A stretch of 51,810 nt of DNA from a virus. The stretch spans positions 1-51,810 of IMG/VR virus record IMGVR_UViG_3300021375_001646; one strand, given 5' to 3'. The notes beneath the pieces were generated by a model, which worked only from the letters and a program-made list of their open reading frames with translations, had not been told where the DNA came from and did not search any database. How positions within the stretch are numbered: position 1 is the first letter of the stretch; each line of letters begins with the position of its first letter. Shown here piece after piece: positions 1 through 51,810 of this stretch. Both the position numbers and the translations under genes were made by a program.

Positions 1-415
1 CAGGAATTTCTAATGGTTTGAGTTGTGGTGCATCTGGATCCCATGTTCTTATTCCAAATAGATTATTGCCTTCTGTTGCAAATCTACTTGTACCCCAAGC
101 GGATTCAATCCCTGCCATGCCTATTATAATAGCACTTGGTATTCGTTGCCTTGGTGCAGTTTTAAAATTGATATAATCAATACAAGTTTTTAACGATGAA
201 ATAAATGATTCGTCATTATTGTATTCGAACGAAGGTTCATGTAAACCAAAACTGTGTGCAGTTTCGACTACATCTGCTTCAACTGTGTGAATGATCTTGT
301 TCTTTACAATATCGTTAGGACGCCAAGTTCCGTATATATACGCTAATCCAATAATAGTGATTACTATTATGTACTTGAATAAGGTTGGTAAGAACTTTTT
401 AAATTTATTTTTCAT
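1..415 (-). CDS. Bax/FlgJ-like N-acetylglucosaminidase, partial (C-terminus beyond window)
   Basis: The reading frame opens at ATG 415 and runs off the left edge after 138 codons. Residues about 10-28 form a hydrophobic signal anchor (LFKYIIVITIIGLAYIYG), so the enzyme probably enters the periplasm. The visible domain contains IPSAIIIGMAGIESAWGTS followed by RFATEGNNLFGIRTWD. This is the signature of the Bax/FlgJ glucosaminidase family, with the catalytic Glu in the ESAWG motif. These enzymes cleave the glycan strands of peptidoglycan, so a lysis role is likely. The start overlaps the end of the upstream gene by 11 bp, which suggests translational coupling. The membrane anchor resembles signal-arrest endolysins, but no lysis cassette context is visible. 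Confidence 0.8.
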   Translation of the reverse strand, partial: MKNKFKKFLPTLFKYIIVITIIGLAYIYGTWRPNDIVKNKIIHTVEADVVETAHSFGLHEPSFEYNNDESFISSLKTCIDYINFKTAPRQRIPSAIIIGMAGIESAWGTSRFATEGNNLFGIRTWDPDAPQLKPLEIP

Positions 416-599
416 AAACTTTATCGTTGCTTAACAGTGATAGTTGATATACAAGTTGTCTTCGAACACTTCCCCAATAGTTTAGTTGCCATCCTGTGTT
501 TGCTGTTTCAAGCACTGTGTCAACACTTTCTATTCGTTTCATCCAAAGTGCCATACGGTCCTCCTTGGGCATTCTCCAACAAGCCTCTTTAAACTGCAT
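405..599 (-). CDS. hypothetical small protein (64 aa)
   Basis: This is a 64-residue soluble protein of no recognised family. It is rich in Arg, Trp and Leu and has no membrane segment. The first ATG (599) follows a GGAG 6 nt upstream. An internal ATG at 554 has a stronger site, AGGAGG with a 5-nt gap, so a 49-residue form starting MALWMKRIES is equally possible. It sits between a small gene and the glucosaminidase gene, whose start it overlaps, so it is probably co-expressed with lysis or late functions. Confidence 0.6.
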   Translation of the reverse strand: MQFKEACWRMPKEDRMALWMKRIESVDTVLETANTGWQLNYWGSVRRQLVYQLSLLSNDKVYEK

Positions 600-600
600 T

Positions 601-918
601 TTAGTCTCCGTTAGTATGACCGTTTGTTAACTTTGCTAGTTCACTTGCTTCTTTTTGGAATCGTCTCGGTAACCCTGTCCAACGTGATACTTCACCGTCG
701 TTATTGATTTTGAAACTACCTGCTACTGTGTAAATCTCATTGCCGTCTTTGTCTTCTGCAACAAATTTACGTACAACGCCGTTGATTATACCATTGCCTG
801 TGTCTCTGCCTACTTCCCATTTATATTTGCCTGACGGTCCTTCATACACCGATTCGTTGCCCCATTCATTGCGGCAGATCGTCTTGATGTTTTCAAGTAC
901 CTCTATACTTTTAGCCAT
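601..918 (-). CDS. hypothetical protein ending in TNGHTNGD (105 aa)
   Basis: The start at 918 is chosen because a perfect AAGGAGG lies 8 nt upstream and a TTGACA-17-TATTAT promoter lies at 979-1007; a longer in-frame extension would run through that promoter. The protein has an N-terminal helical part, then a beta-rich part (YKWEVGRDTGNGIINGVVRKF). Its tail, LTNGHTNGD, closely resembles part of the low-complexity linker near the NrdA C-terminus in this window. No family was recognised. It is the first gene of a short unit followed by the 64-residue protein and the glucosaminidase. Confidence 0.65.
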   Translation of the reverse strand: MAKSIEVLENIKTICRNEWGNESVYEGPSGKYKWEVGRDTGNGIINGVVRKFVAEDKDGNEIYTVAGSFKINNDGEVSRWTGLPRRFQKEASELAKLTNGHTNGD

Positions 919-978
919 TGTGTTTTGCCTCCTTAAGCCATTAGTTTTAATAATACCAGTTTTACCAGTATTAGTATT

Positions 979-1007
979 ATAATACACTGCTTCAGAGGTT
1001 TTGTCAA
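979..1007 (-). promoter_or_regulatory. sigma70-like promoter for the 601-918 gene
   Basis: Reading the minus strand, TTGACA (1002-1007) is followed by a 17-bp spacer and TATTAT (979-984). This matches the vegetative consensus well and points at the gene starting at 918. It suggests early or middle expression by host-type polymerase. Confidence 0.7.
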
Positions 1008-1141
1008 TTGTAGATTTTACCAATTTTACCACTTTGTGTTCGTAATTGGATTTATTGTCCAGATTGGACGAAGATAGATTTGCTTTCATGCCTTTATACT
1101 CCTTTATATGCCTTTGTGCCTAAGTTGCCTTAGTGTATGTG

Positions 1142-1149
1142 TATTTATT
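1142..1149 (-). promoter_or_regulatory. T4-late-type promoter element AATAAATA
   Basis: The minus strand reads AATAAATA followed by CACAC. It overlaps the stop codon of the fibre gene. Transcription would start near 1136 and run toward the 601-918 gene, giving it a late promoter in addition to the sigma70-like one. Confidence 0.5.
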
Positions 1150-4100
1150 ATACGGGATAGTGGCCGTTAATTAAAATTTCCATACCACTATTGGAGATAT
1201 CACTAAAAGATTGTGTACTGTCCGTTCCGTTAGCGTCTACTGTGACAATAGTAAAGAATGAATTACTTTCTTCAATTTGAGCATGTACTGTAACACCTCC
1301 ACTAAATCCAGACACATTAAACAGCATAATTGGAAATCCTGTTTGTCCACCTTGATCAGTTAAGTCAGCACATGCAAATGGAAGACTAACTCTTATATCA
1401 CCTGATGGTAATGCTTGTCCGTTTGCCGTTTGTAGTTTACCACTAATGAAACAACGGTTTCCTATTTTAGTGTAACTCATTTTTTGGAAGCCTGTAGTTG
1501 TTGTTAAACTTCCGCTTGATGATCCTGTAATTGTATAATCATGCAATCCTTCTACATATGTATCAAGTTGTGCAGTTGCTACTTTACCTGTACCGCCATC
1601 AATGATCATTGTGGAATCATCTGCAAACACGCTACCTCTTACGTCACCTTTAAGTGTTCCGTTAAGTGTACCATGTAATTGTCCTGTTAAGCCGTCAACT
1701 ACTAGAGTAGAGTTATCACTAAACACACTACCAGTAAAGTTACCAATTATCGAATCGCCTGCTTTATAATATCCACTATCATTTGTAAGAACACTTATGT
1801 TATCACTTGCTTGTAGAAAACTAGTTCCGTCAATAGTAACAGTCGGAGTTGTTTGGTCTTGTGCGGCAGTTACCGTAACGCCGTTAGTACCTAAAAATTG
1901 GAAAGTACCTTGATTGGCCATATTAAAGCCTGTTGAATCATCTCCAACAATATTAAAGTTAATTGCTTGTTCGTTTGTTAAGTAACCTGCGTCATTAGTT
2001 AATCTACTAATATTACTACCGTCAGTTAAGTAGTCAACTAGTGTACCACTTTGTGCAATCCCTTTTGTATCAAATGTAATTCTATTATATGTACCTGGAG
2101 CAATTGGACTGTCAGCAAGTGAAACGTTTATTGATGTTGTACCAGTACCTGTTACATCACCAAACAGTGTAATTGTTTCATTGCCACCGTCAATAGTAAT
2201 ATTACCTTCTGCGTCAGTTGTAGTTGTAATGTTACCTGTACCAGCAAACTTAATTGTTTCGTCTTTGACTACTGTTCTAACTGTACTATCATCGCCTGTT
2301 ACAAACAGTTGTGAAATATACCCTGCATCGTTTGCAAGTTCACTTACATTGTCACCTGTTTCTAAACCTGAGGTAATATATCCAGGATTGACAAAGTTTA
2401 CTGTTACGTTTCCTTCAGCATCACTTGAAGTTGTTAAGTTTGTGCCACCAAGTATTTTAATGTTTTCACTTTGTTTAACAACACGCATTGTGGAGTCATC
2501 TGCTCCAATGCTAAACAAGTTGTTTTCAATGTTAGTAAATCTATTCGTAATAGTTGTTGCAAAATTAGCATCGTCATTAAGTGCCGCGGCTAATTCATTT
2601 AATGTATCTAATTGTTCTGGAGCACTGTCAAGTACTGCCGCTACCTTAGCGTCTATTTGTGCTTGTGTATAAGCGTCTGTGATACCATAGCCCGTAAGTG
2701 TAGTTGGTGTCCCTGTAACACTACCCCAAGTAAAGTCTTGTGCTACACCTGTAATTGTAATGTTGCCTTCAGCATCACTTGCTGTTGTAATTGCAGTTCC
2801 GCCTAAAACCTTAACATCTTCACCTGCATTGATTGTACGCATTGTACTATCATCTGCACCTATACGAAAATTATATGTTGATCCTACTTGGTCGGCTGTT
2901 ACGTAACCTGCATTGTTTGTAAATTCTGTAATGTTAGCACCACTAGAAACAAAGTTGCTATCGTTAGTAAATGAACTAACTGTTGTAGGTGCTCCGCTTA
3001 AAACACTGTAAGGTATTGATCCGCTTACACCGTCAACGAGTAATGTACTATCATCTGCAAATACTGAACCTTTTAAATCTGTGTTAATTAAATTTTCTAA
3101 ACTTATTGATAAAGCAAAAGCCGCCGCATCAACTTTAATTTGTCCTGTTGTTCCTAGTACTGTAAATGTATCGCCTACACCAATACTACCTGTACCTGTG
3201 TTACCTGCTGTTGCTATTGCTTGTTGGTATGTAGTTAATGTTGGACCTGTAATTGTAATATTGCCTTCAGCATCACTTGCTGTTGTAATATTTGTACCAC
3301 CAAGTATTTTAAAACCTTCACCTGCATTAATGTCACGCATGGTTGAATCATCTGCACCTACATTCAATGTAAAGTTATTTGGAATATCTGCAAGTGTAAC
3401 ATACCCTGCATTGTTAGTCCACTGAGTAATGTTACCTGATTTGTTTACTAGTGTGTCTGATGAACTTGCAGTAATAAATCCTGTGTCGTTTGTAAGGTCT
3501 GAAACGTTAGCAGGTCCTGTAATAGTAAGTTCGCCCGAGTTAGTATCAAGTGCAGTAGTAATATTACTAGCACCTGTAAATTGAATTGTTGTATCTGTTT
3601 CGACAATGTAACTTGATGACGCTGTGTCTGCAATGGTCCATTTATATGTTCCTGCAAGACTTGGTCTATTAATTAAGTCTCCGTAATCACCTGATGTTGC
3701 TACACTTGCAAATGCTGTGTTGGAAGCACTTGTTACAAGACCTTTTGCATTTACTGTTACAGTATTAAAACTTCCAATGTCAGTGTTTACATTATCAAGA
3801 GTAAGTGTTACTGTACTTGCGTTTGCGGCAATAGCACCACCAGTGTTACCACTCATGTCTCCGTCAAACGTAATGTTTGGTCTGCCTGTTAGATCACCAT
3901 ATCCACCACTAGTTGCTACTGCGGCAAATCCTGCTTCTGTAATTGTTTGATTTATCCAAGCACCTGTACCCGTGTCGTATTGTAATAATTCATTGTCAGC
4001 AATACTTGTAATATTAACATTTTGAAGTGTACCTAAATCGTCTCCACTTACATCAGTTATAAAAGCCGATGTTGCATTGTTGTATTGTGATAGGTCAGTG

Positions 4101-4435
4101 TTAGCACTAATTGTAATATCACCTTCAGCATTTGAAGCAGTACTAATTACTCCACCGTCACCTAGTATACCTAAGTTCTCACCACCTTGTACAATTCTAA
4201 CTGTACTATCATCTGCACGTAATTCAACTCTACCAATAGCACTTGCAACAATATCTTCTGCACTTTGTAGGCTCATTGTTACAGCATCTGAATTAGGATC
4301 AACAGTAAAGTTAACACCTGGTCCACCGATTACTGTAAGTGTATCGTTATCTGCGTCTGCAACAACTTGTCCTACACTAGATCCGGCTTTTTGAAACGCC
4401 ATTATGCGGAATGAATCGATTACTTTTACTGACAT
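1148..4435 (-). CDS. modular repeat tail-fibre-like protein (1095 aa)
   Basis: This very long, low-complexity, Thr/Asn/Gly/Asp-rich protein has no cysteine pattern. It contains about six copies of a module reading roughly ADDST-M/V-R ... LGGTNITT-ASDAEGNITI, starting near residues 70, 360, 540, 670, 770 and 870. It also has three shorter copies of GSVFADDST-x-x-VDG, the last two near residue 960. Between the modules lie short N-D-(S/A)-G-Y linkers such as FTNNAGYVT. The final ~120 residues are non-repetitive and look like a trimerising or receptor-binding tip. This architecture is typical of long tail or side fibres of marine T4-like phages. The start has AAGGAGA upstream and a late element (GGTAAATA) just before it. 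Repeats could allow recombination-driven length change. Confidence 0.75.
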   Translation of the reverse strand: MSVKVIDSFRIMAFQKAGSSVGQVVADADNDTLTVIGGPGVNFTVDPNSDAVTMSLQSAEDIVASAIGRVELRADDSTVRIVQGGENLGILGDGGVISTASNAEGDITISANTDLSQYNNATSAFITDVSGDDLGTLQNVNITSIADNELLQYDTGTGAWINQTITEAGFAAVATSGGYGDLTGRPNITFDGDMSGNTGGAIAANASTVTLTLDNVNTDIGSFNTVTVNAKGLVTSASNTAFASVATSGDYGDLINRPSLAGTYKWTIADTASSSYIVETDTTIQFTGASNITTALDTNSGELTITGPANVSDLTNDTGFITASSSDTLVNKSGNITQWTNNAGYVTLADIPNNFTLNVGADDSTMRDINAGEGFKILGGTNITTASDAEGNITITGPTLTTYQQAIATAGNTGTGSIGVGDTFTVLGTTGQIKVDAAAFALSISLENLINTDLKGSVFADDSTLLVDGVSGSIPYSVLSGAPTTVSSFTNDSNFVSSGANITEFTNNAGYVTADQVGSTYNFRIGADDSTMRTINAGEDVKVLGGTAITTASDAEGNITITGVAQDFTWGSVTGTPTTLTGYGITDAYTQAQIDAKVAAVLDSAPEQLDTLNELAAALNDDANFATTITNRFTNIENNLFSIGADDSTMRVVKQSENIKILGGTNLTTSSDAEGNVTVNFVNPGYITSGLETGDNVSELANDAGYISQLFVTGDDSTVRTVVKDETIKFAGTGNITTTTDAEGNITIDGGNETITLFGDVTGTGTTSINVSLADSPIAPGTYNRITFDTKGIAQSGTLVDYLTDGSNISRLTNDAGYLTNEQAINFNIVGDDSTGFNMANQGTFQFLGTNGVTVTAAQDQTTPTVTIDGTSFLQASDNISVLTNDSGYYKAGDSIIGNFTGSVFSDNSTLVVDGLTGQLHGTLNGTLKGDVRGSVFADDSTMIIDGGTGKVATAQLDTYVEGLHDYTITGSSSGSLTTTTGFQKMSYTKIGNRCFISGKLQTANGQALPSGDIRVSLPFACADLTDQGGQTGFPIMLFNVSGFSGGVTVHAQIEESNSFFTIVTVDANGTDSTQSFSDISNSGMEILINGHYPV

Positions 4436-4469
4436 ATTTTATGGTTCTCCTTACTGTATTTACCGTTGA

Positions 4470-4504
4470 TAAAAGAATAGGAGCATTGTTTCCAACACTC
4501 CTAT
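4470..4504 (-). terminator. hairpin terminator after the tmRNA gene
   Basis: The arms ATAGGAG and CTCCTAT (4477-4483 with 4498-4504) pair. On the minus strand they are followed by TTCTTTT. This would end the tmRNA transcript before the fibre gene. The stem interior contains mismatches, so efficiency is uncertain. Confidence 0.55.
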
Positions 4505-4679
4505 CTTTTAAATATACTTATTTTATATGTAAGTCGCCTACGGCGTGGATAGAGTCCGTTCTATACTGTGTTCTTTTGTTATAGTTAAAGGTGCTTTTGT
4601 ATATACAGTATTTATATTTCTCTTTATAGTACGCAACTTTTCTGTTGCCAGGTAAGTTGCCAACCCCTACGTGCCTAAA

Positions 4680-4721
4680 CTAGGCCGCTAATGCCATTTC
4701 TGGCGCATAATTGTCATTTGC
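4680..4721 (-). other. tmRNA tag-peptide reading frame (ANDNYAPEMALAA)
   Basis: GCA is the resume codon, preceded by ATAATT as in many tmRNAs. The frame encodes 13 residues and ends in TAG. The tag matches the general A-N-D-...-A-L-A-A pattern. Confidence 0.9.
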
Positions 4722-4810
4722 AATTATAAGTTTTCTTCGCGATAACCGTGCTTAGATCCGGATAACTCCACTAACTCTATTAACTACCAGTCGATCCTAT
4801 TTCGACCCCA

Positions 4811-4999
4811 TCATAAAGACATTGAACCTACAGGCTTACAGATGTATTCAACTGTATCCCAAGATCCATCACTTGGTACTTCTACGTATTCTACAAGCAT
4901 AGTTTCACACTGTGCTTTAGTTTCAAACCATTGTACATCTTGTTCTAAGCAGGTCGAGCCTGAACAAACTGTTAATAGTATATGCCAAATAATTTCCAT
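4811..4999 (-). CDS. small Cys-containing protein encoded inside the tmRNA spacer (62 aa)
   Basis: The ORF lies wholly between the CCA end of the tmRNA acceptor piece and the 5' G of the coding piece; its TGA stop ends 1 nt before that G. The ATG at 4999 has AAGGA 9 nt upstream. The product starts with a hydrophobic stretch (MEIIWHILLTVCSG) that could be a signal peptide or lipobox-like segment. It then has CLEQDVQWFETKAQCETML, with four cysteines in total. It looks like a small exported or membrane-associated protein. No family was recognised. Because both flanks are processed RNA, the mRNA would be the excised spacer or the precursor. It could also be a chance ORF, but the codon use and start site look real. 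Confidence 0.55.
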   Translation of the reverse strand: MEIIWHILLTVCSGSTCLEQDVQWFETKAQCETMLVEYVEVPSDGSWDTVEYICKPVGSMSL

Positions 5000-5083
5000 T
5001 TTTCAATGTCCTTATGGTGGAGTCGCCCGGTACCGCCCCGGGGTCCTGAATAGCGTTTGAATTGCTTCAACGTTACGTATATA

Positions 5084-5112
5084 GTTATACTATCTTTTAA
5101 CCAAAAAGTCAA
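5084..5112 (-). promoter_or_regulatory. promoter of the tmRNA gene
   Basis: The minus strand has TTGACT (5107-5112), a 17-bp spacer and TATAAC (5084-5089). Transcription would begin near 5077, just before the acceptor piece. No late element is present here, so the tmRNA is probably made from host-type promoters early in infection. Confidence 0.75.
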
Positions 5113-5197
5113 CCTTTTTCTTCAGAATCTATTAGTTTGTATCTATTACGTAATAACTAATGCTCAAGAAAATACTCAATATTAACAATGGAGAGTT

Positions 5198-5392
5198 ATG
5201 ACAGATGATAGATCAGTTGACGCAACTTTTGAAAATGAACAAAGTACAGTAACAATTCCTTTAAAGGAATACGACAGACTTCGTGAACGACAAAAATACA
5301 TTACAGACAAAGATATGATATCTGTAGTAGATAAAATTGAAGAACTAGTTAGAGCCTTACGAAAACATATTGTAAGAACGGAGATAGAATAA
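5198..5392 (+). CDS. hypothetical helical protein (64 aa)
   Basis: This is the first gene of a four-gene plus-strand unit, with GGAG 6 nt before the ATG. It is a charged, mostly helical 64-residue protein (PLKEYDRLRERQKYITDKD, then VVDKIEELVRALRKH) that could form a short coiled coil. It has no recognised family. Its stop overlaps the next start as TAATG, indicating coupled translation. Confidence 0.65.
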   Translation: MTDDRSVDATFENEQSTVTIPLKEYDRLRERQKYITDKDMISVVDKIEELVRALRKHIVRTEIE

Positions 5393-5640
5393 TGGCCAAA
5401 ATGAGAACATATACTTTCTACGACGGAGACAATGTAGAAACTAAAGAAGAAATGAGTTACCGGAAAGCAGTACGATCTTTTCAAGGTAATACAAAAAGTA
5501 AATCAGTTAGAGTAGAATGGACAGCCAAAAAAGGCGGAACATACGAAATGATACAGTCATTACCATTAGGTAGAAAAATAAGACAAGCGGCAATGCTAGA
5601 AAAGAAAAGAGCGGCCTTAAAAGCAAAGTTAGGAAAGTAA
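5392..5640 (+). CDS. hypothetical basic protein (82 aa)
   Basis: The gene starts inside the TAATG junction with the previous gene. The product is Lys/Arg-rich with a beta-like N-terminus (MRTYTFYDGDNVETKEE) and a strongly basic helical C-terminus (RQAAMLEKKRAALKAKLGK). A nucleic-acid-binding role is possible from charge alone. No family was recognised. Confidence 0.65.
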   Translation: MAKMRTYTFYDGDNVETKEEMSYRKAVRSFQGNTKSKSVRVEWTAKKGGTYEMIQSLPLGRKIRQAAMLEKKRAALKAKLGK

Positions 5641-5641
5641 T

Positions 5642-5785
5642 ATGAAAATACATAAGTCATACGAAGGACATGTTTCACAACCTAAGAAAACAAGTCAAGC
5701 AGGTACCAAAGCACGTTGCAAATTTTCATCTATGAACAAATCTAAAAAACGTAGTCACAAGTTTTATAGAGGACAAGGAAAATAA
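5642..5785 (+). CDS. small very basic protein (47 aa)
   Basis: The ATG at 5642 follows the preceding stop by 1 nt, and the stop at 5785 overlaps the next ATG (TAATG). The product begins MKIHKSYEGHVSQPKKTSQ and ends KKRSHKFYRGQGK, highly rich in Lys, Arg, Ser and Gly. The tight coupling on both sides argues that it is real. It is possibly nucleic-acid binding; no family was recognised. Confidence 0.6.
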   Translation: MKIHKSYEGHVSQPKKTSQAGTKARCKFSSMNKSKKRSHKFYRGQGK

Positions 5786-5973
5786 TGGCTGGAATAAAAG
5801 CACGTGGAGTTATTACTAACCACTTAAAAAGATATCACAAAGAAAGAGAAATTATACCTTGTAAGTATATTGCTGATGGCAAAGGTAAAGGTATAATGGT
5901 TGCTCAATATAAAGATACTAGAGATTTAGTAGTTGATGATAAAGATGTTCCTATTGCTTGGGGCAGAGCCTAA
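5785..5973 (+). CDS. hypothetical protein (62 aa)
   Basis: This is the last gene of the plus-strand unit. It has a basic N-terminal helix (HLKRYHKEREIIPC) and a beta-like C-terminus (GIMVAQYKDTRDLVVDD). It has one cysteine and no recognisable domain. Its 3' end overlaps the convergent gene on the minus strand by 4 bp. Confidence 0.6.
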   Translation: MAGIKARGVITNHLKRYHKEREIIPCKYIADGKGKGIMVAQYKDTRDLVVDDKDVPIAWGRA

Positions 5974-6185
5974 CCGCCTGGAACAAACTCTTTTGGACTA
6001 TACCACACTTTTTGATGATGTATACGTCCTAACAATTCTTGTATCTCTGTCATTTCTAAATGTAGTTGCGTAGATACATCGCCTTGTGCAATAGCCAATC
6101 CTCTACGGCCAGCCTTTGCTCTTAGTGCTGATTCGATAATTTCTATGTCTCGAATTGTTAATTCAAAGTTCTTATTTGGTTTCAT
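5970..6185 (-). CDS. hypothetical helical protein (71 aa)
   Basis: The ATG at 6185 is 10 nt after AGGAGG; a GTG at 6191 would sit only 4 nt after it. The protein is helical (FELTIRDIEIIESALRAKA, then LHLEMTEIQELLGRIHHQK). It follows the PAAR gene directly, so it belongs to the late structural cluster. Its function is unknown. Confidence 0.65.
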   Translation of the reverse strand: MKPNKNFELTIRDIEIIESALRAKAGRRGLAIAQGDVSTQLHLEMTEIQELLGRIHHQKVWYSPKEFVPGG

Positions 6186-6191
6186 AGTCAC

Positions 6192-6482
6192 CTAGCCTCC
6201 TGCAAAACAATTAGCACTACCGGCGGCAACTGATGTACATCCGCTAATGCCGTCACCAATTCTTCCGCAACCTAGTCCGTTTACAAATACAGTAGTTGAA
6301 CCTGTTGCTATTGGAGCGGCATGACTTGGACATGGAACGCCTGGTAATAGATGTCCTGTGTTATTATCACCTTGTCTACTGACACCAATACCGTTTGCAA
6401 ATACAGTTCCAGACCCACCTGCTCTAGTCATTCCAGAACAATGAGTAACATCTGCATCGCCTATTCTAGTTATTGCTGGCAT
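6192..6482 (-). CDS. PAAR-repeat spike-tip protein (96 aa)
   Basis: This is a Gly/Ser/Cys-rich protein with the PAAR pattern: MPAITRIGDADVTHCSG, GSGTVFANGIGVSRQGD, CPSHAAPIATGS and TTVFVNGLGCGRIGDGI. PAAR proteins form a sharp, metal-bound cone on the tip of the central spike (T4 gp5.4) and help pierce the outer membrane. Its length of about 96 residues is normal. It overlaps the upstream gene by 17 bp and lies in a run of small late genes. Confidence 0.92.
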   Translation of the reverse strand: MPAITRIGDADVTHCSGMTRAGGSGTVFANGIGVSRQGDNNTGHLLPGVPCPSHAAPIATGSTTVFVNGLGCGRIGDGISGCTSVAAGSANCFAGG

Positions 6483-6672
6483 TACGTTCTATCTCCATAA
6501 GTTGTTGTAACCTTGCTGGCCACAATTCTATTTCTCTATGTTGTTCTTCTGTATGTGGAGGTTCAGGACAATCTGGAAGGAATTTAATAACGTGATCAAA
6601 TCTTTCAGGAATATCGTCCCAAGAATTAACTGTTACCTGTTTACCATCTATTAGAAAAACAAACTCGTGCAT
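6466..6672 (-). CDS. hypothetical acidic protein, leaderless start (68 aa)
   Basis: This is a 68-residue protein beginning MHEFVFLIDGKQVTVNSWDD and ending in a charged helix. Its ATG (6672) is exactly 5 nt after the late element AATAAATA and has no Shine-Dalgarno. That fits a leaderless late mRNA that also carries the PAAR gene. Such a short protein next to PAAR could be a chaperone or adaptor for the spike, but this is a guess. Confidence 0.65.
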   Translation of the reverse strand: MHEFVFLIDGKQVTVNSWDDIPERFDHVIKFLPDCPEPPHTEEQHREIELWPARLQQLMEIERNASNN

Positions 6673-6677
6673 ACGAG

Positions 6678-6685
6678 TATTTATT
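6678..6685 (-). promoter_or_regulatory. late promoter element AATAAATA (leaderless type)
   Basis: The element is followed by CTCGT and then the ATG of the gene starting at 6672. The 5-nt gap puts the predicted start of transcription on the A of ATG. Confidence 0.65.
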
Positions 6686-6997
6686 TTACTTTACTTTTAG
6701 ATTTGGCGGTGCAGTTACTATATTTGATGTTTGTTGTTGATAGAGATCTGCAAACTGTTTAATAGTTTTAGTAAGAACCATTATACTTTCTTTTTTAAAC
6801 AAATAGCCTTTGTCTGGATCACCTGTAAATAAGAACTGTTGTAATCCTAACCCTTGTCCGTTCATTACAAGTGTAAGAGGAGTTTTAATCTTAAAACCCT
6901 TTTCATTTTCTTCTGTAAGTTTACCTACAATCTCTTCGCCAGAGTTAAGTTTAAAAGTAACAGTATCTCCAACTTTATATGGTGCTTCGATTAACAT
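6686..6997 (-). CDS. Sm/LSm-like small beta protein (103 aa)
   Basis: The N-terminus KVGDTVTFKLNSGEEIVGKL followed by a second strand region (GFKIKTPLTLVMNGQG) resembles the Sm1 strand pattern of LSm/Hfq-like barrels. The assignment rests on the pattern only. The C-terminal half is helical and polar. It is adjacent to glutaredoxin, with a 1-nt overlap of its start and the upstream stop. The role is unknown. Confidence 0.55.
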   Translation of the reverse strand: MLIEAPYKVGDTVTFKLNSGEEIVGKLTEENEKGFKIKTPLTLVMNGQGLGLQQFLFTGDPDKGYLFKKESIMVLTKTIKQFADLYQQQTSNIVTAPPNLKVK

Positions 6998-7248
6998 TAT
7001 ATTGTGTGTCCTGTTCCGTTATAACCTGTGTCATCAATGTAGTTTACAAGTTGATCATACCCACCAATATTTTTTCCATTGATTTTAATTTGTGGTACAG
7101 TTCTTGCAGTTGGAAACCATTCCATTAATTCTTCTCTAGTGTAGTCAGTTCCTAAAGATTTGTATGTGTGTTCAAGTTGTCTTGTCTTACACAGATTTAC
7201 TGCTTTAACACAATACGGGCAACTTGGCTTTCCGAATATTTCGATCAT
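6997..7248 (-). CDS. nrdC: glutaredoxin (83 aa)
   Basis: A typical glutaredoxin of 83 residues with the redox motif CPYC at residues 10-13 (EIFGKPSCPYCVKAV), the cis-Pro motif RTVPQIKINGK and the GGYDQL glutathione-binding segment. It would reduce the phage ribonucleotide reductase. It overlaps the nrdB stop by 4 bp and is co-transcribed with nrdB and nrdA. The symbol nrdC follows T4 usage. Confidence 0.93.
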   Translation of the reverse strand: MIEIFGKPSCPYCVKAVNLCKTRQLEHTYKSLGTDYTREELMEWFPTARTVPQIKINGKNIGGYDQLVNYIDDTGYNGTGHTI

Positions 7249-8378
7249 AGTTTGAAGTCCTTAAATGTATCTTTGTTAATGTCTTGTTTAACACCGCCAA
7301 CGATATAACTTTCAACTTCTGTTTCTTGTGGGGCAACTTGTAGTCCTGCACTTGACAACCAATGTTGTGTCCACGGTAGCGGATTAGTATTAAGCGGACG
7401 ATCGTAAATCATATCAAGTCCTAGTGCTTTCAATCTCTTGTTAGCAATAAACTCAACATAAGCATGAAGAAGATTAGCATTAAGTCCAATCATACTTCCG
7501 TCTTTGAATAAGTAGTCCGCCCAATTCTTTTCTTCTGCAACACATTCACGCCATAGGTCATAAACTTCATCTTTAAGTTCTACTGCGATTTTAGCCATGT
7601 CTGGATCATCGTCACCTTTGGCCCAATGTTTGAGAATGTGTGTACTTAGGTTAAGGTGTGTTGCTTCATCTCTTGCAATAAGACTAATAATCTTAGCACT
7701 ACCTTCCATCATTTTTAATTCACCAAATGCAAACGTACATGCAAATGAAACATAAAAACGTAAACCTTCTAAAATGTTTACAGTCATCATTGCTTTGTAT
7801 AATGCTTTCTTAACATCATACAAAGTACCTTTGCCTTTATTAAAGTAATTGTTTGCAATGTCATTGAACTCGTCATAGTATTTTGTAACACTTTCAGCAC
7901 GTTCAAGAATCTTTTCATCATCAAGGATAGTATCAAATACTTCACCCGGATTAGCATATACATTTTTTACAATATGTGTATATGAACGTGAGTGGAGTGT
8001 TTCAAAAAAGTCCCAAGCAATAATACAACCTTCTAGTTCTGGATTTGAACAGTAAGGTAAAAAACTTAGACATGGTCCACGTCCTTGTACACTATCTAAT
8101 AGTGTTTGATATTTTAAGTTACTTGTAAAAATATGTTTTTGTTCATCACGAAGTTGTTGATAGTCACCTCTATCTTTTTGTAGACTAACTTCCTCTGGTC
8201 TCCAAAAGTAACCAAGCATTGTTTGGTTAAGTTTATCATACTCAGGATATTTGAATACATCATACCTTTGTGTGTTTTGATCTGCTCCAAAGAACATATG
8301 CTCTTTTGTAAAGTCAACCTTCTCTCGGTTAAAAACTGTCTTTGTCATCGCTTTAGTATTACCCTTCTTCCTCGTCAT
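7245..8378 (-). CDS. nrdB: ribonucleotide reductase class Ia small subunit (377 aa)
   Basis: This protein houses the di-iron/tyrosyl radical cofactor. Family features visible include the helix with AWDFFETLHSRSYTHI, the metal-ligand segment IARDEATHLNLS and the E/H residues around LEGLRFYVSFACTF. The C-terminal tail (KQDINKDTFKDFKL) is the short peptide that binds NrdA. Its length is normal. The first ATG lies 4 nt after AAGGA; a second ATG 11 codons in is an alternative. It lies between nrdA and glutaredoxin in one operon and makes deoxyribonucleotides for phage replication. Confidence 0.96.
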   Translation of the reverse strand: MTRKKGNTKAMTKTVFNREKVDFTKEHMFFGADQNTQRYDVFKYPEYDKLNQTMLGYFWRPEEVSLQKDRGDYQQLRDEQKHIFTSNLKYQTLLDSVQGRGPCLSFLPYCSNPELEGCIIAWDFFETLHSRSYTHIVKNVYANPGEVFDTILDDEKILERAESVTKYYDEFNDIANNYFNKGKGTLYDVKKALYKAMMTVNILEGLRFYVSFACTFAFGELKMMEGSAKIISLIARDEATHLNLSTHILKHWAKGDDDPDMAKIAVELKDEVYDLWRECVAEEKNWADYLFKDGSMIGLNANLLHAYVEFIANKRLKALGLDMIYDRPLNTNPLPWTQHWLSSAGLQVAPQETEVESYIVGGVKQDINKDTFKDFKL

Positions 8379-8384
8379 AAATCC

Positions 8385-10766
8385 TTAAATGGCACACGCA
8401 TCACACATTTCATCATCTTGATCAACTGTCTGCGTATTACCGTTCTGGCCATTTGTATGACCGTTTGTACCATTAATTATAGCACCATTTGTTTTATTGT
8501 CAACCTCTGCTTGTTTCAAATCCTCAGCATCATCTTCAGCACCTTTAAAGTCATAAGTGTTTTGATAATAACTTGTTTTCCAACCCATCTTATAAGTTGT
8601 CAACATGTCCTTCATCATAACGCTCATAGGTACTTCGTTGTTTTCATACTGTAACGGATTGTATGACCAGTTACCACTAATGGCTTGATCAAAAAACTTC
8701 TGCATTACAGCGACGATATTTATGTAACCTTCGTTACCTTTCATGTCCCATAATAGAGTATAAAAGTTCTTTAGTTGACTATACTGTGGTACAATCTGCT
8801 TAAGAGGCCCTTTTTTACTTTTCTTAACGGACAAGTATCCGCGTGGTGGTTCGATTCCGTTTGTTGCGTTCGACACAACGGAACTGCTCTCCGATGGCAT
8901 TTGTGCGGACAATGTTGAGTGCCGTAACCCGTGTTTACTAATATCTGATCGTAAAGTCTTCCAATCATGATTAAGTTTCTTTCCAACAATATCGTTAACT
9001 TCTTCTTTGTAAGTATCAATTGGCATAATGCCGTCTGAGTATTTAGTGCGGTCAAAGTATTCACATGCTCCGCGTTCTTCTGCTAGTTTGTTTGATGCTT
9101 TTAACAAGTAGTATTGAAAACTTTCAGTTAAGTCGTGTACAAGTTTCCATGCTTCTTTATCGGCATAATTGACTTTGTGTTTTGCTAGGTAATGTGCTAG
9201 GCCGATGTAACCAATACCTAATGAGCGTCGAGCCTTTGTGCTTATTTCAGCGGCTTTTACAGGATATCCTTGATAGTCAATAATTTCCTCTAATGCTCGA
9301 ACGGACAAATCACACAGTTCTTCAAGTTCTGAACTTTCTTTGTTTAATGTTAATGCACCTATATTAATAGCACTAAGAATACACAATGCAATTTCACCGT
9401 TAGCATCATCAATATGCTGAATAGGTTTAGTAGGTAATGTAATTTCTTGACATAAGTTACTCATGTAAATAGGATCTTTAAATGAACTGTGTGTATTACA
9501 GTGATCTACATTCATAATATAGATACGTCCTGTTTCTGCACGTTCTTTTAGTACTGATGAAAATAATTCATGTGCATCTATTTTCTTTTTACGAATAGAT
9601 GTTTTACGTTCATACATTTCGTATAGTTCTTTAAACTTATCATTGTCGCCTGAATAAAATGCTTCATATAATCCTGGCACATCGTGTGGCGAGAAAAGAG
9701 TTATGTCTCCACCGGACAATAACCTTTCATACATTAATTTGTTAAGTTGAATAGAATAATCTAACTTACGTACTCTATTATCATCTGTACCTTTATTATT
9801 TTTTAGTACAAGGATGTCTTCAATTTCATAATGCCAAAGTGGGAAGTGTGTAGTAGCACTACCACCACGTACACCATTTTGTGTACAACTTCTTACTGTT
9901 GCTTCATATACTTTTAGAAAAGGAACAACACCTGTGTGTGCTACTTCGCCGCCTCTGATCTTCGAGTTAATCGCTCGTACACGACCTGCGTTAATGCCAA
10001 TACCCGCTCGCTGAGCGATATAATAACCAATAGCGGAATTGCTACTAAAAATACTAGGCAAAGTATCGTCAACATCAACCAGTACACAACTAGCAAACTG
10101 CCTAATTGGAGTACGGACTCCGGCCATGACCGGTGTAGGAATGTTAATTTTGAATAAGGATGTTGCGTCATAATATTTCTTCACGTATGATAAACGTGTC
10201 TCCTGTGGATATTCAGCAAACAATGTTGCCGCAATCATCATATACATAAACTGCGGAGTTTCATAAATTGCTCCACTGCTTCTGTCCTGACAAAGATACT
10301 TATCAACAACTTGTCTTAGTCCTGCGTATGTGAATTCTTCATTACGATCATGTTTAATGAATGTGTTTAGTTTCTTAAGTTCTGTTTCAGTATATTTTTC
10401 ACGTATATTAGAGTCATATACTCCACGCTCAATGTTAGCATCTATAACTTGAGAAAGAGTCATATGTTCATAAGTTCCGTAAACTTGTTTATGAAGTCCG
10501 TATAATAACAATCTTGCCGCGGCATATTGATAGTTAGGTGATTCAAGTGATATTAAATCATTTGCACTTCGAATTAAAATGTTTTGGATTTCGTCAGTAG
10601 TCATTCCGTCGTAAAATTGTAAATCCGCATTCATTTCAATTTGTGATGCTGATACACCTGTAAGTCCTTCACAGGCTTCTTCTACAACAAAATGAATTTT
10701 ATCTAAGTCTAACTTTACTTTATTTCCGTCTCTTTTGGTTATAAATGGTTCTTTAGATGCGTTCAT
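8385..10766 (-). CDS. nrdA: ribonucleotide reductase class Ia large subunit (793 aa)
   Basis: An N-terminal ATP-cone (FITKRDGNKVKLDLDKIHFV) is followed by the catalytic barrel with FASCVLVDVDD, RAGIGINAGRVRAINS, NGVRGGSATTHFPLWH and the NLCQEITLPT active-site loop. The C-terminus ends MCDACAI, supplying the redox CxxC pair that takes electrons from glutaredoxin. Just before it is an odd low-complexity linker rich in Asn, Gly and Thr (NGTNGHTNGQNGNTQ). A late-type element (ATTAAATA, 10812-10819) lies upstream and GAGGA precedes the ATG. It forms a complex with NrdB. Confidence 0.97.
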   Translation of the reverse strand: MNASKEPFITKRDGNKVKLDLDKIHFVVEEACEGLTGVSASQIEMNADLQFYDGMTTDEIQNILIRSANDLISLESPNYQYAAARLLLYGLHKQVYGTYEHMTLSQVIDANIERGVYDSNIREKYTETELKKLNTFIKHDRNEEFTYAGLRQVVDKYLCQDRSSGAIYETPQFMYMMIAATLFAEYPQETRLSYVKKYYDATSLFKINIPTPVMAGVRTPIRQFASCVLVDVDDTLPSIFSSNSAIGYYIAQRAGIGINAGRVRAINSKIRGGEVAHTGVVPFLKVYEATVRSCTQNGVRGGSATTHFPLWHYEIEDILVLKNNKGTDDNRVRKLDYSIQLNKLMYERLLSGGDITLFSPHDVPGLYEAFYSGDNDKFKELYEMYERKTSIRKKKIDAHELFSSVLKERAETGRIYIMNVDHCNTHSSFKDPIYMSNLCQEITLPTKPIQHIDDANGEIALCILSAINIGALTLNKESSELEELCDLSVRALEEIIDYQGYPVKAAEISTKARRSLGIGYIGLAHYLAKHKVNYADKEAWKLVHDLTESFQYYLLKASNKLAEERGACEYFDRTKYSDGIMPIDTYKEEVNDIVGKKLNHDWKTLRSDISKHGLRHSTLSAQMPSESSSVVSNATNGIEPPRGYLSVKKSKKGPLKQIVPQYSQLKNFYTLLWDMKGNEGYINIVAVMQKFFDQAISGNWSYNPLQYENNEVPMSVMMKDMLTTYKMGWKTSYYQNTYDFKGAEDDAEDLKQAEVDNKTNGAIINGTNGHTNGQNGNTQTVDQDDEMCDACAI

Positions 10767-10811
10767 TATGTCCTCTTTTCTATACGTTCTTTTATCATGT
10801 GTGCAGTCCAG

Positions 10812-10819
10812 TATTTAAT
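10812..10819 (-). promoter_or_regulatory. late-type promoter element ATTAAATA upstream of nrdA
   Basis: The predicted transcription start is about 40 nt before the nrdA ATG, leaving a normal leader with GAGGA before the start codon. Confidence 0.45.
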
Positions 10820-10826
10820 ACAAAAA

Positions 10827-11243
10827 CTACAATTCAATTGTTTCCTGGCAAACCATGCTATCTGATAGTTCACTACTTATACAAATATTATTGTTTTCAT
10901 AGTCAATAATATTGTCACAAACTTTAACTAGATTATAGTATCTTTTTGTCGTATGGTCTATATATATTTTTATCAAAACAGACGTTTTGGTAAACCTTGT
11001 AGTTAACTTCAGGGTATGTCCTATCATAAGGGGTATACCGACGGGACAATACCGGTTTTCTTTAATTAACTCCCAAGGCGTTGGCCACTGTTGAGAATTA
11101 AAAGGATTAAGATATTTGTCAGTAACAGGTGCAGTCTTCCAGAAGTCTAAAGATGCCTTATAAGGATCAACACACTCTTCGAGTGTATCTCTGAAAGTTC
11201 TCCATTGTGTTATACGTTCGTCAGTATTTGTATCTAAGAACAT
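10827..11243 (-). CDS. hypothetical protein downstream of the spike gene (138 aa)
   Basis: The gene begins directly after the stop of the beta-helix spike gene (no spacer), so it is probably translated from the same mRNA. The N-terminal half contains YLNPFNSQQWPTPWELIKEN, and the C-terminal half is beta-rich. The close coupling with a spike gene suggests a baseplate or fibre-attachment role. No family was firmly recognised. Confidence 0.65.
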   Translation of the reverse strand: MFLDTNTDERITQWRTFRDTLEECVDPYKASLDFWKTAPVTDKYLNPFNSQQWPTPWELIKENRYCPVGIPLMIGHTLKLTTRFTKTSVLIKIYIDHTTKRYYNLVKVCDNIIDYENNNICISSELSDSMVCQETIEL

Positions 11244-12899
11244 CTATGCAAAGTAACTGATAGTATAACTTAGGGTTCCTATGCCATTACCGATTGGGTT
11301 TCTGTACTTAACTAATAAAGTTTCACTACCTGATGTACTGTCCATGTCATCAAGTACTGCTGTCCATTCGATGGCACCATCGCTTGTGCCTGTGTGACTG
11401 TAGTTGTCTGTTATGTTTATACTACTGTCATTTCTAATTGTAAGTGTTAACTTACCTTGTCTAGTTGTATCACTAGATGTTCCGTCTTTTACAACAAGAT
11501 AATCAATATATGCAATCTTATCTTTGGTAAAAGGTAATTTAATAATTTGTGTAGGTGCATCTACTTCTGATAGTGTTTCAGTTTTCAAACGTGATTTAGT
11601 ATAATGTAATCCATCAACTGTTGGTTTAAATGGAACTGCACTTAATGAAGTTTGATTTACAAATGCATCTCTTTCAAAGAAGTCTCCAACACTTGCACAT
11701 AGTTCACTGTCAAATTTAATTACACTTGTTTGTGGTGAGTTTTGTCCGTTGCCGTTGTTAGCAACATCAATAAAAATGTTTGAAGATGATGTGTGTCCAT
11801 ATGGAGTTGTGTTGTTTGGTGCATGTACTGCAATACCAAAGTCATCAATCTTATCAAATTTACAATTAGTAATTAAGTAATGTCTTGGACCTTGTGCTTG
11901 AGAGCCTGATCCTGAACTTGTTCTACCTAGGTCAATACCAACATGACCAAATGTAAACAAACTATCTTTAATTGTAATTGTTTGTGTGTCGTATATACTG
12001 TAAACACCAATACTTAATTGTGTAAACTGACAGTTACTAATTGTAACGTTTTCAGAAGTAAGTGCACCTAAGCCTCTTACTTCAATACCAGACTGTGCCG
12101 CATCTAATCCTTGTAGTGCATTCCATGTACCTGTAAATTTAACATTATCAATAATACTTTCTGTTGTATTATCTAAGTAAAGTAATGGAGCATCTGCTGT
12201 TACTGTTGCATCAACTGTTAATGTCATACCTTGTATCATAATATTTTGTGGACGGCTAATGTTTTGCATTGAAGCAAACTCTACATAACTTCCTGGAGTA
12301 CTATTTCCGCCTACTGTTTGAAAAACAGGTTTTGCAGTTTGTGATAATTCATTTGTATCAACATGCATTGTGATAATAGTTTTGTCAGGTCCGTCACCTA
12401 TAATATTTGCATAAGGTGGAATATGAATTGTGTTTGTAATTTTATATGAGCCTGCCTCAAATTTTAATGCTCTTCTTGAATTTGCATTAAACTTGTCGCT
12501 ACTGTTTAAAAAGATTTGATCGACTGCTCTTTGTAATGCTTCAGTATCATCTGAAACACCATCACCAACTACACCAAAACTTTTAATACTTACGATATCA
12601 TCTAAACGTGTTTGAATATTTCTTTTAATTGGATTGTTAGAAAACTCGCCTGTTTGTACAGTTGCGTCTGTGTTTCCTTGGAATTCATATTGATCAAGTA
12701 ATTGAAAGATGTTTGTTTTTTCTGTTAGGATTTCAGTATTTCCAACAGCCGGGGCACCTTCAGTTACACTGCCATTACCAATATATAATTTTTGTGTATC
12801 TACTGCCCAGCCTAGTTCTGCACTGGCAAGTTGTGGTAAACCTGTTATAGTTTCCTTACCACGTCTATGTTGAATCTTTGAAATTTGTACGACTGCCAC
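11244..12899 (-). CDS. tail spike with pectate-lyase-like beta-helix (551 aa)
   Basis: The N-terminus (VQISKIQHRRGKETITGLPQ, then LASAELGWAVDTQKLYIGNG) matches the small module found at the start of many phage fibres (tropism-determinant type). Residues about 100-125 (SIKSFGVVGDGVSDDTEALQ) are the hallmark opening of a pectate-lyase-superfamily right-handed beta-helix. Many IxNCxF-type turns follow to about residue 400, then a beta-sandwich-like C-terminus. Such spikes bind or degrade surface polysaccharide. The start codon is GTG with AGGAG upstream, and a late element (GGTAAATA, 12923-12930) precedes it. Confidence 0.85.
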   Translation of the reverse strand: MAVVQISKIQHRRGKETITGLPQLASAELGWAVDTQKLYIGNGSVTEGAPAVGNTEILTEKTNIFQLLDQYEFQGNTDATVQTGEFSNNPIKRNIQTRLDDIVSIKSFGVVGDGVSDDTEALQRAVDQIFLNSSDKFNANSRRALKFEAGSYKITNTIHIPPYANIIGDGPDKTIITMHVDTNELSQTAKPVFQTVGGNSTPGSYVEFASMQNISRPQNIMIQGMTLTVDATVTADAPLLYLDNTTESIIDNVKFTGTWNALQGLDAAQSGIEVRGLGALTSENVTISNCQFTQLSIGVYSIYDTQTITIKDSLFTFGHVGIDLGRTSSGSGSQAQGPRHYLITNCKFDKIDDFGIAVHAPNNTTPYGHTSSSNIFIDVANNGNGQNSPQTSVIKFDSELCASVGDFFERDAFVNQTSLSAVPFKPTVDGLHYTKSRLKTETLSEVDAPTQIIKLPFTKDKIAYIDYLVVKDGTSSDTTRQGKLTLTIRNDSSINITDNYSHTGTSDGAIEWTAVLDDMDSTSGSETLLVKYRNPIGNGIGTLSYTISYFA

Positions 12900-12922
12900 T
12901 GTGTTCTCCTAATTTATATGTG

Positions 12923-12930
12923 TATTTACC
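12923..12930 (-). promoter_or_regulatory. late promoter element GGTAAATA upstream of the spike gene
   Basis: It is followed by a 5-nt gap and then a short leader with AGGAG before the GTG start at 12899. Confidence 0.55.
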
Positions 12931-12932
12931 AA

Positions 12933-13628
12933 TTAGAAGTGATGATTGGCATAGTAATCTTCAACTCGCTTTAACCATTCGTTAGACCAGTGTTCAAACT
13001 CGTCTGCTACTAGGTCAAATTGCTGGTATTCTAATGCTCTGCTACACATAAACACATGTCCTTCACGTATATCAGTGCCGTATACTGCATTGTGTGCCAT
13101 AGCATATGCCGCCATCTGCAAATAGTAATCCTCTACCCACTCTTTTTTCTTAGGCTTGTTAGTTTGTTTAAAGTCCATAATACAAGGAGTTCCTTTGTAC
13201 TGTCCTACAACATCACAAGTACCTGAATACATCTGTGGATAGTATAATGCTTGTTCAATACCCCATACTTCGTCTACATCTACTAGAGCAGATTCAATAA
13301 TTACATCAGCCATTTTGTTTGCTTGAACATGCACTAGGTTGTTACCTGGTTTACGTTCTTCACCTATAAGAAAACGTTCTAAATTATTGTGCATTGCTGT
13401 ACCAACACCTGCGGCTTCGGTTACAATTTGCTGTGCTTGTTTTTCGCCCACTCGCTTTTTCCATGCGATTAAATGCGTCATATCCTTCGTTTTACCTAGG
13501 ATCGTTGTGACACTTGGTGTTTTACTACCATCGGGTGCTTCGTAAAGTCTTTTACCTTGTAAGTTTATTTGTTTAACTGTGTGATACTTGTAACGTTCCA
13601 CATAAGTTGGTGGGGTATGTTTTTCCAT
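12933..13628 (-). CDS. PD-(D/E)XK exonuclease, Cas4/RecB-like (231 aa)
   Basis: Conserved nuclease-core elements are visible: TPSVTTILGKT near residue 40, GVGTAMHNNLERFL near 95, then YSGTCDVVGQYKGTPCIMDF with the D...D-x-K-like arrangement (IMDFKQTNKPKK) and the Q-x-x-x-Y motif LQMAAYAMAH. This is the RecB/Cas4-like nuclease family. Phage members act in recombination or host DNA degradation. No Fe-S cysteine quartet is seen, so it is not Cas4 proper. Confidence 0.8.
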   Translation of the reverse strand: MEKHTPPTYVERYKYHTVKQINLQGKRLYEAPDGSKTPSVTTILGKTKDMTHLIAWKKRVGEKQAQQIVTEAAGVGTAMHNNLERFLIGEERKPGNNLVHVQANKMADVIIESALVDVDEVWGIEQALYYPQMYSGTCDVVGQYKGTPCIMDFKQTNKPKKKEWVEDYYLQMAAYAMAHNAVYGTDIREGHVFMCSRALEYQQFDLVADEFEHWSNEWLKRVEDYYANHHF

Positions 13629-13688
13629 TAATAAAAAATCCTGTAGTTGTAGTATTAATTATAACTTCTAAGGAGGGTGAATGTCAAG

Positions 13689-14039
13689 TTATGAGCGTCT
13701 GTTTGTTGCTCGTTTTGCCATTTTTTCTATATTATTGGTTGGACTAGAGTCAACATCATCAACTGTACCATCTGCGTCACGTTGCATTTGAGTGTTAAGT
13801 GTAACGCCATCTTGGTCGAAGTTCTTTATAACTGCTTTGACTTCATCTGATGTATCATACAAGTCTTTGAAGATCCCATAATCAAAACTACCATGGCCAC
13901 TTGCTTTCATAAGCGACCCTATTGCTTGATAGGATAGTTCAGCAGTATTGTTTGTTTGGTTAGCACGTTGAATTTGATTGCGGAAAAGCAATACTATATC
14001 TTGTTCTAAATCACTACCTGAAAATTCAAATAGTCTCAT
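13689..14039 (-). CDS. small virion-type protein with MRLFEF N-terminus (116 aa)
   Basis: The N-terminus MRLFEFSGSDLEQD shares the M-R-(I/L)-x-E pattern of several proteins in this region. The body is helical and polar, and the C-terminus is basic (KRATNRRS). AAGGAG lies 9 nt upstream of the ATG. It follows the 439-residue acidic protein directly and is probably part of a head or internal-protein cluster. Confidence 0.65.
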   Translation of the reverse strand: MRLFEFSGSDLEQDIVLLFRNQIQRANQTNNTAELSYQAIGSLMKASGHGSFDYGIFKDLYDTSDEVKAVIKNFDQDGVTLNTQMQRDADGTVDDVDSSPTNNIEKMAKRATNRRS

Positions 14040-14049
14040 GTGCGACTCC

Positions 14050-15369
14050 TTATTGAGCCAACTTGTTCATTATACGAGTTGATTCTGCTACTGATCTTTT
14101 CTTAGGTGTGTATGACTCTGGTGTATCGTTTTCTTCATCACTACCATTATATTCGTCAAAGAATTCTGCGTCACCATGCTTTGCAATAAACTCTTTTCTA
14201 GTCATGCTTTCAGCATCGTCTTCCATTGATCTTTTAACTGCACCTTCGCCAATTGATTCACGCTTTTCTCTGCCAGCAGTTTCTTCTCCACCACTTGCGG
14301 CATCACTTGCACTAAACTCATCTGATGGATCAATAGGATCAACTGCATCAACTGGTCCGTCTGCATCTACATCCATTGCAGGATCTAGTTCTTCTTCGCC
14401 TTCTGGATCAGCGCCAATAGTATCTGTTGGTGCTTGTTCGCCTGTAACAATTTGTACACCTGCTGTAAGTGCTTCACGTGATGTAGTTAATACTTCTTGT
14501 GTTGCTTCTAATGCAGGTTTAACTGTTGCAACAAATGCTTCTGATTGTTCTAGTCCTAGTTCATCTCTTATTGAGTCTGCTAGTTCTAACATTCCTTCTG
14601 CACCCATTTCAGCAACATCTTCTAAGAATGCTGTAAATCTATCTACCATGTCTTTAGCGGCCATTGTTAATTCTGCTTGTTCTTCAGCACCTTCTTTAAC
14701 AATTTTACTTTCGCCTACTGCTTCAGCACTTGGCATTCCTTTTTTCATTGCTTTTAATCTTTGTACACCTTGCATACTTAAGAAAGGTTGCATCATTGAT
14801 GTCATAGCATCTCTAAAGCCATCAATTTGTTGTTTGTTTAACGGCTTACCTTGCATGATCTTTTCAATTGCCATTCTAGCCAAGTTTGCTTTACTTGGAT
14901 CGTCCATTACAACTCTTAATGCTGTAAGTACTTTAGAATCTTGTTTTGTATTGTTATCCATGTTAGGGTCAACGTCAGTACCTGCACCTGGATCATCATC
15001 AACATCATCGTTTGGGTTTGCTTCTGCAAAGTCACGTGCTACATCTTCATCTGTTTCATCAACATTCATAATGTCTTCGCCTAGATCGTACTCATCAACA
15101 CTTTCAAGGGGATTGTCAAGATATTGATTAATTGCACTTTCTACAATTTTGCTGATCAGCAATGTTTTTTGATATTCATCACTTTTTAGTGATTCGTTAA
15201 ACTTATGCTTAACTTCGAATTCTTTTAATTTATTTTGAATCTTTGTACTATAAGATTCTAGTTGTGCTTGGCTATATTTGGCAAGATCAACTGTAATACC
15301 ATGTTTGCTACGCAAGTCTTTCTGTAAAGACTCTACTGTAACTTTGTTCATAAAATCTGACGTTTTCAT
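14050..15369 (-). CDS. large acidic helical protein, probable head/core structural protein (439 aa)
   Basis: It begins MKTSDFMNKVTVESLQKDLR and is mainly helical. An extremely acidic stretch occurs near residues 95-145 and a second one after 300 (EGEEELDPAMDVDADGPVDA). The composition and the MKT-x-x-F start resemble prohead core or internal proteins of T4-like phages, which carry an N-terminal capsid-targeting segment. It is followed by several small basic proteins, which fits an acidic/basic packaged-protein set. The function is inferred, not demonstrated. Confidence 0.6.
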   Translation of the reverse strand: MKTSDFMNKVTVESLQKDLRSKHGITVDLAKYSQAQLESYSTKIQNKLKEFEVKHKFNESLKSDEYQKTLLISKIVESAINQYLDNPLESVDEYDLGEDIMNVDETDEDVARDFAEANPNDDVDDDPGAGTDVDPNMDNNTKQDSKVLTALRVVMDDPSKANLARMAIEKIMQGKPLNKQQIDGFRDAMTSMMQPFLSMQGVQRLKAMKKGMPSAEAVGESKIVKEGAEEQAELTMAAKDMVDRFTAFLEDVAEMGAEGMLELADSIRDELGLEQSEAFVATVKPALEATQEVLTTSREALTAGVQIVTGEQAPTDTIGADPEGEEELDPAMDVDADGPVDAVDPIDPSDEFSASDAASGGEETAGREKRESIGEGAVKRSMEDDAESMTRKEFIAKHGDAEFFDEYNGSDEENDTPESYTPKKRSVAESTRIMNKLAQ

Positions 15370-15399
15370 CGTGTGTAATCCCCTAACGTTATTATAGTG

Positions 15400-15888
15400 T
15401 TATTTAGTGTCAAACAGCAAAGTTTCGGCCTCATCTAGAAGCAATCCTATTCTGTGCTTGTATTTCTCATATTTAGGCAAATATTCGTCTAACCTAGCGT
15501 GATACATATCTACTTTAAAATAGTCTTCTGATTGTTCAGCAACCTTTAATCCATGCTTTAAAAAGCGTATTTCATTATAATAGTGCAAAAATTTGTGATC
15601 TGTATCTAAATGTTCCTGTTCATCAAACTCTGTATCCATACCCAAATATATTGATATTGCTACTGCTATCTTATGATTAGCAATACCTTTGTAGTATGCT
15701 ATCTTTGGATTATGTAGATTTAGTATATTGAACCAGCCGTGTCTATCTTTCTTTATATAACAATGTTTGAATTTGATTCCACCATTATGCGAAACAGGCA
15801 ATACAAATCCGTTTTGTTTCAAACGAATCTTTACTGACTGTGCAGTGGCCTGAAAGGCAGATACTAATTTTTTAACTTCTGGTTTCAT
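15400..15888 (-). CDS. hypothetical protein (162 aa)
   Basis: This is a soluble protein rich in Lys, His and Tyr, with a beta N-terminal half (IKFKHCYIKKDRHGWFNI) and a helical C-terminal half (YYNEIRFLKHGLKVAEQSED). No domain was recognised. It lies in the co-oriented block between the basic proteins and the acidic 439-residue protein. Confidence 0.6.
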   Translation of the reverse strand: MKPEVKKLVSAFQATAQSVKIRLKQNGFVLPVSHNGGIKFKHCYIKKDRHGWFNILNLHNPKIAYYKGIANHKIAVAISIYLGMDTEFDEQEHLDTDHKFLHYYNEIRFLKHGLKVAEQSEDYFKVDMYHARLDEYLPKYEKYKHRIGLLLDEAETLLFDTK

Positions 15889-15911
15889 GTCTTTAAATTA
15901 TAACGTAAAAA

Positions 15912-16574
15912 CTACTGTAATGCAAGATCTTTTTTATTATACTTTACCGTTTTAGGCAAGCCTTTTGCTTGTTTGGAAGGTTGCAGTTCAATTTCACTGC
16001 CGGTTACATTCTTTACTTTCATTTTGGCATTAAATGTTTTACTTGGACTTTTTGGATCTGCAACAGGCATTGTAAATTCTTGCCCTCTTGCTAGTTTAGT
16101 TTGTTGTGTACCTTGCGTACCCTGTGTTCCAATAGTACCCTGTCCACCGCCTTGTTGTGAAAGTTTTTGTGCTGTGTTCGTTTTTAAACTTTGTTGGTTG
16201 TTGCTTTGTTTTTTAGCACTACCACGTTCTTGTGAAGCAAGATCAGTTCCTAGGTTATTTACTGCTTTACCTATCTTCCTAATAGTGCTGTTATTGTTTG
16301 TACCTGACCCTGGTCCTGTTTTTGGTACTGGTGCCATGTTTTGTGCTGTTCTTTTAATTGTTCTACCTGCGCCACGTGCTAATGCTCCTGCGCCACGTGC
16401 TAATGCTCCTGCACCTCTTACTAATGCTCCGCCTGCAACTCTTGCGGCTGTTGCACCTACTCCAGCAAGTGCGGCTAATGGAACCAACTCATTAAGTTGT
16501 TCTTCAGTCAACTCGTGATCAAGTATAACTTCTTTGAACTTACTATGCTTTGGGTCAATCTCGTCAATACGCAT
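15912..16574 (-). CDS. Gly/Ala/Arg-rich putative internal virion protein (220 aa)
   Basis: It starts MRIDEIDPKHSKFKEVILD, again the M-R-I-x-E pattern. A hydrophobic segment near residues 30-50 (LVPLAALAGVGATAARVAGG) leads into tandem ARGAGAL repeats, then a Gln/Thr/Gly-rich linker with three GTQGTQ-like units, and a basic beta C-terminus. The mixture suggests a packaged or membrane-interacting virion component. No family was recognised. Its start overlaps the stop of the next upstream gene. Confidence 0.6.
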   Translation of the reverse strand: MRIDEIDPKHSKFKEVILDHELTEEQLNELVPLAALAGVGATAARVAGGALVRGAGALARGAGALARGAGRTIKRTAQNMAPVPKTGPGSGTNNNSTIRKIGKAVNNLGTDLASQERGSAKKQSNNQQSLKTNTAQKLSQQGGGQGTIGTQGTQGTQQTKLARGQEFTMPVADPKSPSKTFNAKMKVKNVTGSEIELQPSKQAKGLPKTVKYNKKDLALQ

Positions 16575-16906
16575 TAACGTTTCCTTTTTTGTACTTTTGC
16601 TCTCTTAGGTGCTTTCGCTTTATTCTTACTTAATACTGCTCTACTTACTCCAGAACCTCGTTTGGTAAACATTGATTTCTTTGCCGCCATAGAAGGTGCT
16701 TTGGATCTAGTAACAGTCATTGTCTTTTTCTTTTGTGCATCGATTGGTGCATGACATGTAGACATCTTTGCAACAATACGTCCTTTACGTGGACCACTTA
16801 CACATCTAAACTTACGTGAAATTTGACCTTTGTGTGAGCCACCTGGCTTACCACCTCGACCAAAGATAAACTTACCACCTGCTTCTGTTACTTCAAAAAT
16901 TCTCAT
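16574..16906 (-). CDS. Lys/Arg-rich DNA-binding-type virion protein (110 aa)
   Basis: It starts MRIFEVTEAGGKFIFGRGG and is very basic, ending RAKVQKRKR. The core RKFRCVSGPRKGRIVAKMST with a C...C pair is closely similar to the neighbouring gene, so the two are tandem paralogues. The charge suggests that it binds phage DNA inside the head. It overlaps the upstream paralogue by 4 bp (ATGA). Confidence 0.65.
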   Translation of the reverse strand: MRIFEVTEAGGKFIFGRGGKPGGSHKGQISRKFRCVSGPRKGRIVAKMSTCHAPIDAQKKKTMTVTRSKAPSMAAKKSMFTKRGSGVSRAVLSKNKAKAPKRAKVQKRKR

Positions 16907-17178
16907 CTTCTATTCAACGTCTTCAATGCTCTAGATGCTGGGTTTGTACGTTTAGTACGTTTGGCCTTACGCATCATTCTTTGTCCAAGTTTCTTGCGTG
17001 TAATACGCATCTTCATCTTGGCTTGTATATTTGGTGGAGCAAAACATTGTTGTGCTTTAGCCACAATACGTCCATGACGCTTGCCGCCAGTACAACGGAA
17101 CTTACGAACGAGGGCTTTGCCTTTTCGTCCCCAAATTTGCTTCTCCGTGAGATCGTTAAAAAGTTCTAGTATCAACAT
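16903..17178 (-). CDS. Lys/Arg-rich paralogue, leaderless start (91 aa)
   Basis: The start MLILELFNDLTEKQIWGRKG is placed at 17178 because that ATG is exactly 5 nt after the late element ACTAAATA; no Shine-Dalgarno exists. The core RKFRCTGGKRHGRIVAKAQQ matches the downstream paralogue. The C-terminus is strongly basic (MRKAKRTKRTNPASRALK). It probably leads a late operon of internal, DNA-associated proteins. Confidence 0.65.
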   Translation of the reverse strand: MLILELFNDLTEKQIWGRKGKALVRKFRCTGGKRHGRIVAKAQQCFAPPNIQAKMKMRITRKKLGQRMMRKAKRTKRTNPASRALKTLNRR

Positions 17179-17183
17179 ACTAG

Positions 17184-17191
17184 TATTTAGT
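17184..17191 (-). promoter_or_regulatory. late promoter element ACTAAATA (leaderless type)
   Basis: It is followed by CTAGT and the ATG at 17178, so transcription is predicted to start at the start codon. Confidence 0.65.
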
Positions 17192-17428
17192 TTAAGACAT
17201 GTTAATGAGAATAACAACGACTGTAGATAACAGTCCTGCAATAATTGTACCTGAGGTACCAATAATAACTTTAATTAAAGATGAATGTGATTTGCCTAAA
17301 TCGTCATGAATATGTTGAACTTTATCTTCAACTTTACCCAAACGTTTTTCTAGGGTGATGTAACGTTGCTCACACAAATCAACGTGTGCTTCTAAATTTT
17401 GTCTCTCTAAGTCTGTGGCACGTGCCAT
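17192..17428 (-). CDS. XhlA-like coiled-coil membrane protein (78 aa)
   Basis: The start MARATDLERQNLEAHVDLCE at 17428 has GGAG 10 nt upstream. The first 50 residues form a heptad-like coiled coil, and residues about 55-77 are a single C-terminal membrane helix (IIGTSGTIIAGLLSTVVVIL). This arrangement resembles XhlA/holin-accessory proteins. A role in lysis or envelope interaction is plausible but unproven. A late element (TATAAATA, 17529-17536) lies about 100 nt upstream. Confidence 0.6.
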   Translation of the reverse strand: MARATDLERQNLEAHVDLCEQRYITLEKRLGKVEDKVQHIHDDLGKSHSSLIKVIIGTSGTIIAGLLSTVVVILINMS

Positions 17429-17528
17429 AGTTAATATCTCCGTAAACACCCTTTCTCTAAGGGTTATTAAGTAAACTCTTTGTCGTTAGCCTTAATGTGT
17501 TATGGTATGCCTATTTTGTGCCTTCATA

Positions 17529-17536
17529 GTTATTTA
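17529..17536 (-). promoter_or_regulatory. late promoter element TATAAATA
   Basis: A perfect T4-type element that also overlaps the stop of the next upstream gene. The transcript leader contains a small CCCTT-AGAGA-AAGGG-type hairpin before the 17428 start. Confidence 0.6.
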
Positions 17537-17941
17537 TACAACTTCAACGGTAATATTGGAATTACCTTTGTTGTTCACTATAAACATTTTTGGGTTAGGC
17601 ACAGTTTCAGTTAAACTACCAGTTATAGGTACTAGTTCTAAATCTTGCTTTAATAGTCCTACAGGGTCGTTTTTATCATCGTAATAAGCATCCGCATGGT
17701 CAACGTCAAATTCGTATGTCCAAACTTTGTGTTCACCTTTGTATTTTGTTCCAAACTCGCCATTTACATTACGTGTTTCCAAATATGGGTCGGCGTTGAG
17801 ATTGATTAAATTACGCAAGGCAATAACTTGTTGTAACGTTTGAAAATTGTGTTGTTGATTGAGTTTGAGATCGTCACCTTGCCCTTTGCGTCTTACGTCT
17901 GTGCGGGTGATGTCAATCAATGTTTTAATACGTATTTTCAT
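17534..17941 (-). CDS. hypothetical virion-type protein, leaderless start (135 aa)
   Basis: The start MKIRIKTLIDITRTDVRRKG at 17941 is exactly 5 nt after the late element GGTAAATA; an ATG two codons earlier overlaps the element. The protein has helical (NFQTLQQVIALRNLINLNAD) and beta (KVWTYEFDVDHADAYYDDKN) parts and looks like a structural or tail-associated protein. No family was assigned. Confidence 0.6.
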   Translation of the reverse strand: MKIRIKTLIDITRTDVRRKGQGDDLKLNQQHNFQTLQQVIALRNLINLNADPYLETRNVNGEFGTKYKGEHKVWTYEFDVDHADAYYDDKNDPVGLLKQDLELVPITGSLTETVPNPKMFIVNNKGNSNITVEVV

Positions 17942-17946
17942 ACACA

Positions 17947-17954
17947 TATTTACC
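17947..17954 (-). promoter_or_regulatory. late promoter element GGTAAATA (leaderless type)
   Basis: It is followed by TGTGT and ATG at 17941. Confidence 0.6.
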
Positions 17955-17960
17955 GGTCAT

Positions 17961-17991
17961 AAAAAAAGGGTGCCGTAAAAACGACACCCTT
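17961..17991 (-). terminator. intrinsic terminator after the 18012-18347 gene
   Basis: On the minus strand, GGGTGTCG ... CGGCACCC forms a strong stem followed by seven T. It isolates the abundant-type protein gene upstream from the next gene. Confidence 0.85.
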
Positions 17992-18011
17992 AATATTTGT
18001 TATAGTCTCAA

Positions 18012-18347
18012 TTATGAAACGATAGCAATGTCTGCAATAAGTGTTGAAGCAACACCAGTTGTACCAATTCCGTAGTTAGCATCTGCTGTAAAAGCACCTG
18101 TACCTTGGATTGCAACTTGTACTGCATCAGTTGTTCCACTTGTGAACACACCGTTTTCAGTAAGTACTGAAACACCTGCAACTGTATGTGCATCATCAGT
18201 TCCAGCAGTTCCGCCTTGTGCGATGAAAATCAACGCCGCATCTAGTTCTGCTTGTGTCATGTTTGTTTTTGCTAAATTAATGATTCTAGTTCTTGGACCT
18301 ACACCATTACCTGCGATTGCCGCCGCATTATTTGTTATAACTGCCAT
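18012..18347 (-). CDS. probable abundant virion protein (111 aa)
   Basis: It starts MAVITNNAAAIAGNGVGPRT and is Ala/Thr/Gly/Val-rich with a helix MTQAELDAALIFIAQGG and a beta-rich remainder. It has its own late promoter (GATAAATA, 18409-18416), a structured leader, AAGGAG and a strong terminator. This is the layout of a highly expressed single-gene unit, so a capsid decoration or tail-surface role is likely. No family was recognised. Confidence 0.65.
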   Translation of the reverse strand: MAVITNNAAAIAGNGVGPRTRIINLAKTNMTQAELDAALIFIAQGGTAGTDDAHTVAGVSVLTENGVFTSGTTDAVQVAIQGTGAFTADANYGIGTTGVASTLIADIAIVS

Positions 18348-18370
18348 TTTATTTCTCCTTAAAGTTTTCT

Positions 18371-18416
18371 CTTATGGCGTCTACCACTCTCCGTGGCATC
18401 CGTACTTTTATTTATC
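18371..18416 (-). promoter_or_regulatory. late promoter and conserved hairpin leader (copy 1)
   Basis: GATAAATA (18409-18416) drives a leader containing CCAC-GGAGA-GTGG (minus strand) inside a conserved frame ending CGCCATAAGAG. The same frame occurs at 18840-18885 with base-pair-preserving changes, which supports an RNA structure. The GGAGA loop could sequester or mimic a ribosome site. Confidence 0.6.
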
Positions 18417-18428
18417 ATATACAGCCAT

Positions 18429-18458
18429 AAAAAAAGGGCGACATAAAGCCGCCCTTTT
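18429..18458 (-). terminator. intrinsic terminator after the 18479-18811 gene
   Basis: On the minus strand, GGGCGGC ... GTCGCCC forms a stem followed by seven T. Confidence 0.85.
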
Positions 18459-18478
18459 CCATAGTATAAAACTATATA

Positions 18479-18811
18479 TTATGTTGCGTCGAATGCGTCT
18501 AAGTCACGTGCAACAATAGTTAATGCACCAGTTGCGATTCCGTCAACTGTACCCATTGCTTGGTAACGTGTTTGCATACTTGCCGCGTCAACTGCATGGC
18601 CATCACAGATCATAAAGATCTTTCCTGCTGTGCCTGTTGATTTGTACATTAATGGTTGGAATTCTGCAACAACTTGTGCGATGAATCCATCAATACCATC
18701 TTTTGCCGCTAACGATGCACCTGCGTCTAATTCAAATCCAGCCAATTGTGCTACTGAATATTGAACTCCGTGGTCGCGACCGTCTTGGTTTACTCTTGCG
18801 ATTGAAGCCAT
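18479..18811 (-). CDS. probable abundant virion protein (110 aa)
   Basis: It starts MASIARVNQDGRDHGVQYSV and contains MYKSTGTAGKIFMICDGHAV. Its layout copies the next gene: a late element (AATAAATA, 18878-18885), the same structured leader, AAGGAG before the ATG and a strong terminator. The sequence differs from the 111-residue neighbour. It is likely a highly expressed virion component; no family was recognised. Confidence 0.65.
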   Translation of the reverse strand: MASIARVNQDGRDHGVQYSVAQLAGFELDAGASLAAKDGIDGFIAQVVAEFQPLMYKSTGTAGKIFMICDGHAVDAASMQTRYQAMGTVDGIATGALTIVARDLDAFDAT

Positions 18812-18839
18812 TTTATTTTCTCCTTGTTAATAAATTGCT

Positions 18840-18885
18840 CTTATGGCGTATGTCACTCTCCATGACATCCGTGCTAATATTTATT
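18840..18885 (-). promoter_or_regulatory. late promoter and conserved hairpin leader (copy 2)
   Basis: AATAAATA (18878-18885) precedes a leader with the stem TCAT-GGAGA-GTGA (minus strand) in the same frame as copy 1. One C-G pair is replaced by T-A, one C-G by T-G, and the flanking G-T by G-C. Confidence 0.6.
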
Positions 18886-18913
18886 ATGCTTTGGAAAAAT
18901 AATATCTATATAG

Positions 18914-19789
18914 TTAACGTTTTGCTAGTTTTGCTCTATTATGTACTTGTTTTAACAAGTTTACGTATCCTGGACCTGCTTTTATAATGTCATTTACAAT
19001 ACGCATAACAGGAGCATATGCTTGTGCAAAACGTGGAGGAATACCTAAGCCTCTACTTGTCATGCTTAATACTTTGTATGCAAAAGGCAAGTCTTTATTA
19101 GGTACACCTAATAGTCTTAACATCTGTATATCTTTTGTGTCTGCTAGTACAGGATCACTAACACTTACTGTTGGCTCAGTGTCTCTAACTTGTGAACTTT
19201 CTAGGTCATAGTCTTTAACAAACAACACATAATAGTCAACTATGTCTGAGTTACGTCCTCTTGCTTTTAAAGCCATTTCTAATTCAGTAACTGCTTTACG
19301 CTTTTCTGTTGGAGTTAGTCTTCCGTAATTTGCAATACGTCTACGCAATCCACTGTAGCGACTGTTGGATAACCCATTGTCTATTTTTAACAAGTCGTTT
19401 GCATCTGCATAACTTGGATTGCTGTTAGTATAACTTCTTAACAATCTTTTTGCAGTTAGTGTAGGAAATGTAAAACGCTTACGCAACATCTTTGCTGATC
19501 TTGGGTCTTTTAGTTTTTCTATAATACGTTCATCGCCATCAATAATGTTTAACAAACAATGTAAGTCATTAGCACTACTTCTAAAGTTATTCCAGTTTTG
19601 CCATTTAAGTACTTGTTCACTGTATAACTTTGCAAAGCGTCTGCTTGGATAATGACGCATTACGTGTAATGCTAAAAAGTATAGTAGTACTAGATCAGAG
19701 GCATCAGTAAACGTTAATCTACTAACGCCATCTGAGTTGCGAATCATTTTGCCTTCTGTGATAAAATCTAAAAACTTAAACTCTGACAT
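18914..19789 (-). CDS. hypothetical helical protein (291 aa)
   Basis: The N-terminus MSEFKFLDFITEGKMIRN resembles the short x-F-x-x-F-I-x-E-type targeting segment of T4-like packaged proteins. The rest is helical and basic, with a leucine-rich first half and KVLSMTSRGLGIPPRFAQAY near the C-terminus. It overlaps the ligase-fold gene by 1 nt and is co-transcribed with it. Its function is unknown. Confidence 0.6.
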   Translation of the reverse strand: MSEFKFLDFITEGKMIRNSDGVSRLTFTDASDLVLLYFLALHVMRHYPSRRFAKLYSEQVLKWQNWNNFRSSANDLHCLLNIIDGDERIIEKLKDPRSAKMLRKRFTFPTLTAKRLLRSYTNSNPSYADANDLLKIDNGLSNSRYSGLRRRIANYGRLTPTEKRKAVTELEMALKARGRNSDIVDYYVLFVKDYDLESSQVRDTEPTVSVSDPVLADTKDIQMLRLLGVPNKDLPFAYKVLSMTSRGLGIPPRFAQAYAPVMRIVNDIIKAGPGYVNLLKQVHNRAKLAKR

Positions 19790-21024
19790 TAACCAAAGTC
19801 CTTAGGAGTAGTAAAGTTTCTGCGACTGAACTCAAGTCTATCAACAATCTTAACTGCTCCACCTGTATGATCAATTGCTACATAGCCTTCAGGTGAGCCT
19901 GCTTCATAGCCATCTGCTGTTTTATAAAAGTGTGCAATGCTTTCAATGTTGTTAAGTTTAGTAATAAAAATTTTCTTTAGGTTTGTAATCTCAGTCATAA
20001 AAATAATAATGCCTGACAAGCCTTTTCTGTTTGTGTTAATAAAGTTCATATTGTTTTGAATCTTTTGTAATCTATTTTTAACTGCTGGTTTCTCTGGATC
20101 TTGATTTTTAAGTTTTGCAATCTCACCTTCAATTCTTTCCTTGTACCAATCAATAAAGCCGTTTAAAAATTCGCCTGGATCGCCTGCTAGTTTACCTTGT
20201 CTAATATTTGTGTTAATCCAAATCTTAAAGTTTTTAATAAAATCATCATTTGATTTCATTGCTTCCCATACTGCATTTGGTACTGCTTTATAAGCCCCCA
20301 TTGCATCTGCCAAATCTTTTTTCACTTGTGCTGTTTCATCTTTTGTCATTAGCACTGAACCTGAAACGTCTTTAAAGAATGCATCGTCAAACCAAACATC
20401 GTTTGAACGTTTTAAGTTACTAACATTAACATCATAGTTTGCTGTTGCATCTGCTAATGTATTGCCTTCGTAGTTTGTATGAAAGACAATACCAAACTTT
20501 GCATTTCCAATACGCTTACCAATGTCGCTGTCTACTGGTACTGCATATGTAATAAGTTGTGGTTTGAAAGTGTACATCTTTTCGCCGTCAATTTCTTCTT
20601 CACGTCTTGAACTATCGTCAAACATAAAGTCGCCTTGTAGTACGCCTGTAATTCCTAGTTTGCTAAGATAATCATATGCTAGATGTAACTTTGATACTGC
20701 ACCTGACTCTCCGTATAGTCTGTCAATTTCTTCATGACTAGTTCCTAGTTTAGGACTAGCATTAAACACACCCTTTGTTCCTACAAAGAATTTTTTACTC
20801 TCAGGATCAACTCCGCATACGATTGCAGGAGCACCATCCCATTTTACACTTACTCTTAACTTTTTGTTAGTACGGCCTTTGAGCATATCTGCAAACAACA
20901 TCATTTGATTGATTGCATATTCAGCCCCTTCTTTACCACGGTTGAGTGCTTCTTCCTCAACGTGTTCCATATGTGTGTTCTTACCCTCGGCTTCTTGTAG
21001 CCTTATAATGTCTTCAATTAACAT
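19789..21024 (-). CDS. ligase-fold nucleotidyltransferase-like protein (411 aa)
   Basis: It begins MLIEDIIRLQEAEGKNTHME. At about residue 58 it has VSVKWDGAPAIVCG, a K-x-D-G motif I of covalent nucleotidyltransferases (DNA/RNA ligases, capping enzymes). Further possible motifs are GVLQGDFMFDD (IIIa-like), FGIVFHTNYEG (IV-like) and GYVAIDHTGGAVKIVDR (V-like, with the lysine). The spacing is compatible with an adenylation domain, although the usual E in motif IV is not certain. I recall such proteins as an uncharacterised family (DUF6267-type) in T4-like marine phages. Its substrate is unknown and it is distinct from the bona fide DNA ligase at 44-45 kb. Confidence 0.65.
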   Translation of the reverse strand: MLIEDIIRLQEAEGKNTHMEHVEEEALNRGKEGAEYAINQMMLFADMLKGRTNKKLRVSVKWDGAPAIVCGVDPESKKFFVGTKGVFNASPKLGTSHEEIDRLYGESGAVSKLHLAYDYLSKLGITGVLQGDFMFDDSSRREEEIDGEKMYTFKPQLITYAVPVDSDIGKRIGNAKFGIVFHTNYEGNTLADATANYDVNVSNLKRSNDVWFDDAFFKDVSGSVLMTKDETAQVKKDLADAMGAYKAVPNAVWEAMKSNDDFIKNFKIWINTNIRQGKLAGDPGEFLNGFIDWYKERIEGEIAKLKNQDPEKPAVKNRLQKIQNNMNFINTNRKGLSGIIIFMTEITNLKKIFITKLNNIESIAHFYKTADGYEAGSPEGYVAIDHTGGAVKIVDRLEFSRRNFTTPKDFG

Positions 21025-21286
21025 CGTCTAATTCACTTTTATCACTTGCTTTGATTTTTTTGATGCCTCGCATAAATTTTGTTGCATCGCCTGACTTGAT
21101 AGAGTTATAAAAACGCTTCTCTAAATCCTGGGCAATTTCACCATCAAAGTTTGTACGTATCATTTCAACTATGTTGATAGCACTCTCAATTACATGGTTT
21201 GCTCTTGACTCTACAATATTCTCTGTCTTTTTAGTTACAGCGAAATCATTAAGTTCTTCTAATAGGCTTCTAGTTTTGCGTTTCAT
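21014..21286 (-). CDS. hypothetical helical protein (90 aa)
   Basis: A charged helical protein (MKRKTRSLLEELNDFAVTKK ...), first gene of the unit leading into the ligase-fold gene, which it overlaps by 11 bp. A late-type element (ACTAAATA) and AAGGAG precede the ATG. No family was recognised. Confidence 0.6.
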   Translation of the reverse strand: MKRKTRSLLEELNDFAVTKKTENIVESRANHVIESAINIVEMIRTNFDGEIAQDLEKRFYNSIKSGDATKFMRGIKKIKASDKSELDDVN

Positions 21287-21360
21287 TGTCGTAACTCCTT
21301 AACACTATTTAGTGGTGTAACACGGTAAATACCATAGGGAACGAAATTAGGAGCGATACT

Positions 21361-22170
21361 ATGGAAATACATACAAATAAATTAACTAAACCTATTATAA
21401 CATTAAATTTCAAAGAACGCAGTCTTTTATTTGCCGAACTAGCACAAATTGCATATTTGGAAAAGAAAAATGCTACAAAAATAGCAAAACAACTAGGTTT
21501 TACAACAATTGAATATTACGACTTAGACGGAGCACAGACATATCGCTTTATGAACAAGAATGATATTGTTATTGCTTGTAGAGGTACTGAACCAACAGAG
21601 TTCAATGATCTTAAAGCAGACCTACAGGCTTATCCAGTAAAATCAGAAACAATAAGTAGAGTACACAGAGGCTTCAAAGCAGAAGTAGATGAACTATGGC
21701 CTATGGTCAAAGAGGACATCACAAGAACACAGAACAAAAATAAAGAGTTATGGTTCTGTGGGCATTCACTAGGAGCGGCAATGGCTACTATTATGGCAAG
21801 TCGTTGTAAACACAACATTGACAATCTTGATCCTAACGAATTATATACATTCGGTTCCCCTAGAGTTGGCTGGCCAACTTATGTAGATAGTCTATCAGTT
21901 GTACATCATCGCTGGAAGAATAACAATGACATAGTAACTAGTGTTCCATTATGGTTAATGGGGTACAAGCATCACGGACAACAACACTACTTAAACACTT
22001 GGGGTAATGTTCGTAAGCCATCAGGATGGCAACTGTTCAAAGACAAGTTACGTGGTATGTGGCGCGGAATCAAAAAAGGTAAAATTGATAATTTCTCAGA
22101 TCATAGTATGACTGAGTATGTGAAGCATCTTGCAAAACACAGAGATGGTTCAGAAACTATTCAGATTTAG
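21361..22170 (+). CDS. class 3 lipase, alpha/beta hydrolase (269 aa)
   Basis: The lipase nucleophile elbow GHSLGAAMAT is at about residue 135, preceded by VIACRGTEPTEFND (oxyanion region) and VHRGFKAEVDELWPM. The Asp and His candidates are in NNNDIVTSVP and DNFSDHSMTEY. This matches the fungal-type class 3 lipase family. No signal peptide is visible, so it would act in the cytoplasm unless released by lysis. It is an isolated plus-strand gene. It could attack host membrane lipids or storage lipids; the substrate is not evident. Confidence 0.85.
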   Translation: MEIHTNKLTKPIITLNFKERSLLFAELAQIAYLEKKNATKIAKQLGFTTIEYYDLDGAQTYRFMNKNDIVIACRGTEPTEFNDLKADLQAYPVKSETISRVHRGFKAEVDELWPMVKEDITRTQNKNKELWFCGHSLGAAMATIMASRCKHNIDNLDPNELYTFGSPRVGWPTYVDSLSVVHHRWKNNNDIVTSVPLWLMGYKHHGQQHYLNTWGNVRKPSGWQLFKDKLRGMWRGIKKGKIDNFSDHSMTEYVKHLAKHRDGSETIQI

Positions 22171-22312
22171 TATTTTTAGATTGCATTTGATAATGATGTA
22201 ATCGTTGTTGAAGTGCTTCTCTATCTATTGGATCAGAAGTTTTTGTCAATTGATGTTTTATATCAGCAATCATCCGACTGTTGTTTACAGTTTTCTTATA
22301 TTTGCGTTTCAT
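22157..22312 (-). CDS. hypothetical basic small protein (51 aa)
   Basis: A 51-residue frame starts MKRKYKKTVNNSRMIADIKH and ends overlapping the lipase stop on the other strand by 14 bp. It lies downstream of a perfect late element (TATAAATA, 22393-22400) at the end of the PRPP synthetase gene, so it is transcribed. No good Shine-Dalgarno is visible, and a perfect 20-nt palindrome (AGTTTTACATATGTAAAACT) lies just upstream. The existence of the gene is moderately supported. Confidence 0.4.
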   Translation of the reverse strand: MKRKYKKTVNNSRMIADIKHQLTKTSDPIDREALQQRLHHYQMQSKNTKSE

Positions 22313-22393
22313 TATTAGTTAGAAGTTTTACATATGTAAAACTATTAGCCGCTTTCATTTATTGTTGGGCGGGCTTTGTTCCTACAAAATTAT

Positions 22394-23344
22394 TTATACG
22401 AAAAGACTACTAACAGATTCTTCGTTTGTAACTCTACGTATTGCTTCACCAAATAATGTAGAAACACTTACTTGGCGTGTTTTTTTACAGTTCTTAGGAC
22501 AACGATTAGGTATACTATCAGTTACAACTAATTCATCTAGTACACTCTTCTCAACCTTTTGACATGCTTCGTTTGATAAGACACCATGTGTGATGTAAGC
22601 ACGAACACTTGCCGCACCTGCGTCCATAATTGCTTTGGCCGCACTACATAGTGTTCCGCCTGAGTCAACAATGTCATCAACTAGGATAGCATGTTTACCT
22701 TTTACATCTCCTATCAAGTTCATAACTTCGCTCTTGCCTGCTTCTGGTCTACGTTTGTCCACAATAGCAATATCGCCTCCAAACATATCAGCAAACTTCC
22801 TAGCACGAACAACACCGCCTGCATCTGGTGATACAAATACTGTTTCTACTTCAGCAATGTTACTACCATCTTTATAAAATTGTTTCTTAATATCTTTAGC
22901 AAATGCTACACGGCTTGTTAAATCGTCTACTGGAATATCAAAGAAGCCTTGTATCTGTCCTGCGTGTAGATCCATTGTAAGGATTCTATCTGTACCTGAT
23001 GTTGTTAATAGATTAGCAACTAGTTTGGCTGTAATAGGAGTACGACTTGCACTTTTACGATCTTGTCTTGCATAACCAAAGTAAGGAATAACTGCTGTAA
23101 TTCTACTTGCACTTGATCTACGTGCCGCATCAACCATTATCAATAATTCCATTAGACTGTCATTAACAGGTGTGCATGTACTTTGAATAATAAACACATC
23201 TTCGCCACGTATGTTTTCAGTAAATTCTACACTAGATTCGCCGTCTGCAAACGTTGTTATTTTGGCTGGGACTAAATCGCTAAAACAGTGTTCTGCGATT
23301 TTTTGTGCTAATTCAGGATTAGCATTTCCTGTTATGATCTTCAT
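22394..23344 (-). CDS. prs: ribose-phosphate pyrophosphokinase (316 aa)
   Basis: The enzyme makes PRPP from ribose-5-phosphate and ATP for nucleotide synthesis. Visible family motifs are FADGESSVEF, the ATP loop GYARQDRK, the MDLHAGQIQGFFDIPVD segment and the PRPP-binding ILVDDIVDSGGTLCSA. Its length is normal. The ATG at 23344 gives the usual MKIITGNAN start; a TTG two codons earlier has better spacing to AAAGGA. It has a strong promoter (TTGACT-17-TATAAT). It complements the phage ribonucleotide reductase. Confidence 0.95.
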   Translation of the reverse strand: MKIITGNANPELAQKIAEHCFSDLVPAKITTFADGESSVEFTENIRGEDVFIIQSTCTPVNDSLMELLIMVDAARRSSASRITAVIPYFGYARQDRKSASRTPITAKLVANLLTTSGTDRILTMDLHAGQIQGFFDIPVDDLTSRVAFAKDIKKQFYKDGSNIAEVETVFVSPDAGGVVRARKFADMFGGDIAIVDKRRPEAGKSEVMNLIGDVKGKHAILVDDIVDSGGTLCSAAKAIMDAGAASVRAYITHGVLSNEACQKVEKSVLDELVVTDSIPNRCPKNCKKTRQVSVSTLFGEAIRRVTNEESVSSLFV

Positions 23345-23399
23345 CTTCAAACGTTGTCCTTTCTATTACGCAAGGTGTTAAAAGTATTATTATATATGT

Positions 23400-23428
23400 A
23401 TTATATGTTCATACTTATCTAAAGTCAA
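23400..23428 (-). promoter_or_regulatory. sigma70-like promoter of prs
   Basis: TTGACT (23423-23428), 17-bp spacer, TATAAT (23400-23405) on the minus strand. It begins directly after the terminator of the upstream gene. Confidence 0.8.
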
Positions 23429-23429
23429 G

Positions 23430-23457
23430 AAAAAAGGCAGTGTCGTTGCACACTACC
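23430..23457 (-). terminator. intrinsic terminator after the phosphate permease gene
   Basis: On the minus strand, GGTAGTGTGCAACGACACTGCC forms a hairpin followed by six T. Confidence 0.85.
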
Positions 23458-23467
23458 TTTTCCAATA

Positions 23468-24427
23468 TTAAAGTCCGTTAGGAACAATAACATAGTGTAT
23501 CATTAACACTACTCCTACTGATGCACCTAAGCCTATCATCATCTTGAAGAAGTCTTTGGTTACCAATGGAAATACTGTTTTGAACTTTTCCTTGCCTGTC
23601 ATAGTTGCCATAGCAAGTTCACGTCCACATAGTAGTCCTACAAACACCCATGTTGTTGACATCGGAATATCATTTAGTTCTTTAAAGAAAAACAATATCA
23701 GCCAGTATACACCATCAATAATAGTAGCACTTCTTACGTATCTAGTATTGTGTTTCTCAAGTACAATCTTTTGAATCTTTCCGCCGCCTTCACGGAACAT
23801 ATAAGCAAGTCCACCTACAAATACAATACTAATTAGGACCATTAAATCCCAAGGTATTTCTCTAGGTAGGAACACAGCAATGTTTGCCATGTCATGACTT
23901 AGCCAAGTAAACCACAGGAAGCCTGTTGTTACCCATTGTGCAACACGCCATGCTTTTTTATGTTGTTCTTTGACAGGCTTTGCTTCATCTAAGAGTTTAG
24001 TAACTCCTATCCAAATAACATATGCCGCAACTGCCGCAACTGCATAACCCATCATGCTTTTCATAAGCATCTTCTCTAATACAAATGTACTTGCAAAAGC
24101 ACTTAATACTAAAAAAGAAGTACTAACTGGTACTCCTATCCGTGTAAGTATTAATAATAGTCCCGGTGCCGCCGCATGATACCATTGTATCTCTTGAAAC
24201 GGTATTTTGTTTAGTCGTCCATAACTAATATCTCCACCGTTGGTATACCAACCATACCACAATGTATAAAGGAGAACTGCACTTGCACACCCCCACATAA
24301 TTTTCCAATTGAATCTCTCATTGTTACTTGCGATCCATGTACCAAGAGTCTGTACTGAATCATTTGCTATTACGGAATAAGCGGCAAAGGCGAAACCTAT
24401 TGCCATCCATAGGGTGAGTGCGTCCAT
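23468..24427 (-). CDS. Pit/Pho4-family inorganic phosphate permease (319 aa)
   Basis: This is an integral inner-membrane protein with about eight hydrophobic helices. The two family signatures are visible: ANDSVQTLGT near residue 22 with GVPVSTSFLVLSAFAS at about 105, and their inverted repeat SHDMANIAVFLPRE at 185 with ELNDIPMSTTWVFVG at 255. These are the GANDVANA-type and P-x-S-T-S/T elements of Pit/PHO-4 transporters. It would raise phosphate uptake during infection. It has a dual sigma70-like/late promoter and a leader hairpin that resembles an attenuator. Confidence 0.9.
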   Translation of the reverse strand: MDALTLWMAIGFAFAAYSVIANDSVQTLGTWIASNNERFNWKIMWGCASAVLLYTLWYGWYTNGGDISYGRLNKIPFQEIQWYHAAAPGLLLILTRIGVPVSTSFLVLSAFASTFVLEKMLMKSMMGYAVAAVAAYVIWIGVTKLLDEAKPVKEQHKKAWRVAQWVTTGFLWFTWLSHDMANIAVFLPREIPWDLMVLISIVFVGGLAYMFREGGGKIQKIVLEKHNTRYVRSATIIDGVYWLILFFFKELNDIPMSTTWVFVGLLCGRELAMATMTGKEKFKTVFPLVTKDFFKMMIGLGASVGVVLMIHYVIVPNGL

Positions 24428-24477
24428 TCTTATTTCTCCTATCTGCTTGATGCTTTTACCACATCGCTCACATTGTT

Positions 24478-24505
24478 AAAAGAGATTGGGCTCAACGTTG
24501 CCCAA
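24478..24505 (-). promoter_or_regulatory. attenuator-like hairpin in the permease leader
   Basis: Within the predicted 5' leader of the permease mRNA the minus strand reads TTGGGC-AACGTTGA-GCCCAA followed by TCTCTTTT. This is an intrinsic-terminator shape located between the promoter and the ORF, about 50 nt before the start codon. It may control read-through. Confidence 0.5.
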
Positions 24506-24545
24506 CTTTCTGCATTCTATAATTCGAATAACTATAAAACACAAT

Positions 24546-24576
24546 TATTTATAGCATAGTTTTAAAACAATGTCAA
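24546..24576 (-). promoter_or_regulatory. overlapping sigma70-like and late promoter of the phosphate permease
   Basis: TTGACA (24571-24576), 17 bp, TATAAA (24548-24553). The -10 is embedded in a perfect late element TATAAATA (24546-24553), so the same site could serve both host-type and phage late polymerase. Confidence 0.75.
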
Positions 24577-24596
24577 GATAGAAGATTAAATTTTTG

Positions 24597-24977
24597 TTAC
24601 ATATCGAGTTTGGATTTAAGATCAGTGATGGCGGCTTTAATGGCATCTTCTGCTAGTACAGAACAATGTATTTTAACTGGAGGTAATGCAAGTTCATTTG
24701 CTATATCCATGTTTTTAACTTCGCCGGCTTGTTCAAGTGTCATACCTTTGACCATTTCGGTTAGTAAACTTGAACTAGCAATAGCACTACCACAACCATA
24801 GGTTTTAAATTTAGCATCTTTAATGACACCTTCTTCAACTTCTATTTGTAGTCGCATAACATCTCCACATGCAGGTGCACCTACCATGCCTGTTCCTATG
24901 TTATCTCTTTTGGGATCAAATGTTCCAACGTTGCGTGGATTTTCGTAATGGTCAAGTACTTTATCGGAGTATGCCAT
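24597..24977 (-). CDS. iscU: IscU-type Fe-S cluster scaffold (126 aa)
   Basis: All three ligand cysteines are present: GAPACGDVMR, YGCGSAIASSSLLTEM and KIHCSVLAEDAIKAA. The N-terminus MAYSDKVLDHYENPRNVG is typical. The HscA-binding LPPVK motif is intact (LALPPVKIHC). It assembles 2Fe-2S and 4Fe-4S clusters on cysteine-desulfurase sulfur. The phage also carries SufE and four radical-SAM enzymes, so cluster demand is a likely reason for carrying it. A late element TATAAATA is found about 30 nt upstream of the ATG. Confidence 0.95.
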   Translation of the reverse strand: MAYSDKVLDHYENPRNVGTFDPKRDNIGTGMVGAPACGDVMRLQIEVEEGVIKDAKFKTYGCGSAIASSSLLTEMVKGMTLEQAGEVKNMDIANELALPPVKIHCSVLAEDAIKAAITDLKSKLDM

Positions 24978-25030
24978 ATCGTTCTCTTGTAGTTGTATTA
25001 CATTTATTTATAACAATGGGTGTGTCTATA

Positions 25031-25061
25031 AAAAGAAAGGGGAGCACCTAAATACTCCCCC
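25031..25061 (-). terminator. intrinsic terminator after alkB
   Basis: On the minus strand, GGGGAGTATTTAGGTGCTCCCC forms a stem followed by TTTCTTTTT. Confidence 0.85.
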
Positions 25062-25067
25062 GCAGGA

Positions 25068-26143
25068 TTAAACGAATTGCTTCGCTATTTCTCTTTCTGC
25101 TTCAGTAGCAAAATTTTCATCCCAGTTATCCAAATGCTTTTTCATAAAGCGATTGAACACTGGTGGTATTAATGCTAATGCAAACAATGTAAAGTAACCT
25201 ATACCTGTGTTAGGTGCACCTACTTCGTCTAGTTCCCAAAAGTGTGTTTCACCTCTGTCATGATGATCAGCCTGACGACCAATCTCTATAAAGAACCAAC
25301 TTGTGAACAATGTAGAATTATCCCAACTGTGTCTGTAGTCTATTGGTTCACTTTTAACACGTACCAAACCATAATGTTCTAGATAGTTAAGTGCTTCTAG
25401 TTCAAAGTTTGATATCATCCATACCAATGCCATACATGCAACACCTGCCCATCCACCTGCTAAAAAGAACAAGAAGATAGTAGGGAAACTCATCATGTAA
25501 CCTCTTATCCATCTATTACTTAAAGATAGAAAAGGTTTATCTAAACGTTTCAATCTACTCTTTTCCATTTCAAATAAGAACTTACTTTGTCCTAGATGAC
25601 TTTTAAAGAAATGTTCGTATAGATTACGTCCACGTGGTGCAGTTGCAGGATCATCTTCACTTGCTAATTCCAAATGATGATTGTACACATGAGCATAACA
25701 AAAATGTGCTGAACCTGAAAGACCCATCATCCAACGACTTATTATAAAACTAAAGCCTTTGGTGTGTGATAGTTCATGTCCATATATTATACCTATGCCT
25801 GCAAATATACCTGTTGATAGAACAGCACCTAACAACTCTACTCCCCACATGCCTGAATATATCTGGTATGCAAGTCCAAGTTGTAGTGCTACGAAAACTG
25901 GTAACATTGAATACATTACTGCATTTTGTAACCATGGGATGCCATAAGGTTCACCATTCTCATCAAAGCCTGCTCCTGAGGTTTTGCGAGTTACTAGTGT
26001 ATCAAATATGATGCCTATTCCCAATAGGCCCACACCTGTCCATGTCCATGCACCACCTGCCATCACTCCTGCGAGTGCAACAAGTATCAATGCCGGAGCA
26101 ATGAAATACCTTATATTGATTAGTACTTTTTTACGATATGCAT
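25068..26143 (-). CDS. alkB: AlkB-type alkane monooxygenase, start region needs a -1 frameshift (358 aa if joined)
   Basis: This is a membrane di-iron hydroxylase with about six hydrophobic helices. The histidine boxes match alkane 1-monooxygenase: GHELSHTKGF, HVYNHHLELASEDDPATAPRG, and ADHHDRGETHFWEL in the position of the LQRHSDHHA box. NYLEHYGLVR is the AlkB-specific NYIEHYGL signature, followed by RHSWDNS. The only good ribosome site (AGGAGG) precedes ATG 26143, whose frame reads MHIVKKY and stops. A slippery A-AAA-AAG at codons 5-6 would shift -1 into the long frame (KKVLINIRYFIAPALIL). Without a shift, translation must start at a TTG (26090) or ATT with poor signals. A homopolymer sequencing error is the alternative. 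The known family oxidises terminal C-H of alkanes or fatty-acid-like chains. Confidence 0.88.
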
Positions 26144-26195
26144 TGTATTTCCTCCTGCCAGTATGTTTGGCTGTTGTTTACAATACTACATAACA

Positions 26196-26224
26196 ACTGT
26201 AACACAAACTAATTCATGTGTCAA
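26196..26224 (-). promoter_or_regulatory. sigma70-like promoter of alkB
   Basis: TTGACA (26219-26224), 17 bp, TACAGT (26196-26201). A late element TATAAATA sits farther upstream at 26238-26245. Confidence 0.65.
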
Positions 26225-26237
26225 GTTATATACAATA

Positions 26238-26245
26238 TATTTATA
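26238..26245 (-). promoter_or_regulatory. late promoter element TATAAATA upstream of alkB
   Basis: A perfect element on the minus strand about 95 nt before the alkB ATG. Confidence 0.5.
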
Positions 26246-26364
26246 ATATGGCATAAAAACCATAATAATTTAGAACATGCTAATATTCTTATACTCATGC
26301 TGTAAATGCATGACAGCCTTTACCAAATATAGGTTGCATTTTCTATATTATTATAGTAGTATAA

Positions 26365-26372
26365 TATAAATA
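26365..26372 (+). promoter_or_regulatory. late promoter element TATAAATA of the DUF1127 operon
   Basis: A perfect element overlapping a TATAAT (26360-26365). An imperfect TTGCAT lies upstream at 26334-26339. Predicted transcript start is near 26378. Confidence 0.65.
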
Positions 26373-26377
26373 GAGAT

Positions 26378-26550
26378 GAGTAGGACAGCATGGTTGTACT
26401 ATTCAACACACATACACACTGGAAAGACAGTGGGACGGCGCAGACGTCCTAAAAAAGCGAACGACGGCTACCAAAGGTAGTTGCACCGCCGGGGAAGTTC
26501 CGGGGTATTGCTTTCCTCAAGCATCCAAAACTTATATAAGGAGAAGTAAA
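26378..26550 (+). ncRNA. structured GC-rich leader RNA of the DUF1127 operon
   Basis: This ~170-nt stretch is much more GC-rich than its surroundings. It contains successive hairpins CACTG-GAAAGA-CAGTG, GGACG-GCGCAGA-CGTCC and CTACC-AAA-GGTAG nested in CGG...CCG, then GGGGAAGTTCCGGGG. It ends at AAGGAG before the first ORF. It resembles a riboswitch or other cis-regulatory RNA. I could not assign it to a known class. Confidence 0.5.
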
Positions 26551-26730
26551 ATGGCTACTATGCTATTCAACGGCCTTGTGAGTTTACTTGGAAACCCACT
26601 TCCAACTAGGAAGTTCGAAAAAGAGATGCTCACTTACGCCAAAACTGAGTACGGAAATGATTGGCGCTATGCCTATCATTATATGCTAACGCATGAAGGT
26701 CGCGGACCAAGAGCGGGAGTATACAACTAA
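26551..26730 (+). CDS. hypothetical small protein, first gene of the DUF1127 operon (59 aa)
   Basis: The ATG at 26551 has AAGGAG 9 nt upstream. It encodes MATMLFNGLVSLLGNPLPTR and then a polar helix ending HEGRGPRAGVYN. The stop overlaps the next ATG (TAATG). The amphipathic N-terminus could touch the membrane. No family was recognised. Confidence 0.65.
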   Translation: MATMLFNGLVSLLGNPLPTRKFEKEMLTYAKTEYGNDWRYAYHYMLTHEGRGPRAGVYN

Positions 26731-26990
26731 TGACACAAGCAATTATGACAGTATCAAATTTGATTCAAGACGCTATTGCCGGCTTGTTAGATTTAGTTAA
26801 AGAAATAAATCACAAAAGAAAAGATAAAGCACTGGCTCGTAAAACTTACAAGTCATTGCAAGAATTATCAGATCATGAACTAAAAGACTTGGGAATTGGG
26901 AGATCAGACATTAAATCTATTTCACTAGGAACATTTAATGATAGTAGAATGAATGTAACAACAAACAGAAATTTAAAAGGATGGGTATAA
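26730..26990 (+). CDS. DUF1127 (YjiS-like) small protein (86 aa)
   Basis: The C-terminal part carries the DUF1127 core: ARKTYKSLQELSDHELKDLG then IGRSDIKSISLG. DUF1127 proteins are common in alphaproteobacteria and have been linked to RNA turnover and to phosphate and carbon uptake. The preceding part is an amphipathic helix (LIQDAIAGLLDLVKEINHKR). It is coupled to both neighbours by TAATG junctions. It was probably taken from a host and may redirect host RNA metabolism. Confidence 0.85.
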   Translation: MTQAIMTVSNLIQDAIAGLLDLVKEINHKRKDKALARKTYKSLQELSDHELKDLGIGRSDIKSISLGTFNDSRMNVTTNRNLKGWV

Positions 26991-27199
26991 TGACTGTAGC
27001 AACAATTTCAAACACAACATGGAACTACACATGTAAAATTTGTAGTGTAATACGAAACGTTTTCGCTGTATTTTTTGTAGGTGTAATTGCGTTAGGTGAA
27101 TCAGCAGGCAGAGCAAGAGCGGCCGCTGAATTATCTAGACAAGGATATCACGATGAAGCAAGAGCATTAATGACTTTACCGTTGGAGTATAAGAAATAA
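26990..27199 (+). CDS. small membrane-associated protein with helical Arg/Ala tail (69 aa)
   Basis: The start at 26990 is chosen for the TAATG coupling. A hydrophobic helix (VIRNVFAVFFVGVIALGE) is followed by GRARAAAELSRQGYHDEARALM. A related pattern, A-x-x-E-L-x-x-x-G-Y-x-x-x-A, occurs in the gene at 27437. Similar small proteins accompany DUF1127 genes in alphaproteobacteria. Its function is unknown. Confidence 0.65.
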   Translation: MTVATISNTTWNYTCKICSVIRNVFAVFFVGVIALGESAGRARAAAELSRQGYHDEARALMTLPLEYKK

Positions 27200-27444
27200 T
27201 GTTTTTACATATTAAAAAAATATTTGGGTTATCTTTAGCACATCGAAGAGCAGAAAAAACTTTTAATGAGTTGAGTCAACTCACTGACAAAGACCTAAAA
27301 GATATTGGTATTTGTAGAGGAGACATTGCACACATTGCATATGAAGCAGTACGTGAAGAAGAAGCAAAAGAAAAATACGAAGCAGGTGATCACTACATGC
27401 GTGGTAGGACTGTTGCAACTTGGAAAGGTAAGGCACATGTTTAA
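27199..27444 (+). CDS. second DUF1127 protein (81 aa)
   Basis: The DUF1127 core lies near the N-terminus: RRAEKTFNELSQLTDKDLKD then IGICRGDIAHIAYEA. An acidic/basic tail follows (EEEAKEKYEAGDHYMRGRTV). It is coupled upstream by TAATG and overlaps the next gene by 8 bp. It differs clearly from the first copy, so it is not a recent duplication. Confidence 0.85.
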   Translation: MFLHIKKIFGLSLAHRRAEKTFNELSQLTDKDLKDIGICRGDIAHIAYEAVREEEAKEKYEAGDHYMRGRTVATWKGKAHV

Positions 27445-27571
27445 AAGATTTATTAAAGCAATGGAATACAGAAGTTACTGTATGGCAATTCGAGAACTAA
27501 GGGCTCATGGATACTACAAAAGAGCCGCAGAGATTACTGAGTTCAAGAATAATATGTATCCGAGTTACTAA
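27437..27571 (+). CDS. small basic protein (44 aa)
   Basis: The ATG at 27437 overlaps the end of the DUF1127 gene, with AGGTAAGG just upstream. It encodes MFKRFIKAMEYRSYCMAIRE then LRAHGYYKRAAEITEF. It has the same A-x-x-E-L-x-x-x-G-Y pattern as the 69-residue protein of the operon. Probably real. Confidence 0.6.
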   Translation: MFKRFIKAMEYRSYCMAIRELRAHGYYKRAAEITEFKNNMYPSY

Positions 27572-27572
27572 T

Positions 27573-27620
27573 ATGTGGCCTTACACTGAAGAAGAGCAAG
27601 ACTGGGTATCAGGAAAATAA
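27573..27620 (+). CDS. micro-ORF MWPYTEEEQDWVSGK (15 aa)
   Basis: An ATG 1 nt after the preceding stop opens 15 codons ending just before the terminator. Acidic peptide with two Trp. Very short peptides of this kind are plausible at operon ends, but proof is lacking. Confidence 0.35.
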   Translation: MWPYTEEEQDWVSGK

Positions 27621-27625
27621 AAAGT

Positions 27626-27670
27626 GTTGCAGAGGAATCGCCCGCCAAGATGACTTCTCTGCAACTTTTT
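27626..27670 (+). terminator. intrinsic terminator, probably bidirectional
   Basis: GTTGCAGAG pairs with CTCTGCAAC and is followed by TTTTT. On the other strand it is followed by CTTTTTA, so it may also end the convergent 27686-27919 transcript. Confidence 0.85.
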
Positions 27671-27685
27671 CAAATTGAGTATATA

Positions 27686-27919
27686 TTATTTTTTATTGAA
27701 AATTGAATATAAAACCCAGACAGCAACAAGACCAACTAAACCTTGTGCAGAGAAACCTGCAACAATGTTTTGAATGTTAGCAATTATGTTGATGTTTGGC
27801 CAGAACGGAATGTTCTGTCCGTTGAACAAGACTTCTAACACGATGCCTAACGAAAGCAGACTAATTCCTGCTTCTGTTAATGCTCCGGCCCAAGCCTTTA
27901 CTTTATTTAGAATGTCCAT
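27686..27919 (-). CDS. two-helix membrane protein (77 aa)
   Basis: It has two hydrophobic segments, AGISLLSLGIVLEVLFNG and the C-terminal GLVGLVAVWVLYSIFNKK, with a short loop FWPNINIIANIQNI. Size and topology fit a class II holin, but there is no lysozyme next door. AAAGGAGG precedes the ATG and a late element (CCTAAATA) lies about 40 nt upstream. Confidence 0.6.
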   Translation of the reverse strand: MDILNKVKAWAGALTEAGISLLSLGIVLEVLFNGQNIPFWPNINIIANIQNIVAGFSAQGLVGLVAVWVLYSIFNKK

Positions 27920-27929
27920 ATGAACCTCC

Positions 27930-28036
27930 TTTTCTTAACGCTGATCACTGTCGTCAGCATGTTTATTTAGGTAGGTATATCACATAGTTAAACTACCATA
28001 ATTGCGATTTATAGTTTAGATTAATGATTTTCATTA
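27930..28036. other. intergenic region between divergent units
   Basis: It holds the leader of the 27919 gene with a GCTGA...TCAGC hairpin and its late element, and the upstream part of the pqqA promoter region. I see no convincing gene. Confidence 0.4.
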
Positions 28037-28065
28037 TTGACTTTAGGTAATGTATGTGTTTAAAT
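28037..28065 (+). promoter_or_regulatory. promoter of pqqA
   Basis: TTGACT (28037-28042), 17 bp, TTAAAT (28060-28065). The -10 overlaps a late-like TTTAAATA. The leader before pqqA is about 75 nt. Confidence 0.65.
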
Positions 28066-28149
28066 AGTATTGTAGACTCAAAGGGGACTTGTTTTAACTC
28101 TCCCCCGATCTGTTTACATTTTGTAAATCTTAACAAAAGGAGAAACATT

Positions 28150-28221
28150 ATGTGGACAAAACCTACGTTTGAAGAAATGCGTTTTGGCTTTGAAGTTACA
28201 ATGTATGTAATGAACAAGTAA
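28150..28221 (+). CDS. pqqA: PqqA-like coenzyme PQQ precursor peptide (23 aa)
   Basis: A 23-codon ORF with AAGGAG 8 nt upstream. It begins MWTKPTFEEMRFG and continues FEVTMYVMNK. This matches PqqA peptides (typically MWxKPxFxxLRxGxEVTxY) in length, N-terminus and, crucially, the E-V-T-x-Y core, whose Glu and Tyr become PQQ. It has its own promoter and a strong terminator. No pqqB, pqqC or pqqD is seen in the window. None of the four radical-SAM genes is an obvious PqqE. The phage peptide would have to use host PqqB-E or another maturase. Confidence 0.88.
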   Translation: MWTKPTFEEMRFGFEVTMYVMNK

Positions 28222-28230
28222 ACGAGTTTT

Positions 28231-28259
28231 AAGGGAGTCTTCGGGCTCCCTTTTTTATT
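28231..28259 (+). terminator. intrinsic terminator of pqqA
   Basis: GGGAG-TCTTCGG-GCTCCC followed by TTTTTTATTTT. Confidence 0.9.
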
Positions 28260-28272
28260 TTAAGGAACAGTT

Positions 28273-28458
28273 ATGAATAAAGCACCGGAGCCATCTCCGT
28301 GGGGGTTGGTTATATTTTTAGTAGTCTTTGTTTTATTAATTTGGTCCCAAAGTGGAGCAGATTCAGTGGAAATTTATACAGATAATGTTGATCATGTAGT
28401 AGGAACTTGCTCAATATACTATTCAGATTGGCCATGTTTGGAAGAAAAAGGTTGTTGA
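28273..28458 (+). CDS. small membrane or exported protein with Cys-rich tail (61 aa)
   Basis: AAGGA precedes the ATG at 28273. An N-terminal hydrophobic helix (WGLVIFLVVFVLLIWSQSGA) is followed by an outside-type domain with TCSIYYSDWPCLEEKGC, containing three cysteines. It loosely resembles the small Cys-containing protein inside the tmRNA spacer. No family was recognised. Confidence 0.6.
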   Translation: MNKAPEPSPWGLVIFLVVFVLLIWSQSGADSVEIYTDNVDHVVGTCSIYYSDWPCLEEKGC

Positions 28459-28483
28459 CAAATATAAATACTTCTGTTATATT
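28455..28483 (+). promoter_or_regulatory. sigma70-like and late promoter for the 28535 gene
   Basis: TTGACA (28455-28460), 17 bp, TATATT (28478-28483). The spacer contains a late element ATATAAATA. This double promoter is one of the best in the window. Confidence 0.8.
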
Positions 28484-28534
28484 AGTAGAGTTATATTAGT
28501 ATAACAACACACATACACACAAAGGAGAAAACGT

Positions 28535-28846
28535 ATGACTGACTATACAAAACAGTTCGCCGAAATGGCCGAACAAATGCAGAAAATGGCTGAGCAATTC
28601 AAGCCACAACTTCCAGAAGTAAAATTTAACAAGAATGGCTATGAAATTAGAACACAGGTTCTTGACATGGCTAAATCTTTCACAGAGTTTGAGTTCGCGA
28701 ACAAATGGATGGGGTTTGAAACTTCAACCAAACGTGATCCAGAAACTGGACAGATTATTTCTAAAGTGGATGCGCCTGAGATTCCAGGTGTAGATAAAGT
28801 GTTAGATACTGCTGAAAAGTTTTACGACTTTATCAATAAGCGTTAA
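28535..28846 (+). CDS. probable highly expressed small protein, phasin-like composition (103 aa)
   Basis: The N-terminal amphipathic helix MTDYTKQFAEMAEQMQKMAE is Met/Gln-rich like phasins. It is followed by NKNGYEIRTQVLDMAKSFTE and a C-terminal helix. It has AAAGGAG, a strong promoter and a strong terminator. The leader shares CAACACACATACACAC with the DUF1127 leader. It appears designed for high expression as a single-gene unit. I do not recognise a certain function. Confidence 0.65.
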   Translation: MTDYTKQFAEMAEQMQKMAEQFKPQLPEVKFNKNGYEIRTQVLDMAKSFTEFEFANKWMGFETSTKRDPETGQIISKVDAPEIPGVDKVLDTAEKFYDFINKR

Positions 28847-28864
28847 TAATAAACACTAGAATAG

Positions 28865-28898
28865 AAACCCCGACATTAGAAATAGTGCCGGGGTTTTT
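28865..28898 (+). terminator. intrinsic terminator, bidirectional
   Basis: AAACCCCG ... CGGGGTTTTTA forms a stem with T on one side and the mirror on the other, serving both convergent genes. Confidence 0.85.
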
Positions 28899-28907
28899 AT
28901 TGACTGA

Positions 28908-29396
28908 TTACTTGCCTTCCATTAACGCTACTGCTTTATCATAATCTTCACGACTAACGATTTCTTCACGTAATAGTTTTTCTCTGTTTGCTAGATGTTT
29001 CATAGCAATTTCTTCTTTACTTCCGCCAAAGTATGCAACTGCATGTCCTTCTTCAACAAGAATATCTGTTACTAGTTCTGCTGGTTGATTTTCCCAACGC
29101 TCTACTTTGAAGTCTCCTAGGATACGTCCGAACTTGCCTTTCATATCTTCGCCTTTACGATCTTCAGTAGTAATAAGTTTACCACCGTCCTTCATAAGTT
29201 CTTTGAGTCTTGCTTTAGCGGCTTCGCCAAACAAGTCTTCTACTTTATCTCTTGTGCGTGACTCAGGCGTATCAATGCCCATAATGCGTACACGTTCGTC
29301 TGTTAGGGTTACTCCGAACCCTAAGTCAATGTCTACATCTACTGTATCACCATCAACTACTTTAATGACTTTTACATCATACTCGTTGGTATTCAT
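28908..29396 (-). CDS. staphylococcal-nuclease-like endonuclease (162 aa)
   Basis: SNase motifs are visible: VVDGDTVDVDIDLGFG, RVRIMGIDTPESRTRD (with the catalytic Arg and Asp positions), GEAAKARLKELM and KFGRILGDFKV. These are the calcium-binding Asp and catalytic Arg regions of thermonucleases. No signal peptide is visible, so a cytoplasmic role (host DNA degradation or recombination) is likely. A late element (AATAAATA) and GAGGAG precede the ATG. Confidence 0.88.
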   Translation of the reverse strand: MNTNEYDVKVIKVVDGDTVDVDIDLGFGVTLTDERVRIMGIDTPESRTRDKVEDLFGEAAKARLKELMKDGGKLITTEDRKGEDMKGKFGRILGDFKVERWENQPAELVTDILVEEGHAVAYFGGSKEEIAMKHLANREKLLREEIVSREDYDKAVALMEGK

Positions 29397-29443
29397 ACTC
29401 TCGCTCCTCTTTTATTATGTGTGTATTTATTGGTTAGGAACTA

Positions 29444-29923
29444 TTATGTCCAGGGTCGACCTGTTACAAGTCCACCTGTGTTAGCATTATTAACTAACGT
29501 GCCTGAATCGTTGTTACTTGCTGTGTAAAGCGTAGGCAAGTCGTTTTTGGTTTTTGTATTCAATGCTCTGTAATATGTTGCATTAGTATCTGCGGCCGCT
29601 AGTCCTTTACGTTTGCTAACAGCAATTCTTAGTTTTTCTTCTTGTCGTTGTCTTTTGAACCCAGTTACTCCTGAGTATCTAGGAATACAATAAACTCTAT
29701 CACCGTCAACTAAACCTGCGGCTGTAAGTGTGCTGGCACCATCATTTGTTTGATTTATAGTAGTATCTTTAACAGCGTGTATTTCTGCATACATTGCAGT
29801 AACAATCTCCTGTCCTTCAACAGCCTGTGCAAGTGCTGTAAGTCCGTTCATTGTAGTCGTTCCCATAGTAACAGTAAGATCAAACTCTACACCTGTAAGT
29901 CCTTTACATCTAATTGTTGCCAT
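29444..29923 (-). CDS. putative virion structural protein (159 aa)
   Basis: It begins MATIRCKGLTGVEFDLTVTM. It is Thr/Ala-rich and beta-like in its first half, with a basic helix GFKRQRQEEKLRIAVSKRKG and a Thr/Asn-rich tail. AAGGAG and a late promoter lie upstream. The composition suggests a virion surface protein; no family was recognised. Confidence 0.6.
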   Translation of the reverse strand: MATIRCKGLTGVEFDLTVTMGTTTMNGLTALAQAVEGQEIVTAMYAEIHAVKDTTINQTNDGASTLTAAGLVDGDRVYCIPRYSGVTGFKRQRQEEKLRIAVSKRKGLAAADTNATYYRALNTKTKNDLPTLYTASNNDSGTLVNNANTGGLVTGRPWT

Positions 29924-29945
29924 TTGTTACTCCTTGTTATAATAC

Positions 29946-29957
29946 TATTTATAAATA
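29946..29957. promoter_or_regulatory. two overlapping divergent late promoters
   Basis: TATTTATAAATA contains TATAAATA on both strands, sharing four bases. One points at 29923 (minus) and one at 29974 (plus). Only one polymerase could use it at a time. Confidence 0.7.
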
Positions 29958-29973
29958 ATAGTAAGGAGTAAAC

Positions 29974-30276
29974 ATGGCAATAAAAATTAAAGATTTACCA
30001 CGTTTTCAGGATGATTGTAAAGATTATCTGCAACGTATTGAAGCAATTGAACAACCAAGTCAAAAAGAGCAGGCAGTAGAAATGTATAATATATTCATTG
30101 GTGCTGTTGATGCTATTGATCAGTCTGTAGAAAACCTTGTAGACAGTGGTCCTGTGTTTGGCAACGAGCATAACTTGCTAAAAGAAAACCTACACACTGT
30201 AAGACTAGATCTTGTTAGATGGTTAAAAGCAAACTCACCTCTTGAAGAAACTAATCCAATTAAAATTGACGGTTAA
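29974..30276 (+). CDS. hypothetical helical protein (100 aa)
   Basis: A soluble acidic all-helical protein (MAIKIKDLPRFQDDCKDYLQ ...), ending next to the convergent infA stop. AAGGAG precedes the ATG, and the predicted late transcript has only an 11-nt leader. No family was recognised. Confidence 0.65.
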   Translation: MAIKIKDLPRFQDDCKDYLQRIEAIEQPSQKEQAVEMYNIFIGAVDAIDQSVENLVDSGPVFGNEHNLLKENLHTVRLDLVRWLKANSPLEETNPIKIDG

Positions 30277-30495
30277 TTATTTGTATCTAAAGGTTACTCT
30301 GCCTTTGGTAAGATCATAAGGCGATACTTCTACTTTAACTTTGTCGCCCATTAGCACTCTAATCTTATTCTTTTTCATTCTACCTGCCGTATAGGCTATG
30401 ATTGTATGACCGTTATCTAGTTGTACTTTGTACATTTGGTTTGGTAATGTATCTAAACATGTACCATCTAATTCTATTATGTCGTCTTTACTCAA
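30277..30495 (-). CDS. infA: translation initiation factor IF-1, TTG start (72 aa)
   Basis: From the TTG at 30495 the product is 72 residues, the same as bacterial IF-1. It reads [18 protein letters not shown], then [34 protein letters not shown] and [15 protein letters not shown], all IF-1 signature segments of the OB fold. The TTG overlaps the stop codon of the DUF3050 gene, with GGAGAAAG upstream, so translation is coupled. IF-1 binds the ribosomal A site during initiation. A phage copy could bias initiation toward phage mRNAs, including leaderless ones. Confidence 0.93.
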
Positions 30496-31255
30496 AAAGT
30501 TCTTTCTCCACTTGATCCCAAAATTTAATACGAGCATTCATTGCATCTATTGCTACTGTTTCTGCTTCAACATATGCTAATGGATCTTCACCACATAAGT
30601 TTTCTACAAGTTTAGTAGCCATAGGTCCGTGTTCGTCACCATCTAGTTCAATATGTCTTTGTAGATAGTAATGAAACTTCTTTGCCTCGTACGAGTTAAT
30701 ATTAAGTTGCTGTAATATACCTTGAAACATTCCAGGTATAACTGCTTCTCTCCCATATGTAAATGCACTTGCAATTACATGTTTCTTTCCTGTAGCAATA
30801 AAGTCAAATGTTGTACGCATAAAATCTCTAGTACAATCGGGTATGCCTTTTGTATTTTCTATTGCGTAGTCAACACCTTGTTGTTCTACATTGTCAATGA
30901 ATCTTAAAATAGGTTTAGTGTTTGCACCTACTTCAGCCATTGCTTGTAAGTACAAATCAAAATGTGATATGCTTCCGCCACCTAAGTCTTTGTCAGACTC
31001 TTCGCCCCAAATGATTTCGTTAATGAGTCTAGCACTTTCATCTCTTGTGTGCTTTGTAGGTAACCATACATCACCACTTGGGCAGATACGATGTTGTAAT
31101 GCTTTGGCAAGACTCATAAAGTCCCATACTGGAAACACATGATGTTCCATAAAGATTCTTAAGTCCTGCTGTGTTTGAATCACATTGGTACTGAGTAAAG
31201 GATGTGTTGTAAGTTCTAACTGTTTAACTTCTATATTTTTTAATGGTAGTTTCAT
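30488..31255 (-). CDS. DUF3050 haem-oxygenase-like protein (255 aa)
   Basis: The hallmark [20 protein letters not shown] near residue 32 and [12 protein letters not shown] near residue 76 match the DUF3050 family of haem-oxygenase-like folds. Candidate metal ligands are visible: E37/H38/H39 region, EE in WGEESD, SHFDLY, and [16 protein letters not shown] near the C-terminus. The fold family includes di-iron oxidases that act on amino acids or fatty acids. It overlaps the upstream radical-SAM gene by 32 bp and couples to infA. The substrate is unknown; its placement suggests that it belongs to the radical-SAM pathway. Confidence 0.82.
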
Positions 31256-32687
31256 TTAATCCACTTTCTACTAATTCTGCATCACTGCCGAAAATTGCCT
31301 TAAAGGCTCCACGTTGTATTGCTTTGTTCCATACTTTCTCTAATGCACAATTAGTAAGGAACACGAAGTCCGGTACATTGATTGGACAGTTAGATTTGCA
31401 TAATCTATAAACAGGACAAACTTTACAGTGTTTATCATAACGACTGTAATCTACTTTTTTAATTACTACATCTTCAAGTTTATTAAGTGTACCACTAATA
31501 AAACTATCATCAACATGTGGACAAGTTCTAACGTTACCTGCTACATCAACGCTCAATACTTGATCATCATCTGCACCACACACTGTACTTATGTTAGGAA
31601 GTATCTGTTTTTGGAATGTTTCACCATAGCCCAGTACACTTCGCGGACCATTATGGAATATGTTGCTTCTTAACAACCCGTGGTCTTTAATACCTTGTGC
31701 TTGTTCAATATTGCATTCAATAAATCTATCAACAATATCTTTAAACTTTTTAAGATCATCACCACGTATAACATGGTCCATGCTTACGCTACCTTCGTGA
31801 TCTTCGTCAGCATGTACTCTGCCCAGCGTGTAACTAATAGTTACTAGGTCAGGATCTAATCCTACTTCTAACATATAATCTCTAAAGAAATTATTGATTG
31901 CGAACAGATCATAGTTGGTTGCACTTACAACAGGATTGAAACTAAAACGTATCTTCTCTCTATTCTTTTGCATGTTCTTTAGAACTTCTATTGTAATAGG
32001 ATCCCATAAGAACTCTTTACCACGTAATGAAACATGCCCAGGACCGTCATGGCTTATTCCAAACAATCCAATGCCTTTAATCTTGTTAATATAATCAATA
32101 TGCTTTTGTCTTAACGGTGTGCCGTTTGTAGCAAAGTACCATTGCATACCTGGTCTATCAAACTCATCTATAATAGGTGTAATGCTTTTCCAATACAGCA
32201 TAGTTTCACCGCCCCACAAGTCAATCTTCTCTGTTTGACTTAGATCCAGTTTGGTTTTAACTGTGTCAATAAAACTATCTAGTGTCCATATCTTACCACG
32301 TTCATCTGGGTTACCAATATCTTTTTGTAAACAGTATGAACAACTATAGTTACAAGCATGACCAAATAGTATACGTAGCCATATTGGAGTATTACTTTTA
32401 GTTCTCTTTTTTACATGTGATTGTATCTCGTCCCACTTTTCGTCTTGTGGTGTTACTTCACTTAAACTGTTCAGGTTAGTATCATATATACCATTTGTAA
32501 AATTACTATATACAAGTTGTTGTCCTGTATTCTTCATACGAAATACTGTGTAAGGACCATCTGCAATTTCTTCGTGTGTGCCACTGATGATACTGCTTAC
32601 TTGCCCTGTATTATCTCCGTCATCTAAAAGATGTGTGTCTTCAATTTTATGTGGAGTAATAAACTTTATTGGTATTTCAACTGTCAT
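31224..32687 (-). CDS. radical-SAM/SPASM-type enzyme A (487 aa)
   Basis: The radical-SAM cluster motif CNYSCSYC lies near residue 112, followed by LWGGETMLYW (GGE motif) and HDGPGHVSLRG. The C-terminal half has VCGADDDQVLSVDVAGNVRT, CPHVD, HCKVCPVYRLCKSNCP and a final NCALE, a SPASM-type arrangement for two auxiliary 4Fe-4S clusters. Such enzymes modify peptides or proteins (RiPP and sulfatase maturases). The ~100-residue N-terminal extension could be a substrate-recognition domain. It overlaps both neighbours in a tight operon. Confidence 0.9.
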   Translation of the reverse strand: MTVEIPIKFITPHKIEDTHLLDDGDNTGQVSSIISGTHEEIADGPYTVFRMKNTGQQLVYSNFTNGIYDTNLNSLSEVTPQDEKWDEIQSHVKKRTKSNTPIWLRILFGHACNYSCSYCLQKDIGNPDERGKIWTLDSFIDTVKTKLDLSQTEKIDLWGGETMLYWKSITPIIDEFDRPGMQWYFATNGTPLRQKHIDYINKIKGIGLFGISHDGPGHVSLRGKEFLWDPITIEVLKNMQKNREKIRFSFNPVVSATNYDLFAINNFFRDYMLEVGLDPDLVTISYTLGRVHADEDHEGSVSMDHVIRGDDLKKFKDIVDRFIECNIEQAQGIKDHGLLRSNIFHNGPRSVLGYGETFQKQILPNISTVCGADDDQVLSVDVAGNVRTCPHVDDSFISGTLNKLEDVVIKKVDYSRYDKHCKVCPVYRLCKSNCPINVPDFVFLTNCALEKVWNKAIQRGAFKAIFGSDAELVESGLNETTIKKYRS

Positions 32688-33789
32688 TGCTCACCTCTAG
32701 TAATGGAACAACATTGCTTGTTCCTGTTTTTAATAATCCGTAATCTGTTATTTTCCATCCAACTTTAGTTAGTTGATGATAATATTTGTGTTGTGCATTT
32801 AGAAGATCAATTGGTATAAAGTTATAGTTGTGATTAACTTTAACATTATTTGAAACCCATTTAAAATAATCAAAATAATCTTTGTTTGCTTGTATGTCTA
32901 ATACATTTTGATTGTTGTTTACCCATTTGGTATACAAATCTACTTTGCCTTGTATCATATCACTTAGGTGTTTAGTAGCATCAAACTCTTTGAATTGATG
33001 ATAGGGTCTGTTGTTTACATCAATACTTTCTATAAGTGTAAGAAAGAATCCGTTGTGTTGTAGATAATTACTTTCTCTACACACATAGAATACATCACTG
33101 TCAAAACTTGCAATGTGTTCTGCTTGTGGAATGTCTGTGTCTAGTTTCTTTGTAACTTCATTAAAGTCATGATGTGAACAAGTGTAACCTATTCCGTTAT
33201 CTTCAACCCACTTGCTTAACAAGTCAAGACTGTTGTTGTCCTGTGTTGTTAAAATAAACTTTATCTTTTGTATTCCGTTACGCTCATTAAGTTCTTTGAG
33301 CATAGCAAATATTTCTGTCTTATTAACTTTGTCTAGCCAACCTGTGCTAAAACTAATCTCTTGTATCTTTGTATCTGCAGATAGTTCATTAACAAACAAC
33401 GGTTGTGTTCTAATAAAGTTATTATCAGTCATGCTTCCCCAAATGAATCTATGACTGTTTTGTTTGTACCAATCATATAAATGCGTTTGTTCATGCTTCA
33501 TCCAAAACAAATCATCAATGTTACTAATATGTTTGAAGTGTTCAAATACTTTAGTCCACTGTTGTTCTATGTCTGTGTTGATCTCTTTGGGTATAAAGTT
33601 TTTAAAATAAGGCATTGCTTCCTTAAAATGCTTTTCAGTATAGCATACTTTACAACCAGCAAAACAATTATATCTACCTAATACACTAAAGATAACTTCA
33701 TTGTGTACATTAAGCAAAGAATCGTTTTCATAAAAATACTGTATGAAACTATTTCTATTTGGTGCCGGTGTGTCTACTATTCTATCCAT
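32677..33789 (-). CDS. divergent radical-SAM-like enzyme B (370 aa)
   Basis: The start MDRIVDTPAPNRNS at 33789 is chosen for the TAATG overlap with the upstream stop and AGGA before it. Near residue 40 it has NCFAGCKVCYTE, matching C-x3-C-x2-C. The rest of the barrel is weakly conserved and no C-terminal SPASM cysteines are visible. It is probably a reduced or specialised radical-SAM partner of enzymes A, C and D, or it may lack activity. Confidence 0.72.
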   Translation of the reverse strand: MDRIVDTPAPNRNSFIQYFYENDSLLNVHNEVIFSVLGRYNCFAGCKVCYTEKHFKEAMPYFKNFIPKEINTDIEQQWTKVFEHFKHISNIDDLFWMKHEQTHLYDWYKQNSHRFIWGSMTDNNFIRTQPLFVNELSADTKIQEISFSTGWLDKVNKTEIFAMLKELNERNGIQKIKFILTTQDNNSLDLLSKWVEDNGIGYTCSHHDFNEVTKKLDTDIPQAEHIASFDSDVFYVCRESNYLQHNGFFLTLIESIDVNNRPYHQFKEFDATKHLSDMIQGKVDLYTKWVNNNQNVLDIQANKDYFDYFKWVSNNVKVNHNYNFIPIDLLNAQHKYYHQLTKVGWKITDYGLLKTGTSNVVPLLEVSNDS

Positions 33790-34877
33790 TATATTCCTAC
33801 CCATTCAAACACTGAGTCTTTTTGCTGTAGTTTGTAACAATAAGCAATACTTGCATCAACCATTTGATAAAACTGTATACAACTAGTTCCAGGTGGTCGA
33901 TCAAACATCTTATATAGATATTTAAGTCCGCAACTATCTTTACTTGGACAGTTATAACATTCAGATCGTATTAGGTTCTTTTCGTCTTGTTGTCTATATA
34001 ACTCTGGTGTATACTCTAATGTACCATCAGTCCATTGCCCTACTCTAAATTCATTTCGTTTGTATTCTAAAAAGTCATACTCAGGATAAATGTATCCATC
34101 TGGTGACAGTATCATCTTGTGATGGTTGTCATAGTAAAACTTATCTATAGCACTTAGGTTTCCGTATATACCATCTACATAAATGTTAATACGTTTAGTA
34201 TAAAGTATTGTAATAAACTGTAAGAAGTTATCAAACCATTCACCTAAATGAATATCATCAATAATAACTTCAAACTTTCGAGCACCACGCTTGTGTCTTA
34301 ATGGTATAAGATTAATTGTATTACATTTTGTCTTTTGACAAGTCCTAATAATTTCTGTAATAACATCTAAATTAAAACAACGTTTATCATCTGTAGGCAT
34401 AACATATTGCCATTGCATAGTAGCACCGCATTCGTGTATGATGTTTGCCATCTCTACAACATCGACATACTCTCTGTTTTGTTTTTGAAATGCAAAATCG
34501 TAGGATATTGTAAACTTTATATATGGTCCCCATTTCTTTAAGAACTCTTTGTTCTCTGCAATAAGACTACCATTAGTAGTAATACAAAACTTTCTATCTG
34601 TATTTTTAATATACTTGTCAAACAATTTTGTAAACAAGTCGTCCATTCTGCTTATGAATAGGAAAGGCTCGCCGCCATGCACACTGATGATATCTAAACC
34701 TTTGCAGTGAGGCATTGTTTTATCAAAGAAGTCTACAACAAGATCAACCCAAGCATGTTTAAGGGTTTGCCCTCCGACATCTTTAGCAATATATTCTCTA
34801 TCACAATAGGAACAATCAAAATTGCATGTGTTTCCTAAATAGACTGAAATATGTTTTAGTTTATCAAGACCATCCAT
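33789..34877 (-). CDS. radical-SAM/SPASM-type enzyme C, predicted leaderless (362 aa)
   Basis: CNFDCSYC is near residue 18, with ISVHGGEPFLFISRMDDL (GGE motif) at 64 and CITTNGSLI at 97. The C-terminus has CYNCPSKDSCGLKYLYKMF and a later TSCIQFY, a truncated SPASM/twitch pattern. The ATG is 6 nt after TATAAT of a TTGCTC-17-TATAAT promoter, so it may be leaderless. It overlaps the next gene as TAATG. Confidence 0.9.
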   Translation of the reverse strand: MDGLDKLKHISVYLGNTCNFDCSYCDREYIAKDVGGQTLKHAWVDLVVDFFDKTMPHCKGLDIISVHGGEPFLFISRMDDLFTKLFDKYIKNTDRKFCITTNGSLIAENKEFLKKWGPYIKFTISYDFAFQKQNREYVDVVEMANIIHECGATMQWQYVMPTDDKRCFNLDVITEIIRTCQKTKCNTINLIPLRHKRGARKFEVIIDDIHLGEWFDNFLQFITILYTKRINIYVDGIYGNLSAIDKFYYDNHHKMILSPDGYIYPEYDFLEYKRNEFRVGQWTDGTLEYTPELYRQQDEKNLIRSECYNCPSKDSCGLKYLYKMFDRPPGTSCIQFYQMVDASIAYCYKLQQKDSVFEWVGI

Positions 34878-34883
34878 ACTACT

Positions 34884-34912
34884 ATTATAACATCTTTTTA
34901 GTTGCCGAGCAA
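34884..34912 (-). promoter_or_regulatory. internal promoter before radical-SAM gene C
   Basis: TTGCTC (34907-34912), 17 bp, TATAAT (34884-34889), then 6 nt to the ATG. It lies across the stop of gene D and would start a leaderless mRNA for C, B, A, DUF3050 and infA. Confidence 0.55.
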
Positions 34913-36673
34913 CTTTTCTTTTACTGTTTGGATGTTTGAACCTGATAATGGCTTTTTATTATGTAATATTAGGAAGTTTAAGAATACCAAATAAGAACAT
35001 CTTGCATAAAAGTTTAAGTCTGTAACTGCTTTACTTAATTCATTTGGTATATTGGCTTTCTCTGTTAGCCATTCGTATAGTTCTTTAATAGAAATACTGT
35101 CTTCGTTACAGTATCCAATAACATCTTCCAAAAATACATGGAAGTCTGGTTCGCCATTGTTATTGTCCATCTTGTAACCATCATTGATCATTGCTTGCCA
35201 TGCCGCATATAGTTGTCCACTGCTTGGAATCTTTTTCCATGCTTCGTTTGTATCTTCTCTTTTAGCATGTACATCTGAAAACATTTTAAACATAACGTGT
35301 AAAGGTGACTTGATGAATACTTTTTCTTCACCTTCTTTTTCACAAGTGTCAATGGTCATTTGATATGTTTGTTGGAACTTTTTAATTTCAATATCGTCTT
35401 GTAGGTCAACATATAATTTTACAATCTTTTGACACATATCATCCGGACGGAACAAACGTGTACCTGTGTCCATGTTTCCTGCTGGACATTGGTAACATGC
35501 ATTTTTATAATCACATGTACGACACTGTTCTTCTTCCTCAACCATTTTACTAAATGATTGTTGAAAGCCTTTGTATCTATCTAAGTAAAGTCTATCTTCA
35601 AATACATTACCTAAGATTGTTTTACCTGCAGGTCCTGCTTTTTGATTTGTAAAGAAGTAACAACCTGAGTAGTCACCTGATGCGTCAATAGCAACCATGT
35701 CACTACCTACCATACAGTTGTTTTCACCTTTTTGTCCAACGCCTTCTGAAAAGTGTATTCCTAGATCAAAATAGTTTTCTAATGTCCATAGAATATCTTG
35801 ATGAAGTGTGTTCCATTGTTCATCAGTCCAAGCAATAAATCCTCTTGAACTATCTAAAATTAACGGGTGTACAACAATGTTCCTTACACCAGCATCATAT
35901 ACTGCTTTTACAAACTCTTTAAAGTAAGGAGCGTTCTCTTTAGCAAGAGTACAACGCATTGTAATTCTATTACCTTTTTTAGCATGTTCTGGAATCTTAT
36001 CTATTGTTCTTAATAGAGCGTCAATTCTTTTTTGACCAATTTCTCTATGGTCAACTTCTGCTCTAATAGTATCAAGACTACAAAGAATATGTGTAAACGG
36101 ATATGAATAATATTCTTCTAAGAAGTCTTCAGTCATTAACAATCCGTTGGTAACACAACTAATTTGTTGCTTGGTGTAACCTCTTGATTGTTCTGTAAGA
36201 TAATCTTTGTTTTCTCTTAAGAAGCCTAATATTAAATCTTTATGAATTAAAGGTTCGCCGCCAAAGAATTGAAACATTTTATGTTCATGCTTACTTACGT
36301 TGAGTAAGAAGTTATATGCTTCTAGTAAACTGTCTGGAGTAAAGCGACCAAAGTCTCTGTTATGTTGTTCATAACAATAAGAACAACTTAGGTTACAAGC
36401 ATTAGTAAGAATAACATTCATCTGTTGCAAGTCTTTAAACAAGTAACTTGCTTCAGTCATTTTAACTACTGTTTCGCCTGCGTCTGGAAGTACACTTACA
36501 CGTTTGTTAATCTTATCATTACCTTTAGGAGTAATAATTAATTCACTGTGTGTTTCAAACTTGCCATTAGCATCTACTGTAACTGTAGCAATGTGATCTT
36601 TATGACGCTTCTTTTGAAGGTCATTGAGGTTGTTTTTAAAGTTAAACTGATTCGGGTCTGTAGTAAATGCCAT
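34898..36673 (-). CDS. radical-SAM/SPASM enzyme D (591 aa)
   Basis: CNLSCSYCYEQ is near residue 93, with FFGGEPLIHKDL at 140 and VTNGLLMTEDFL at 173. The SPASM region shows NNCMVGSDMVAIDASGDYSG, then CYFF, CRTCDYKNACYQCPAGN and MCQKIV. This is the complete pattern of peptide-modifying maturases. A ~165-residue C-terminal helical extension follows, unusual for the family and possibly a substrate or virion-binding domain. It has its own late element (AATAAATA, just inside the next gene end) and a leader with CTTGT...ACAAG pairing before the ATG. Confidence 0.93.
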   Translation of the reverse strand: MAFTTDPNQFNFKNNLNDLQKKRHKDHIATVTVDANGKFETHSELIITPKGNDKINKRVSVLPDAGETVVKMTEASYLFKDLQQMNVILTNACNLSCSYCYEQHNRDFGRFTPDSLLEAYNFLLNVSKHEHKMFQFFGGEPLIHKDLILGFLRENKDYLTEQSRGYTKQQISCVTNGLLMTEDFLEEYYSYPFTHILCSLDTIRAEVDHREIGQKRIDALLRTIDKIPEHAKKGNRITMRCTLAKENAPYFKEFVKAVYDAGVRNIVVHPLILDSSRGFIAWTDEQWNTLHQDILWTLENYFDLGIHFSEGVGQKGENNCMVGSDMVAIDASGDYSGCYFFTNQKAGPAGKTILGNVFEDRLYLDRYKGFQQSFSKMVEEEEQCRTCDYKNACYQCPAGNMDTGTRLFRPDDMCQKIVKLYVDLQDDIEIKKFQQTYQMTIDTCEKEGEEKVFIKSPLHVMFKMFSDVHAKREDTNEAWKKIPSSGQLYAAWQAMINDGYKMDNNNGEPDFHVFLEDVIGYCNEDSISIKELYEWLTEKANIPNELSKAVTDLNFYARCSYLVFLNFLILHNKKPLSGSNIQTVKEKLLGN

Positions 36674-36711
36674 TAAGTATCCTTGTAAGAGTGTTGTCTA
36701 CAAGGTATTTA

Positions 36712-37695
36712 TTACTCTCTATGAGCAGTATAGTTCATTGCGATACGTGTTGACTCGTGAAAGTCTAATTCTGTATTTTGGACAATTTGTAAACTTACAT
36801 ATTTAGGAGAAGTGTCTGCACTGTCTTTCCATGTAAATTGTAAGTTACCATTATCTAATTTTGACCAATTTAAATTAGTCTTAACAGATAGGGTTACTGC
36901 TGAAGTATCAATACCGATATTTCTAAGTTCGCCGTTAGCAAATGGTTTAATAGTAAATGTGTTCTTAGGACAACTAATAACTCCATTGCCGTGTTCGTTA
37001 GCACCAATCATAGTTGGACCAATAAGCACACCACCTAAACCATGATAGTTGTAAGGTCCTTCTAATATTCCTGCTACAGAATGACCACCTGCTGTAAAAC
37101 TTAGGTCTTCCATCATTTGTACTGCTTCACCATTGATGTTAATGATGTAAGTGTCTGGTAATCCTGCAATTTTACTTACAGAATAAAATACTTTAATTTC
37201 TTTTTTGTCTGCATTGTTACTGAATACAACACTGTTGTCTACTGCATTAATTACAGTTGCCCAATCACCGTCAGCATCTTTTTTCCTTACAAGAAACTTT
37301 GCTTCCATTAAACTCGTACTAATTTCAATTGTATCATCATTTGTAATAGGATATGCAAATATTAAGTTATCACTTGTAGTAGCATCTTTTTCTGTGAAGT
37401 ATTTTACAATAGCGTCTAAGTCTAAACCAATCTCTGCTCTAGCACCTTTGTACTGAGTCATTGTAAAATCATAACCCATTGTAATTGAATCTGTAATGTC
37501 ACTATCTGCTAGTGTTTTCTTAAGTCTAACTACTCTTGGATCCAATGCCATGTAAGTACTTACAAATGGTTCCTTCATACTGTATTCTGGAATACCAGCA
37601 TCGTTAGTTTTCTTTTCAATTGTTAATGCAGACATTTGTGAAACAAATGACCTAGTTTGTCTTGGGGGTGTTCCGTTAATAAAAAATTTAGCCAT
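36712..37695 (-). CDS. putative virion protein with paralogous C-terminal domain (327 aa)
   Basis: The start MAKFFINGTPPRQTRSFVSQ at 37695 has AGAGGA upstream and a TAATG overlap. Its last ~60 residues (SVKTNLNWSKLDNGNLQFTW ... VSLQIVQNTELDFHESTRI) resemble the end of the 311-residue protein at 38316. The body is beta-rich with SYK-like and Gly-rich loops (GGHSVAGILEGPYNYHGLGG). It looks structural. Its place directly upstream of the radical-SAM genes makes it a candidate substrate. Confidence 0.6.
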   Translation of the reverse strand: MAKFFINGTPPRQTRSFVSQMSALTIEKKTNDAGIPEYSMKEPFVSTYMALDPRVVRLKKTLADSDITDSITMGYDFTMTQYKGARAEIGLDLDAIVKYFTEKDATTSDNLIFAYPITNDDTIEISTSLMEAKFLVRKKDADGDWATVINAVDNSVVFSNNADKKEIKVFYSVSKIAGLPDTYIININGEAVQMMEDLSFTAGGHSVAGILEGPYNYHGLGGVLIGPTMIGANEHGNGVISCPKNTFTIKPFANGELRNIGIDTSAVTLSVKTNLNWSKLDNGNLQFTWKDSADTSPKYVSLQIVQNTELDFHESTRIAMNYTAHRE

Positions 37696-37892
37696 TATAT
37701 TGTTCCTCTTTGACACTGGCATTGACATTCACAAACAGTATTGTAATCATCAAAATACTGGTGTGTGTGGTTACGCATATCCTTTAAGATAGTCAGCATT
37801 TGTCTAAATGTTTGTGCTTCAATTTGTTCACCTGAACTCTTTGAATCTGCTTCCGAAGGGCTTTTGCTAGGTCCACCTGTATTCTCTGCCAT
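37695..37892 (-). CDS. small protein with C-x-C-x-C-x-C tail, candidate modified peptide (65 aa)
   Basis: A polar N-terminus (MAENTGGPSKSPSEADSKSS) and a helix (TFRQMLTILKDMRNHTHQYF) lead to a C-terminal VCECQCQCQRGTI with alternating cysteines. The layout of leader, helix and Cys-rich core next to four radical-SAM genes resembles a RiPP precursor. It could equally be a small virion or metal-binding protein; I recall similar Cys-tailed proteins among T4-like marine phages. It has AGGAG and a late element (TATAAATA) upstream. Confidence 0.65.
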   Translation of the reverse strand: MAENTGGPSKSPSEADSKSSGEQIEAQTFRQMLTILKDMRNHTHQYFDDYNTVCECQCQCQRGTI

Positions 37893-37926
37893 TGTTTACT
37901 CCTAAGTTATAAACGTATTTATAATA

Positions 37927-38304
37927 CTACGAAGCATTGTCTTCCCAGTTATGAACATGGCCTCTTAAACTATTAATAGCATTTCGAATATCGTTGTGTT
38001 TTCCTGCTGTTATAGTACTATTCGTAGACGGATCTGCTGGGGTTGCTGTTAGTGATGCCGGATCAACCGTATCAGTTGCCTCTGATCCTGAGCCTGTATT
38101 ACCAAAAGTTTTACTTGCCGCTAAATCAACTACTGTATGGTTGTGATCCGTGATATCTGCATAGTAGTCCAAAAGTGTTTGAACTGCTGATCTTGTTATA
38201 ATATCACCTGCTTCAAAACTAGTCAACAACGTGTCAATTTGAGCCGTTGTATAAGTTATTCCGCCTGCGTTACTACTTGTTTCTGTTCTCTGTTCTGCCG
38301 CCAT
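37927..38304 (-). CDS. hypothetical virion-type protein, leaderless start (125 aa)
   Basis: The start MAAEQRTETSSNAGGITYTT at 38304 is exactly 5 nt after the late element GATAAATA. It is Thr/Asp/Ala-rich with DITDHNHTVVDL and INSLRGHVHNWEDNAS. The D-H-N-H and H-V-H motifs look like metal-binding loops of fibre proteins. It is probably a virion component. Confidence 0.6.
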   Translation of the reverse strand: MAAEQRTETSSNAGGITYTTAQIDTLLTSFEAGDIITRSAVQTLLDYYADITDHNHTVVDLAASKTFGNTGSGSEATDTVDPASLTATPADPSTNSTITAGKHNDIRNAINSLRGHVHNWEDNAS

Positions 38305-38309
38305 ACTAA

Positions 38310-38317
38310 TATTTATC
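38310..38317 (-). promoter_or_regulatory. late promoter element GATAAATA (leaderless type)
   Basis: It is followed by TTAGT and ATG at 38304. It overlaps the stop of the upstream gene. Confidence 0.65.
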
Positions 38318-39251
38318 AAACTACCACGATAGTTTTTTGTAGTGATAGGTTAACATGTTGAAAATCAAAGTAAGCATTTGCCATTATTTTAAACTGTACC
38401 CAGCCTACTGTGCTATTATCTACGTCAAACATATAATAATTGCCATCTTTTTTCCAATCCATATTACTTCTTACTTTAAGTGTAATATCATCACGGTTGA
38501 TTAGTGTTTGGTTGAATTCATCTTGTGTAAATCTTACTGCTCTACTTTGCCCAAAAGGATCTATACCTACTTGTGCTTTTCTAGCATTAATCATATCATG
38601 TCCAATCTTAACACAATCTTTATAACTTGGTTGAATAATGAACTCACGTAAACTAATATCATGTTGTTCTAATGTTCTTATCATCCAGTCATTGTTTATA
38701 ATTGTATTAATCATCTGTGGCATTTCAACCATAGTATTATTAGCAATCATATAATAAGTGTCTACAATTCCTTTGATTGGTAACATTACAAAATACGAAA
38801 AGAAATCAACAGACTCGCCTGTGCTAATTGTTTCACCTGTTTCTAAATCAATTAAACTATCGTCATCAAAGTTTCTACCATAAAACTTTGCTCTTTCTAG
38901 TGTAAGTCTTTTGTTGAAAGGTTCGTTAAGAATAGTACCGTAAGTAATAAACTTTTCTGTATTGCTGTTTTGACTGTGTAACATTTCTACACATTTGTCT
39001 AAGAATATACTGTTGCCAAATACACTTTCATCGTTGTCAAATGATCCTATGTGTATAGCATTATCACTTGCAAACAATTTATATTTTGCAGGGTCGCTTC
39101 GTTGCCAAAGTTTAAATCTAGGCTGTCGTTGTATAATATTACTCTCAACTCTTGTTTTGGTCATTACAAGTCTAGAGTTTAAATGTGTTTGGATATCAAC
39201 CCAATTTCGAGTTGGTGCCACATCCAAGTAGTCAATCAGTAGTCGCTTCAT
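38316..39251 (-). CDS. putative virion protein, leaderless start (311 aa)
   Basis: The ATG at 39251 is exactly 5 nt after the late element TGTAAATA. The start is MKRLLIDYLDVAPTRNWVDI. The C-terminal part (TLKVRSNMDWKKDGNYYMFD ... VQFKIMANAYFDFQHVNLSL) resembles the end of the 327-residue protein at 36712. It is the first gene of the late unit that continues through small virion-type genes into the radical-SAM block. Confidence 0.6.
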   Translation of the reverse strand: MKRLLIDYLDVAPTRNWVDIQTHLNSRLVMTKTRVESNIIQRQPRFKLWQRSDPAKYKLFASDNAIHIGSFDNDESVFGNSIFLDKCVEMLHSQNSNTEKFITYGTILNEPFNKRLTLERAKFYGRNFDDDSLIDLETGETISTGESVDFFSYFVMLPIKGIVDTYYMIANNTMVEMPQMINTIINNDWMIRTLEQHDISLREFIIQPSYKDCVKIGHDMINARKAQVGIDPFGQSRAVRFTQDEFNQTLINRDDITLKVRSNMDWKKDGNYYMFDVDNSTVGWVQFKIMANAYFDFQHVNLSLQKTIVVV

Positions 39252-39256
39252 AAGTA

Positions 39257-39264
39257 TATTTACA
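39257..39264 (-). promoter_or_regulatory. late promoter element TGTAAATA (leaderless type)
   Basis: It is followed by TACTT and ATG at 39251. Confidence 0.6.
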
Positions 39265-39290
39265 GTATACGACTAAGGGGTTTCAGCAAA

Positions 39291-40487
39291 GTGAACAGAG
39301 TAGCAGTAACAGGAATGGGTATGATCGATGCACTAGGAGCAAATCCTAATGAATGCTTTGATGCCATGTTGGATACAAACTATACCAACCCGCCTGCATT
39401 TCATAATTCAAGATTAGAACGACACAGACAACAACCTGTGTTTCCTGTGGACAAAGACAAACTTGTACTACCGGAACTAAGACCGGCTGTAGTTAAAAAC
39501 TTAGAACCTGCAACACTTTTTGCATTACATACAGTTGAACAAGCACTTCAACAAAGTGGCGTTGAGCATAGCGATAATGTTGCTGTGATTGGCAGTAGTG
39601 TTACATCAGGCAATCATGTTGTGTTTGACTTGTATCCTATCTTACATAGCGAAACAGGTAGAGCAAGGCCTAGACAACTTTTAACAACTACAAAAGATTT
39701 TATGGCAGGTTACATCTGTCAACACTACGGATACAAAGGACCTAACACATCGATGTATGCCGCATGTGCAACAAGTTTGTTCAGCATAGATTACGCAATG
39801 AGATTTGTAGACGACTACGACTATGTTGTTTGTACAGTAAGCGATCAAGGTGTTAATGATACTGACGTTGGCTTCTTTAAACAACTAGGAGCAATAGGAT
39901 CACATTCAGTTCCGTTTGACGATGACAGAGATGGATTCATAATGGGAGAAGGTGCTGGCACATTTATTTTAGAGTCAGAAGAAAAAGCAAAGGCTAGAGG
40001 AGCAGATATTATTGCATACCTTTATCCTGCAGGCTTTGGTAGTGATGGTACAAGTCCTACTGCACCTGACCCTGACGGTGCTGGAGCAAAGTTAAGTATG
40101 AAACATGCACTAAAAAATAATGCTATTGGATCTTACATTTCTTTTGTAAATGCACATGGAACTTCTACTCCAGTTGGAGATGAAATAGAATACAACGCAA
40201 TTAAAGAAGTGTTAGGAAATGTTCCTATTGTTAGTAATAAAAGTAAAATAGGACATACAATGGGTGCTTGTGGAATAATAGAAGCAATGTACACAATCAA
40301 AAGTTTACAAACAGGTAAGATACCAAACAACCATAACATATCTAAATGTAGTTTTGACACACAAGGTATGATTACAAACAAAGACAGAACTATCACAGGT
40401 ACAATGGCACTGAACAATAGTTTTGGCTTTGGCGGTAAGTGTGCATCACAATTGATACAGGTAGAAAAAAGCACGGATAATTATTAG
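39291..40487 (+). CDS. beta-ketoacyl-ACP synthase, KAS II type (398 aa)
   Basis: It starts MNRVAVTGMGMIDALGANPN, as in FabF. The C-H-H catalytic triad is intact: YAACATSLFSIDYA, VNAHGTSTPVGDEIEY and KSKIGHTMGACGIIEA. The NNSFGFGGKCAS finger and GEGAGTFILESEEKAKARGA are also present. Its length is normal. The start is GTG with AAGGGG 11 nt upstream. It condenses malonyl-ACP with acyl-ACP, extending fatty acids or a polyketide-like chain. With the hydratase and desaturase nearby, it suggests phage control of fatty-acid composition. Confidence 0.93.
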   Translation: MNRVAVTGMGMIDALGANPNECFDAMLDTNYTNPPAFHNSRLERHRQQPVFPVDKDKLVLPELRPAVVKNLEPATLFALHTVEQALQQSGVEHSDNVAVIGSSVTSGNHVVFDLYPILHSETGRARPRQLLTTTKDFMAGYICQHYGYKGPNTSMYAACATSLFSIDYAMRFVDDYDYVVCTVSDQGVNDTDVGFFKQLGAIGSHSVPFDDDRDGFIMGEGAGTFILESEEKAKARGADIIAYLYPAGFGSDGTSPTAPDPDGAGAKLSMKHALKNNAIGSYISFVNAHGTSTPVGDEIEYNAIKEVLGNVPIVSNKSKIGHTMGACGIIEAMYTIKSLQTGKIPNNHNISKCSFDTQGMITNKDRTITGTMALNNSFGFGGKCASQLIQVEKSTDNY

Positions 40488-40488
40488 T

Positions 40489-40833
40489 ATGAAAGATTTT
40501 AACGTTTTAACTGAAGGTAGATATGAACCTGCGTCTGATATTGAATATAAGATATTAAGACAACACATAAAGAACGACCAAGTACATTTAGTATTCACAG
40601 GAGTACTAAAAACAAAAGACAAGTATATCAAACAACAGACAGGTGTTATTATGCATACCCTAGAAGCATATACAAACACTGACACTGACATTGAATTGTA
40701 TATTGAAAAGAATAGATGGAAAGAAGTTATTGCAAGTGAAATTGCTAATCAAGTAAACGATCCTATGTTTGCTAGATATAACTTTTCATTCCTAAACAGC
40801 GTACATAATAGTGCAATTAAGACGAGAGCATAA
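40489..40833 (+). CDS. hypothetical protein between ketoacyl synthase and hydroxylase (114 aa)
   Basis: It begins MKDFNVLTEGRYEPASDIEY and has an alpha/beta composition with HLVFTGVLKTKDKYIKQQTG and a helical C-terminus. It is coupled downstream by TAATG to the 2OG-hydroxylase-like gene and starts 1 nt after the synthase stop. No family was recognised; it may be an accessory of the lipid or hydroxylase pathway. Confidence 0.6.
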   Translation: MKDFNVLTEGRYEPASDIEYKILRQHIKNDQVHLVFTGVLKTKDKYIKQQTGVIMHTLEAYTNTDTDIELYIEKNRWKEVIASEIANQVNDPMFARYNFSFLNSVHNSAIKTRA

Positions 40834-41642
40834 TGAATAAGAGTGTAGTAGACAGAGTAACATTAAAAGCATACGATCAAGATCAGATTAGAAAAGACTT
40901 TGAACAAAAGATACTTCCTAATATGCCCCGCAAGGTTCCATTGTTGAATGCAACTTTGCCAACTAATGCAGACGATCATCATATGTTATATACACATCGT
41001 CCTGAACTAGAAGATTATGTTAAGGACACAATATTCGAAGACATACTAATGGACTTGCCTTTCAAGAGAGGTAGAGCAACATTCATTCATCAACTTCCTG
41101 GAATGACTTTACGTTTTCACAGAGACCCTGATGACAAGTATCACATAGCAATTAATGATCCGCCAGGTGCTTTCTTTTTTGATATGGAATTGCAAACAGG
41201 ATATAGAGTACCTTGTGATGGACACTTGTATAAACTAAACACTGCGGCAAGATATCATACTGCCGTAAATGCAGATTGTAAAGACAGAACACATCTTGTT
41301 ATTTGTCCTTACTTCTTTGAAGACGATTTTAATAAGCCAACTACAACTGCAACCTTTGGATTTGATCACGGCAATGCAACTATGCCTGATGTGTTTACAA
41401 GTATAGCAACTCCAAACAATAGTATTGAACAAGGTTTCTGTGTTGAATGGATTGCTTCAGTGTTTCACGATCCAACATGCAAGAACATTTGGGGAGAGAA
41501 TACAAGTTCGGGACGTAGATATCATATTGAATTTACAGATGCAAACAATTTAGAAAATGTAATGACTAGTGCTTTGAACTTAGAAGCAACTCATGCCATG
41601 GAACAGTTTGGTATATCAGTCGAAAATAATTTTACTAATTAA
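40833..41642 (+). CDS. 2-oxoglutarate/Fe(II) Asp/Asn-hydroxylase-like protein (269 aa)
   Basis: The double-stranded beta-helix core shows LRFHRDPDDKYHIAINDPPG (H-x-D) and ARYHTAVNADCKDRTHLVIC (distal His and Arg), the typical metal and 2OG ligands. The layout resembles aspartyl/asparaginyl beta-hydroxylases, though divergent. It could hydroxylate a protein or an amino acid. It is coupled to the 114-residue gene. Its 3' end overlaps the convergent MaoC-like gene by 8 bp. Confidence 0.75.
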   Translation: MNKSVVDRVTLKAYDQDQIRKDFEQKILPNMPRKVPLLNATLPTNADDHHMLYTHRPELEDYVKDTIFEDILMDLPFKRGRATFIHQLPGMTLRFHRDPDDKYHIAINDPPGAFFFDMELQTGYRVPCDGHLYKLNTAARYHTAVNADCKDRTHLVICPYFFEDDFNKPTTTATFGFDHGNATMPDVFTSIATPNNSIEQGFCVEWIASVFHDPTCKNIWGENTSSGRRYHIEFTDANNLENVMTSALNLEATHAMEQFGISVENNFTN

Positions 41643-41970
41643 GTTTTATAGTAGTCATTTCTATTGTTTGCTTAACACTATCCCCAACAGAAATAGTAAT
41701 ATGGTTAACACAAACTCTTGACTTCTCTTTAAGTACATGATGTTTAATATCGATTGTATCACCTATGTACACTGCATTATGATACCTTACGTTTAGTTTT
41801 GCTAACGCCCAATAAGGTTTAGGATTACGTGTGATCATAGCAGTAACTAGAATACCAGGAGCAACTGGATCTCCATACTTTATAGTATCTTCTTCGTGGT
41901 GTATTGGATTGGTGTCTTCAATAACATCACAATATCTTTTAACTAGATCGGGTGTGATTTCTATCTTCAT
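41635..41970 (-). CDS. MaoC-like hot-dog enoyl/3-hydroxyacyl hydratase, leaderless start (111 aa)
   Basis: The hydratase-2 motif is present: YCDVIEDTNPIHHEEDTIKY then GDPVAPGILVTAMITR, containing the catalytic Asp and His (D-x-N-x-x-H). Its length of 111 residues is on the short side for MaoC (about 130-150). It would add or remove water on acyl-thioesters. The ATG is exactly 5 nt after the late element GTTAAATA. It is divergent from the hydroxylase at 42010. Confidence 0.8.
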   Translation of the reverse strand: MKIEITPDLVKRYCDVIEDTNPIHHEEDTIKYGDPVAPGILVTAMITRNPKPYWALAKLNVRYHNAVYIGDTIDIKHHVLKEKSRVCVNHITISVGDSVKQTIEMTTIKLN

Positions 41971-41975
41971 AAAAC

Positions 41976-41983
41976 TATTTAAC
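41976..41983 (-). promoter_or_regulatory. late promoter element GTTAAATA (leaderless type)
   Basis: It is followed by GTTTT and ATG at 41970. Confidence 0.6.
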
Positions 41984-41996
41984 TGCCTCTAGCCCT

Positions 41997-42004
41997 AGTA
42001 AATA
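41997..42004 (+). promoter_or_regulatory. late promoter element AGTAAATA (leaderless type)
   Basis: It is followed by CATTT and ATG at 42010. It forms a divergent pair with the element at 41976-41983. Confidence 0.6.
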
Positions 42005-42009
42005 CATTT

Positions 42010-42531
42010 ATGAAACAGCAAGACTTTATCCAAAACTTATTAGACAACACACAAGAAATCTTTGATGAATATAAAAATTGTAGACACAGAGATATTCCAT
42101 TACCTGATTGGAAGGAAGAACAAGAAGTGCATTTGCATTGGAGGGCATTACCAATATGGTGGGTACAAAAACCTTGTAAGCCTGTGCAGAAAGCATTACC
42201 ATTAACAACAAAACTATTAACAGATGGTCCTGGACACAGAGCAACTGCATGGGTTAAGTTAGAAAGTCATAGTAAGACTCCGCAACATGCTCATCATGAT
42301 TGGGGTAATAAGATTATACTTCATTTGCCTATGATAGTACCTGACGGTGATGTAGGCTTTTGGGTTGATGGAAATATTCACAGATGGAAAGTAGGAGAAC
42401 TATTTGCTTTCAAAAGCAATCAAGAACACTACGGATTTAATAACACAGACGAAACTAGAGTAATGCTTGTTATGGAGTTTGATGATACTTGGGAACAGAC
42501 GTTGCGTCCTTATATGACAGTGACTCCTTAG
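42010..42531 (+). CDS. aspartyl/asparaginyl beta-hydroxylase (173 aa)
   Basis: A clear Asp/Asn hydroxylase core: LESHSKTPQHAHHDWGNKI, ILHLPMIVPDGDVGFWVDG, HRWKVGELFAFKSNQEHYGF then NNTDETRVMLVMEF. It shows the H...H and distal Arg ligands of the 2OG family, with the usual missing Asp at position 2. Animal and bacterial relatives hydroxylate Asp/Asn side chains in proteins. It is a separate unit with a leaderless start. The 3' end overlaps the desaturase gene on the opposite strand by 62 bp. Confidence 0.85.
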   Translation: MKQQDFIQNLLDNTQEIFDEYKNCRHRDIPLPDWKEEQEVHLHWRALPIWWVQKPCKPVQKALPLTTKLLTDGPGHRATAWVKLESHSKTPQHAHHDWGNKIILHLPMIVPDGDVGFWVDGNIHRWKVGELFAFKSNQEHYGFNNTDETRVMLVMEFDDTWEQTLRPYMTVTP

Positions 42532-43252
42532 TCCACCCAAACAAACTAACAAGTCTTCCACTTGGATCCCACATATTGTAGTTTAACTTCATAGGACCAT
42601 AATGATGTGTTCCGTGTAAACATTCACTAAAAGCAAAAGGCCAAAATAATTTATTGTCAACTGGCTTACCTTTCTTGTGTAATGCTACATTAACAAAGAA
42701 GTTGATCAGTATAATACTTAAAGCAACAGGAGTTGCCCATATAGTTAAGAACCATTGTAGTCCTAGTGTATTATAAACTATTGCAAATAATAATAGATTA
42801 AAAGTAATTGCAATAATACCTTCCCACTTACCTATACTAATAAAATAAGGAACACGTAGTCTATCAGCAACACGTTTTGGATCTATCTTTTCAAACCTCC
42901 ACAATGATGAAGTAACATACCAAACACCTTTGTGTTTAGGAGAGTGTGGATCATTTTCTGTATCTGTATATTTGTGATGTTGTCTGTGCAAAGCCGCATA
43001 TCCAATTGGGTTACCTGACAATGCAAAAACACTTATTGTTGATAATGCTTTTTGTAACCAACTAGGCGGAGACCACAGTTCATGTGATGCCCATCTATGT
43101 AAGAATAACCCTTGTACAACATCTGCTAGGAACCAATACATACCTACTGCTAACAATGCATTTACCCATGTAAGATTATAGATCCACACAGGTAGGAATG
43201 CACAATATATAAAAAATATAATAATTGTAGATATACGATTGAACCTGTCCAT
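42470..43252 (-). CDS. fatty-acid desaturase, acyl-CoA delta-9 type, leaderless start (260 aa)
   Basis: This is an integral membrane di-iron enzyme. All three histidine boxes are present: HRWASH, HRQHHKYTDTENDPHSP and HGTHHYGP, with four membrane helices around them. The pattern matches acyl-CoA/acyl-lipid delta-9 desaturases. It is a little shorter than usual (~300). Its ATG is exactly 5 nt after the late element ATTAAATA. It would add double bonds to host membrane fatty acids, perhaps increasing fluidity during infection. Confidence 0.93.
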   Translation of the reverse strand: MDRFNRISTIIIFFIYCAFLPVWIYNLTWVNALLAVGMYWFLADVVQGLFLHRWASHELWSPPSWLQKALSTISVFALSGNPIGYAALHRQHHKYTDTENDPHSPKHKGVWYVTSSLWRFEKIDPKRVADRLRVPYFISIGKWEGIIAITFNLLLFAIVYNTLGLQWFLTIWATPVALSIILINFFVNVALHKKGKPVDNKLFWPFAFSECLHGTHHYGPMKLNYNMWDPSGRLVSLFGWTKESLSYKDATSVPKYHQTP

Positions 43253-43257
43253 AACGG

Positions 43258-43265
43258 TATTTAAT
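43258..43265 (-). promoter_or_regulatory. late promoter element ATTAAATA (leaderless type)
   Basis: It is followed by CCGTT and ATG at 43252. Confidence 0.65.
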
Positions 43266-43285
43266 CGTTAATCGTTAACAGTCTG

Positions 43286-43609
43286 TTAAGACAGAACTCC
43301 CATTACTTCGTGTTCTTCTAACCAAAGATAGTCCATATCTTGATGATTAAACTTGTCGCCACTTGCTTGATTAAAGATAATTCTAGATCCAGGTAGCACT
43401 GTTGTAGCAGTAAACTTACCCTTACTATCATATGATCCTTTACCTATTGCAAGAACTGTGCCTGTAGTAATGCCATCGTCTTTCATAGTAGAAATGATAA
43501 GTCCACTTTTTGTAGTTTCATCTTTATCTTCTAGTTCTACAACCATTCTGTTTCCAGTTGGTTTGATATTGATAGCATTAAACACTCTGTACGTATCTCT
43601 TTTACTCAT
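43286..43609 (-). CDS. GroES-like co-chaperonin (107 aa)
   Basis: The GroES pattern is visible: INIKPTGNRMVVELEDKDET, TKSGLIISTMKDDGITTG, TVLAIGKG, VLPGSRIIFNQASGDKF and DYLWLEEHEVMGVLS. The segment TKSGLIIS corresponds to the mobile loop that docks on GroEL. Its length is normal. In T4 the equivalent is gp31, needed for folding the major capsid protein. Its neighbours are the desaturase and a membrane protein. Confidence 0.88.
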   Translation of the reverse strand: MSKRDTYRVFNAINIKPTGNRMVVELEDKDETTKSGLIISTMKDDGITTGTVLAIGKGSYDSKGKFTATTVLPGSRIIFNQASGDKFNHQDMDYLWLEEHEVMGVLS

Positions 43610-43746
43610 AAATTTTCCTTATATTTCTCTAATTACTTCTAACACTATTGTATTACTAGTGTGCTTATACATGCTCTAACTAACACTAGTGTAGTAATTG
43701 TATACTCTATCCAACATTTGACAGCAACTCTATCCAACATCTTGCG
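43610..43746. other. short intergenic region with direct repeat
   Basis: CTCTATCCAACAT occurs twice (about 43704 and 43729) separated by ttgacagcaa. I see no gene. It may be part of the leader before the GroES gene. Confidence 0.35.
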
Positions 43747-44124
43747 TTACTCATGTTCGCCACCTGGATCGTTAGGATCTAAAGGAACCTTACGAGCATT
43801 GCCTTTTTCATCTCGCCAGATAGTATAAGTTCTACCTCGACCATATGATGAGTAACCATTCATAAAATTAAAAGCAGTTGGCTTTCTTTTGGCTGTTTCA
43901 AATGTTGCAACTGTAACTGCAATAGCACCTAACAGAAGTGTATGTAATACCATACTAAACACTCCAGCATACATGCTACCTACAATAATGCCAAACACAA
44001 TACACCACATCCATGCAAGAACCTGCATAATCATATGTCGTGTACTAAAGTCTGGGATAGCACTCAAGGGATTCTTTTCATAATCCATTACGCTATTCCA
44101 ACAATCATAAACCCATTGTCTCAT
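43747..44124 (-). CDS. membrane protein (125 aa)
   Basis: Two to three hydrophobic helices (MQVLAWMWCIVFGIIVGSMY, then GVFSMVLHTLLLGAIAVTVA) lie in the middle. The C-terminal polar domain has RGRTYTIWRDEKGNARKVPL. No family was recognised; it probably sits in the inner membrane. It follows a 26-residue membrane peptide gene without spacing. Confidence 0.65.
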   Translation of the reverse strand: MRQWVYDCWNSVMDYEKNPLSAIPDFSTRHMIMQVLAWMWCIVFGIIVGSMYAGVFSMVLHTLLLGAIAVTVATFETAKRKPTAFNFMNGYSSYGRGRTYTIWRDEKGNARKVPLDPNDPGGEHE

Positions 44125-44205
44125 TTAATCATCCTTTCTAACTCTGATCAAAATGTATAATACTAATATAGTAACAGGGATTCCTATAAAGAACAAGCCT
44201 AACAT
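44125..44205 (-). CDS. single-helix membrane micro-protein (26 aa)
   Basis: ATG 44205 to TAA 44125 encodes MLGLFFIGIPVTILVLYILI then RVRKDD. It is a clean transmembrane helix with a positive end. The stop abuts the next ATG and the start overlaps the ligase end, so it is in an operon. GGAG lies in the ligase C-terminus upstream. Confidence 0.55.
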   Translation of the reverse strand: MLGLFFIGIPVTILVLYILIRVRKDD

Positions 44206-44206
44206 A

Positions 44207-45553
44207 CTATATTTTTTCTCCAATTTCAAAACCTCTAAATCTTAAAAACCTAGGAAAACGTAAACTGTATGTTCCGTCCTGATTCTGTGTAATTGCATCT
44301 GCTCTAACTTCTACAATTTGTCCTAGGATAGAAGAGCGACTATTCCAAAACTCATCGCGATTAATGTCACTAAAGCCACTACCGACATTAACATTAATAG
44401 TCTTTCCGTCATCAACTCCTTCACAAACAAATGCACCAAGTTTTCCTTCGTTTCGTCCTGTTCCTTCTTCAACATGTTTTACCTCTAATGAAACTTCAAT
44501 AAAAGGTTTTTGTTTCAACCAAGCAGTGGAACGTTTACATTCATACAAGGCTTCCGGGTCTTTGATCATAATGCCCTCATAGCCTTGATCAATTGCTTCT
44601 TTATTGAAATCTTTAAATTGTTGTTGTCCTGCTTCACTGTCAAGATCACAGTCAACTTTATCTATAACTTGAATATTGTCAAAACCATCAAACATCTTGC
44701 AATATTCTTTTAGCATAGCATGGCGCTCGTGTTGGTTAAGCACAGACTTGCCTTGTTTGAATTCACTTAACGGTATTATATCAAACAACTGCAATACGGC
44801 ATCGTCTGCCTGTACATCACTCTTTCTTTGGACTTGCTTCATCAAGTCTTGAAAAGAGGACGAAACTATTTCTCCGTCTAGCACCATTGCTTCTGGCTTC
44901 GTTTCCTGGGCCAAGTTTTTTATGTGTTGTGTTATTTTGGTGAAGTTCTGTAATGCCTTGCCATTTCTAGTATATTGCGACACGACTGTTCCCATACCAC
45001 AGTCTACGACTGTGAGAACTCTGACACCATCTAATTTTTTATCCAGACATATTTTTCCACTCACTTTCTTTTGATGTTTCGCTGAATCATGGGCCAGCAT
45101 ACATTCGAAGACCGGCACTTTATAATGATCCATTTTAAGTTTTTTAGCAACGTTATTCACAGTCTTTTCACTTACGCCACAACGCAAGTCTTTGATTAGA
45201 ATACGTCTATAAAATCCATTCCATTGTTCTGTAGTAGCAACACCCATTGCTAATTCAATAGCATCACGTGCCGCATGTCCAGTTAGTTCACGGTTAGCAA
45301 GTTGCTCTGCTAGGACTTTAAAGTTATCCCAACTTAGACCTTGCCCTGTGATTACATCTGAACGTGTAGGAACTTGTTGAACACCAAATGTGTACAACTT
45401 GTCCAAACACATACGAACGCCTTCAAAAAACTCATTAAGGTTTTCTTCCATTGCTTCTGCAAGAATGGCTTCTTTTGCAAGTCTAGAATTATCTGCTTCT
45501 AGTCTTGCTATAATATCTTGTGGTTGTGTTCTTATATGGAATCGACCTCTCAT
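44207..45553 (-). CDS. ATP-dependent DNA ligase (448 aa)
   Basis: The adenylation motif is KICLDKKLDGVRVLTV (K-x-D-G-x-R). It is followed by YTRNGKALQNFTKITQ (III), AMVLDGEIVSSSF (IIIa), GYEGIMIKDPEALYECKRST (IV) and AWLKQKPFIEVSLEV (V). An N-terminal helical domain and an OB domain (NVGSGFSDINRDEF) are present. It corresponds to T4 gp30-type ligases, sealing nicks during replication and repair. It overlaps the SWIM gene by 4 bp. Confidence 0.94.
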   Translation of the reverse strand: MRGRFHIRTQPQDIIARLEADNSRLAKEAILAEAMEENLNEFFEGVRMCLDKLYTFGVQQVPTRSDVITGQGLSWDNFKVLAEQLANRELTGHAARDAIELAMGVATTEQWNGFYRRILIKDLRCGVSEKTVNNVAKKLKMDHYKVPVFECMLAHDSAKHQKKVSGKICLDKKLDGVRVLTVVDCGMGTVVSQYTRNGKALQNFTKITQHIKNLAQETKPEAMVLDGEIVSSSFQDLMKQVQRKSDVQADDAVLQLFDIIPLSEFKQGKSVLNQHERHAMLKEYCKMFDGFDNIQVIDKVDCDLDSEAGQQQFKDFNKEAIDQGYEGIMIKDPEALYECKRSTAWLKQKPFIEVSLEVKHVEEGTGRNEGKLGAFVCEGVDDGKTINVNVGSGFSDINRDEFWNSRSSILGQIVEVRADAITQNQDGTYSLRFPRFLRFRGFEIGEKI

Positions 45554-45771
45554 TGCATTGCTCCTTCTACTTGTTTAACTACTGCCCTTGAATGTTTACA
45601 GTATCCGTGATAACCAAATCCTTGACAATCACATTGAAAGCCTTTGTCATGTAGTTCAACGGAATAGTCTTTACCTGTTGAACCTGTTACTGGCCAAACT
45701 ATACCTGTCCATGGATGACCTTTTGGATCAAACATTGTAGGTTTAAGATATTTTTGTTGGTACTTGGGCAT
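45550..45771 (-). CDS. SWIM zinc-finger protein (73 aa)
   Basis: The SWIM pattern C-x-C-x(n)-C-x-H is present as CDCQGFGYHGYCKHSRAV, preceded by KDYSVELHDKGFQ. SWIM domains bind DNA or proteins. It is coupled to the DNA ligase, and a sigma70-like promoter lies directly upstream. Confidence 0.85.
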   Translation of the reverse strand: MPKYQQKYLKPTMFDPKGHPWTGIVWPVTGSTGKDYSVELHDKGFQCDCQGFGYHGYCKHSRAVVKQVEGAMQ

Positions 45772-45802
45772 GTTTTTACTCTTTTTATTAGTTTATACTT
45801 AC

Positions 45803-45831
45803 AGTATATACTGGTATTACCACTTTGTCAA
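45803..45831 (-). promoter_or_regulatory. sigma70-like promoter with palindromic spacer, SWIM-ligase unit
   Basis: TTGACA (45826-45831), 17 bp, TATACT (45803-45808). The spacer contains the palindrome TGGTATTACCA (45812-45822), shared with the promoter at 46664-46692. Confidence 0.8.
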
Positions 45832-45834
45832 CCA

Positions 45835-46020
45835 TTAATTTTCGTCGTACTGTAATATTTCTACTTCGCCGTTAACCGTTTTAGTTTTGATAAACCTTTT
45901 TAAGATCAAGTCATCAATAGTTTGTTCTACAATTTTATATCTAGCAGATTTACTACCAACATATAATCCAAACAATGTACCCAACACGTAGGCAATAAAA
46001 ATCCAAAGTTCCACACTCAT
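45835..46020 (-). CDS. small N-terminally anchored protein (61 aa)
   Basis: An N-terminal membrane helix (LWIFIAYVLGTLFGLYVGSK) is followed by a polar helical domain. It belongs to a run of small genes upstream of the SWIM-ligase promoter. No family was recognised. Confidence 0.6.
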   Translation of the reverse strand: MSVELWIFIAYVLGTLFGLYVGSKSARYKIVEQTIDDLILKRFIKTKTVNGEVEILQYDEN

Positions 46021-46021
46021 T

Positions 46022-46336
46022 TTATACTCCTTTATAAGTTTCTATTACTGTGTTTAAATCCAAATAGTCAATCACTGCACTTTTGTCACCTAAGTTTTTT
46101 AGTACCACAGGGTGTGCCGTGTTTACAAACATTGGACCATCTAATTCTGCTGTGTTTACAAGAAAGTTTTCATCTTGTTTATCAAACCAATATACCATTA
46201 CTCTTTCGTCAGTAACTGGATTTAGATATGCACAAGAACCTTCGTCAAGTTTAAGTTGGCTAGTAAACTGCAACTTACTTTTGTTTTCAACGTGTTCACT
46301 CTTTACATCTAAAAGAGATCCTTTAGTGAAAAACAT
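46022..46336 (-). CDS. hypothetical beta-rich protein (104 aa)
   Basis: A soluble protein with VENKSKLQFTSQLKLDEGSC and ERVMVYWFDKQDENF. It overlaps the upstream gene by 1 nt and ends next to the small anchored protein. No family was recognised. Confidence 0.6.
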   Translation of the reverse strand: MFFTKGSLLDVKSEHVENKSKLQFTSQLKLDEGSCAYLNPVTDERVMVYWFDKQDENFLVNTAELDGPMFVNTAHPVVLKNLGDKSAVIDYLDLNTVIETYKGV

Positions 46337-46626
46337 TATGCTACCACCTTAGGAGTCCAACCGTCGAACTTGTAACTAGGATCAGGAGCAATATCAAATG
46401 CCCATTGGTCCCACGGTTCAGTTTTTGTTTTTTCTAATTTTGATGTCTTTACAATATAGCCTGGTGCTATAACATCTAGCAAACCTTCAACAATCAAATC
46501 GACATCTACACCACGATCAGTGTCTGCCCAAAGTGTTCCGTATTGCCAATGCATGTTTGGTGCTGATGCTCCAAACTCATGAAACTTCTTTTTAATTTCT
46601 ACTAATGCTGTTTTTTCAAATGCCAT
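46336..46626 (-). CDS. hypothetical alpha/beta protein (96 aa)
   Basis: It begins MAFEKTALVEIKKKFHEFGA, then has NMHWQYGTLWADTDRGVDVD and DPSYKFDGWTPKVV. AAAGG precedes the ATG, and a sigma70-like promoter with the shared palindrome lies upstream. No family was recognised; likely early or middle expressed. Confidence 0.6.
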   Translation of the reverse strand: MAFEKTALVEIKKKFHEFGASAPNMHWQYGTLWADTDRGVDVDLIVEGLLDVIAPGYIVKTSKLEKTKTEPWDQWAFDIAPDPSYKFDGWTPKVVA

Positions 46627-46663
46627 TTTGTTTTGCCTTTCTGTTTGCCTAATTTATATATAC

Positions 46664-46692
46664 ATAATACATGGTATTACCTATAAAGTCAA
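46664..46692 (-). promoter_or_regulatory. sigma70-like promoter with palindromic spacer
   Basis: TTGACT (46687-46692), 17 bp, TATTAT (46664-46669). The spacer contains TGGTATTACC at 46672-46681, the same sequence as in the SWIM-ligase promoter. Confidence 0.75.
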
Positions 46693-46919
46693 CCTCTATC
46701 TACATTTAATCCTTCCAAAATGAACTCATATCTAGTTAGTATTCGTCTATTATGGATTCTTCCGTCAGGTGTGTTAACAGGTGCCCACCATGTTAGTATG
46801 TCGTAGTATTGTTCAAATGGATATATCCAAACTCCACTAGATGCACGTTTTGGCAACCAAGCACGTTTTTTATTAATATCCACCTTAGGCGATCCTAGAT
46901 GTGCGGATACATGTTTCAT
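46689..46919 (-). CDS. hypothetical protein (76 aa)
   Basis: A basic, Trp/Tyr-rich protein (MKHVSAHLGSPKVDINKKRA, then YDILTWWAPVNTPDGR). It overlaps the sufE stop as ATGA. No family was recognised. Confidence 0.6.
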   Translation of the reverse strand: MKHVSAHLGSPKVDINKKRAWLPKRASSGVWIYPFEQYYDILTWWAPVNTPDGRIHNRRILTRYEFILEGLNVDRG

Positions 46920-47320
46920 AATGTTGCTATTTTGTTTTGTATTACACCAATTAGATTATACAATCCATTTCTACGCTGTGGTGTAACTAATTGTACAAAC
47001 CCTAGACAGTCTAAGTCTTCTGGTTTGAATTCTAATGCTTGTTCTTTGGTACTGTCTGTTAGTATATCACAAACAATAGATGCAATACCTTTAGGGATCA
47101 TTGCATCACTATCATAATAGATGTGTACCTTATCTTCTTTGAATCCTACGTCAACCCATATCTTACTAATACATCCTGGAACAAGTCTATCATCTGTACG
47201 TAGTTGTTCAGGAAGTGTTGTAGCATTTCTTGCCAAGTCAACTAGATAGGAAAGTTTTTCCATACCTTCTTCTAAAAAGCCTAGTTCTTCTTTCCATTTA
47301 TTGATCTTGTCTGCTATCAT
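46916..47320 (-). CDS. sufE: SufE-like sulfur acceptor (134 aa)
   Basis: The start MIADKINKWKEELGF at 47320 is chosen because TTTGGAG lies upstream and the length then equals normal SufE; earlier in-frame codons lie inside the upstream gene. Family features are LPEQLRTDDRLVPGCISKIW, with the sulfur-accepting Cys, and LGFVQLVTPQRRNGLYNL. SufE takes persulfide from SufS and hands it to the scaffold. Together with phage IscU it suggests phage support of Fe-S assembly, probably for radical-SAM enzymes. Confidence 0.92.
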   Translation of the reverse strand: MIADKINKWKEELGFLEEGMEKLSYLVDLARNATTLPEQLRTDDRLVPGCISKIWVDVGFKEDKVHIYYDSDAMIPKGIASIVCDILTDSTKEQALEFKPEDLDCLGFVQLVTPQRRNGLYNLIGVIQNKIATL

Positions 47321-47322
47321 TT

Positions 47323-47640
47323 TTATACTCCAAAGTAATGGTTCATTAATCCCATTACAATAATTGTAACTAGAATACCGTTGAGTAATACTAGAGCCCT
47401 GTCGTGCCATAGGTATCCAACTATGCCCCAACCCATTGTTCCAAACAATCCAAACCATAAATCAATTTGTGGAAGTGTTCCTGTTGCTCTAGCACTAGTG
47501 GCTATTAATATTAGTATAACCGATACCCATTTGATGTACCAACTTATATCATACTTGGGAGTTACTTTTTTATACACCCTACTTGAATTAAGTAGTTTGA
47601 TCTTGTCGTCTAATTTTTCTTTAATTGGTTCTATTGTCAT
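47323..47640 (-). CDS. membrane protein with three helices (105 aa)
   Basis: Segments WYIKWVSVILILIATSARA, LWFGLFGTMGWGIVGYLW and LLNGILVTIIVMGLMNHYF span the membrane, with a polar N-terminal 30 residues. It overlaps the cupin gene as ATGA. No family was recognised. Confidence 0.65.
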   Translation of the reverse strand: MTIEPIKEKLDDKIKLLNSSRVYKKVTPKYDISWYIKWVSVILILIATSARATGTLPQIDLWFGLFGTMGWGIVGYLWHDRALVLLNGILVTIIVMGLMNHYFGV

Positions 47641-48149
47641 TCATCTTCTAACGAAAATGTAATTGAAAATCTTGGTCCCATGCTAGTAAAACAATGCGGT
47701 GTTTCGTTGTGCAAGTAAAGAACATCTCCTGGTTCTAGTACTCCGTATGCATCTCCTACTTCAACTGCTGTTTTGCCTTGACACTGCCATACAAAACTAT
47801 TCTGTCCTAGGTCTGTGTGTTTTGAAAATAAACTACTCTTTACACTTAACGCAATATATATTTGGTTGCGTAAAACTTGTCCTACTTGTTTATAGGTTCT
47901 AAGTTTGCTTTCAAAAAACGTAAAAGGATTTGGTTTTAGTTGTGTATCTACACTAGGCGAGTTAACAACAAAGCCTCCATTAGGAAGTGCGTTTACTTGT
48001 TTGTTGTTTGTCTGTGTAGTTGTGTCTAAGGTTTCTAATGCCCATTGCCAGTCTAGGCACTTTGGAAGCAGGGGTATATGTTCAACCATACAACTCTGCT
48101 TGCCAAAGTATTCATCTAGACGATCATAATGAACTATGGGAAGTTTCAT
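47637..48149 (-). CDS. cupin/JmjC-like protein (170 aa)
   Basis: The beta-barrel motif is SSLFSKHTDLGQNSFVWQCQ (H-x-D-like), then GVLEPGDVLYLHNETPHCF with the distal His, and FSITFSLEDE. It resembles cupin-like or JmjC-like hydroxylases but is short, and the N-terminal half is unassigned. It may be a third Fe(II)-dependent oxygenase of the phage or only a sugar-binding cupin. GGAG precedes the ATG. Confidence 0.7.
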   Translation of the reverse strand: MKLPIVHYDRLDEYFGKQSCMVEHIPLLPKCLDWQWALETLDTTTQTNNKQVNALPNGGFVVNSPSVDTQLKPNPFTFFESKLRTYKQVGQVLRNQIYIALSVKSSLFSKHTDLGQNSFVWQCQGKTAVEVGDAYGVLEPGDVLYLHNETPHCFTSMGPRFSITFSLEDE

Positions 48150-48168
48150 TTACTTCTCCGTACCTCAA

Positions 48169-48345
48169 TTACATTGCGTTCTTTTTATCTTGGATTTCTT
48201 TACGTCTTGTTTTAGTAAGTTTACCAAGATCGTTTAATGCCGCTCTGGCTCTAGTTGCCGCGGCCTTTACGCCTTTTGTTTCAAATGCTTCTGATTCTGC
48301 AATGTACTTTTCTACTGCCGACTTAATTTCATCATGTGTTGCCAT
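48169..48345 (-). CDS. histone-H1-like helical basic protein (58 aa)
   Basis: ATG 48345 follows AAAGGAG. It encodes MATHDEIKSAVEKYIAESEA and then KGVKAAATRARAALNDLGKL with KTRRKEIQDKKN. It is a short, fully helical Lys/Ala-rich protein similar to bacterial histone-H1-like or KGVK-type peptides. It probably binds nucleic acid. A late element (CCTAAATA, 48379-48386) precedes it. Confidence 0.65.
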   Translation of the reverse strand: MATHDEIKSAVEKYIAESEAFETKGVKAAATRARAALNDLGKLTKTRRKEIQDKKNAM

Positions 48346-48378
48346 GTTGTCTCCTTTGACTATTGTTTAAAGTACTTG

Positions 48379-48410
48379 TATTTAGGCCCCATAGTGTTTA
48401 CGGGGCCTAA
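48379..48410 (-). promoter_or_regulatory. hairpin with embedded late promoter
   Basis: AGGCCCCG...GGGGCCT forms a strong stem after the cold-shock gene, and its end merges with CCTAAATA (48379-48386). It lacks a T-run, so it may act as an RNA stabiliser or processing site as well as the upstream edge of the next promoter. Confidence 0.5.
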
Positions 48411-48422
48411 GATGTGGTTCTA

Positions 48423-48623
48423 CTATTTGACTGAAATGTTTACAGCAGAAGGGCCTTTTGGACCATCCTGTGTATCAAACATCACAATATCGCCTTCATT
48501 CAACGATTGTAAGCCTGCGGCTTCTACTGCTGAAATGTGTACGAAAACATCTTTGTTTTCACTTGCGATAAATCCAAAGCCTTTAGCGGCGTTGAACCAT
48601 TTTACTGTTCCTTGATTACTCAT
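48423..48623 (-). CDS. cspA: cold-shock protein (66 aa)
   Basis: The CSD fold motifs are intact: [19 protein letters not shown] (RNP1-like), [13 protein letters not shown] (RNP2-like) and [20 protein letters not shown]. Its length is normal. It binds single-stranded RNA and melts structures. AAGGA precedes the ATG. It might help translation of structured leaders seen in this genome. Confidence 0.95.
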
Positions 48624-48735
48624 GTTTTTCCTTATTCGTGTTTATATTTGAGGAAGTTTGTATCTAATATTAGGGCGGGAGGTTTGTTAGTTCTACTGCG
48701 TCTTGATGTTATTACTGTCTTGTCTCATTAGTACT
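48624..48735. other. leader region of cspA
   Basis: No ORF with a good start is visible. It probably is the 5' untranslated region of the cold-shock gene, which in bacteria often folds. A TATAAACA late-like element lies about 20 nt before the ATG. Confidence 0.35.
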
Positions 48736-48740
48736 TAGCC

Positions 48741-48765
48741 ATAAGAAAAGGCCCCGAAGGACCTT
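48741..48765 (-). terminator. intrinsic terminator after the porin gene
   Basis: AGGTCC-TTCG-GGGCCT hairpin followed by TTTTCTTAT on the minus strand. Confidence 0.85.
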
Positions 48766-48781
48766 TCCTAGTATTCTAAAT

Positions 48782-49801
48782 TTAGAACTTGTATTTGATA
48801 CTTGCTTTGATACTGTCGTCGTTTTGTGTTACGGCTCCTGTACCCAAGTTTTGGCTTTCTGTCATATGATAGTAAGCACCCATTTCAATTGGACCTTGTG
48901 TGTAAACTGCACTTAGGTAGTCTCCATTAGTTCCAATATCATCATTTTCTACTCTGTGATATCCTAGTGTAACTTCATCAGTTAAACCGTACATCGCACC
49001 GTAGTCCATTCTGTTTTCTTTGGTGTAAGTTCCTGTGTTCTTGTCGTCCCACATTTCTACACCAAGTACAACTGGAATATCAAAACGATATAGGCTTGTT
49101 CCAATAGCATAACCTTGCTGATTGTTGTCACCTGTGATGTCGTCTTTGTCACCAATTTGCATGTATGATACTTCAGCAAGACCCATTAGGTTTGCAGTTA
49201 CACCAGCATATAACATTTCTGTATTTGCATCGTAACCAATACTTGCACCCACTGGCATGTCTTTGCTCATTGCATGTTTGTCAAAAGCAAATTCATTGTT
49301 GTTGTCCCAACCACCAAAAGTTAATACAACTTTTTCGTTGTGATCAATTCTTGAGTTTGATTCTGTGATTACTAGTGGTACACCAATCTTTGATGTTTTA
49401 GCAAAACCCAAACGCTGTGCATCAGTTTCACCTAGATATAAACGTGTGTTGCCAATGCCAAGTCCCATTTGTTTTTCAACAACGGTATTGTTTAATGCTG
49501 TGTTCAATGAATAGTGTGAATCGAATCTTGCACTACCGCCTGCCCAATCAATTGGTCCTGCTTCTACATCACTTTGTAATCCTGTGATGATTTCTGCACG
49601 ACTATCGATTCCACTTGTGTAAGTGTCTTCGTCATAGTACATTTCAATTTCACCGTTGATAAACAATCCACTGGGTAAACTTGGTGCACTTTTTTCTAAG
49701 TCCGCAACTCTCTGTTCAAGCGTTTTAGACTCGTCGGCTAGTGTTCCTGTTGCGATCGTAAGACCCGCAAGAACGGCCAACATATATGTTAGTTGTTTCA
49801 T
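48782..49801 (-). CDS. outer-membrane porin-like protein (339 aa)
   Basis: An N-terminal signal peptide (MKQLTYMLAVLAGLTIATGT-LA) is followed by a short coiled segment (LEQRVADLEKSA). The rest is amphipathic beta strands. The chain ends IKASIKYKF, with the C-terminal Phe needed for outer-membrane insertion. The overall pattern is a 16-stranded-type porin as in alphaproteobacteria. It sits as a single gene between two terminators. A phage porin could change nutrient uptake, or exclude other phages by altering the host surface. Confidence 0.88.
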   Translation of the reverse strand: MKQLTYMLAVLAGLTIATGTLADESKTLEQRVADLEKSAPSLPSGLFINGEIEMYYDEDTYTSGIDSRAEIITGLQSDVEAGPIDWAGGSARFDSHYSLNTALNNTVVEKQMGLGIGNTRLYLGETDAQRLGFAKTSKIGVPLVITESNSRIDHNEKVVLTFGGWDNNNEFAFDKHAMSKDMPVGASIGYDANTEMLYAGVTANLMGLAEVSYMQIGDKDDITGDNNQQGYAIGTSLYRFDIPVVLGVEMWDDKNTGTYTKENRMDYGAMYGLTDEVTLGYHRVENDDIGTNGDYLSAVYTQGPIEMGAYYHMTESQNLGTGAVTQNDDSIKASIKYKF

Positions 49802-49830
49802 TTTATTATTTTTATCCTTTAATTGTACAA

Positions 49831-49857
49831 TAAAAAAGACTACATAGAAGCAGTCTT
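49831..49857 (-). terminator. intrinsic terminator between the 49902 gene and the porin gene
   Basis: AAGACT-GCTTCTATGT-AGTCTT followed by TTTTA on the minus strand. A second hairpin (GCACTCTTAGAGTGC, 49870-49884) lies just upstream. Confidence 0.75.
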
Positions 49858-49901
49858 CGCATTACTTATGCACTCTTAGAGTGCAATGGTTTTATTTTTG
49901 A

Positions 49902-50123
49902 CTATGAATAGTCTTTGAGAGGTCCTCCATACTTTTGTGCCTTTACTTTTCTGCCTCGTAGAACTTTGCCTTTGGGACCTTTTTTACCTGACTGGCGGGC
50001 ACGTAGTCCTTGAGCCACACATGAACTTTGATCTGATGATCCTAGTTTAACTGTGCTTTGACATTTGCTCCGAGGAGTTTTTCCTCTTTCCTCTATGTCT
50101 CTTGTGAACTCTAGTATACGCAT
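49902..50123 (-). CDS. basic small protein with MRILEF N-terminus, leaderless start (73 aa)
   Basis: The ATG at 50123 is exactly 5 nt after the perfect late element TATAAATA. The product starts MRILEFTRDIEERGKTPRSK, then has a Cys pair (CQSTVKLGSSDQSSC) and a Lys/Gly-rich tail GKKGPKGKVLRGRKVKAQKY. It shares the MR-I-x-E start with the internal-head-type proteins near 16 kb. A DNA-associated virion role is plausible. Confidence 0.65.
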   Translation of the reverse strand: MRILEFTRDIEERGKTPRSKCQSTVKLGSSDQSSCVAQGLRARQSGKKGPKGKVLRGRKVKAQKYGGPLKDYS

Positions 50124-50128
50124 GTGTG

Positions 50129-50136
50129 TATTTATA
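50129..50136 (-). promoter_or_regulatory. late promoter element TATAAATA (leaderless type)
   Basis: It is followed by CACAC and ATG at 50123. Confidence 0.7.
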
Positions 50137-50361
50137 CTATCTGTACTTGTCTGCGGGATTTTTGCCTCTGCTTTCAAATTCTTCTTCTACAAGTTTGAAA
50201 GTAAGAGCATTGCGTTCACCTTTGGTTGTCTTGAGTACTACATCTCCACTTGAGGCTACTTCTATTTTTGTAATCTTGGCTCTGCTGTTTCTAAACTTGC
50301 CCACCATGATTTCCTGTCCAACTTCTAGATGTATGGACACTTGTTTGGGTGATGTACTCAT
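50137..50361 (-). CDS. hypothetical small beta protein (74 aa)
   Basis: The start MSTSPKQVSIHLEVGQEIMV at 50361 has AAGGAG upstream. The beta-rich part VSIHLEVGQEIMVGKFRNSR, AKITKIEVASSGDVVLKT could be an OB or SH3-like barrel. The C-terminus is charged. No family was recognised. Confidence 0.6.
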   Translation of the reverse strand: MSTSPKQVSIHLEVGQEIMVGKFRNSRAKITKIEVASSGDVVLKTTKGERNALTFKLVEEEFESRGKNPADKYR

Positions 50362-50371
50362 TGTTTGCTCC

Positions 50372-50590
50372 TTAGTGAAGTGTGTCGTCCTTGGTAGGTC
50401 GTCCTTCAAAATATAGTTCTGTGGTTTGTCCTAGCCTTGCTTCAAAGTATTCTATAACATGCTCTATGCGTTCAGCAGTTAGTAGACTGGTGCTAGTACC
50501 TTTGTCGATGAGAATCTCGTATTGTTCTTGAAGAGTGTCTAGTTCTTCTTGGAAAAGTTCTGCAACTGATACTGTTTCATACTCGGCCAT
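50372..50590 (-). CDS. hypothetical acidic helical protein, leaderless start (72 aa)
   Basis: A Glu-rich helical protein (VAELFQEELDTLQEQYEILI). The ATG at 50590 is exactly 5 nt after the late element GGTAAATA. Function unknown. Confidence 0.6.
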   Translation of the reverse strand: MAEYETVSVAELFQEELDTLQEQYEILIDKGTSTSLLTAERIEHVIEYFEARLGQTTELYFEGRPTKDDTLH

Positions 50591-50595
50591 AGTAA

Positions 50596-50603
50596 TATTT
50601 ACC
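50596..50603 (-). promoter_or_regulatory. late promoter element GGTAAATA (leaderless type)
   Basis: It is followed by TTACT and ATG at 50590. It touches the stop of the upstream gene. Confidence 0.55.
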
Positions 50604-50782
50604 TATGCATCAATGGTTTCTAGAGGATCAAAGTTAGCACTTAACCATTCTAAATCTTTGTCTTCACCATATGCTAATACCCAGTCAACTAGACTTGCTG
50701 TAGTAATCTTACCTGTTTGCCATAGATGTATCTGTTGCTGTTTCTTGGCTTTTAAAAATTGTTTGCGTGTTGTAATTGTCAT
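50603..50782 (-). CDS. hypothetical helical protein, predicted leaderless (59 aa)
   Basis: The start MTITTRKQFLKAKKQQQIHL at 50782 is 6 nt after the TATTAT of a TTGACA-18-TATTAT promoter. A longer TTG form (50818) would lie within that promoter. The C-terminus contains LEWLSANFDPLE. No family was recognised. Confidence 0.55.
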   Translation of the reverse strand: MTITTRKQFLKAKKQQQIHLWQTGKITTASLVDWVLAYGEDKDLEWLSANFDPLETIDA

Positions 50783-50786
50783 AGTG

Positions 50787-51068
50787 TTATAATACTTTCT
50801 CTGTACCTGAATTGTCAACCATTATCGCACTTGGCCAACGTAGATTATAATATGTGGCTATCTTATCTTCTAGACTGCATTCTACTTCTACTATGTAGTG
50901 AGGCTCCATACCGCCATCAGGTTCTATGTTCCATCTAAGACCTTTGAAGTGTTGTCTAAGAAATTGACCACGTTCGCTTGTCTGCATCCAACGACCTATT
51001 TGTAGTTTAGCACGTTCCCAATTGGGTTCATCAAATTGATTAATATAGCAAACAGTTAGTTCTTTCAT
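50787..51068 (-). CDS. hypothetical alpha/beta protein (93 aa)
   Basis: It begins MKELTVCYINQFDEPNWERA and has a helix GRWMQTSERGQFLRQHFKG with a beta C-terminal half (YIVEVECSLEDKIATYYNLR). No family was recognised. The last codons overlap the downstream promoter. Confidence 0.6.
   Translation of the reverse strand: MKELTVCYINQFDEPNWERAKLQIGRWMQTSERGQFLRQHFKGLRWNIEPDGGMEPHYIVEVECSLEDKIATYYNLRWPSAIMVDNSGTEKVL
50789..50818 (-). promoter_or_regulatory. sigma70-like promoter, leaderless layout
   Basis: TTGACA (50813-50818), 18 bp, TATTAT (50789-50794), then 6 nt to the ATG. Confidence 0.6.
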
Positions 51069-51077
51069 AACACATAG

Positions 51078-51344
51078 TTAACCGCAAAAACTTTCATCAC
51101 TCTCTAGTGTGGCAACGTCAACTGGGTCACAGTGTAGTAGCCATGCAGATTCTAGATCCGCAGTGTGTTTGGCCTGCCAACGTACAAAGTCTCCTGCCCA
51201 TTCATAGTCTATTTTAGAGTACTGTTCACGCATCCATGCTTCACGACTGTCCATGTCACGAACTCTTGCCCAATATGCTTTGATTGCTTTGGCCTGCTCC
51301 TGTTGATCCTCAAGCCATTGTGTTTTGTCTGTGTATGCTGTCAT
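51078..51344 (-). CDS. hypothetical helical protein (88 aa)
   Basis: The start MTAYTDKTQWLEDQQEQAKA at 51344 has AAGGAG upstream and overlaps the preceding stop as ATGA. It is Trp/Asp/Glu-rich with RDMDSREAWMREQYSKIDYE. No family was recognised. Confidence 0.6.
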   Translation of the reverse strand: MTAYTDKTQWLEDQQEQAKAIKAYWARVRDMDSREAWMREQYSKIDYEWAGDFVRWQAKHTADLESAWLLHCDPVDVATLESDESFCG

Positions 51345-51544
51345 TGTTGTTTCTCCTTGAGTAGTAGTTGTTGCCATGCACTTTCAAATCCATCTTCGTG
51401 TAGGTATGCTTCATTGTTGTTCCATAGTCTACGAAAGTAACCATCATAACTGGCAACTATGGTTGCGTGTGTTGAGTTGAGATGTCCTTTTTGCATATAG
51501 AATATTCTATACTTGTCTTTGACGTTGTTGAATGAACAAGACAA
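51341..51544 (-). CDS. hypothetical protein, probable TTG start (67 aa)
   Basis: The TTG at 51544 has AAGGGAG 7 nt upstream; an internal ATG 16 codons later has no ribosome site. The product contains KYRIFYMQKGHLNSTHATIV and a helical end. It follows a leader with a late-type element (GTGTAAATAC) near 51575. Confidence 0.55.
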   Translation of the reverse strand: MSCSFNNVKDKYRIFYMQKGHLNSTHATIVASYDGYFRRLWNNNEAYLHEDGFESAWQQLLLKEKQQ

Positions 51545-51726
51545 CTGAGTCTCCCTTGTTGTTATATAGTGCTACAAGTATTTACACGGGAGCCTATATA
51601 TGCGAGGTCAAATGGCCCAATAGCACGAAGTGCGGTCAGCAAAAATTTTAAGGCCTAGTAACTGCGATAGCAGTAGCGGTAAGATTGTTACCGTTCAGGA
51701 TTCGTAAAGCCTTGCCCAGCAAGCCA
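51545..51726. other. GC-rich intergenic region with several hairpins
   Basis: It contains a late-type TGTAAATA (minus, about 51577-51584), GCACGAAGTGC and GGTAA-CAATC-TTACC stems and a GCTTGC...GCAAGC stem. On the minus strand an open frame ends here with RILNGNNLTATAIAVTRP but has no good start. I see no certain gene. Confidence 0.4.
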
Positions 51727-51810
51727 TTACTCAGTGTCCGCAGGAGTCTTTCCTTCGGAAGAGTCTCTCTCGCGGCTTTTGATCCATGTTTTTAATCGAT
51801 GTATGTACTT
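51727..51810 (-). CDS. C-terminus of a protein, partial (start beyond window)
   Basis: The minus strand is open from the right edge for 27 codons and ends TAA at 51727, reading KYIHRLKTWIKSRERDSSEG then KTPADTE. The composition (charged, hydrophilic tail) fits a protein C-terminus. A second open frame in the same place also looks protein-like, so the call is tentative. Confidence 0.4.
   Translation of the reverse strand, partial: KYIHRLKTWIKSRERDSSEGKTPADTE

Follow-up and report, generated by a model that had tools for sequence, protein, structure and literature searches.

Genes and promoter-like elements in the window

We analyzed a 51,810-nucleotide stretch of viral DNA (IMG/VR record IMGVR_UViG_3300021375_001646), referred to here as the window, whose G+C content is 36%. 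As listed in Table 1, it carries ten open reading frames (ORFs) with the hexamer TAAATA close to their ATG, nine on the minus strand and one (42010) on the plus strand, together with leadered genes under the same hexamer, sigma70-like candidates and a terminator-like hairpin. A first-pass annotation had claimed that each of the ten ATGs lies exactly 5 nt after TAAATA and that the final spacer base is T at nine of them; direct reading of the sites bore out both statements. The full box TATAAATA was present at only one site (50123) and ATAAATA at three, and TAAATA is therefore the element common to all ten. The longest ORFs of 17178, 38304 and 50123 begin at an upstream TTG, and that of 17941 begins at an ATG overlapping the TAAATA element.

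Table 1. Features of the window; genes are named in the text by the position of their ATG.
Feature	Coordinates	Strand	Signal and start
68-aa ORF, phrog_24555 (unknown function)	6466..6683	-	TAAATA 6678-6683, ATG 6672
91-aa basic ORF, no family	16903..17189	-	TAAATA 17184-17189, ATG 17178
135-aa ORF, no family	17534..17952	-	TAAATA 17947-17952, ATG 17941
Terminator-like hairpin and T tail	17966..17991	-	Immediately upstream of 17941 promoter
Leadered contrast gene	28908..29429	-	TAAATA 27 nt before ATG 29396, with GAGGAG
Leadered contrast gene	29444..29951	-	TATAAATA 22 nt before ATG 29923, AAGGAG between
Radical SAM protein (phrog_1802), sigma70-like leaderless candidate	33789..34889	-	TATAAT, 6 nt, ATG 34877
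125-aa ORF, no family	37927..38315	-	TAAATA 38310-38315, ATG 38304
311-aa ORF, no accepted family	38316..39262	-	TAAATA 39257-39262, ATG 39251
111-aa MaoC-like ORF (PF01575)	41635..41981	-	TAAATA 41976-41981, ATG 41970
173-aa ORF, aspartyl/asparaginyl beta-hydroxylase family (PF05118)	41999..42531	+	TAAATA 41999-42004, ATG 42010
260-aa ORF, fatty acid desaturase family (PF00487)	42470..43263	-	TAAATA 43258-43263, ATG 43252
73-aa basic ORF, no family	49902..50134	-	Full box TATAAATA, 5 nt, ATG 50123
72-aa ORF, no family	50372..50601	-	TAAATA 50596-50601, ATG 50590
59-aa ORF, sigma70-like leaderless candidate	50603..50818	-	TTGACA-18-TATTAT, 6 nt, ATG 50782

The 5-nt spacing exceeds controls and recurs in related phages

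TAAATA-N5-ATG occurred ten times in the window against 1.80 expected, and none of 100 shuffles reached ten, while TAAATA-N6-ATG did not occur (1.54 expected). The bare hexamer was rarer than expected (48 versus 83). All ten TAAATA copies followed within 10 nt by an ATG ORF of 45 aa or more had a gap of 5 nt; the next distances were 11 and 13 nt, both within the nrdA frame, and then at least 16 nt. Permuted hexamers of the same letters gave at most five cases at 4 to 8 nt in the window versus ten for TAAATA. Chance, whether from A+T-rich sequence or from stop-start overlap of packed genes, might be invoked given the base composition and the stop codon TAA that opens TAAATA. The shuffles and permuted hexamers nevertheless refute it for the whole lineage, and the missing 6-nt gap and the orthologues that keep the gap despite changed spacer letters also argue against it; we give it a negligible probability.

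A count of motif-to-ATG distances over whole genomes against controls, which the first-pass annotation had proposed as a check, was not random and yielded a sharp 5-nt peak in the relatives of the window and in HTVC008M. The spacing was common to nine uncultivated contigs, examined whole, and this cultured Pelagibacter phage. ATG ORFs at 5 nt numbered 16 in G001, 17 in G003, 12 each in G004 and G009, 20 in G045 (with none at 0 to 4, 6 or 7 nt) and 12 in HTVC008M, compared with 3 in T4 and none in Syn9. In some relatives the short-gap peak spans 4 to 8 nt, the gaps in G010, G020 and the ligase relatives being spread across that range. A second, broad peak at ∼16 to 32 nt, with Shine-Dalgarno sites, was seen in the window relatives and HTVC008M, and it was the only peak in T4 and Syn9. 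The 5-nt peak was absent from T4, Syn9, RM378, phiM12 and KVP40; the raw T4 count of TAAATA-N5-ATG was 10 versus 5 in the reversed control, and only 3 of these start an ORF of 50 aa or longer.

Orthologues keep the gap and the predicted start

We compared orthologues twice. The first comparison queried with 104 genes that have the 5-nt gap, and T4, Syn9 and G023 served in it as targets only; the second queried with 131 such genes and excluded matches that started past query residue 10 or exceeded 95% identity. Among orthologue pairs at 50 to 95% identity, 82/98 keep 5 nt, and below 50% identity only 36/88 do and 33 lack the motif; the pairs are not independent, because they were counted in both directions. 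The spacer letters vary between orthologues while the gap stays. For the window genes, orthologues of 6672 and 17178 in G001, G004 and G023 also have 5 nt, and a weaker G010 match to 17178 lacks the motif. The 17941 gene was found at 29 viral loci with 16 distinct upstream sequences, 14 with a gap of 5 nt and 2 with a gap of 4 nt, and 50123 has orthologues at 5 nt in G003 and G004 and at 4 nt in G020. No orthologue covering the start was found in the genomes compared for 38304, 39251, 41970, 42010, 43252 and 50590: a search for viral relatives of 39251 found none and the three relatives of 43252 are all partial, leaving no start to compare, and a weak G009 relative of 50590 begins inside the query and lacks the motif.

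These data bear on whether the predicted ATG is the one used. The promoter might be real but the main translation start internal, or RNA polymerase might start slightly to one side and leave a leader of 1 to 4 nt. The six window genes whose start has no orthologue to confirm it leave room for either version, as do the gaps of 4, 7 and 8 nt in relatives, which would give leaders of 0 to 3 nt, and E. coli mRNAs with 5′-terminal AUGs upstream of the normal start are described (PMC4965119). Against an internal start, similarity in the 104-query comparison mostly begins at, or a few codons from, the predicted 5′-terminal ATG, and in HTVC008M, where 12 genes lie at exactly 5 nt and 17 at 4 to 8 nt, all 17 ATGs are annotated CDS starts (8 of virion genes). 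The short-leader version is partly semantic, in that a 1- to 3-nt leader would still be functionally leaderless. We regard this alternative as unlikely.

Leadered genes share the element and its initiator signature

According to the first-pass annotation, genes with TAAATA farther upstream have AAGGAG and those at short gaps have no Shine-Dalgarno site. We found AAGGAG at four of the window sites at distances of at least 16 nt. We counted Shine-Dalgarno-like 4-mers at gaps of 4 to 8 versus 15 to 35 nt and found such a contrast in terminase loci (8/134 versus 61/93), ligase loci (7/161 versus 89/171), close relatives (0/24 versus 27/39) and terminase relatives of HTVC008M (6/28 versus 39/60); the far set gave 2/18 versus 5/27. 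For these and for the initiator and start-codon counts, one gene was taken per N-terminal 10 to 12 residues, and for the last two one gene per N-terminus and distance. The initiator and start-codon set comprised 191 loci (L002-L032, L082-L161 and L245-L324) and omits L033-L081 and L325-L404, where only 10 and 21 genes make up a less marked 5-nt peak.

In the 5-nt class (n = 183), the fifth base after TAAATA was T (72%) or C (26%), followed by ATG. Leadered genes with a Shine-Dalgarno site (n = 125) had T at base five in 65% and A (60%) or G (22%) at base six, and the 11 leadered sites of the window had T in 64% and A in 82% at these bases. Among ORFs of 80 aa or more, the start codons were 183 ATG with no GTG or TTG in the 5-nt class, versus 125 ATG, 8 GTG and 11 TTG in leadered genes; at a threshold of 50 aa, HTVC008M, G045, G010 and G001 each had one GTG or TTG ORF at 5 nt. 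The G001 relative (79858) of the leadered 29396 gene has the 5-nt form. The transcription start had previously been placed on the A of these ATGs. Two things favor this placement: the initiator signature seen in leadered genes, and the numbering of T4 late promoters (TATAAATA, with gp55, gp33 and gp45), in which the box begins at −13 (PMC2988020). The 8-bp T4 box covers about −13 to −6, and the A would then be the probable +1.

A different reading is that the mRNAs begin farther upstream, through another promoter or processing, and that TAAATA acts in translation, as an A/U-rich signal placed at a set distance from the start codon. Natural phage gene start regions are indeed often A/U-rich. 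However, the same hexamer stands 16 to 32 nt before genes that have Shine-Dalgarno sites, and T(−1) and purine(+1) fall at the same distance from it in both classes. An upstream start would also have little room: 26 to 57 bp separate the ATGs of 12 divergent gene pairs (39 bp for 41970 and 42010; 26 bp for 18916 and 18943 of HTVC008M), and a stretch of 24 nt separates the stem of the terminator-like hairpin from the 17941 ATG. We consider an upstream start very improbable.

Late machinery, affiliation and host

The gp55 family (phrog_234) was found in 8/16 records, G045, G010, G015, G021, G046, HTVC008M, T4 and Syn9, and not in G001, G003, G004, G009, G014, G016, G020 or G028, many of the 16 records being fragments; a tblastn search of the 51.8-kb window fragment with the HTVC008M gp55 as query gave no match. 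A gp45-type clamp (phrog_223) was found in 3/14 records (T4, Syn9 and HTVC008M only), a count that could miss a diverged clamp. With gp55 not found in the G001, G004 and G009 records as well, a complete T4 late machinery is only putative in the closest relatives of the window. In the window and these three contigs, tblastn with HTVC008M proteins found no T4-type capsid, portal or terminase genes, and a profile did not find gp23 in the three contigs. G001 carries a gp44-family clamp loader (PHROG labels cover 10/35 of its ORFs of at least 240 aa), the window nrdA and nrdB are 61 to 71% identical to those of HTVC008M and Syn9, and distant gp23 and gp55 homologues occur in G045, G010, G021 and G015.

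The mRNAs could be leaderless and yet come from a non-late promoter, namely a variant of the host sigma70-type −10 element that works at some other stage. Several of the ten window genes have metabolic functions (desaturase, MaoC-like, hydroxylase), the closest relatives yielded no gp55, and both sigma70-like cases of the first-pass annotation (34877 and 50782) are as it described, with 6 nt to the ATG and, at 50782, 11/12 matches to a sigma70-type element. TATAAT also has a 6-nt peak in ligase loci (34 distinct genes). In contrast, TATAAT-N6-ATG was not above control in G045 or G046, and a general rule of sigma70 leaderless use was not borne out in these two. HTVC008M, in which gp55 and gp33 homologues are annotated, uses the TAAATA element for head, tail and baseplate genes, and the terminase gene lies under it at 5 nt in G003 and G020 and at 4 nt in G010. 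A non-late promoter therefore seems to us an unlikely source.

Two candidate causes of the spacing were rejected. A host habit was not supported by TATAAT-N6-ATG in the bacterial bin G029 (35 versus 35 in the control; summed over 16 genomes of its family, 518 versus 410). S21, found in 5/14 records (G001, G004, G009, G015 and HTVC008M), is not a general cause, as G045, G010 and G021 have the spacing but lack S21. An alphaproteobacterial-type tmRNA in the window at most hints at an alphaproteobacterial host. Contig L244, filed under a Rickettsiales bin, gives no host assignment because its nrdB is 78% identical to that of the window with neighbor genes in the same order, which marks it as a phage contig; it has no TAAATA 4 to 8 nt before an ATG ORF.

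Proposed explanation and implications

Taken together, the conserved 5-nt gap, which is far commoner than in controls, the start codons that are almost all ATG, the scarcity of Shine-Dalgarno sites at these genes and the initiator signature are best read as leaderless mRNAs from a T4-type late promoter. We hold this reading to be highly probable; the 5′ end, late timing, recognition by gp55 and mode of initiation are what we infer from the DNA. TAAATA would be the core of the promoter, which host RNA polymerase presumably recognizes through a gp55-type late sigma factor, and the first transcribed base would be the sixth one past the hexamer. For a large number of genes of the window phage and its relatives, that position would coincide with the A of the initiating ATG; their mRNAs would begin 5′-AUG, with neither leader nor Shine-Dalgarno site, and would be translated by leaderless initiation at the 5′-terminal AUG. 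Since the same promoter would also drive leadered Shine-Dalgarno genes, one promoter class would have two translation modes.

A bolder and rather doubtful extension is that these modes form two translation channels, the leaderless one including terminase and virion genes, and that host ribosomes or initiation factors are tilted late toward 5′-terminal AUGs in a virus-wide switch, for which phage bS21 could be one lever in some phages. If the leaderless reading is true, several marine T4-related phage lineages make a sizeable share of their late proteins from leaderless mRNAs beside Shine-Dalgarno genes. It could explain missed late promoters in pelagimyophages, whose prediction is reported as attempted without success (PMC7029224), would correct start-codon calls that drift to an upstream TTG or ATG, and would offer studies of initiation an extensive natural collection of leaderless mRNAs. 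The cultured HTVC008M makes the prediction directly testable.

Comparison with known systems

The element resembles the T4 late promoter in its TAAATA core and in the expected start, six bases past that core; the leadered sites of T4 itself have T in 58% at the fifth base and A in 58% at the sixth. The window does not retain the two leading letters of the T4 box (full TATAAATA at 1/10), and T4 differs in that only 3 ATG ORFs of its 169 kb lie at 5 nt, most distances being near 20 to 30 nt. HTVC008M shares CsgF, adenylate/guanylyl cyclase and bS21 homologues with the relatives of the window, but, nrdA and nrdB apart, its relationship to the window is distant. G045, G010, G021 and G015 resemble Far-T4 phages (PMC4360716, PMC7198788) in their distant gp23 and gp55 homologues. 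T4 core transcription-regulation genes are reported as not detected in one Far-T4 study (PMC4360716), and the Far-T4 isolate RM378 differs in having no TAAATA-N5-ATG.

Our literature searches found no description of leaderless genes at a T4-type late promoter with 5-nt spacing. The AR9 study already makes a brief remark that phages often produce leaderless transcripts (PMC5312081), so the mere existence of such phage mRNAs has precedent; AR9 itself, which is not a T4-type phage, has leaders of 26 to 491 nt. Leaderless genes of bacteria including Deinococcus-Thermus (PMC12340547) and lambda cI (PMC9031893) likewise have a −10 element beside the ORF, no Shine-Dalgarno site and a preference for ATG. 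There the promoter is that of the host, whereas here a phage late-type element would serve many genes, alongside leadered ones.

TAAATA-to-ATG spacing in the window and its relatives

The first-pass annotation had placed the ATGs of ten window genes exactly 5 nt after TAAATA (see table), and direct reading of the sequence bore this out at 10/10. An exact scan for TAAATA-N5-ATG in the window returned these ten sites and zero others, and a scan for TAAATA-N6-ATG returned none. The expected count for the N5 string was 1.80, and 0/100 dinucleotide-preserving shuffles reached 10. Other TAAATA sites of the window lie at least 16 nt upstream of an ATG, and four have AAGGAG in between, in agreement with the AAGGAG earlier ascribed to genes with a more distant element. 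TAAATA alone is depleted overall in the window (48 observed vs 83 expected), as if selection acted against stray late promoters.

Relatives of this 51.8-kb IMG/VR record were gathered via the DNA ligase, two terminases, and the conserved product of 19789-21024, a protein of unknown function. We compared the whole sequences of eight relatives, T4, the cultured Pelagibacter phage HTVC008M, and Syn9, to which G045 (an uncultivated contig) and Melnitz-1 were later added. The window has 10 ATG ORFs of 50 aa or longer with a gap of exactly 5 nt; the corresponding numbers are 12 in HTVC008M, 16 in G001, 17 in G003, 12 in G004, 12 in G009, 6 in G020, 10 in G010, 9 in G028, 7 in G023, 3 in T4, 0 in Syn9, 3 in Melnitz-1, and 20 in G045, whose count is not independent of that of G003 since both carry the same terminase. 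When permuted hexamers were counted in the same way, the maximum at any single distance was 10, in one genome (HTVC008M), partly because shifted permutations overlap TAAATA. The bulk of TAAATA-ATG distances in T4 and Syn9 is ∼20 to 30 nt, and in G010, G020, and the ligase relatives the gap ranges over 4 to 8 nt rather than being sharply 5. The exact TAAATA-N5-ATG string occurred 10 times in T4 vs 5 in the control, twice in KVP40 as in its reversed control, and 0 times in RM378 and phiM12; counts in P-SSM2, S-PM2, Melnitz-1, C48C1, and DLP6 were not clearly above control. Over whole genomes and against controls, the 5-nt class is thus shared by the relatives and HTVC008M. The spacing first noted at ten genes is real, extends beyond the window's phage, and forms a class common to several lineages of T4-related marine phages.

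A second element, TATAAT 6 nt before ATG, formed a peak in the ligase loci (L082-L161; 34 distinct genes) that was absent from G045 and G046. Some ligase-relative phages may also use sigma70-type leaderless genes.

Start codons and translation features

In HTVC008M, an annotated CDS begins at each of the 17 ATGs with a gap of 4 to 8 nt, 12 of which have a gap of exactly 5, and 8 of these CDSs are annotated as virion genes (see table). Among 98 orthologue pairs of 50 to 95% identity, the gap was 5 in 82, 4 in 4, 7 in 1, and 3 in 1; the remainder were leadered (TAAATA farther upstream plus a Shine-Dalgarno sequence; 6 pairs) or without the motif (4 pairs). Below 50% identity, it was 5 in 36/88 and 4 or 6 to 8 in 12, with 7 leadered and 33 motif-free, and orthologues in T4, Syn9, and Melnitz-1 had a gap of 5 in 4/20. 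For gene 17941, 29 viral loci yielded 16 distinct upstream sequences, 14 with a gap of 5 and 2 with a gap of 4, the spacer letters varying while the gap was kept. Among the ten window genes, orthologues with a comparable start were found for 6672, 17178, 17941, and 50123, and none for the other six in the genomes compared.

Shine-Dalgarno-like 4-mers preceded 8/134 genes at 4 to 8 nt but 61/93 at 15 to 35 nt in the terminase loci, and 7/161 vs 89/171 in the ligase loci. Among ORFs of at least 80 aa, the start codons at 5 nt were ATG in 183, with 0 GTG and 0 TTG; leadered genes had 125 ATG, 8 GTG, and 11 TTG. At a 50-aa threshold, single GTG or TTG ORFs appeared at 5 nt in HTVC008M, G045, G010, and G001. 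Excerpts of a review (PMC9031893) state that start codons other than AUG work far less efficiently on leaderless mRNAs in Escherichia coli, and note a similar tendency for Caulobacter. Related genes can differ in mode: G001 79858 starts at 5 nt and its window relative 29396 is leadered (GAGGAG, TAAATA at 27 nt), and G010 74950 starts at 5 nt and its G003 counterpart has AGGAG with TAAATA at 22 nt.

The N-terminus M-x-[LI]-x-E-[FLI] is frequent in the predicted leaderless proteins (27/382 distinct N-termini, about a dozen from one family; window 17178 and 50123 included), compared with 0/183 leadered late genes and 22/1689 other Shine-Dalgarno ORFs; it may resemble T4 capsid-targeting or gp21-cleaved N-termini. 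The commonest second residues are K (76/382) and R (61/382) in the predicted leaderless class and A (60/183) in the leadered late class. ATGAAA-type starts may aid 5′-terminal initiation.

Predicted transcription start and its recognition

An excerpt of PMC2988020 places the start of the T4 late box at -13, so that +1 would fall on the sixth base after TAAATA. As a reference we used 125 leadered genes of relatives, with TAAATA 18 to 32 nt from ATG and a Shine-Dalgarno sequence. At these sites, which have no start codon there, the fifth base after TAAATA is T in 65% and the sixth is A in 60% and G in 22%; the 11 leadered sites of the window have T in 64% and A in 82%. In the 5-nt class (183 genes), the base preceding ATG is T in 72% and C in 26%. 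This matching signature suggests that the initiator of the leadered class corresponds to the ATG of the 5-nt class. Moreover, a terminator-like hairpin ends 24 nt upstream of the 17941 ATG, and twelve divergent pairs in 9/14 genomes (one locus counted twice, in G003 and G045) have both ATGs at 4 to 8 nt and only 26 to 57 bp apart, so that a leader would have scant space or none. The spacing class is best explained as predicted leaderless late mRNAs.

A protein of the family of gp55, the T4 late sigma factor, was found in 8/16 records (HTVC008M, T4, Syn9, and G046, and more distant in G045, G010, G015, and G021), and a clamp of the gp45 type in 3/14, only T4, Syn9, and HTVC008M. TAAATA would thus behave like a T4 late promoter; a place within the complete T4 late system is supported for HTVC008M alone.

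Other features of the window

The table also lists a split tmRNA, its counterpart in L244 (a related contig labeled as a Rickettsiales bin and judged to be phage), and two further gene groups.

Coordinates of predicted leaderless starts and other features
Sequence	Position	Strand	Feature
Window	6672	-	TAAATA-N5-ATG
Window	17178	-	TAAATA-N5-ATG
Window	17941	-	TAAATA-N5-ATG
Window	38304	-	TAAATA-N5-ATG
Window	39251	-	TAAATA-N5-ATG
Window	41970	-	TAAATA-N5-ATG
Window	42010	+	TAAATA-N5-ATG
Window	43252	-	TAAATA-N5-ATG
Window	50123	-	TAAATA-N5-ATG
Window	50590	-	TAAATA-N5-ATG
HTVC008M	16007		Tape measure
HTVC008M	18916		DNA end protector
HTVC008M	18943		Head closure
HTVC008M	19456		Baseplate tail tube cap
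HTVC008M	31132		Baseplate wedge
HTVC008M	49760		Baseplate wedge
HTVC008M	59714		Head-tail adaptor, gap 8 nt
HTVC008M	75830		Tail completion
Window	4589-5108	-	Split (permuted) tmRNA, alphaproteobacterial type (RF01849, 107 bits; RF04321)
Window	4811-4999	-	62-aa ORF between the two tmRNA pieces
L244	3450-3930		Same tmRNA pieces; different 75-aa ORF between
Window	30488-36673	-	Gene run: two radical SAM proteins (phrog_1802), neighbors of unknown function
Window	34898-36673		Phage relatives distant only
Window	41635-43252		MaoC-like, Asp/Asn beta-hydroxylase family, and fatty acid desaturase genes; host-like metabolic, all in predicted leaderless arrangement

Relation to known systems

In the open-access literature, among the matches listed and in the excerpts they offered, we found no description of a leaderless class defined by TAAATA, 5 nt, and ATG. 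The predicted class can be tested in the cultured phage HTVC008M. Excerpts of PMC7029224 describe the prediction of late promoters in pelagimyophages as unsuccessful, and a remark in the excerpted PMC5312081 holds that phage transcripts are often leaderless. The arrangement is a variant of two known systems, late promoters and leaderless genes.

Follow-up and report, generated by a model that had tools for sequence, protein, structure and literature searches.

Lipid genes of phages are mostly single desaturases. Among described systems, the nearest to the locus analysed here are the freshwater SAR11 myophages (fonsimyophages, group PMP-D), which carry fabF and stearoyl-CoA desaturase genes (Zaragoza-Solas et al. 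2020, PMC7029224); that study lists the genes, and we found no family or operon analysis of them in it. Phage-encoded desaturases from Arctic brines (virus FADs) have been proposed to raise membrane unsaturation (PMC7300359, which in turn cites cyanophage lipid desaturases, Roitman et al. 2018), and acpP–fabF–fabG in Rhodobacteraceae prophages provides a case of FabF as a viral auxiliary gene (PMC8224337). In the literature we found no description of a virus-only β-ketoacyl-ACP synthase (KAS) clade or of the operons of such a clade.

The window, our name for the whole 51,810-nucleotide stretch of DNA analysed, is a fragment of a T4-type tailed phage (a marine myovirus). It is like the fonsimyophages in being T4-type with a FabF homologue, an SCD-like desaturase and a 2-oxoglutarate oxygenase (the fonsimyophages also have speH); unlike them, its gene set has a MaoC-like hydratase, the two oxygenases OG1 and OG2 and three radical-SAM genes, and its KAS lineage may differ from the published one. 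The best joint reading, to which we assign a probability of about 0.55, is that the region consists of separately acquired cassettes in a variable accessory-gene region, with the KAS and the desaturase predicted to feed into the host's own production of fatty acids and membrane lipids.

Gene content and layout of the region

The original prediction described a mini fatty-acid pathway of KAS, MaoC-like hydratase and desaturase. All three genes are present at or very near their predicted places, within 4 kb and each with its catalytic residues, as are the class 3 lipase and AlkB predicted at 21.4 kb and 25–26 kb. Among the three lie two PF05118-type 2-oxoglutarate oxygenases and a 114-aa gene:

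21361–22170: class 3 lipase
25068–26090: AlkB (PDB 8sbb, alkane 1-monooxygenase, E=6e-29)
30488–36673, minus strand: neighbouring cassette of a DUF3050 protein, three radical-SAM proteins (two SPASM-like) and a 375-aa protein
38316–39251, minus strand: paralogue of 36712–37728, left border of the plus-strand cassette, also in the syntenic relative L282
39291–40487, plus strand: FabF-type β-ketoacyl-ACP synthase (KAS), 398 aa, GTG start, AAGGGG ahead of the start
40489–40833, plus strand: 114-aa gene (u114) between KAS and OG1, beginning 1 nt past the KAS stop codon
40833–41642, plus strand: OG1, 2-oxoglutarate/Fe(II) β-hydroxylase-like, 269 aa (PDB 7v4f β-hydroxylase, E=4e-7)
41635–41970, minus strand: MaoC-like (hot-dog) hydratase/dehydratase, 111 aa, D19/H24 dyad
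42010–42531, plus strand: OG2, aspartyl/asparaginyl hydroxylase-like oxygenase, 173 aa, PF05118 match
42470–43252, minus strand: SCD-like membrane fatty-acid desaturase, 260 aa, complete His-box set

The start of OG1 overlaps the stop of the 114-aa gene, making OG1 the third gene of a tight same-strand run, the KAS–u114–OG1 operon. The 3' ends of the desaturase and OG2 overlap, and MaoC, OG2 and the desaturase each have a TAAATA box 5 nt ahead of the ATG (exactly 5 nt for MaoC). Scans of the region for sigma-70 promoters and terminators gave no excess over shuffles.

The missing steps of a pathway, which the original prediction proposed to look for, did not turn up in the fragment. No acyl carrier protein (ACP, PF00550) was found in the 51.8 kb, and the 114-aa gene was rejected as an ACP as it has no PF00550 match; neither a FabG/SDR ketoreductase nor a FabI enoyl reductase was found among the window's larger ORFs, the record being a fragment of a genome. 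With a KAS and no ACP, ketoreductase or enoyl reductase, this fragment does not hold a self-contained type II fatty-acid synthesis. The further suggestion of a lipid for envelope interaction, if a phage envelope is meant, does not apply to a T4-type tailed phage.

The viral KAS lineage and its gene neighbours

The KAS matches both of its Pfam families far over cut-off (PF00109, 84 bits; PF02801, 95 bits). Cys159, His289, Lys317 and His322, which align with the Cys-His-Lys-His set of bacterial FabF/FabB, are invariant among 16 viral homologues, as is the C-terminal FGG (380–382). An AlphaFold model (pLDDT 86) matches FabF/FabB structures at TM 0.84–0.90, the nearest folds being the housekeeping FabF and FabB. 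From catalytic set and fold, the protein is most likely an elongating β-ketoacyl-ACP synthase of the FabF/FabB type. It scores 257 bits against the curated FabF equivalog TIGR03150, under the cut-off of 494, and as judged from its sequence is FabF-like and no FabF orthologue.

Single-protein scans of IMG/VR with KAS and with OG1 returned no close relatives; the KAS family became visible only with a profile scan, from which the best 80 of 471 matches were kept. In the resulting tree, the viral KAS proteins form their own clade apart from cellular FabF (support 100/100), on a long stem and comprising 25 lineages. Identity within the viruses is 38–48%; cellular KAS, compared through genome contigs (among the matches listed) and a class scan of 289 genomes, reach at most 37% (best 35–37%). 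Within the best 80 viral matches and the cellular matches listed, the lineage has so far been found only in uncultivated phages. Matches to KAS among annotated phages appear to stem from contaminating bacterial sequence, apart from a single divergent protein of a Manatee Spring phage that sits on a very long branch.

Among the best 80 matches, 8 of the 24 other lineages have a same-strand desaturase gene directly 3' of KAS or overlapping it, and 3 more have a 2-oxoglutarate oxygenase in that position; the other 13 show neither a desaturase nor a recognised oxygenase immediately 3' of KAS. As read from gene order, a phage module of KAS plus an acyl-modifying gene is real because of these 8 desaturase and 3 oxygenase adjacencies. 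The original prediction that the phage changes host acyl chains is thus a reasonable one, since KAS genes of the same clade are directly followed or overlapped by a same-strand desaturase in unrelated phages, the change itself being predicted from sequence. The gene speH (PF02675) occurs in 6 of 9 KAS-bearing records checked.

Co-presence is less telling. A desaturase occurs in 27/50 KAS-bearing viral records versus 1/50 RNR-bearing ones, a strong contrast, and ligase-bearing records hold a distant desaturase in 17/50 and a KAS in 0/50. Taken alone, the co-presence statistic is weak, because desaturases are frequent in T4-like phages that lack KAS (27/50 versus 17/50, Fisher P=0.07, with a desaturase set, A3, made partly from KAS neighbours).

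A bolder reading, which we hold only tentatively, is that this deep virus-only clade of many uncultivated T4-type aquatic phages, repeatedly operonic with a desaturase or a 2-oxoglutarate oxygenase, constitutes a phage-specific acyl-remodelling module that seizes the step setting chain length and so yields a lipid absent from the uninfected host.

Separate origins and alternative readings

The remaining genes point back to the preferred reading of separately acquired cassettes. The MaoC-like protein is short and barely over its Pfam cut-off (PF01575, 28.6 bits versus 27); its hydratase motif D19-x-N21-P-x-H24 aligns with that of 3-hydroxyacyl-thioester dehydratase 2 (PDB 3ir3, E=1.6e-4). It occurs in none of 49 KAS-bearing viral records and was rejected as a regular KAS partner. 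The only viral relatives found are two proteins 58% identical to it; their sugar-nucleotide/radical-SAM cassette, with nucleotidyltransferase, HAD-hydrolase, aldolase and radical-SAM genes, lacks both KAS and desaturase, so by context MaoC more likely goes with a glycan/radical-SAM cassette like the neighbouring one than with fatty-acid elongation.

The desaturase lies over its Pfam cut-off (PF00487, 42 bits versus 29.7) and has three His boxes as well as the additional Asn and His residues that bind the dimetal centre; H52, H57, H89, H92, H93, N188, H192, H213, H216 and H217 are conserved in phage relatives. Its structural model, with one row from the annotated-phage collection left out, matches mouse and human SCD1 (TMq 0.71–0.72, E about 1e-5), and 4ymk, 4zyo and 6wf2 are its sole significant PDB matches. 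A single-protein IMG/VR scan with it returned three desaturases. Ten KAS-adjacent desaturases form one clade (100/98); the window's protein falls outside, on a long branch, and was rejected as the KAS-paired type.

The syntenic relative L282 keeps the desaturase, hydroxylase and radical-SAM genes and lacks KAS and MaoC; two radical-SAM genes (33789–36673) and the 375-aa gene are syntenic there with the desaturase. We take the region to be of mosaic origin because of this synteny without KAS and MaoC, the desaturase tree and the gene context of MaoC. KAS, MaoC and desaturase are, on these comparisons, separate plug-in genes and no complete mini-pathway: what holds of the original prediction is that KAS and desaturase look like intact acyl-chain enzymes, and what falls is their union with MaoC in one route. 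Across relatives, MaoC and the window's own desaturase are unlinked from KAS, and KAS and desaturases in general are linked.

Could the whole cluster instead be one island modifying a glycan, lipid A or another surface molecule, for superinfection exclusion or receptor change, with a special acyl group made or decorated on lipopolysaccharide or another surface glycan? PF05118 takes in the acyl hydroxylases LpxO and OlsC, which OG2 matches weakly and over partial length on the curated models (39 versus 500 bits and 37 versus 450 bits), and the relatives of MaoC sit among the genes described above. Pelagimyophage variable regions hold LPS genes, tail fibres and radical-SAM cassettes (PMC7029224), and the Mosig desaturase and PF05118 genes adjoin radical-SAM, aminotransferase and carbamoyltransferase genes near tail fibres. 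However, neither the cluster nor its immediate flanks show a recognisable acyltransferase or glycosyltransferase, its pieces are separable in relatives, and in other phages the KAS–desaturase pair mostly has replication genes as neighbours and not glycan genes; we regard such an island as unlikely.

It is also doubtful that the genes are unrelated passengers of a hypervariable region, with KAS serving acyl synthesis, MaoC a glycan route and the hydroxylases and radical-SAM proteins acting on peptides or small molecules, their closeness having no functional meaning. The opposite strands (KAS on plus, MaoC and desaturase on minus), the separate TAAATA boxes, the L282 gene set, the placement of the desaturase and the absence of MaoC from the 49 KAS records all suit this idea, but KAS is repeatedly joined to a desaturase or 2-oxoglutarate oxygenase in other lineages and is operonic with u114 and OG1 in the window.

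A third alternative concerns the KAS product, which might be a non-housekeeping or polyketide-like acyl group and not membrane fatty acids. The clade departs strongly from FabF, its GSGxGG segment being replaced along with the first gating region, and its score lies far under the curated FabF cut-off. We nevertheless judge this improbable: the protein retains every catalytic residue together with the FGG motif, its closest structural matches are housekeeping enzymes, pairing with fatty-acid desaturases recurs, and a dedicated ACP, malonyl transferase or reductase was not found. Contamination or misassembly, by which a host fab gene was stitched into a viral contig, has a negligible chance and was rejected: although many phage-database 'FabF' matches are bacterial contaminants (for example, unannotated Listeria and Staphylococcus 'phage' records), this KAS belongs to a virus-only clade, lies between phage genes whose flanks have homologues in L282 and has the base composition of its surroundings.

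Proposed mechanism and comparison with known systems

Under our preferred reading, of acquired genes plugging into host lipid synthesis, we infer enzyme activity, substrates, expression timing and phage benefit as follows. KAS would be a working elongating ketosynthase of the virus-only FabF-like clade, most likely drawing on host malonyl-ACP and acyl-ACP, with host FabG, FabZ/FabA and FabI completing each cycle, so that the phage would supply or replace the condensing step alone, the one governing chain length and flux. The virus-specific replacement of the GSGxGG region could, however, point to another substrate. O2-dependent enzymes would then modify what KAS makes and host acyl chains in general: the SCD-like desaturase is expected to put one double bond into long acyl chains, and the PF05118-type oxygenases possibly modify acyl chains too. 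Desaturase, OG2 and MaoC are probably expressed late, given their T4-late-like TAAATA boxes, and the outcome would be an altered membrane or outer-membrane lipid at the time of virion assembly and lysis.

A virus-only KAS that often shares an operon with a desaturase suggests, from genomic evidence, that such phages rewrite host membrane lipids. If true, its pairing with a desaturase or oxygenase would let phages that infect abundant aquatic bacteria direct the kinds of acyl chain made in the infected cell, and not their saturation alone. KAS and desaturase would form a concrete pair for studying membrane change by lytic phages, and the viral KAS clade could serve as a marker telling genuine phage fab genes apart from the bacterial contaminants that are frequent in phage databases.

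Set against known systems, the window resembles the pelagimyophage host-recognition cluster (between VrlC and gp14) in content only, namely tail fibres and radical-SAM cassettes, VrlC and gp14 not having been located in the window. OG2 shares the PF05118 family with the LpxO/OlsC acyl hydroxylases, far under their curated cut-offs. The KAS has the fold, length, Cys-His-Lys-His set and C-terminal FGG loop of bacterial FabF/FabB (KAS II/KAS I), but differs in its identity of about 30%, its separate long-stem clade, its scores under curated FabF cut-offs and its replaced GSGxGG. Whereas the Rhodobacteraceae prophages (PMC8224337) copy a host-like operon order, the window KAS belongs to a virus-only clade and stands without fabG or acpP. 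The Arctic-brine virus FADs (PMC7300359) and, as far as they are cited there, the cyanophage desaturases likewise place a membrane His-box SCD-type desaturase on phage genomes; in contrast to them, desaturases of the KAS-paired clade share an operon with a phage KAS, and that of the window is a divergent branch adjoining radical-SAM and PF05118 genes.

Gene order and integrity at 39.3–43.3 kb

The ketoacyl synthase (KAS), MaoC-like hydratase and desaturase of the original prediction do cluster at 39.3–43.3 kb, in the following order:

39291–40487, plus strand: KAS, FabF-type, first gene of the region
directly after KAS, plus strand: u114, 114-aa gene, function unassigned
40833–41642, plus strand: OG1, β-hydroxylase-like 2-oxoglutarate oxygenase
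41635–41970, minus strand: MaoC-like protein, PF01575-type match
42010–42531, plus strand: OG2, PF05118 oxygenase
42470–43252, minus strand: fatty-acid desaturase with His-box set, last gene

KAS, u114 and OG1 abut or overlap end to end on one strand and so look like one operon, with MaoC and the desaturase on the opposite strand. As judged from sequence and models, the predicted enzymes are intact, and the catalytic residues are kept in all three, as had been claimed. KAS retains Cys159, His289, Lys317, His322 and the FGG loop, and its predicted structure resembles FabF; the desaturase retains the full His-box set plus an additional N188/H192, with predicted-structure matches confined to stearoyl-CoA desaturases; MaoC, a short protein barely above the Pfam cut-off, retains D-x-N-P-x-H.

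A T4-late-like TAAATA box lies 5 nt before the ATG of the desaturase, OG2 and MaoC, which suggests late expression, whereas KAS has an upstream Shine–Dalgarno-like AAGGGG and no TAAATA box; the two groups of genes may thus be expressed separately. The exact 5-nt spacing occurs at 10 places in the window (ATG starts 42010, 50590, 50123, 43252, 41970, 39251, 38304, 17941, 17178 and 6672); other spacings between 0 and 30 average 0.9 occurrences (Poisson P = 4e-8). A 5-nt distance would yield leaderless late mRNAs. The desaturase and nitroreductase genes of Pelagibacter phage Mosig share this spacing, and in viral record L283 it occurs 4 times in 18.

The viral KAS family and its neighbours

An IMG/VR profile scan with KAS gave 471 confirmed matches, of which the best 80 were retained (38–48% identity to the window KAS). 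Bacterial FabF/FabB are ~30% identical, the highest cellular identity among the matches listed being 35–37%. Maximum-likelihood analysis groups 25 viral lineages in one clade apart from 21 cellular-type sequences (support 100/100), a grouping also recovered in a separate quick tree. This clade is virus-only in that it has so far not been found in cells among the matches listed; of the proteins in 50,697 annotated phage records, none could be recognised as a true member. The INPHARED records behind matches H1–H8 and H10–H28 include many unannotated 'phage' entries (Listeria, Staphylococcus, Enterococcus, Acinetobacter, gut) with bacterial-type FabF/FabB, and thus probably are, or contain, bacterial DNA.

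The strongest evidence that these genes may act jointly on acyl chains is recurrent arrangement. Of the viral KAS lineages collapsed at 80% identity (n = 24), 8 have a desaturase gene immediately downstream of, or overlapping, KAS on the same strand, an arrangement found in three or more different gene contexts, and 3 further lineages have a 2-oxoglutarate oxygenase in this position (PF05118 twice in L017; 2OG-FeII_Oxy_3-like in the L018 and L026 groups). In the L036/L048/L050 group, KAS has a desaturase ~3 kb upstream and PF05118 genes several kb downstream. Co-presence alone is weaker evidence: a desaturase profile, derived in part from KAS neighbours, detected the gene in 27/50 KAS records versus 1/50 ribonucleotide reductase and 17/50 ligase records.

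A mosaic region in a T4-type marine myovirus

The window is a 51.8-kb IMG/VR fragment of a T4-type marine myovirus, with genes for class I ribonucleotide reductase, ATP-dependent DNA ligase, GroES, tail fibre and tail spike, and a 411-aa protein (19789–21024) that shares ~40% identity with counterparts in Methylophilales phage Melnitz and in cyanophages. A permuted (two-piece) alphaproteobacterial tmRNA (4589–5110, tag ANDNYAPEMALAA) points to a host, or ancestral host, among the Alphaproteobacteria. The predicted class 3 lipase (21361–22170) and a complete AlkB-type alkane monooxygenase (25068–26090; PDB 8sbb, E = 6e-29) were both located; they are also close together in IMG/VR relatives L314 and L316 (AlkB 86–87%, lipase 69–70% identity). 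Among annotated phage records, AlkB occurs only in large, bacterial-looking Acinetobacter contigs. At 30488–36673, a DUF3050 protein (haem-oxygenase-like, possible diiron) adjoins three radical-SAM proteins, two of the three SPASM/PapB-like, and a 375-aa gene (phrog_36229); three proteins of this cassette are kept at 71–77% in L282.

By sequence comparison, the window is a mosaic. In its syntenic relative L282 (50 kb; ligase 80%, radical-SAM genes 71–77% identity), the corresponding region holds a 47% identical counterpart of OG2 and a 30% identical desaturase, and neither KAS nor MaoC was found anywhere in that record. Mosig has tandem desaturase and PF05118 genes beside radical-SAM genes, and in L004 and L006 the desaturase adjoins a radical-SAM gene. 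The window desaturase falls outside the KAS-paired desaturase clade, long branches leaving its exact place unsure, and the sole viral MaoC relatives found (58% identity) lie amid nucleotidyltransferase, HAD, aldolase and radical-SAM genes. From the L282 content, the desaturase placement and the context of the MaoC relatives, the region most simply first held desaturase, OG2 and radical-SAM genes, with KAS–u114–OG1 and MaoC later gained, or lost. Separation of the genes in relatives, named beforehand as a refutation of the pathway, is seen for MaoC and for the window's own desaturase, but in other lineages KAS and a desaturase are linked. A viral cassette in L377/L378 (2027–11027; B12-type and SPASM-like radical-SAM, MaoC-like, nucleotidyltransferase, HAD hydrolase and GatZ/KbaZ-like aldolase) resembles a sugar-nucleotide/glycan pathway encoded by a phage.

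Possible acyl-chain modification and its precedent

Reading the three genes as a mini-pathway that changes host acyl chains is partly supported: the KAS–desaturase operons of other lineages favour it, but the window's own genes are mosaic, and FabG, suggested as a missing step, was not found in the 51.8-kb fragment; nor were ACP or FabI. From the observed sequence, fold and gene order, we infer each step of a possible mechanism. KAS would draw on host malonyl-ACP and acyl-ACP, host reductases and dehydratase would finish every elongation round it begins, and the desaturase would put a double bond into long acyl chains. By analogy with LpxO and OlsC, acyl-chain hydroxylases of the same Pfam family, OG1 and OG2 may have such an activity, with protein or small-molecule substrates equally likely.

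Taken one by one, the genes of the cluster belong to familiar types of phage auxiliary gene; the interest lies in the virus-only KAS clade and its KAS–desaturase and KAS–oxygenase operons. There is a known precedent in freshwater SAR11 myophages, for which fabF and a stearoyl-CoA desaturase are reported and speH is also named (PMC7029224); speH is likewise present in 6 of the 9 KAS-bearing records tested.
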